Positions 1-20,501 of a stretch of 20,501 bases of DNA are shown one piece after another. The translations under genes were made by a program, and so were the position numbers. The first letter of the stretch is position 1, and every line of letters starts with the position of its first letter. The notes below the pieces were generated by a model. It saw nothing but the letters and a program-made list of their open reading frames with translations, was not told where the DNA came from and did not search any database. The stretch lies in IMG/VR virus record IMGVR_UViG_3300048554_000330, positions 1 through 20,501 of that record; one strand, 5' to 3'. This stretch comes from a virus.

Positions 1-1247
1 ATACTTTATCAGGTATAGGAAACGGAATTGCAAAATTAGCAAGAGGCATAGGCAGTTCATTATCTTCTATTGGAACAGGAATTTCAAAGTTAGCAAAAGG
101 AATTGGCAGATCAATGTCCTCTCTTGGTAAAGGTATTGGAGATTTAGGAGAAGGACTAGGTAGAGGAATTGGAAAACTAGTTGAAAGTTCTTTAAAAGGA
201 ATTGGTAAAGGACTTGCCGCAGTATCTAATCCAAAATATTTAATTGGAGCCGCAGTACTAGCCGCAACAGGTGGTGCAATGTGGATTGCTGGAAAAGCAT
301 TCCAACAGTTTGCAAATATTAATTGGGGCGGAGTAATTGCTGGAGGCATTGCCCTAGCCGCAGTAACAGCAGGTGCCGCATTAATTGGATCATCTGGTAT
401 GATTGCACCTATTCTAATTGGAGCAGTAGCAATTGGAGCTCTTGGAGCCGCACTAATACCATTTAGCTATGCCGCTAAACTTGCAGGCGAAGGAATGGTA
501 GACTTAGGTAGAGGGTTAAGAATAATTGGTGATGTTCCAATTCCAACGTTACTTGCTATAGGTCCTGCATTAGCATTAATGGGAGTAGGTTTAGCCGCAC
601 TTTCAGCCGCTGGTGCAGTAAGTTCTCTTTTAGGAGCATTCCAAGATGAAGGACCAATTGATAAAATTGTAAAAATTGCCAAAGCCGCTCCTGGTGTTAA
701 CTTAATGGCTAAGTCTTTAAGAACATTTGGTATTAACATAATGGTCTTTAACAAAGGACTTGAAGGTTTAAGTATGACAGCATTAGATGCTTTAGAAGAC
801 TTTAATGACGTTGCAAGTAATATATCACAATCTTCTGTAACTGCAATGGCAGATTTAGCAGTAGCAACTTCGTTACTTGGATTTAATATAAAAGATATAG
901 ATTGGAATCAATTAGTTTTACCAGTAGACATTGGTGAAAGATATCATAATTTAGCAGAAGGAATGGTAGCAACTGCTGAAGCAATGGATAAGATGCCTAA
1001 GCCAGGTATGTGGGACACTATTGTTGCAGGTGTAGGCAACTTGTTTGGAGTAAATGGTGGAGAACAAGGTAGCTTGACTGAGTCAGTTCAGAAAGAAAGA
1101 ACCACAACTACAACATACAGCGATGGATCTGTTGATACAAATACAGAGATGATTACAGTTCTTAAGTCTATTGACGGACATATGGGCAAAGTTACTCAGA
1201 ATACTAAGAAAGAAGTAACTGTAACAGCACCTCGCTTTGGTAGTTAA
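1..1247 (+). CDS. Glycine-zipper hydrophobic virion protein, C-terminal part (possible tape-measure-like)
   Basis: The frame is open from the left edge (first full codon at position 3) to TAA at 1245-1247, so the gene starts upstream and the ATG at 114 is probably internal. The visible N-terminal part holds three consecutive 18-residue glycine-rich units of the form S-L-S-x-I-G-x-G-I-x-K-L-A-x-G-I-G-R. These are followed by long Ala/Gly/Leu/Ile segments able to span or insert into membranes (roughly nt 235-300, 330-480 and 535-640). A more polar C-terminal third follows, with a Thr-rich stretch near nt 1100-1150. Hydrophobic helical stretches of this kind occur in phage tail tape-measure proteins and membrane-penetrating virion proteins, but no family motif settles the role. 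The gene lies directly before the portal gene, where T4 has the tail tube gene 19, so a tail-related role is plausible. It is a sure gene with an unsure function. Confidence 0.75.
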   Translation, partial: TLSGIGNGIAKLARGIGSSLSSIGTGISKLAKGIGRSMSSLGKGIGDLGEGLGRGIGKLVESSLKGIGKGLAAVSNPKYLIGAAVLAATGGAMWIAGKAFQQFANINWGGVIAGGIALAAVTAGAALIGSSGMIAPILIGAVAIGALGAALIPFSYAAKLAGEGMVDLGRGLRIIGDVPIPTLLAIGPALALMGVGLAALSAAGAVSSLLGAFQDEGPIDKIVKIAKAAPGVNLMAKSLRTFGINIMVFNKGLEGLSMTALDALEDFNDVASNISQSSVTAMADLAVATSLLGFNIKDIDWNQLVLPVDIGERYHNLAEGMVATAEAMDKMPKPGMWDTIVAGVGNLFGVNGGEQGSLTESVQKERTTTTTYSDGSVDTNTEMITVLKSIDGHMGKVTQNTKKEVTVTAPRFGS

Positions 1248-1275
1248 GTATTAATATAAAAAGGTAAGTAATAGT

Positions 1276-2940
1276 ATGGCATCATGGAAAAAACATTTTA
1301 AGATATGGGATCCCCAAGCTGAACAGACTAATAATGGTCCAAGACAGCAGGGAGGTAGTTCATCTAAGTTCGCTAGTTGGCTACAAGACGTGTACACAGG
1401 GCAACCTAACAGAGTTGAACGTTATAGTCAGTATGATCAAATGGATCAAGACTCAGAAGTTAATGCGGCCCTAGACACAATTACAGAATTTTGTACTCAG
1501 GAGGATCCTTTAACACATCTTCCTTTTGCTTTAAGATGGTCCTCGGACCCAACACCAAGTGAAAATACAACTATTAATGAAACACTTAAAAAATGGTGTG
1601 CTATTAACGGATTTGATCAAAAACTATTTAGAACTTTTAGAAGTGCTATTAAGTTTGGAGATCACTTCTTTTTACGTGATCCGGAAACATTTGAATTATA
1701 TTGGGTAAATCCAGGTGATGTTAAAAGAGCAGTAATTAACGAAGCTGAAGGTCGTAAAGTTGAACAGTATGTTATTAGTAACTTACACCCTAACTTAGGA
1801 GCAAAAGTAGCAACTAAGCCAATTGAAAGTGTTCAATCAATGGCCAATGCAGTACAAGCAGGACCAAACAATCAATATAACGTTTCAAATAGTGCTTATA
1901 AAAGTGGTAACACAGGAACCGAAGTTACAGTTGATGCAAAAGATATGATTCATATTAGTTTAAGCGAAGGCTTAGATGCTAACTGGCCTTTTGGAGCAAG
2001 TATACTTGATAGTGTTTTTAAAATTTATAAACAAAAAGAATTATTAGAAGATGCGATTATCATTTATCGTGTACAAAGAGCACCAGAACGTAGAGTGTTT
2101 TATATTGATACAGGTAATTTACCTAGTCATCAAGCAATGGGATTTCTTGAAAGAGTTAAAAACGAAATACACCAAAGACGTATTCCTACTAGATCAGGTG
2201 GTGGTACTACTATGGATGCAAGTTACAATCCTTTGAGCATTATGGAAGACTTTTTCTTTGCTCAATCAGCTGACGGTAGAGGAAGTAAAGTTGAAGTATT
2301 ACCGGGTGGAACAAACTTAGGTGAAATTGACGATTTAAAATTCTTTTCAAACAAATTAATGAGAGGTTTAAGAATTCCTAGTAGTTATATGCCTACTGGA
2401 CCTGACGATAGTGCAGTTCAATTAACAGATGGTCGTGTAGGAACAGCATTAATTCAAGAATATCGCTTTAATAGATACTGTCAGAGACTCCAAGGTTTAA
2501 TTATGCCTATGCTATGTAAAGAGTTTAAAACTTTTGTAAAGCATAGAGGTATTAATGTAGACACATCTTCTTTTGAGATTGATATGCTAGAGCCTCAAAA
2601 CTTTAGTGATTATAGACAAATTGAAGTTAATAATGCAAGGGCTAGTGTGTTTACACAATTAGCAGAAGTACCTTACATGAGTCATAGATTTAAGTTACAA
2701 AAGTTCTTAGGTTTAACTGATGCAGAGTTACTTGAAAATGAAAAACTTTGGTTAGAAGAAAATAAAAACCCAACACCAGCTGAAGGCGACGAAGAAGCTG
2801 GATTTAGCGATATTGGTGGCGGTGCCGGCGGCGGCGGACTAAGTGATGGTGATATGGACTTTGCCGACGACTTAGAAAATGCAGAACCAGCCGCAGACGA
2901 TGGTGGCGGTGAATCTGCACCTACAGAACCAGAAGCATAA
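1276..2940 (+). CDS. 20: Portal vertex protein gp20
   Basis: This is the T4-like portal protein, which forms the dodecameric ring at the unique capsid vertex, starts prohead assembly and passes DNA during packaging. At 554 aa it is slightly longer than T4 gp20 (524 aa). The diagnostic portal core is visible around residues 258-283, where E-D-A-I-I-I-Y-R-V-Q-R-A-P-E-R-R-V-F-Y-I-D-T-G-N closely matches the T4 segment. It is preceded by W-P-F-G-A-S-I-L and followed by the E-V-L-P-G-G-T-N-L-G and L-R-I-P-S-S-Y-M-P stretches. The last ~55 residues are an acidic, Gly-rich, low-complexity tail (runs of GGG, DD and EE) that T4 gp20 does not have in this form. The start is preceded by AAGG 12 bases upstream. 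The gene opens the gp20-67/68-21-22-23 order typical of T4-like phages. The identity is secure. Confidence 0.95.
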   Translation: MASWKKHFKIWDPQAEQTNNGPRQQGGSSSKFASWLQDVYTGQPNRVERYSQYDQMDQDSEVNAALDTITEFCTQEDPLTHLPFALRWSSDPTPSENTTINETLKKWCAINGFDQKLFRTFRSAIKFGDHFFLRDPETFELYWVNPGDVKRAVINEAEGRKVEQYVISNLHPNLGAKVATKPIESVQSMANAVQAGPNNQYNVSNSAYKSGNTGTEVTVDAKDMIHISLSEGLDANWPFGASILDSVFKIYKQKELLEDAIIIYRVQRAPERRVFYIDTGNLPSHQAMGFLERVKNEIHQRRIPTRSGGGTTMDASYNPLSIMEDFFFAQSADGRGSKVEVLPGGTNLGEIDDLKFFSNKLMRGLRIPSSYMPTGPDDSAVQLTDGRVGTALIQEYRFNRYCQRLQGLIMPMLCKEFKTFVKHRGINVDTSSFEIDMLEPQNFSDYRQIEVNNARASVFTQLAEVPYMSHRFKLQKFLGLTDAELLENEKLWLEENKNPTPAEGDEEAGFSDIGGGAGGGGLSDGDMDFADDLENAEPAADDGGGESAPTEPEA

Positions 2941-2957
2941 AAGGAATAAGTAAAGTT

Positions 2958-3164
2958 ATGAGATTTAATGACTTAACAAGAATACAAGACGAAATCGAAG
3001 AAGAAATCGATCCTGAGGTAGCATTCTATTCCGACATGCGTAGACACCGTATGACTTTAGAACATGTTAACAGGTTGCGTAAACTTCGTGAACTAAGGAA
3101 ATACGAGCAAAAAACAAGACTTGAAGCCATTACTAAAATGTATCAACGTCCTCCTGCAGTTTAG
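2958..3164 (+). CDS. Small charged protein between portal and core genes
   Basis: This is a 68-aa protein with segregated charge. The first third is acidic (E-I-E-E-E-I-D-P-E), while residues ~28-60 form a strongly basic helix rich in Arg, Lys and Leu (R-K-L-R-E-L-R-K-Y). It begins 17 bases after the portal stop, with AAAGGAATAA as ribosome-binding site. It sits where T4 has the small prohead core gene 67, and T4-like phages usually carry small head-assembly genes here. It does not look like T4 gp67, however, which has an acidic tail, so identity with gp67 or gp68 is not claimed. A role in bridging the portal to the acidic scaffold would suit the charge pattern, but that is inference. Confidence 0.75.
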   Translation: MRFNDLTRIQDEIEEEIDPEVAFYSDMRRHRMTLEHVNRLRKLRELRKYEQKTRLEAITKMYQRPPAV

Positions 3165-3325
3165 CAATATTCTTTAAAAATATTAGATTTTCATTAATAA
3201 TAAGCCGGTTTGTAAAAATTGTGCCAAAAAGTACAGTTTTTACCCTATAACTACGGCTTTTTCGTGCGTCATTAGTAAGTACTTATTGGTGAATACCCGC
3301 CTTTCGCGATAAGGAGAAAAAGAAT
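3165..3325 (+). promoter_or_regulatory. Structured 161-bp gap with nested hairpin and terminator-like tail
   Basis: No gene fits here. An AT hairpin (AATATT at 3166-3171 with AATATT at 3179-3184) lies just after the upstream stop. A larger nested structure follows. AAGCCG (3202-3207) pairs with CGGCTT (3254-3259), and inside it GTAAAAAT (3212-3219) pairs with GTTTTTAC (3236-3243). The outer stem runs directly into TTTTT (3258-3262), like an intrinsic terminator. The inner TTTTT can pair instead with AAAAA at 3226-3230, so two forms compete. A weak late-box-like TATAACTA lies at 3245-3252, and a good ribosome-binding site (AAGGAG) lies at 3311-3316. It may limit read-through from the portal operon or set the ratio of portal to scaffold. 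Confidence 0.5.
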
Positions 3326-4042
3326 ATGACAACAGTACTTGAACAGGCACTTGAGCACCTCTTGAATAAAGAAGAGGACAAAGCAAGTATCCTATTACAT
3401 GATTACTATGTTGGTATTGGTCGTAAAGTCTATGAAGACATTATGTCCGACGATACTAATCTAGAAGAAGAAATTGAAGATATTGATGCCGCAGTTGATG
3501 AAGTTGAATCTGATTTAACTGAAGAAGGTGACGATATGGAGGCAGAAATGGATGCTATTGATGCAGACGCAGACGCCGCAGAAATTGCAACAGATATGGA
3601 TGCTGATGAAGCACCTGTATCATCTGATGCCGCTGACGTTGCTGATGCAATGGTTGACGTAGAAGCCGCACTAGCTAACCTAAAAGCAGAATTTGAAGAC
3701 ATGCTAACAGGTGGTGACGCAGAAGCACCAGCAGAAGAAGAAATGCCAGAAGAAAGTGTACAATTTGAAGAAAAAGAAGAAAGCCTCGATGAAGCTGATT
3801 CTGAAGAGCAAATTGACGAAGCGGCAGAACTTAAATTAGCACAGAAGCCAGATATGGCCGACCATGCAGACAATAAAGCAAGCCCAGTCGCTAAGAAAAA
3901 TGACATGGGTGGTAAAGCAGTTAACATGGCAGGTGGATCTGCAGAAGGTGTAGCATCTGGAACAACTCCAGCTAAAGCTCCAGCTTCACAGGAACTACCA
4001 CATGGAACTACTGAGCCAGCAATGAGCCAGGTAAAGGGTTAA
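3326..4042 (+). CDS. Acidic prohead core protein (gp67/gp68-like)
   Basis: This 238-aa, extremely acidic protein starts with a helical N-terminal ~40 residues (LEQALEHLLN... to ...VYEDIM). A long low-complexity stretch dominated by Asp, Glu and Ala then runs to about residue 165. The C-terminal ~70 residues are Lys/Ala/Gly-rich and look disordered. A short helix followed by an acidic tail is the architecture of T4 gp67, the small internal core protein, although this protein is about three times longer. It sits immediately before gp21 with only four bases between, and has a good AAGGAG ribosome-binding site. A scaffold-core component removed or processed by gp21 at maturation is the likely role. 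Composition and position support this; no catalytic motif exists to confirm it. Confidence 0.7.
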   Translation: MTTVLEQALEHLLNKEEDKASILLHDYYVGIGRKVYEDIMSDDTNLEEEIEDIDAAVDEVESDLTEEGDDMEAEMDAIDADADAAEIATDMDADEAPVSSDAADVADAMVDVEAALANLKAEFEDMLTGGDAEAPAEEEMPEESVQFEEKEESLDEADSEEQIDEAAELKLAQKPDMADHADNKASPVAKKNDMGGKAVNMAGGSAEGVASGTTPAKAPASQELPHGTTEPAMSQVKG

Positions 4043-4046
4043 TAAG

Positions 4047-4685
4047 ATGAACTTACAACCATTAACAGAAAGACTATCATTCGACCAAGCGAATCTCGTT
4101 GTCGAAATGGCAGAGAATCAGGATGGTGGTAAGGATCTCTACATGAAAGGGATTTTCATACAAGGTGATAAAAAGAATCATAACGAAAGAGTTTATCCAG
4201 CAGATGAAATTTCTCGGGCAGTAGAGAGCATTAGTCAAAGACTAGCAGATGGCTTTTCAGTATTAGGCGAAGCAGATCATCCAGATGATTTACAGGTTAA
4301 CATCGACCGTGTCAGTCATATGGTTACTGAAATGTGGATGCAAGGTTCCGATGGATATGGAAAACTAAGAATTATTCCAACTCCAATGGGAAACATTATT
4401 AAAACATTACTAGAAAGCAAAGTAAAACTAGGAGTAAGTTCTAGAGGATCCGGGAATGTAGGCAACGGTGGAAACGTTTCAGATTTTGAAATTGTTACTG
4501 TTGATGTTGTAGCACAACCGAGTGCCCCTGATGCTTATCCAACTCCAATTTACGAAAGAGTTATGCTAGACAAAAGACGAGCCGCTCTTATGGATGTAGC
4601 CCTAGCGACGACTTACGATAAGTCCGCACAAAAGCACCTTGAAATTGAGGTACTTAGATTCCTTGAGAATCTTAAAAAAGTCTGA
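4047..4685 (+). CDS. 21: Prohead maturation protease gp21
   Basis: This is the T4-type prohead protease, packed in the prohead core, which cleaves scaffold, core proteins and the gp23 N-terminus during capsid maturation. At 212 aa it matches T4 gp21 in length. Two conserved blocks are visible: L-G-E-A-D-H-P at residues 73-79, carrying the candidate catalytic His78, and G-V-S-S-R-G-S-G at 129-136, carrying the candidate nucleophile Ser131 or Ser132. Both are hallmarks of the herpes/HK97-fold prohead protease group. The R-V-Y-P segment near residue 48 and the aromatic-rich strands before the His block also fit. The gene lies between the acidic core gene and gp22, and its stop codon abuts the ribosome-binding site of gp22 (GAGGAG at 4685-4690). 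The identity is secure; the exact nucleophile is inferred. Confidence 0.93.
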   Translation: MNLQPLTERLSFDQANLVVEMAENQDGGKDLYMKGIFIQGDKKNHNERVYPADEISRAVESISQRLADGFSVLGEADHPDDLQVNIDRVSHMVTEMWMQGSDGYGKLRIIPTPMGNIIKTLLESKVKLGVSSRGSGNVGNGGNVSDFEIVTVDVVAQPSAPDAYPTPIYERVMLDKRRAALMDVALATTYDKSAQKHLEIEVLRFLENLKKV

Positions 4686-4696
4686 GGAGACAAATT

Positions 4697-5809
4697 ATGA
4701 GTAATGAAAACTTTACAGATTTGCTCGGCTCTGTAACATTGTCTGAAGAGGTGCGTGATAATATCAACACCGCTTGGGATCAAAAACAGATTGAAACTCG
4801 TGAAGAAGTAACAGCAGAACTCCGTGAGGAATTTGCAACACGATATGAGCACGATAAAGGTCAACTCGTTGAAGCAATGGATAAATTGATTCAAGATACC
4901 ATTTCTGGTGCTAGTGACGAGTTCAAGAAACTACATGAAGATACTAAACAATCTCGTGTAAAATATGCTACTAAGATTAGTGAAGATGCGAAACTTCTAC
5001 AAAAATTTGTTATGGAAACATTAGCAAAAGAAGTTAGTGAACTTAAATCTGATCGAGCCGCACAAAAAGAAAATTTTAAAGGCTTAGAAGAATTTGCCCT
5101 ACGCAAATTAACTAATGAGCTTTCAGAGTTACACGAAGACCACAAACAATTAGTTGAAGCTCGTGTTAAACTAATTTCAGAAGGTCGTACTGCTATCGAA
5201 GAAGCAAGATCGCAATTTATTAAGAAAGCAAGTGAAAAGGTTAACAGCCTTGTAACTGAATCTTTCAAAACTGAATTGTCCTCGCTTAAAACTGATATCC
5301 GTGAAGCAAAAGAAAACAACTTTGGACGTAAAATTATGGAGGCTTTTGCCGCTGAATTTATGTCAAGTAAGTTTGCAGATGGAACAGCAGTAAGTGATCT
5401 TAATGGAAAAATTACTGAGATGGAAGTAAAATTAGCAGAAGCACATAAAGCTATTGCTGATAAAGAACATCTCATCACCGAATCAAGTCGTTTACAGCGC
5501 CTAGCGGAAGATAAAATGACTAGATCTCGTATTATGCAAGAACTAAATGCTCCTTTATCAAAAGATAAAAGAGTTATTATGGATGAATTACTTGAGACAA
5601 CTCCAACAAGTAAACTCAATGAAGCATTCCAAAAGTACTTGCCATCAGTTCTTAACGAAGAGGTCCGTAGAGACAAGAAAGTTATCGTTGAGGGTCAACA
5701 ATCACAGAAGACTGTGGTTACCGGAAACAAACCAGCAAATAACGTAGACGAAGCTCCAGTTGAAGTTGATTCAACTATTGCAGATCTTCGTAAACTAGCT
5801 GGACTCTAA
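4697..5809 (+). CDS. 22: Prohead scaffold protein gp22
   Basis: This is the major component of the prohead core on which gp23 assembles; in T4 it is digested to small peptides by gp21. The 370-aa protein is almost wholly charged helix with long coiled-coil character (residues ~20-270), rich in Glu, Lys and Leu, with no hydrophobic core domain. It contains many L/I-x-E tripeptides, the T4 gp21 cleavage signature, among them the L-L-E-T segment in the C-terminal third. It is longer than T4 gp22 (269 aa). Its place between gp21 and gp23 and its tight spacing (11 and 16 bases to its neighbours) are decisive. The start has GAGGAG upstream. The C-terminus (T-I-A-D-L-R-K-L-A-G-L) is a short amphipathic helix, plausibly the shell-binding end. 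Confidence 0.9.
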   Translation: MSNENFTDLLGSVTLSEEVRDNINTAWDQKQIETREEVTAELREEFATRYEHDKGQLVEAMDKLIQDTISGASDEFKKLHEDTKQSRVKYATKISEDAKLLQKFVMETLAKEVSELKSDRAAQKENFKGLEEFALRKLTNELSELHEDHKQLVEARVKLISEGRTAIEEARSQFIKKASEKVNSLVTESFKTELSSLKTDIREAKENNFGRKIMEAFAAEFMSSKFADGTAVSDLNGKITEMEVKLAEAHKAIADKEHLITESSRLQRLAEDKMTRSRIMQELNAPLSKDKRVIMDELLETTPTSKLNEAFQKYLPSVLNEEVRRDKKVIVEGQQSQKTVVTGNKPANNVDEAPVEVDSTIADLRKLAGL

Positions 5810-5825
5810 AGAAGGAGACATTAAA

Positions 5826-7025
5826 ATGTCAGAAGCTCTTTTTGAAGCTAAAAATTGGTCCGCAACTAAAGACGCCTTAACAGAAGGTCTTAACGGACAA
5901 CGTAAATCTACAATGGAAGTTTGCTTAGAAAATACTAAAAAGTATTTGGCTGAGACAGCAACCACTGGTGCAACAGCATCTGGAAACGTAGCAGTACTTA
6001 ACAAAGTAATTCTACCAGTTATCAGACGTGTTATGCCAACAACCATCGCTAACGAATTAGTCGGTGTTCAACCTATGCAGGGACCTGTTTCTCAGATTCA
6101 TACACTTCGTGTACGTTATGCTGAGGCAGCCGCCGCTTCTTCAAACGAAGACGGTGTAGTTGGTGCAGAGGTTGTTGCTGGTGATGAAGCATTATCACCA
6201 TTTGCTATTGCTAACCAGTACTCAGGTGGTGCTGATGGTAAAGCAGACGCAACTGCTACTAAAGAGGGAACTGGTGGAAACAAAATGTCAATCCAGATCC
6301 TTAAAGAAACTGTAGAAGCTAAATCCAGAAAGCTATCAGCTCGTTGGACATTTGAAGCCGCTCAGGACGCACAAGCCATTCATGGTGTTGACGTTGAAGC
6401 TGAAATCATGGCCGCACTTGCTCAAGAAATTACTGCTGAAATTGACCAGGAAGTTATCCAGTCATTAACAGCACTTTCCGGATCTGCATTTGGTACATAT
6501 GACCAAGCCGCAGTAAGTGGTACAGCTAACTTCGTAGGTGACGAGCATGCCGCTCTTGCAGTTCTAATTAACAGAGCCGCTAACGACATTGCTTCTCGTA
6601 CAAGACGTGGTGCAGGTAACTACATTGTTGTAAGCCCAACAGCTTTAACAATTCTACAATCTGCTACAACTTCAGCATTCGCTAGAACAACTGAAGGAAC
6701 TTTTGAAGCACCAACAAATACTAAGTTTGTTGGAACACTTAACAGCTCAGTAAGAGTATACGTTAACCACTACAGTGGTGACGCGGCTCCTGTATTGATT
6801 GGTTATAAAGGTGCAAATGAAATGGATGCTCCGGCATTCTATTGCCCATACATTCCATTGATGAGCTCAGGTGTTGTATTAGATCCTAACACATTCGAGC
6901 CAACTGTCAGCTTTATGACACGTTACGGATATGTTGAGCTTTCTAACACAGCTTCATCTCTTGGTAACGCGGCTGATTATGTTAATAACATTGCAATCAC
7001 AAGCGGTAACCTTTCTTTCATCTAG
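5826..7025 (+). CDS. 23: Major capsid protein gp23
   Basis: This is the main shell subunit, with the HK97 fold. At 399 aa it is clearly shorter than T4 gp23 (521 aa). Conserved gp23 landmarks are visible: I-R-R-V-M-P...E-L-V-G-V-Q-P-M-Q-G-P at residues 66-87, and the V-E-A-K-S-R-x-L-x-A...A-Q-D...H-G-V-D-V-E-A-E block in the centre (nt 6307-6405). The E-I-D-Q-E-V-I-Q segment and a C-terminal G-Y-V-E-L-S-N also fit. A likely gp21 cut follows Glu43 (L-A-E before T-A-T-T-G), matching the L/I-x-E rule. An alternative L-T-E ends at residue 20. A strong AAGGAG ribosome-binding site precedes the start, and an intrinsic terminator follows 28 bases after the stop. No gp24-like vertex gene follows. Confidence 0.95.
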   Translation: MSEALFEAKNWSATKDALTEGLNGQRKSTMEVCLENTKKYLAETATTGATASGNVAVLNKVILPVIRRVMPTTIANELVGVQPMQGPVSQIHTLRVRYAEAAAASSNEDGVVGAEVVAGDEALSPFAIANQYSGGADGKADATATKEGTGGNKMSIQILKETVEAKSRKLSARWTFEAAQDAQAIHGVDVEAEIMAALAQEITAEIDQEVIQSLTALSGSAFGTYDQAAVSGTANFVGDEHAALAVLINRAANDIASRTRRGAGNYIVVSPTALTILQSATTSAFARTTEGTFEAPTNTKFVGTLNSSVRVYVNHYSGDAAPVLIGYKGANEMDAPAFYCPYIPLMSSGVVLDPNTFEPTVSFMTRYGYVELSNTASSLGNAADYVNNIAITSGNLSFI

Positions 7026-7053
7026 TCCTAGACTAAGCGAAGAAAAAAAATTA

Positions 7054-7085
7054 AGCAGGGCTAGTTTTACTAGCTCTGCTTTTTC
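7054..7085 (+). terminator. Intrinsic terminator after gp23
   Basis: AGCAGGGCTAG (7054-7064) pairs with CTAGCTCTGCT (7070-7080) around a five-base loop, giving 11 pairs with one G-U. TTTTC follows. It closes the head gene block. Confidence 0.88.
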
Positions 7086-7088
7086 TTT

Positions 7089-7096
7089 GATAAATA
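7089..7096 (+). promoter_or_regulatory. T4-type late promoter box (GATAAATA)
   Basis: GATAAATA matches seven of eight bases of the T4 late consensus TATAAATA. It stands immediately after the gp23 terminator, where a new transcript is needed. The distance to the next start codons (7102, 7114) is very short, so the leader would be nearly absent. Confidence 0.55.
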
Positions 7097-7113
7097 TTTC
7101 TATGTTAGCATCT

Positions 7114-7308
7114 ATGAAAGACAGATTATCAAGAGCAAAAATTTGTCATGAGTGCGAGTTTTATACTAGATTTACAAAGCAATGCAAAGAGTGCGGTTGC
7201 TTGATCAACTTAAAAATATCATTTTCTCAAACTTCATGTCCAGTAGGTAAATGGAAATCAGTTGAAAATGGTAGTCAAACTAATTTAATTAAAAATTTTA
7301 TCTCTTAA
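7114..7308 (+). CDS. Small cysteine-rich, probable zinc-binding protein
   Basis: This is a 64-aa protein if started at 7114, or 68 aa from the in-frame ATG at 7102. It contains C11-x-x-C14, C24-x-x-C27-G-C29 and C42-P followed by G-K-W, a pattern suited to a small zinc ribbon or knuckle. Short proteins with a C-x-x-C...C-x-x-C-G-C...C-P-x-x-K-W pattern are, from memory, common next to structural genes in marine T4-like phages; their role is unknown. The 7114 start is preferred because the late box at 7089-7096 would place the transcript start close to 7102. Neither start has a clear ribosome-binding site. The reading frame extends further upstream into gp23, but that part is merely open frame. 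The gene is likely real; DNA, RNA or protein binding cannot be told apart. Confidence 0.7.
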   Translation: MKDRLSRAKICHECEFYTRFTKQCKECGCLINLKISFSQTSCPVGKWKSVENGSQTNLIKNFIS

Positions 7309-7356
7309 AAAATTAACTCAAACGGTAAATAGCATGAAGAACATGGGAGATTTATT

Positions 7357-7842
7357 ATGCCTAAATTAAGCACATATGACGACAGTGGATTTGATACATC
7401 TATTAGTATTAAAAGCAAAAATAAACTAGCTACAAGCGATAGCCTAGCAATGGTTGCAGGCGATAACAGAAATGTTACAATAGATGTTGCCGCAAGCAGA
7501 GCGGCCACTGATAATGCCGCCGCAGTAACTACTGCCGGAGGAGCTGAAACAACTATTAAGAATACCAACGAGAATTGGGTAAACAGTAAATGGAGACCTA
7601 TGATGGGTTGGGTATACATGGGAACATGTATTTTTGATTTTATATTAGCACCAATTGGTTGGGGAATACTACAAACAATGGGAGCAGGGTCCGGAGGACA
7701 AGTAGCAGTACAATGGGCTCCTCTAACATTACAAGGAGCAGGACTTTATCATGTTGCAATGGGTGCCGTTATTGGTGTAACAGCATTTGGTAGAACTAAA
7801 GAAAAGACTACAGCAACATCTGCATTAGGAAAACTAAAGTAA
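7357..7842 (+). CDS. Probable holin-like membrane protein
   Basis: This is a 161-aa protein with a polar, Ala/Thr-rich N-terminal ~70 residues followed by two clear hydrophobic segments (about 82-105 and 120-145). It ends in a short charged tail (G-R-T-K-E-K...). The N-W-V-N-S-K-W-R-P-M-M-G-W motif just before the first membrane segment, and a final membrane segment ending in G-R-T-x-E-K, resemble the three-helix holin family known from gene transfer agents. Those proteins begin with a W-x-x-S-x-R-P motif. A holin would permeabilise the inner membrane for lysis; no lysin gene is seen beside it, so a structural membrane role is also possible. GGGAG lies upstream at 7346-7350. A weak late-box-like GTAAATA lies at 7325-7331. 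It abuts the first fibre gene with one base between. Confidence 0.6.
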   Translation: MPKLSTYDDSGFDTSISIKSKNKLATSDSLAMVAGDNRNVTIDVAASRAATDNAAAVTTAGGAETTIKNTNENWVNSKWRPMMGWVYMGTCIFDFILAPIGWGILQTMGAGSGGQVAVQWAPLTLQGAGLYHVAMGAVIGVTAFGRTKEKTTATSALGKLK

Positions 7843-7843
7843 T

Positions 7844-9877
7844 ATGGCAATCAAGACTAATCAAACAACAGATACACTAACTCCAAGTACTGGTACTATA
7901 ATAGTAAACTCTACTGGAGCATTAGAAGTACCTACAGGTAATACACTTCAAAGACCGGTAACACCAGGTGCAGGTGCCTTGCGTTTTGATTCTAGTTCTT
8001 CTACATTAGATATATTTGATGGATCATTATGGAATACATTAGTTTCTTTGTCTTATGTTGATACAACTGCAACAAACTTGCAAACACAGATTAATAATAT
8101 TGTTAGCAACTTAGATCCTGCAACATTAGATTCTTTAACAGAAATCGTTGCCGCTTTTCAAAGCGAAGATAACACATTACTTTCTTTGATTAATACTGCT
8201 AATACAAATATTAGTGCATTACAAACAGACTTAACACAAGAAATTAGTAATAGACAGTTTGCAGATACACTTGCAACCAACGCAAGAGCAACAGAAGTTA
8301 CTAATAGGACCAATGCTGATACATTATTACAAACTAATATAACAGCAGAAGAAACTGCTCGTATAGCACAAGACAATCAATTAGCATTAGATATTCAGCA
8401 AGAAACATCAGATAGACAAACTGCTATTTCTACATTAGATACTGCAATTACTAACGAAGAAACTGCTCGTATTGCCGCAGATTCAACTCATACTGCTAAC
8501 ATTACAACACTTTCTGGAGACTTAAACACAGAAATATCTGACAGACAAACTGCAATTACTACCGAAGCCAATGCTCGTATTGCTGGCGATGCCGCAAACG
8601 GTGCTGATATTAGCACATTAACAACAAACTTAGCAACTGAAGTAACCGACAGAACAAACGCAGACACTACATTACAAAATAATATTGATAGTAACAGTCT
8701 AAGTATATTACAAGAAATACAAGACAGAGGCGCCGCTGATACATTAATACAAACTAATCTTGATACAGAAATAATTGATAGAACAAATGCTGATACAACA
8801 TTACAAACTAATATTGATACAGAAGAAACTGATAGAATAGCCGCTGATACAGCATTACAAACTAGTATTACTACTAATACAACAAATTTAGCAACTGAGG
8901 TAACCGACAGAACAAACGCAGACACTACATTACAATCTAATATTGATGCTGAAGAAACTGCTCGTATTGCCGGAGATGCTGGCTTACAAACAACCATTGA
9001 TAACTTAGAACTAAGTGATCTAACAGATGTAACTAACACTTCTCCAACAGACGGACAGATGCTTAGTTATGATGGTACAACAGGCAACTTTAGACCACAA
9101 ACAGTAGCACTTGCTCCTGTTAATAAAAACTATGTTGGTGACGGAACAACTTTACAATTTGATTTAGGACAAGATGTTCCAAGCCCAAACAATCTTGTTG
9201 TGGTAGTTGATGGAATTGCACAGAAACCTTTGTATAGTTATGTTGTTACCAACGGAGATAAGTTAGTATTTGACGAAGCTCCAGAAAGTGGATCTATAGT
9301 TGAAGTTAGAATATTAGTAGGACAATCTACAACTGATAGACCTAGGCCTAAAATTTCAAACATTGCATACTCAGAAACTGCCGCCCCGGTTTTTAATCTT
9401 ATTACATTTAATGTTACAGAGATGACTTATGGGTTTGGTGCTAAAATAGGAACGGTTCCTATTGCACACATTGAATATCCATCAGCTGGATCTATGCAAT
9501 TAAAAACTGCCGAGACGTTTACCGGAAATCAATCTATTACATTAATTGATAATAGTGGAAACGAATTTGTATTTGAAGATGCGTTTGCAGAACCAGATGG
9601 AACTTCAAATCCATTATGGACTGATGCAAGAAAATTTATTGGTACTTTTAGTGCCGGAGACAGCATTAATTACACAATAGGTGTAAATAGCACGTCAACA
9701 TTGACTCTGGGTGCAACATCATCCCAGGAAACTGCTCCGACTTGGTTGTCGGTTAGTGGTTTAACTCTTGTAGGAACTGCACCAACATTGAGCAGTCCTT
9801 GCAGATACGAGTTCCAAATAATTGCAACAATAGGCAGTAAGAGTATATCTCGTAATTATTGGCTTGTTGTAATTTAA
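7844..9877 (+). CDS. Coiled-coil fibre protein with C-terminal Ig-like domain
   Basis: This 677-aa fibre has four visible parts. Residues ~1-70 form a Gly/Thr-rich head module (T-G-N-T-L-Q-R-P...L-R-F-D...F-D-G-S-L-W-N-T-L). Residues ~85-390 are a long trimeric coiled-coil type shaft with a recurring E-E-T-x-R-I-A-x-D-x-x-L-Q-T-x-I unit, alternating with T-D-R-T-N-A-D-T-T-L-Q. Residues ~425-495 are a V-G-D-G-T...F-D-L-G-Q module containing V-D-G-I-A-Q-K-P-L-Y-S-Y, related to the C-terminal module of the next gene. The C-terminal ~175 residues end in A-P-T-W-L-S-V-S-G...L-V-G-T-A-P, like putative Ig-fold domains. The start follows the holin-like stop by one base, so translation is probably coupled. 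Attachment to tail, baseplate or capsid is not known. Confidence 0.82.
   Translation: MAIKTNQTTDTLTPSTGTIIVNSTGALEVPTGNTLQRPVTPGAGALRFDSSSSTLDIFDGSLWNTLVSLSYVDTTATNLQTQINNIVSNLDPATLDSLTEIVAAFQSEDNTLLSLINTANTNISALQTDLTQEISNRQFADTLATNARATEVTNRTNADTLLQTNITAEETARIAQDNQLALDIQQETSDRQTAISTLDTAITNEETARIAADSTHTANITTLSGDLNTEISDRQTAITTEANARIAGDAANGADISTLTTNLATEVTDRTNADTTLQNNIDSNSLSILQEIQDRGAADTLIQTNLDTEIIDRTNADTTLQTNIDTEETDRIAADTALQTSITTNTTNLATEVTDRTNADTTLQSNIDAEETARIAGDAGLQTTIDNLELSDLTDVTNTSPTDGQMLSYDGTTGNFRPQTVALAPVNKNYVGDGTTLQFDLGQDVPSPNNLVVVVDGIAQKPLYSYVVTNGDKLVFDEAPESGSIVEVRILVGQSTTDRPRPKISNIAYSETAAPVFNLITFNVTEMTYGFGAKIGTVPIAHIEYPSAGSMQLKTAETFTGNQSITLIDNSGNEFVFEDAFAEPDGTSNPLWTDARKFIGTFSAGDSINYTIGVNSTSTLTLGATSSQETAPTWLSVSGLTLVGTAPTLSSPCRYEFQIIATIGSKSISRNYWLVVI
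8642..8935 (+). repeat. 36-base exact direct repeat within the coiled-coil shaft
   Basis: The 36 bases at 8642-8677 recur exactly at 8900-8935, 258 bases (86 codons) apart, in the same frame. They encode the V-T-D-R-T-N-A-D-T-T-L-Q unit. Other copies of this unit, such as those near 8300 and 8780, have diverged at DNA level. Confidence 0.85.
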
Positions 9878-9894
9878 AAAATCATCTATATAAC

Positions 9895-9908
9895 GGAAAA
9901 TATTTTCC
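9895..9908. repeat. 14-bp perfect palindrome GGAAAATATTTTCC
   Basis: This perfect inverted repeat lies in the 119-bp gap after the first fibre stop. It has a possible 6-bp stem with a two-base centre, so it is more plausible as a protein-binding site than as a hairpin. No T-run follows. Confidence 0.5.
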
Positions 9909-9948
9909 TAATCCTTTATTGGGTCTAACCAATTTAATTTTAGACAAC

Positions 9949-9956
9949 TATAAATG
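9949..9956 (+). promoter_or_regulatory. Late promoter-like box (TATAAATG)
   Basis: TATAAATG matches seven of eight bases of the T4 late consensus and lies 48 bases before the next fibre start. It overlaps the left arm of a hairpin. Confidence 0.55.
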
Positions 9957-9973
9957 ACGCATGAGTGTCATTT
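9952..9973 (+). other. Hairpin at start of the predicted fibre transcript
   Basis: AAATGACGC (9952-9960) pairs with GTGTCATTT (9965-9973) around ATGA, nine pairs with one G-U. It overlaps the late box and would lie at, or just before, the transcript start. It could be a weak terminator of the preceding gene or a 5' stabilising structure. Confidence 0.5.
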
Positions 9974-9996
9974 CTCAATAATAAGGAAAAGAAAAC

Positions 9997-12900
9997 ATGC
10001 CTTTAATTAAAGCACGTTCGAGTTCGTTGATGAACTCAATTGATTTAAGAGGTACTCCGACTGCCGCTACTGCCGCCGCTGGTACATCGACTACCCAGCT
10101 TGCGTCAACAGGCTTCGTGTCAACAGAAATTAGCAACTTAGTTAACTCCGCACCTACTCTTCTAGATACATTAGACGAATTAGCCGCGGCGATTGGCGAT
10201 GATGCCAGTTTCTCTACCACGATGACAACAGCACTATCGGAAAAAGTAGCATTAGCAGGTGGTACAATGACTGGAGCATTAGTGCTCTCAGGTGCACCAG
10301 CCAATGACCTCGAAGCATCAACAAAGAAATATGTTGACGATGGATTATTAGCTCAGCTAATTTCTTCAACAGACGATGTTCCAGAAGGAACAAACAATCT
10401 TTATCATACAACTGCAAGAGTAAGAGCAGGAATTACTTTATCATCAGATAACACTACAGTATTAGATTACGATAGTGCCACTGGTGTTATTGCATATGCT
10501 CATCCTACTACTGCTGGTATTATAGAAGATGCATCAAACTTGTACTATACAGATGCTCGTGTTAGAGCCGCTATCTCATTAACAACAACAGATAGCACAA
10601 TTTTATCTTATAGTAATACAACTGGTGCATTTACTTTCGCAGAGCAAGATACTGATAAAGTTGATGAAGGTTCAACAAACCTTTATTTTACAACTACAAG
10701 AGCGAGAGATTCTGTGAGTGCAGGTACTAACGTTACATACAACTCAGCTACTGGTGTTATTTCAGCAGACGGTGCGGTTGTTAGTGTTAACGGTGCTGAC
10801 GGTATTGTTACAATAGGAACAGATGATGTAGATGAAGGTTCAAGTAACTTATACTTTTCAGATACTAGAGCAAGAAATGCTATTAGTTTAACAAGTACTG
10901 ATACAAACACACTATCTTATAGTGCTGGAACTGGTGTACTTACATATACAAAACCAAATTCAGATGGTATTGCAGAAGGTACAACTAACCTTTACTTTCT
11001 TGACAGTAGAGCAAGAGCCGCAATTAGTGCCTCTGGAGATGTTGCTTACAACTCAACTAGTGGTGTAATTACATTTAACATGGCTGATCACGATACTGAT
11101 GATTTAGCAGAAGGTACAGCTAACCTTTACTTTCTTGACAGTAGAGCAAGAGGTGCAATTAGTGTAGCAGGATCTTTAGCATACAATTCTACAACTGGTG
11201 TTATTTCTTATACAACTCCAGATACTGACGGTGTAGACGAAGGTAGTTTAAACCTTTACTACACAGATGCTAGAGCAAGAGCTTCAATTAGTGCAGGTGG
11301 TGATTTAAGTTATGTTTCTAGTACAGGTGTTATGTCTTATACAACTCCAGATACAGATGGTATTACTGAAGGATCTGTTAACCTTTACTATACAGATGCT
11401 AGAACAAGAGCCGCAATTTCTGTAACAGGTGATTTGACATACAATGGTACAACAGGTGCAATTGGTTTTGCATTAGCAGATCATACAACAGCCGACTTAG
11501 CTGAAGGAACTAACCTTTACTATCTTGATAGTAGAGCAAGAGCCGCTATTTCAGTTTCAGGTGCCGCATTAGCATATGATAATACAACTGGTGTTCTTTC
11601 TACAAACGCATTAGTAGCAAGTGTTAACACTAAAACTGGTGTTGTAACATTAACTACAGATGATATTAACGAAGGTTCAACTAACTTGTACTATACAGAT
11701 GCTCGTGTTAGATCTGCTGTTTCATTAACTTCAGACGATACTACTGTTCTGTCATATAGTTCAGGAACTGGTGCATTTACATACGCCAAGCCTAACACAG
11801 ACAAAATCAGTGAAGGTACAACTAACTTGTATTTCACAGATGCTAGAGCAAGAGCCGCATTTTCTGAAGGAACAGGTGTATCGATTACAGCTGGAGAAAT
11901 TGCTATCGGTCAGGCCGTTGCTACAACAGACAATGTTACATTTAATGACCTTGTTGTTGATGGTGACTTAACTATCAATGGTACAACAACTACCGTTAAT
12001 ACAGCAACATTAGATGTTGAAGATATTAACATTACAGTAGCAAAAGGTGCCGCATCAGCGGCGGCCGCTAACGGTGCTGGTTTAACAGTTGATGGTGCCG
12101 CGGCAACTATCTTGTATGTTTCTGCAACTGACACTTGGGACTTTAACAAAGACGTTAAAGGAACATTTATTGGTGATTTAACTGGTGATGTTGTTGGTGA
12201 TTTAACTGGTGATGTAACTGGTACAGTTTCAGACATTAGTAATCATGACACAGATGCTTTATCTGAAGGTACAGCTAACTTGTACTACACAGATGGTAGA
12301 TCAAGAGCCGCTATTAGTGTAAACTCAACTGAACTAGGTTATGACAACTCAACAGGTGTTATAACATATACTCAAGGTAATACTGATGGTGTTGCTGAAG
12401 GTTCAACTAACTTGTACTTCTCAGATGCTAGAGCAAGAGGTGCAATTAGTGTATCAGGCGATATGACCTACAATTCTACAACAGGCGTTATTGGTTTTGC
12501 ATTAGCAGATCATACAACAACTGACTTAGCTGAAGGTGATAACAAGTATTACACAGATGCAAGAGCAAGAGCTTCTATTTCCGTTACAGGTGATTTAGCT
12601 TATGTAGCAGGAACAGGTGTTATTTCTTACTCAACACCAGACACAGACGGAGTTACAGAAGGAACAACTAACCTTTACTACACAGATGCTCGTGTTAGAG
12701 CGGCTATTAGTGGTAGTGGTGACATTGTGTATGATAGTGCAACAGGTGACTTTGCATACTCAACTCCAGATACTGACGGTGTAGACGAAGGAACAACTAA
12801 CCTTTATCATACAACTGCTAGAGCAAGAGCAACAATAAGTGCAAGTGATGACTTAACTTATGATAGTGCAACTGGTGTCATGACATTTAAGATGTCTGAT

Positions 12901-13824
12901 CATGATACTGATGATTTATCTGAAGGTACAGCTAACTTGTACTACACAGATGCAAGAGTACATAGTGCGATTTCATTAACATCAGATGATCAGGATATTA
13001 TGTCTTATGATAACGCAGGTGGATTCACATTTGCTATCGGCAACATGGATACTGATGATGTTACTGAAGGTACATCAAATCTATACTTTACAACTGGTAG
13101 AGCGAGAGCTTCTGTAAGTGCTGGTAGTAACATTAGCTATGATAGTGCAACTGGTGTTATTTCAACATTAGCCGCAGTTCAGAGTGTTAATGGTGCAACT
13201 GGTGTTGTTGTTATTGGAACTGATGACGTAGATGAGGGATCAAGCAATCTTTACTATACAGATGCAAGAGCCCAAGCCTCTATTACAATGGTTTCTGATG
13301 ATACAACAATTCTAAGTTATGCTTCAGGTACTGGAACAATAACATATGTAACTCCGGATACAGATGCTATTAATGAAGGTTCTGTTAACGAATACTTTAC
13401 CAATGCAAGAGCTGATGCTCGTATTGCCGCGGCAAGTATTGATGACTTATCAGATGTTGATACAGGTTCTCCCGCTGACGGTGCCGCTCTTGTTTGGAGT
13501 TCATCAGGTCAGAAGTATGTAACAACCGACTTATCAACTACAACTACAGCCGCTAACTTTACAGCTAACGGTACTGATACAGACTTTGACTTAACCAGTG
13601 TTGTAGTCGACTCAATCGAAAATACCACCGTGTTTATTAACGGTATTTTCCAAGCACCAACATATTCATACACTATTTCAAATGATGGTACTGATACTAC
13701 TATTTCCTTTGATGCCGCTCCAGAAGCTAACGACATTATTACAGTTCGTTATATTTTAGGTGGAACATTGAATACTGATGGTATACTTAACGAAAGCTCA
13801 ACAATTGATGGTGGTACTTACTAA
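9997..13824 (+). CDS. Giant repeat fibre protein (20 tandem ~45-residue repeats)
   Basis: This 1275-aa probable tail fibre opens with a module of ~115 residues containing T-L-L-D-T-L-D-E-L-A-A-A-I-G-D-D and S-T-K-K-Y-V-D-D, common in phage fibres. From residue ~125 to ~1144 come 20 units of roughly 43-48 residues of the form D-x-V-x-E-G-S-x-N-L-Y-Y-T-D-A-R-A-R-A-A-I-S...L-x-Y-x-S-x-T-G-V-I. Units 3, 9 and 18 carry a longer S-V-N-G/T linker. After unit 11 there is a ~100-residue insertion with D-G-D-L-T-I-N-G and a G-D-L-T-G-D-V repeat. The C-terminal module (about residues 1180-1255) holds I-N-G-I-F-Q-A-P-T-Y-S-Y and ends S-T-I-D-G-G-T-Y. AAGGA precedes the start. There is no self-cleaving chaperone domain. 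Host recognition is inferred. Confidence 0.85.
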   Translation: MPLIKARSSSLMNSIDLRGTPTAATAAAGTSTTQLASTGFVSTEISNLVNSAPTLLDTLDELAAAIGDDASFSTTMTTALSEKVALAGGTMTGALVLSGAPANDLEASTKKYVDDGLLAQLISSTDDVPEGTNNLYHTTARVRAGITLSSDNTTVLDYDSATGVIAYAHPTTAGIIEDASNLYYTDARVRAAISLTTTDSTILSYSNTTGAFTFAEQDTDKVDEGSTNLYFTTTRARDSVSAGTNVTYNSATGVISADGAVVSVNGADGIVTIGTDDVDEGSSNLYFSDTRARNAISLTSTDTNTLSYSAGTGVLTYTKPNSDGIAEGTTNLYFLDSRARAAISASGDVAYNSTSGVITFNMADHDTDDLAEGTANLYFLDSRARGAISVAGSLAYNSTTGVISYTTPDTDGVDEGSLNLYYTDARARASISAGGDLSYVSSTGVMSYTTPDTDGITEGSVNLYYTDARTRAAISVTGDLTYNGTTGAIGFALADHTTADLAEGTNLYYLDSRARAAISVSGAALAYDNTTGVLSTNALVASVNTKTGVVTLTTDDINEGSTNLYYTDARVRSAVSLTSDDTTVLSYSSGTGAFTYAKPNTDKISEGTTNLYFTDARARAAFSEGTGVSITAGEIAIGQAVATTDNVTFNDLVVDGDLTINGTTTTVNTATLDVEDINITVAKGAASAAAANGAGLTVDGAAATILYVSATDTWDFNKDVKGTFIGDLTGDVVGDLTGDVTGTVSDISNHDTDALSEGTANLYYTDGRSRAAISVNSTELGYDNSTGVITYTQGNTDGVAEGSTNLYFSDARARGAISVSGDMTYNSTTGVIGFALADHTTTDLAEGDNKYYTDARARASISVTGDLAYVAGTGVISYSTPDTDGVTEGTTNLYYTDARVRAAISGSGDIVYDSATGDFAYSTPDTDGVDEGTTNLYHTTARARATISASDDLTYDSATGVMTFKMSDHDTDDLSEGTANLYYTDARVHSAISLTSDDQDIMSYDNAGGFTFAIGNMDTDDVTEGTSNLYFTTGRARASVSAGSNISYDSATGVISTLAAVQSVNGATGVVVIGTDDVDEGSSNLYYTDARAQASITMVSDDTTILSYASGTGTITYVTPDTDAINEGSVNEYFTNARADARIAAASIDDLSDVDTGSPADGAALVWSSSGQKYVTTDLSTTTTAANFTANGTDTDFDLTSVVVDSIENTTVFINGIFQAPTYSYTISNDGTDTTISFDAAPEANDIITVRYILGGTLNTDGILNESSTIDGGTY
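10369..13430 (+). repeat. Array of 20 in-frame coding repeats, ~129-168 bp each
   Basis: Each unit contains E-G-(S/T)-x-N-L-Y-(Y/F/H)-x-(D/T)-x-R-x-R or a close variant. Most units have diverged at DNA level. Units 5 and 6 share 32 identical bases (10986-11017 and 11121-11152, 135 bp apart). Units 8 and 13 share a 30-base identity (11461-11490 and 12490-12519). Confidence 0.9.
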
Positions 13825-13848
13825 TCATTAATTAGAGTTAGATTTACT

Positions 13849-13878
13849 GAATAAGGGGCTTTATGCCCCTTATTCTTT
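13849..13878 (+). terminator. Intrinsic terminator after the giant fibre
   Basis: GAATAAGGGGC (13849-13859) pairs perfectly with GCCCCTTATTC (13865-13875) around a five-base loop. A short T-run follows, interrupted by GA. Confidence 0.85.
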
Positions 13879-13899
13879 GACACAATTATATAGAAAAGA

Positions 13900-13907
13900 C
13901 ATAAATA
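13900..13907 (+). promoter_or_regulatory. Late promoter-like box (CATAAATA)
   Basis: CATAAATA matches seven of eight bases of the T4 late consensus. It sits between the terminator and the next fibre start, with 31 bases between the box and the start codon. Confidence 0.65.
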
Positions 13908-13938
13908 CCTTGTATACTATTACTCAAAGGATAAATGC

Positions 13939-16461
13939 ATGCCACTTTTTAGAGGTCAACTAAAGCACATTAGGGGTTTAACAGACTATAAAGATAGCGT
14001 TCTTGTAGCCTCAACAAATAATGTTGGAGTAACATCAACTATATCTTCTGTTGATGGAGTTACTTTATCTGAAGGAGATAGAATACTTCTAGTAGGACAA
14101 ACTACTACAACAGAAAATGGCATCTATGCAAGTCAATCTAACGGAACAATAGCAAGAGCATTTGATGCAGATAGTACTGAAGAGTTTTCTTCTGGTATGA
14201 CTGTTTATGTTGAACAAGGAACTAGTAATGGCAAGAGCACTTGGCTCTTGATAACAACTGGAGAGATTGTTTTAGGTACAACCTCTCTTCAATTCCAAAA
14301 GCAATCGCAGATATATGATTCTCTTGAAGGAACATATGGCGGAGCATCAAAATCTTTAACTTTAGGAATACAAAAAAACGGAGTTATTACTACTGTAACT
14401 GAAAATACATTAGATTCAGATAATGTAACTGAAGGATCATCAAATCTTTATCATACAACTGCAAGAACTAGAAGTTCAATATCAGCCTCTGGTGGTAATT
14501 TAAGTTATAATTCATCAACTGGTGCTATGTCATTTAGCTCTGCAAGTTTAACTCCAGGTACAGGTATTTCTGGAGATAATTTTGACACTTCAACAAACAG
14601 AACATTTGCTATTGATACATCAGTAATACCGACATTAAGTTCTGGTGTTTCTGTCTTTACAAATGATGCCGGATACATTACAGGTTATACTGTTACTGAA
14701 AGTGATGTTACAACTCATCAAGCGGCTTTAAGTATAACCGAAAGCCAAATTAGTGATTTATCAAGTTATATTACAGCTAGTTCAACAGACACATTAACTA
14801 ATAAAACGATTGGTGCGTCAACAATTTCAGGAAACTTAATTCCAGATACAACAGAAACATACGACCTTGGATCGTCAACTTATAGATTTAATGACCTTTA
14901 TCTAGCAGGTAGTACTATTGACTTAGGCGGTGCTAAACTAACAAATGATGGTAGTGATAACCTTGATATTAAAGATAGTTCAGGTAATAGAAAAATACTT
15001 AGAGCAAGTGCTATTGAATTGGTAGATAGCTCCGGTAAAAAAATTAAAATTGAACGAGACGCCACTTCAGGTAAAATGAAATCACGTAAATTTGATTCAA
15101 GTGGTAATGCAGAAGCAGATGGAGATGACGTTAACGAAATATCAGAAGACAAAACACCACAACTAGGCGGTACATTAGATGCTAATGGAAATTATATTGA
15201 TATGGGTTCAAACAACATCACAGATACAAAAGTTGGCCAATGGGATACCTCATACGGCTGGGGAGACCATGCAAGTTCAAATTATCTAACAGATTATACT
15301 GTTACGGAATCAGATGTTACTGGACACCAATCAGCACTAAGCATAACTGAATCACAAATTAGTGATCTAGACGATTACCTCCCAATAACTTTATCAACAG
15401 TGGTTGATTCGCGAGCCGACATTGATTCAATCTCTCAAATACGTTTTATTTTAGACGAAACTACTTCTGGTTCGCAAGGTAATATATCAAATACATCAAG
15501 TTATAATATTGCTTTGTCTGTTACCAATTCCTTTATAGGATACGATACCTCAGGAATATTTTATTTAAGCGACAGCAATCGTGGAACATACGAAGACATA
15601 ATTCTAAGGACAAATGGAGTAGGTACCAGCGCCAACGGTTTTGCTAATCCGTCAGGTGCCACTAGTATATTTGGTTTTAGAGGTAACTCAGCTACCACTG
15701 GCAATAGATCCCTTACAACTGCAAGTATTAATACATCAAGTTATACAAAACTTGGTTTTGACATAATCCAAGGTACTGGCAGTAACGGTGGTGAAGGTAC
15801 TGACAGTGGTGATGATTTTAAAATCTACTATAGTACTAACAGTGGCTCAAGTTACACACTTATGCAAACATACTATGGAAGTCCAAGAACATATTCCTCC
15901 TGGACTACTGTATCAATTGCTTTACCATCAGGCGCTATAGGAAGTAGTGTTAAATTTAAATTTGAAAACATTCATACTGCTAGTGGAGACTTTGATCATT
16001 GGGCTATTAGTAAAGTTAATTTCAACACTACAGAAACTACTGTTCCATACTTTCGATTAGATGTAGGAAGTGGAACAGTTATAGATTCTCTTGAAAATAG
16101 TACAACTTTTACAGGCAGTTTAGTTGGTAATGTAACTGGTAATGTAACTGGTAATGTTGCAGGCAACCAGTCAGGTGGTTCGGTTAGTGCAACTTCGGGT
16201 TCCTTTAGTAGTAATTTACAAAGTAATGGTAATTTTTATGCTAATGGATCATATACCTATCTAGCAAATAATACTAACGATAGAGTTTATATAAGAACTC
16301 CGCTATTTTATTTCAACAATGTCTTAATTACAGCCACAGGAACTGAACTTAATTATGTAGATGGTGTTACAAGTAATATTCAAACACAACTTAATACCAA
16401 AGCATCTCTTACTGGTACAGAAACCTTGGATAACAAGAGCATAGACGGTGGTTCTTTCTAA
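13939..16461 (+). CDS. Modular fibre protein with jelly-roll-like region
   Basis: This is an 840-aa fibre. Residues ~20-127 form a recognisable phage fibre head module (V-D-G-V-T-L-S-E-G-D-R-I-L-L-V-G-Q...T-E-N-G-I-Y...F-V/Y-V-E-x-G-T). One copy of the neighbour's repeat lies at ~163-205 (N-V-T-E-G-S-S-N-L-Y-H-T-T-A-R). A unit T-V-T-E-S-D-V-T-x-H-Q-x-A-L-S-I-T-E-S-Q-I-S-D-L occurs twice (nt 14689-14760 and 15298-15369). Residues ~555-700 look like an all-beta ligand-binding domain (D-F-K-I-Y-Y-S-T-N-S-G...D-H-W-A-I-S-K-V). A V-T-G-N-V-T-G-N spacer follows, then T-E-L-N-Y-V-D-G-V-T-S-N-I-Q-T-Q-L near the end, and a final S-I-D-G-G-S-F. AAAGGA precedes the start. Tail-fibre or adhesin function is inferred. 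Confidence 0.83.
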   Translation: MPLFRGQLKHIRGLTDYKDSVLVASTNNVGVTSTISSVDGVTLSEGDRILLVGQTTTTENGIYASQSNGTIARAFDADSTEEFSSGMTVYVEQGTSNGKSTWLLITTGEIVLGTTSLQFQKQSQIYDSLEGTYGGASKSLTLGIQKNGVITTVTENTLDSDNVTEGSSNLYHTTARTRSSISASGGNLSYNSSTGAMSFSSASLTPGTGISGDNFDTSTNRTFAIDTSVIPTLSSGVSVFTNDAGYITGYTVTESDVTTHQAALSITESQISDLSSYITASSTDTLTNKTIGASTISGNLIPDTTETYDLGSSTYRFNDLYLAGSTIDLGGAKLTNDGSDNLDIKDSSGNRKILRASAIELVDSSGKKIKIERDATSGKMKSRKFDSSGNAEADGDDVNEISEDKTPQLGGTLDANGNYIDMGSNNITDTKVGQWDTSYGWGDHASSNYLTDYTVTESDVTGHQSALSITESQISDLDDYLPITLSTVVDSRADIDSISQIRFILDETTSGSQGNISNTSSYNIALSVTNSFIGYDTSGIFYLSDSNRGTYEDIILRTNGVGTSANGFANPSGATSIFGFRGNSATTGNRSLTTASINTSSYTKLGFDIIQGTGSNGGEGTDSGDDFKIYYSTNSGSSYTLMQTYYGSPRTYSSWTTVSIALPSGAIGSSVKFKFENIHTASGDFDHWAISKVNFNTTETTVPYFRLDVGSGTVIDSLENSTTFTGSLVGNVTGNVTGNVAGNQSGGSVSATSGSFSSNLQSNGNFYANGSYTYLANNTNDRVYIRTPLFYFNNVLITATGTELNYVDGVTSNIQTQLNTKASLTGTETLDNKSIDGGSF

Positions 16462-16480
16462 TAATTTATATTATTATTAG
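16458..16480 (+). other. AT-only hairpin after the third fibre gene
   Basis: CTAATAAT (16458-16465) pairs with ATTATTAG (16473-16480) around seven bases. It overlaps the stop codon and has no T-run, so termination there would be weak at best. Confidence 0.35.
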
Positions 16481-16511
16481 CTCTAATAAAACACACAAAT
16501 AGAAGAAATTG

Positions 16512-16519
16512 TATAAATA
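16512..16519 (+). promoter_or_regulatory. Perfect T4-type late promoter TATAAATA
   Basis: This is an exact match to the T4 late consensus recognised by the phage late sigma factor gp55. It lies 67 bases before the S74 fibre start and is the best promoter in the window. Confidence 0.8.
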
Positions 16520-16535
16520 ACAACGGAACACAAAA

Positions 16536-16556
16536 AATGAGAGCCGACCTCTCATT
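16536..16556 (+). other. 5' leader hairpin downstream of the late promoter
   Basis: AATGAGAG (16536-16543) pairs perfectly with CTCTCATT (16549-16556) around CCGAC. The predicted transcript would begin about ten bases upstream, placing this stem near its 5' end. Confidence 0.6.
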
Positions 16557-16571
16557 GTGCTTATATAACCC

Positions 16572-16585
16572 GGGAGTATATACTC
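16572..16585 (+). promoter_or_regulatory. Ribosome-binding site inside a palindrome
   Basis: The ribosome-binding site GGGAG (16572-16576) overlaps the perfect palindrome GAGTATATACTC (16574-16585), which ends one base before the start codon at 16587. Folding would partly hide the site, but the stem is short. Confidence 0.4.
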
Positions 16586-16586
16586 A

Positions 16587-18089
16587 ATGGCAAATACCAT
16601 TATTTTAAAAAGATCCGCAACACAAGGCAACACCCCTACTACCTCACAACTTGAGCTTGGTGAAGTAGCAATCAACACATATGACGGTAAAGTTTACATT
16701 AAAAAATCTGTCTCTGGTTCAGCCAGTATTGTTGAGGTTGGTCCTGTTGTTAGTGTTAACGGTTCTACAGGAGCAGTAACAATTGGAACAGATGAAACTG
16801 CAGAAGGTTCAACTAACCTTTATTACACAGATGCGAGAGCAAGAGCGGCAATTTCCGCAGGAACTGGCATCACATACAATTCAACATCAGGTGAGATTCA
16901 AACAGCTCAAGATATAACAACTGCAGGATCACCATCATTTGCTGGTTTAACATTAACTGGCAATGCAGAAACACTAAGTCTTATCCCAGCCTCAGACAAC
17001 GTATACAGTTTAGGCTCGGCTACTAAAGCATATGCTGACATTTATGTTGGTCCAGGATCGCTTTACATTAACGGTAAGAAAGCAATCGAAGACGATTCAG
17101 ATACAATGACGTTTTCTACAGATACAGACCAAGATTTAAGAATGAATACATCAGGTTCTGGTTCTGTTGAATTACTTGCAAGTGGAACAGGTAGCATTCA
17201 GGCTATGGGAACACTTTCAATACAAACATCAAAGAGAATTGTTGACTCAGCAGGAGTTAATGTTGAATTTGGTAATCCAGTTCACATGAATTCTAATAAA
17301 ATTACTAACTTAGCAGAACCTACAGCTAGTACAGATGGTGCAACTAAGAATTATGTTGATACAGCAATTACTAACTTAGTAGATGCTTCACCAACTACAC
17401 TTGATACATTGAACGAGTTAGCCGCGGCACTTGGTGACGATGCAAACTTTTCAACAACAATTACTACTTCAATTGCAACTAAGTTAAACTCAGCAGACTA
17501 TACTGCCTCTGATGTTTTAACTAAAATTAAAACAGTTGATGGAGCCGCATCTGGTTTAGATGCTGACATCTTAGATGGTCAACAAGGTTCTTACTACTTA
17601 GATGGTAATAACATGATTAACATGCCAGCAACTGGTGTTACATCTGTTTCAACTGGAAACGGTTTAAGCGGTGGAGACATTACAGGAACAGGTACTTTAA
17701 CAATGTCTGGATCTTACTCAGGAACATTTAGTGTTACTGGTGAAATTAAGGCAACTGGTGAAGTAACAGCTTACTTCTCAGATGAAAGACTTAAAAAAGA
17801 TATCGTACCAATTGACGGAGCACTTAAAGGTGTTATGGCAATGGGTGGTTATAACTATAAAGCAAACGGTTTAGCTAAAGAACTTGGCGTTGAAAGAACT
17901 GACAATCAAATTGGACTTCTAGCACAAGAAGTTGAAGCACAATTTCCTGAGTTAGTTACAGAGTCTGCTTTAGAAGGTTATAAGACAATTAGATATGACA
18001 AGATGGTTACAGTTTTAGTTGAAGCAATGAAAGAGCAACAAGCAATGATTGAACAACTACAAGCTGATGTGAAGAAGACTTTACATTGA
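16587..18089 (+). CDS. Fibre protein with C-terminal S74 self-cleaving chaperone domain
   Basis: This is a 500-aa fibre. The N-terminal ~55 residues (I-I-L-K-R-S-A-T-Q-G-N-T-P-T-T-S-Q-L...G-E-V-A-I-N-T) are a common marine phage fibre attachment module. One copy of the E-G-S-T-N-L-Y-Y-T-D-A-R-A-R repeat lies at ~70-106. T-D-G-A-T-K-N-Y-V-D and T-L-D-T-L-N-E-L-A-A-A-L-G-D-D follow at ~247-285, and L-D-A-D-I-L-D-G-Q-Q near 330. Residues 398-500 form a Peptidase_S74 intramolecular chaperone: S398-D-E-R-L-K403-K-D-I, then G-L-L-A-Q-E-V and a C-terminal coiled coil. In this family the Ser/Lys pair cuts before the Ser after helping the fibre trimerise, so the mature fibre would end at residue 397. 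It has its own late promoter. Confidence 0.92.
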   Translation: MANTIILKRSATQGNTPTTSQLELGEVAINTYDGKVYIKKSVSGSASIVEVGPVVSVNGSTGAVTIGTDETAEGSTNLYYTDARARAAISAGTGITYNSTSGEIQTAQDITTAGSPSFAGLTLTGNAETLSLIPASDNVYSLGSATKAYADIYVGPGSLYINGKKAIEDDSDTMTFSTDTDQDLRMNTSGSGSVELLASGTGSIQAMGTLSIQTSKRIVDSAGVNVEFGNPVHMNSNKITNLAEPTASTDGATKNYVDTAITNLVDASPTTLDTLNELAAALGDDANFSTTITTSIATKLNSADYTASDVLTKIKTVDGAASGLDADILDGQQGSYYLDGNNMINMPATGVTSVSTGNGLSGGDITGTGTLTMSGSYSGTFSVTGEIKATGEVTAYFSDERLKKDIVPIDGALKGVMAMGGYNYKANGLAKELGVERTDNQIGLLAQEVEAQFPELVTESALEGYKTIRYDKMVTVLVEAMKEQQAMIEQLQADVKKTLH

Positions 18090-18115
18090 TTTTTAAACTA
18101 ATAGGAGTATAAGAT

Positions 18116-18328
18116 ATGGCAAACGCCTTTCCAGCTACTGGGTCTACAAAATCAATGGGTCGTATCAGAAGAGGATTTGTTGCTTCTGGTAGTCACTATG
18201 CAACTGGAGGCTTCACATTAAGAGGTACTTTAGGAGGCTACTTAGGTATTACTAGTGGCGCGGTATCAATTAGTTCAACATTTGGAGGTTACTACTCACC
18301 AAATTCAACTGATGATTCTGACAACTAG
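18116..18328 (+). CDS. Small Gly/Ser-rich protein after the fibre block
   Basis: This is a 70-aa protein with no Cys. It has a short basic patch (M-G-R-I-R-R-G-F) near residue 15, then Gly/Thr/Ser-rich beta-like sequence (G-G-F-T-L-R-G-T-L-G-G-Y-L-G) and an acidic C-terminus (D-D-S-D-N). No family is recognised. The ribosome-binding site TAGGAG is good and the gene follows the S74 fibre by 26 bases, so it is probably co-transcribed from the 16512 promoter. It is followed by a terminator. A small virion or fibre-associated protein is the likeliest guess from position only. Confidence 0.65.
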   Translation: MANAFPATGSTKSMGRIRRGFVASGSHYATGGFTLRGTLGGYLGITSGAVSISSTFGGYYSPNSTDDSDN

Positions 18329-18359
18329 GCTTTAACACAGACCCTAATATAGAGTCACC

Positions 18360-18387
18360 GAAAGGAGCAGAAATGCTCCTTTCTTTA
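18360..18387 (+). terminator. Intrinsic terminator with GAAA tetraloop
   Basis: GAAAGGAGCA (18360-18369) pairs perfectly with TGCTCCTTTC (18374-18383), closing a GAAA tetraloop. TTTA follows. It ends the fibre transcript. Confidence 0.87.
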
Positions 18388-18444
18388 TGGCTAGAACACC
18401 ACATAAAAAGTTAGATATATAGTAACGAGTCAAAAGGAGGCACC

Positions 18445-18969
18445 ATGACAAAGTCAGTAGAAGAAATTATGAATGCGGTGTATAATATACAATCTGGTAC
18501 CCCATTTAGAACAAGTTTTGAGAGAGAAAATTTTGTTTATAATGAAGCAGAAGGTCCTAGATTAGTACTAATTTTATGTCAAGACCTTACTCAGCTTTCT
18601 AACCATCATGAAACAGCATGTCAATCGGAATGGGAAAAAGAAGCAGTAGTTAAAGAAATGAATATTGTACAAGAGAAGTTAAACGAAGTGATGGAAGAGC
18701 TTGGTATAACTAATCCAGAAGAGTTTAATAATGCATTAGAAGAAGCAGAACCAGAGTATTGGTCAGAGACATTATCAAGACGTGCGGCAGTTGAAGCATT
18801 ATCAAACAAACAAAGTACTGCTAATATGAGTGATATGTTAAACTTACCACTTGAAGTATATGAACAAACAATTATGAAAACGCAAACGTACCTCAATGTA
18901 GTTAATAAAACAACCAGGGTAGCAGAACGTACAGCAAATAGAAGAGCACAGGACGAAGACGAAGAATAG
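18445..18969 (+). CDS. Unrecognised helical acidic protein
   Basis: This is a 174-aa protein, mostly polar and helical. A long helix or coiled coil runs from about residue 60 to 120 (E-W-E-K-E-A-V-V-K-E-M...E-K-L-N-E-V-M-E-E-L). The C-terminus is charged, first basic then acidic (R-T-A-N-R-R-A-Q-D-E-D-E-E). There are two Cys residues (C45 and C59) and no signal peptide or membrane segment. The ribosome-binding site AAAGGAGG six bases before ATG is the strongest in the window. No late box is obvious upstream, so expression may come from another promoter type. It is one base away from the glycosyltransferase gene, so the two are likely translated together. No family is recognised. Confidence 0.72.
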   Translation: MTKSVEEIMNAVYNIQSGTPFRTSFERENFVYNEAEGPRLVLILCQDLTQLSNHHETACQSEWEKEAVVKEMNIVQEKLNEVMEELGITNPEEFNNALEEAEPEYWSETLSRRAAVEALSNKQSTANMSDMLNLPLEVYEQTIMKTQTYLNVVNKTTRVAERTANRRAQDEDEE

Positions 18970-18970
18970 A

Positions 18971-19618
18971 ATGTTCGGTAAGAATCTAAAAGCCGTGCCT
19001 GTAACCAGTAAAGGAAGTCATATTGCTATATGTATTCCAACTAATGGACTTTTACATTCTGAATTCGCATTTTTTCTAATTGACGCAATACGTTATACGG
19101 AAAGACAAGGATACATAGTCGACATACTTATGGATCTTGGAACAGTATTAAGTAGTCAGAGGCAATTCTTAGCTAGGCGAGCTATCAATGATCATAATGC
19201 AGATTATATTATGTGGTTTGATAGTGATATGACATTTCCAGAAGATACGATTGTTAATTTATTAGAAAGAAATAAAGATGTAGTTTGTGCAACATATTCT
19301 AAAAGAGTAGAGCCCTTTCATGCAACTGCCTTTGAAGAAATTAATCCTGTTGTCCCAGTTGAAATGAGCGGTAGTTTAAAAAAAGTAAAGTATGCTGGAA
19401 TGGGCTGTATGTTAGTTAAAGCAGATGTATATGCGTCAATTGACGCTCCGTGGTTTCCTTTAACATGGCATGAACAAACAGATAGCTGGCATGGAGAAGA
19501 TATGGGATTTTGTACAAAAGCTATTGAAGCCGGTTATGATATCTGGTGTGATATTGATCTTAGTGTTAACATTGGTCATTTAGGTCAACGAGAATTTTTG
19601 TTGAGTCGGGAAGACTAG
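18971..19618 (+). CDS. GT-A fold glycosyltransferase (family 2-like)
   Basis: This 215-aa protein has a nucleotide-sugar transferase layout. The first strand is H-I-A-I-C-I-P-T-N-G (residues 17-26), and the S-Q-R-Q-F-L-A-R-R-A helix follows. The metal-binding D-S-D is at 84-86, inside M-W-F-D-S-D-M-T-F-P. G-M-G-C-M-L-V-K comes after it. The putative catalytic E-D pair is at 176-177 (W-H-G-E-D-M-G-F), and a late His is at 203 (I-G-H-L-G). It would move a sugar from a nucleotide donor to an unknown acceptor, perhaps a virion protein, DNA or host polymer; proximity to the fibre genes suggests the first. There is no clear ribosome-binding site, and the start lies one base after the upstream stop. 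Its last 53 bases overlap a gene on the other strand. Confidence 0.87.
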   Translation: MFGKNLKAVPVTSKGSHIAICIPTNGLLHSEFAFFLIDAIRYTERQGYIVDILMDLGTVLSSQRQFLARRAINDHNADYIMWFDSDMTFPEDTIVNLLERNKDVVCATYSKRVEPFHATAFEEINPVVPVEMSGSLKKVKYAGMGCMLVKADVYASIDAPWFPLTWHEQTDSWHGEDMGFCTKAIEAGYDIWCDIDLSVNIGHLGQREFLLSRED

Positions 19619-19988
19619 AAAAGAATCCACACCATCTATGCAACTTTTTTAAGTTAATCCCAGCACTAATATGAAATTCTGGTAGAGAAACATTATTAAC
19701 AACATTCCTCATTAATACACCATCAATGACTGTACTTTTTACAAGTTTAGCCTTTAGGTTAGTATCTTCGCATATAATTTGTATAATTGGATGGTTCCAG
19801 TTTTCGTCAAATATAATCTTTCTGGCTTCTAAGTACCAACGTTCTGTGTAGCAAATATTATCTTTATATAACTTGTTTAACAGAGGATTATTCAATCTTT
19901 CTTCGTTACACAATGTAAATTGCATCTGTTTATGGGGACCACTGTAAAACTCAGCTGGAATTTTATCTTTAACTAATTTTAAACTCAT
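19566..19988 (-). CDS. Unrecognised 140-aa protein
   Basis: The reading frame could start at GTG 19991 or at the adjacent ATG 19988; ATG is preferred. The protein is soluble, with aromatic and basic patches (G-P-H-K-Q-M-Q-F-T-L near the start, then R-W-Y-L-E-A-R-K and N-W-N-H-P-I-I-Q-I). The C-terminus is rich in Trp, Phe and Leu. No catalytic motif is recognised. It is co-oriented with the Nudix gene and overlaps its end by 20 bases, implying translational coupling and a shared role. At its own 3' end it overlaps the glycosyltransferase by 53 bases. No other frame covers 19619-19968, which supports its being real. Confidence 0.7.
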   Translation of the reverse strand: MSLKLVKDKIPAEFYSGPHKQMQFTLCNEERLNNPLLNKLYKDNICYTERWYLEARKIIFDENWNHPIIQIICEDTNLKAKLVKSTVIDGVLMRNVVNNVSLPEFHISAGINLKKLHRWCGFFSSLPDSTKILVDLNDQC

Positions 19989-20406
19989 CACTTAGTATAC
20001 TCTTTAACGTTTCTTTAAATGCTCTGCTCTTGAACATTTTTCCTGTATTATAATGGAGTGGTGACGGCCATGAATTTAGTTTAACCCAACAGTATCCAGC
20101 ACTCTCGTTGTTTAATATAGGATTAAATTCTTCCTCGCATAAAACAGCATAACTTACATGCCTAAAATGTCGATTTCTTGTTGTGAATGTATAGATATGA
20201 CTGATACCAATAGTATCAGGAACTCCTGGATGTCCGAGTTCTTCGACTAGCTCTCTTTTAAGTCCTTCTAAGTCGCCTTCGTTGCCTATGAGTTTTCCTC
20301 CCCATAACCCCCAACACATACTATGACGCTCTTCTTCACTTCTTAATTGCATCATCGCTCTTTGTGTTTTCTGGCATATAATTAATGCTCCTACTGCTCT
20401 TAACAT
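19969..20406 (-). CDS. Nudix hydrolase
   Basis: This 145-aa protein has a complete Nudix box at residues 37-58: G37, five residues, E43, seven residues, then R51-E-L-V-E-E-L-G58. This fits G-x5-E-x7-R-E-U-x-E-E-x-G-U exactly up to the last position. Nudix enzymes hydrolyse nucleoside diphosphates linked to another group, such as oxidised nucleotides, nucleotide sugars, NADH or RNA caps. The box gives chemistry, not substrate. N-terminal strand residues (R-A-V-G-A-L-I-I-C) and a Trp-rich stretch before the box (C-W-G-L-W-G-G-K-L) fit the fold. A GGAGGA lies about 18 bases upstream, inside the preceding partial gene, so its use is doubtful. T4-like phages often encode such enzymes for nucleotide housekeeping during infection. 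Confidence 0.9.
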   Translation of the reverse strand: MLRAVGALIICQKTQRAMMQLRSEEERHSMCWGLWGGKLIGNEGDLEGLKRELVEELGHPGVPDTIGISHIYTFTTRNRHFRHVSYAVLCEEEFNPILNNESAGYCWVKLNSWPSPLHYNTGKMFKSRAFKETLKSILSDEFKIS

Positions 20407-20413
20407 GATAAAA

Positions 20414-20501
20414 CTAGTTAACTATCCTCCAATAACCTTGTTCAAATATTCCTTCTATTGCTATTACCCAAGTTTCTCCGTCGTAATACAACTTCTCACC
20501 T
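20414..20501 (-). CDS. C-terminal fragment of a further minus-strand gene
   Basis: From the right edge an open frame (first full codon 20500-20498) reads 28 residues, beginning G-E-K-L-Y-Y-D-G-E-T-W-V-I and ending Y-W-R-I-V-N, then a stop at 20416-20414. It ends seven bases before the Nudix start and shares its direction, so it looks like the upstream member of the same operon. Too little is visible to name it. Confidence 0.5.
   Translation of the reverse strand, partial: GEKLYYDGETWVIAIEGIFEQGYWRIVN

Follow-up and report, generated by a model that had tools for sequence, protein, structure and literature searches.

Near-complete loss of GCWGC in a jumbo T4-like phage lineage, probably through escape from restriction, and a neighbour rule for paired GC half-sites in its relatives

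Introduction

Avoidance of restriction palindromes by virulent double-stranded DNA phages is treated as established in the available passages of Rusinov et al. 2018 (PMC6286503), where a site is called eliminated below 0.1 of its expectation and 7.1% of the type II sites considered fall in that class. GCWGC is among the sites with a known enzyme: the accessible part of PMC6329791 reports GCWGC methylation in lake bacteria and names TseI as GCWGC-specific.

The DNA described here resembles the phages of PMC6286503, as far as those passages go, in that short palindromes of orthodox type II enzymes are nearly eliminated. It departs from them in that GCWGC stands at 0.8% of expectation over 244 kb, in that close relatives differ in state, and in that avoidance in relatives hinges on HGGC/GCCD neighbours. 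No such neighbour rule was found in those passages or in the titles from the literature searched, nor did these titles hold a prior report of GCWGC loss in jumbo phages; a GCWGC match in PMC11094077 proved to be a primer sequence.

GCWGC in the window and in the whole contig

The window, that is, the whole stretch of 20,501 bases that was analysed, has a G+C content of 37.65% and includes the following features:

1..20501, no strand assigned, GCWGC-depleted stretch (word counts; alignment to contig G001)
1276..2940, plus strand, portal protein, T4 gp20 type (phrog_213, E 1.9e-107)
4047..4685, plus strand, head maturation protease, gp21 type (phrog_207, E 2.1e-59)
5826..7025, plus strand, major capsid protein, gp23 type (phrog_138, E 6.7e-98)
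6126..6130, plus strand, the sole GCWGC (GCAGC) of the window, in the major capsid gene; context GAGGCAGCCGC, carrying both HGGC and GCCD, one at each side

Word counting gave this one GCAGC, no GCTGC, 55 GCCGC and 17 GCGGC, against 29.6 GCWGC sites expected under a maximal-order Markov model (half of that per strand). The resulting z of -6.6 is the lowest among all 5-mers of the window, and the Poisson probability of at most one site is 4e-12 with the Markov expectation and 1e-23 with the 56.9 sites expected from codon shuffling. Ala codons preceding Ala are GCC (55), GCG (15) and GCA (1), and those preceding other residues GCA (298), GCT (189), GCC (46) and GCG (18). The preliminary description had correctly reported the single GCAGC in gp23, the absence of GCTGC, more than 50 GCCGC/GCGGC words, Ala-Ala pairs written GCC-GCN or GCG-GCN with single Ala codons mostly GCA or GCT, and about 37% G+C; its depletion is real, and its expectation of a dozen or more sites was too low.

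The main alternative raised in that description is a codon-pair preference, in which features of translation or mRNA favour GCC-GCN at Ala-Ala junctions and GCWGC is lost as a by-product. The window alone is compatible with it, as 55.5 of the 56.9 expected coding sites lie in frame (phase 0) and merely 0.6 sites are expected in intergenic DNA. The test by phase and intergenic DNA was therefore moved to G001 (IMGVR_UViG_3300017786_003484), a phage contig of 244,432 bases whose positions 41888-62388 correspond to the window at 99.94% identity.

In G001, GCWGC occurs twice against 242 expected. Under codon shuffling, phases 0, 1 and 2 hold 2/240, 0/14.2 and 0/13.4 sites (observed/expected, as in the site counts below) and intergenic DNA 0/10.3; the Gln codon CAG is used in 0/46 cases between G and C and in 641/2,544 elsewhere. 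Since sites are lost in all three phases and intergenic DNA is empty, a codon-pair habit at Ala-Ala is rejected and retains next to no weight. Two outcomes had been named beforehand as refuting restriction escape, a normal GCWGC frequency in the rest of the genome and a depletion confined to in-frame Ala-Ala junctions, and neither was encountered.

Escape from restriction

Window (1/29.6) and contig (2/242) both show an observed/expected ratio below 0.1 at an expectation above 15, for a word that is the specificity of a named enzyme, TseI, in the available part of PMC6329791. The nulls used were the Markov model and the codon shuffle, where the published avoidance method uses the Burge compositional bias instead.

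These data are best read as escape from type II restriction, an extreme case of a known phenomenon. In this view the window comes from a jumbo T4-like phage, and a type II endonuclease cutting GCWGC acted on its lineage; selection would then have purged the site genome-wide, and Ala-Ala junctions would have been cleared mainly by synonymous change from GCW-GCN to GCC-GCN or GCG-GCN. We assign this explanation a probability of roughly 0.88, a figure that excludes the shield inference made below. Enzyme and host are inferred, and the restriction step remains an inference because neither has been identified.

A profile search of G001 detected no methyltransferase domain of PF00145, PF01555 or PF02086, which fits avoidance without proving it. 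Among 42 records these domains were found in 0, 2 and 0, respectively, and both PF01555 records are GCWGC-normal. A generic Methyltransf_24 match is present in G001. Host prediction from a TRAP permease gene gave only distant matches, the best full-length bacterial ones, freshwater Alcaligenaceae MAGs among them, being 46-47% identical. Neither a host nor a restriction gene was found for this phage, and there are no data on its methylation.

Distribution among relatives

Relatives were found through the major capsid protein of the window. In close relatives GCWGC is absent from G002 (L003; 0/34), reduced in G003 (35/78) and G004 (95/147) and at expectation in G005 (159/160). On a capsid tree with classes assigned by hand (A, 9 rows, in which one phage is represented by both the window and L002; B, 15; rest, 51; six ambiguous rows, L007, L009, L011, L028, L039 and L048, excluded), the GCWGC-free state needs 6 changes, that is, several gains or losses. 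The comparison with related phages proposed in the preliminary description thus reveals a loss that varies among relatives, in line with restriction escape. GCWGC loss is near-complete, genome-wide, phase-independent and lineage-specific.

Where sites of L006 align with the window, 0/15 GCWGC are kept, 6/15 being GCCGC or GCGGC in the window; the control word GCWGW is retained at 6/29 sites, so that the two differ little. In three unrelated phage families, loss at the GCWGC spacing was flagged in none of 169 loci (60, 47 and 62, with 60, 47 and 59 having an expectation of at least 7). Loci below 7 kb were left out of this survey, of the pooled later-loci counts and of one palindrome comparison among relatives. 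Also, seven cyanophage loci of the unrelated families have GCGC absent or nearly so, with mixed flanks.

Other palindromes are lost as well: TACGTA (0/30), GCTAGC (1/28) and GTGCAC (1/20) in G001, where AAGCTT is also avoided, and AGCT (0/327) and RCATGY (0/45) in the relative G027, the avoided sets varying between relatives. Conceivably, a sequence-specific nuclease of the phage itself destroys host DNA while its own genome is kept free of targets, and HNH and PDDEXK matches do occur among G001 proteins (specificity untested). However, avoidance covers several palindromes per genome, in sets that vary from relative to relative, a pattern more easily explained by a host arsenal that changes, and we regard a nuclease of this kind as highly improbable. 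Escape from host restriction, itself inferred, is supported by a loss that is genome-wide, affects all phases and intergenic DNA, varies by lineage and extends to other palindromes.

Dependence on neighbouring bases

Truly intermediate GCWGC loci exist (e.g. L009, L027, L053, L011), but uniform partial depletion was rejected for about 15 'intermediate' loci, where the loss follows the neighbouring bases. For GCWGC, GCGC, GCNNGC or GCN7GC, many relatives lack just those sites in which both GC half-sites are open; sites with a half-site within HGGC (= GCCD), here called shielded, survive at or above expectation. GCGC is an exception, its HGGC/GCCD sites mostly surviving at a third to two thirds of expectation. 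HGGC protects and GGGC does not. In G027, GCN7GC lacking any protective neighbour stands at 1/141, any one of four neighbour positions being enough to exempt a site. In later loci, shielded GCN7GC is at 138/71 and open GCN7GC at 1/70; since these pools were chosen by depleted open pairs, only the shielded and GGGC figures count as a test. As capsid relatives of G027 at 87-95%, the four new GCN7GC loci L445, L446, L447 and L449 do not count as independent of it. The unrelated families provide no test of the shield, as they do not avoid these GC pairs. Overlapping stretches of G022 (2.9 kb, later more) and of G015 were counted twice in some counts; G022 recounted without overlap gave the same picture.

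In six class B genomes open Ala-Ala pairs use GCW in 2% of cases (11/441), compared with 60-79% in pairs that follow a G or have GCC as their second codon. Codon choice thus depends on bases outside the pair, which again argues against a codon-pair preference. In the window all five GCGC lie in HGGC/GCCD context, with 0 open sites against 6.8 expected. The sites of the tolerated class, none with an assigned strand, are:

5497..5500, GCGC, GCCD context
8730..8733, GCGC, HGGC and GCCD context
15629..15632, GCGC, GCCD context
15932..15935, GCGC, HGGC context
18258..18261, GCGC, HGGC context
6545..6550, GCATGC, GCCD context
13937..13942, GCATGC, GCCD context

The rule has limits. It is absent for the window's own GCWGC: shielded sites are also gone in G001 (2/67.7) and G027 (0/37.3), so that HGGC/GCCD does not govern GCWGC in these genomes. 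Nor is any shielded GCTAGC left in G001 (0/4.6) or any shielded GCATGC in G027 (0/3.4), and shielded GCGC is itself reduced (G001 41/63, G027 16/52, L473 0/12.6, L449 2/11.1). CTGCAG is not spared in G001 (shielded 1/7.7, open 28/68), nor was sparing seen in G041, G015 or G046; in G021 the single remaining site of about 63 is doubly shielded. CGCG was dropped as an independent test, having given mixed results (wider definition: G024 shielded 15/9.8, open 9/65; G022 shielded 4/9.2, open 10/43, little sparing), and is not relied on because GCCGCG and CGCGGC become commoner as Ala-Ala pairs shift to GCC/GCG. Pooled tetramers at surviving sites rank GGC/GCC words high (CGGC/GCCG 146 vs 63, AGCC/GGCT 113 vs 52), and the ranking, which also holds CCGC/GCGG and CCGG, shares the Ala-Ala confounding.

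The neighbour rule would be explained by a hidden modification at HGGC/GCCD, although no enzyme has been shown. DNA of the clade would be modified there, the targets of several enzymes would be GC half-sites outside HGGC/GCCD, and only those would be purged; for the window's lineage one must assume a GCWGC enzyme that the shield does not stop. This is a second inference, held less firmly than restriction escape.

Enzymes reading longer sites, such as HGCWGCD or HGCN7GCD, on unmodified phage DNA could produce the same pattern. They would account for class B GCWGC taken alone and for spared and unspared cores in one genome (in G027, GCN7GC is spared and GCWGC is not), and every clearly spared core ends in GC. 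Yet the rule is identical at spacings 0, 1, 2 and 7, any of the four inner and outer positions suffices while GGGC is not exempt, RaK2-like relatives eliminate GCGC (0/31.9) without any exemption, and an enzyme that recognises 'not HGGC' in both half-sites would be unusual. A simple fixed 7-base site is made less likely by exemption through inner as well as outer neighbours and by the occurrence of spacings 2 and 7. Longer-site reading is therefore possible but doubtful. In another alternative, GC outside HGGC/GCCD is the modified state and a host nuclease of BisI/GlaI type cuts close modified pairs. The forbidden unit is indeed a pair of GC half-sites, and BisI-family enzymes cut GCNGC with modified cytosines, according to the part of the literature available. 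Against it, AGCT in G027 and AAGCTT, GTGCAC and GCTAGC in G001 are avoided despite containing supposedly modified GC, and the motif required would comprise everything that a simple motif leaves out. We also know of no modification-dependent pattern with spacing 7, and consider this alternative unlikely.

Returning to modification at HGGC/GCCD, a conserved block of the clade encodes a PF02543/PF16861 carbamoyltransferase (found in 11/25 records) with radical-SAM-like neighbours and lies at about 159.1-169.6 kb in G001; this cluster is a candidate modification enzyme only. That the uncultured jumbo-phage clade carries an undescribed HGGC/GCCD modification, readable from open GC half-sites purged at spacings 0, 1, 2 and 7, with this block as first candidate, seems to us evenly balanced between right and wrong. 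The preliminary description held for GCWGC loss, but the dependence on neighbouring bases in relatives was not visible from the window alone. The rule makes sharp, falsifiable predictions: it specifies a modification, the tetranucleotide targeted and the protection conferred, for phages represented here by environmental contigs only. If true, both the restriction enzymes that a phage has met and its own DNA modification could be read from composition in many environmental genomes, and avoidance patterns would serve as a detector of hidden modification.

Comparison with known systems

HhaI, Cac8I and MwoI recognise GCGC, GCNNGC and GCN7GC, and the forbidden spacings 0, 1, 2 and 7 coincide with the sites of TseI and these three; to our knowledge, sparing of HGGC/GCCD flanks has not been described for enzymes of these types. 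The DpdA system of phage CAjan reportedly places 7-deazaguanine in GGC and GA contexts and blocks restriction. G001 carries QueD-like, partial QueC-like and Vut_1 genes (preQ0 domains PF06508, 55 C-terminal positions only, PF02592 and PF01242; G027 has PF02592 only), but GGGC is not protective here, unlike the GGC target attributed to DpdA. DpdA modification was rejected, as a nine-sequence profile run against 9,736 open frames, some of them fragments, recovered no homologue (best E 1.1); a PF01702 search lacks power, missing CAjan DpdA itself, and a single-sequence search had no positive control. Chlorella virus M.CviPII is said to methylate CCD. GCCD contains CCD and excludes CCC in the same way, but other CCD sites, e.g. 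GGTACCD, are not spared in G027. C5-methyltransferases (PF00145) were detected in 0/42 first-set and 0/5 further clade records, and in 2/2 RaK2-like records.

The accessible part of PMC8670742 describes a phage 5-hydroxymethylcytosine carbamoyltransferase, said to lack sequence specificity, with PF01503 adjoining it in modified contigs. The clade has the PF02543/PF16861 enzyme, and G001 has PF01503 (position unchecked). PF00303 was not among the G001 matches listed (best 25 of 27 to 65, for a part of the proteins with 110 aa or more). Unlike in that system, as far as described there, the neighbours are radical-SAM-like and not a thymidylate-synthase-like hydroxymethylase. The neighbour rule suggests that some sites in relatives may be shielded by a DNA modification unmatched to known ones. 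In this it stands apart from GCWGC loss, which alone strongly exemplifies a strategy already known.

Loss of GCWGC in the phage contig

The window (20,501 bases, 37.65% G+C) makes up the full length of its virus record and matches positions 41888-62388 of the 244,432-base phage contig G001 with 99.94% identity. The preliminary description had reported a lone GCAGC (6126-6130), no GCTGC and over 50 GCCGC/GCGGC sites, and direct counting bears this out (GCAGC 1, GCTGC 0, GCCGC 55, GCGGC 17). GCWGC (W, A or T) has the lowest z among all 5-mers of the window, with 1 site against 29.6 expected under a maximal-order Markov model. Nor does the motif return to its expected frequency in the rest of the genome, G001 holding 2 sites against 242 expected, the second at 229784. 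A codon-pair preference, previously considered the main alternative since most test cases are Ala-Ala junctions, is rejected because the loss extends to every codon phase (2 vs 240, 0 vs 14.2 and 0 vs 13.4 in phases 0, 1 and 2; 200 synonymous codon shuffles) and to intergenic DNA (0 vs 10.3, Markov), and because codon choice for other residues follows it: Gln flanked by G and C is always CAA (46/46), AGY Ser following NGC is AGT (34/34) and Cys following NGC is TGT (19/19). Other palindromes are absent or nearly so (observed/expected: TACGTA 0/30, GCTAGC 1/28, GTGCAC 1/20). CASTG, a class without an enzyme link here, is reduced to 76/243. Restriction-site avoidance is well documented (PMC6286503; review PMC12707154), and lake prokaryotes are described in PMC6329791 as methylating GCWGC and AGCT.

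Distribution among relatives

Genes of the window include a T4-like phage head set (portal, protease, major capsid), and jumbo phages such as Phosso, PA5oct and 121Q are nearest to its capsid among the matches listed (62-66%). A long protein with internal repeats is encoded at window positions 9997-13824, with several internal blastn matches of 74-94% identity at ~10.5 to 13 kb. tRNA genes number 7, scattered, in G001; relative G021 carries an array of 18 (L112:4263-10158) and relative G027 none. Host-like metabolic and transport genes also occur in G001:

G001, ~110-170 kb: TRAP transporter DctP/DctQ/DctM, TctC, Gram-negative porin, Vut_1, Clp protease, malonyl-CoA decarboxylase domain

A capsid search gave at least 599 loci, of which the best 80 were kept. 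Some of these relatives lack GCWGC, many have it at a normal level and others fall in between, so that the comparison with related phages proposed earlier reveals a variable state even within the small clade of the window (G002 0/34, G003 35/78, G004 95/147, G005 159/160). The sets of lost palindromes also differ: G027 (196,581 bases; L095-L104) lacks GCWGC (0/161), AGCT (0/~327) and RCATGY (0/45), and G021 has normal genic GCWGC (345 vs 324), yet AGCT is at 49/444 and CTTAAG at 0/21. Lineage-specific losses of this kind would be expected from a changing array of host restriction enzymes. On a capsid tree of 81 rows, with six ambiguous rows excluded and classes assigned by hand, loss of all GCWGC (class A, 9 rows) requires 6 changes, loss in open context only (class B, 15 rows; see below) requires 9, and all three states combined require 14. 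Three unrelated families (60, 47 and 62 loci, nearly all with sufficient expectation for flagging) yielded no locus flagged for loss of GCWGC or GCN7GC, and GCWGC is near expectation in 40-kb pieces of all five named relatives.

Two class B genomes retain a few open GCWGC sites, all of them on the capsid-side one of the two stretches examined in each (G003 4/4, L004:9113-11140; G041 5/5, L080:7062-17756), as if by recent recombination from a phage that lacks the avoidance.

A neighbour rule for GC half-sites

In about 15 partially depleted relatives the depletion is uneven: HGCWGCD (H, not G; D, not C) is gone, and GGCWGC and GCWGCC are retained (G004 0/90 vs 94/51; G024 2/106 vs 51/44; G039 0/56 vs 25/22). 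Codon choice at the Ala-Ala junctions of six of these genomes shows the same dependence: the first codon is GCW in 11 of 441 open cases, against 161 of 205 where GCC follows as the second Ala codon, 76 of 105 where a G precedes and 6 of 10 where both apply. Likewise, open GCGC is zero in all five tabulated class A genomes and in G007 and G022, and in all of these genomes 0.3 to 0.9 of expectation remains with a G or C flank on one side.

Pairs of GC separated by a fixed number of bases, d, were compared with codon shuffles. G001 has lost its open pairs at d 0 and 1 (0/60, 0/194), and partly at 2 (32/70); G027 at d 0, 1, 2 and 7 (0/38, 0/149, 0/38, 1/135); and G022 at d 0, 2 and 7, more weakly at 1 (0/47, 5/42, 11/149 and 26/135, overlapping stretches removed). 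In class B the loss is confined to d 1 (12/426). At the same spacings, four control genomes give ~0.6 to 1.3 of expectation. For GCN7GC in G027, which is at 1/141 without a protective neighbour, each neighbour suffices: outer G 53/25, inner C 38/16, inner G 55/24, outer C 31/16. The next base out also counts, AGGC, CGGC and TGGC being protective and GGGC not (GCN7GC 2/9.9 and 1/9.9; class B 2/23.5; GCGC 0/8.2); the protective unit is therefore HGGC, equivalent to GCCD on the complementary strand. Half-sites within it are termed shielded, all others open. A general scarcity of GGGC is rejected, as GGGC pairs are not scarce at spacings without avoidance (G001 d 7 20/21.8; G024 d 7 11/15.9, d 2 29/13.8).

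The rule was recorded before a second capsid scan, which gave 30 further loci no shorter than 7 kb. An eliminated pair type is present in 11 of them, with open counts of 1/70 (GCN7GC), 0/141 (GCWGC) and 0/48 (GCGC), low by locus selection, and shielded counts of 138/71, 25/49 and 28/51. All four GCN7GC loci are closely related to G027, the shielded GCWGC figure mixes sparing and non-sparing loci, and shielded GCGC is low in two loci (L473 0/12.6, L449 2/11.1). Among RaK2-like loci, GCGC is eliminated in 6 of 20 with shielded sites also gone (0/32), as in the whole RaK2-like record G043 (open 0/94.5, shielded 0/30.4); thus not all enzymes that cut GCGC spare shielded sites. What weighs against a universal shield is that shielded sites have also disappeared for GCTAGC in G001, for GCATGC in G027, for GCWGC in class A and for CTGCAG in four genomes.

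Possible basis of the rule

A DNA modification at HGGC/GCCD may block some restriction enzymes with GC half-sites, and would explain the shared exemption across four spacings. Two alternatives are not excluded: several enzymes whose recognition sites are long and sensitive to their flanks, and a modification-dependent nuclease. If such a modification exists, the GCWGC enzyme met by the lineage of the window would need to be insensitive to it, since GCWGC is lost there regardless of flank (shielded 2 vs 67.7). The two surviving GCWGC sites are both shielded, which is no more than a hint; within the window, shielded context also holds for 5/5 GCGC and 2/2 GCATGC.

Three DNA methyltransferase families are unrepresented in G001 and G027, and a search for a DpdA homologue found none. 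G001 encodes a QueD-like, a partial QueC-like and a Vut_1 protein. It also carries, at ~159.1-169.6 kb (L089:19093 to L090:9647), a candidate for the modifying enzyme, namely a conserved block of unknown function with a carbamoyltransferase and five radical-SAM-like proteins, two exceeding Pfam's cut-off, interspersed with three family-less proteins. Six open frames of the block are matched in G027 and none in G043 (E 1e-5); most also occur in G024, G021, G015 and G046. The carbamoyltransferase domain is present in 11 of 25 records searched, including G001, G027, G024 and G039, and absent from G022, G015 and both RaK2-like records. That G022 shows the shield without the domain counts against this enzyme as its source, unless part of the G022 contig is missing; in G021 and G046 the domain is present, with no shield shown. 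PMC8670742 describes a carbamoyltransferase of phages whose substrate is 5-hydroxymethylcytosine.

Among the papers listed on avoidance with jumbo phages, flanking context or modification context, from which subscription journals are mostly missing, no description of a neighbour rule was found. Among known systems, CviPII has CCD specificity, and the modification of CAjan has a GGC context.
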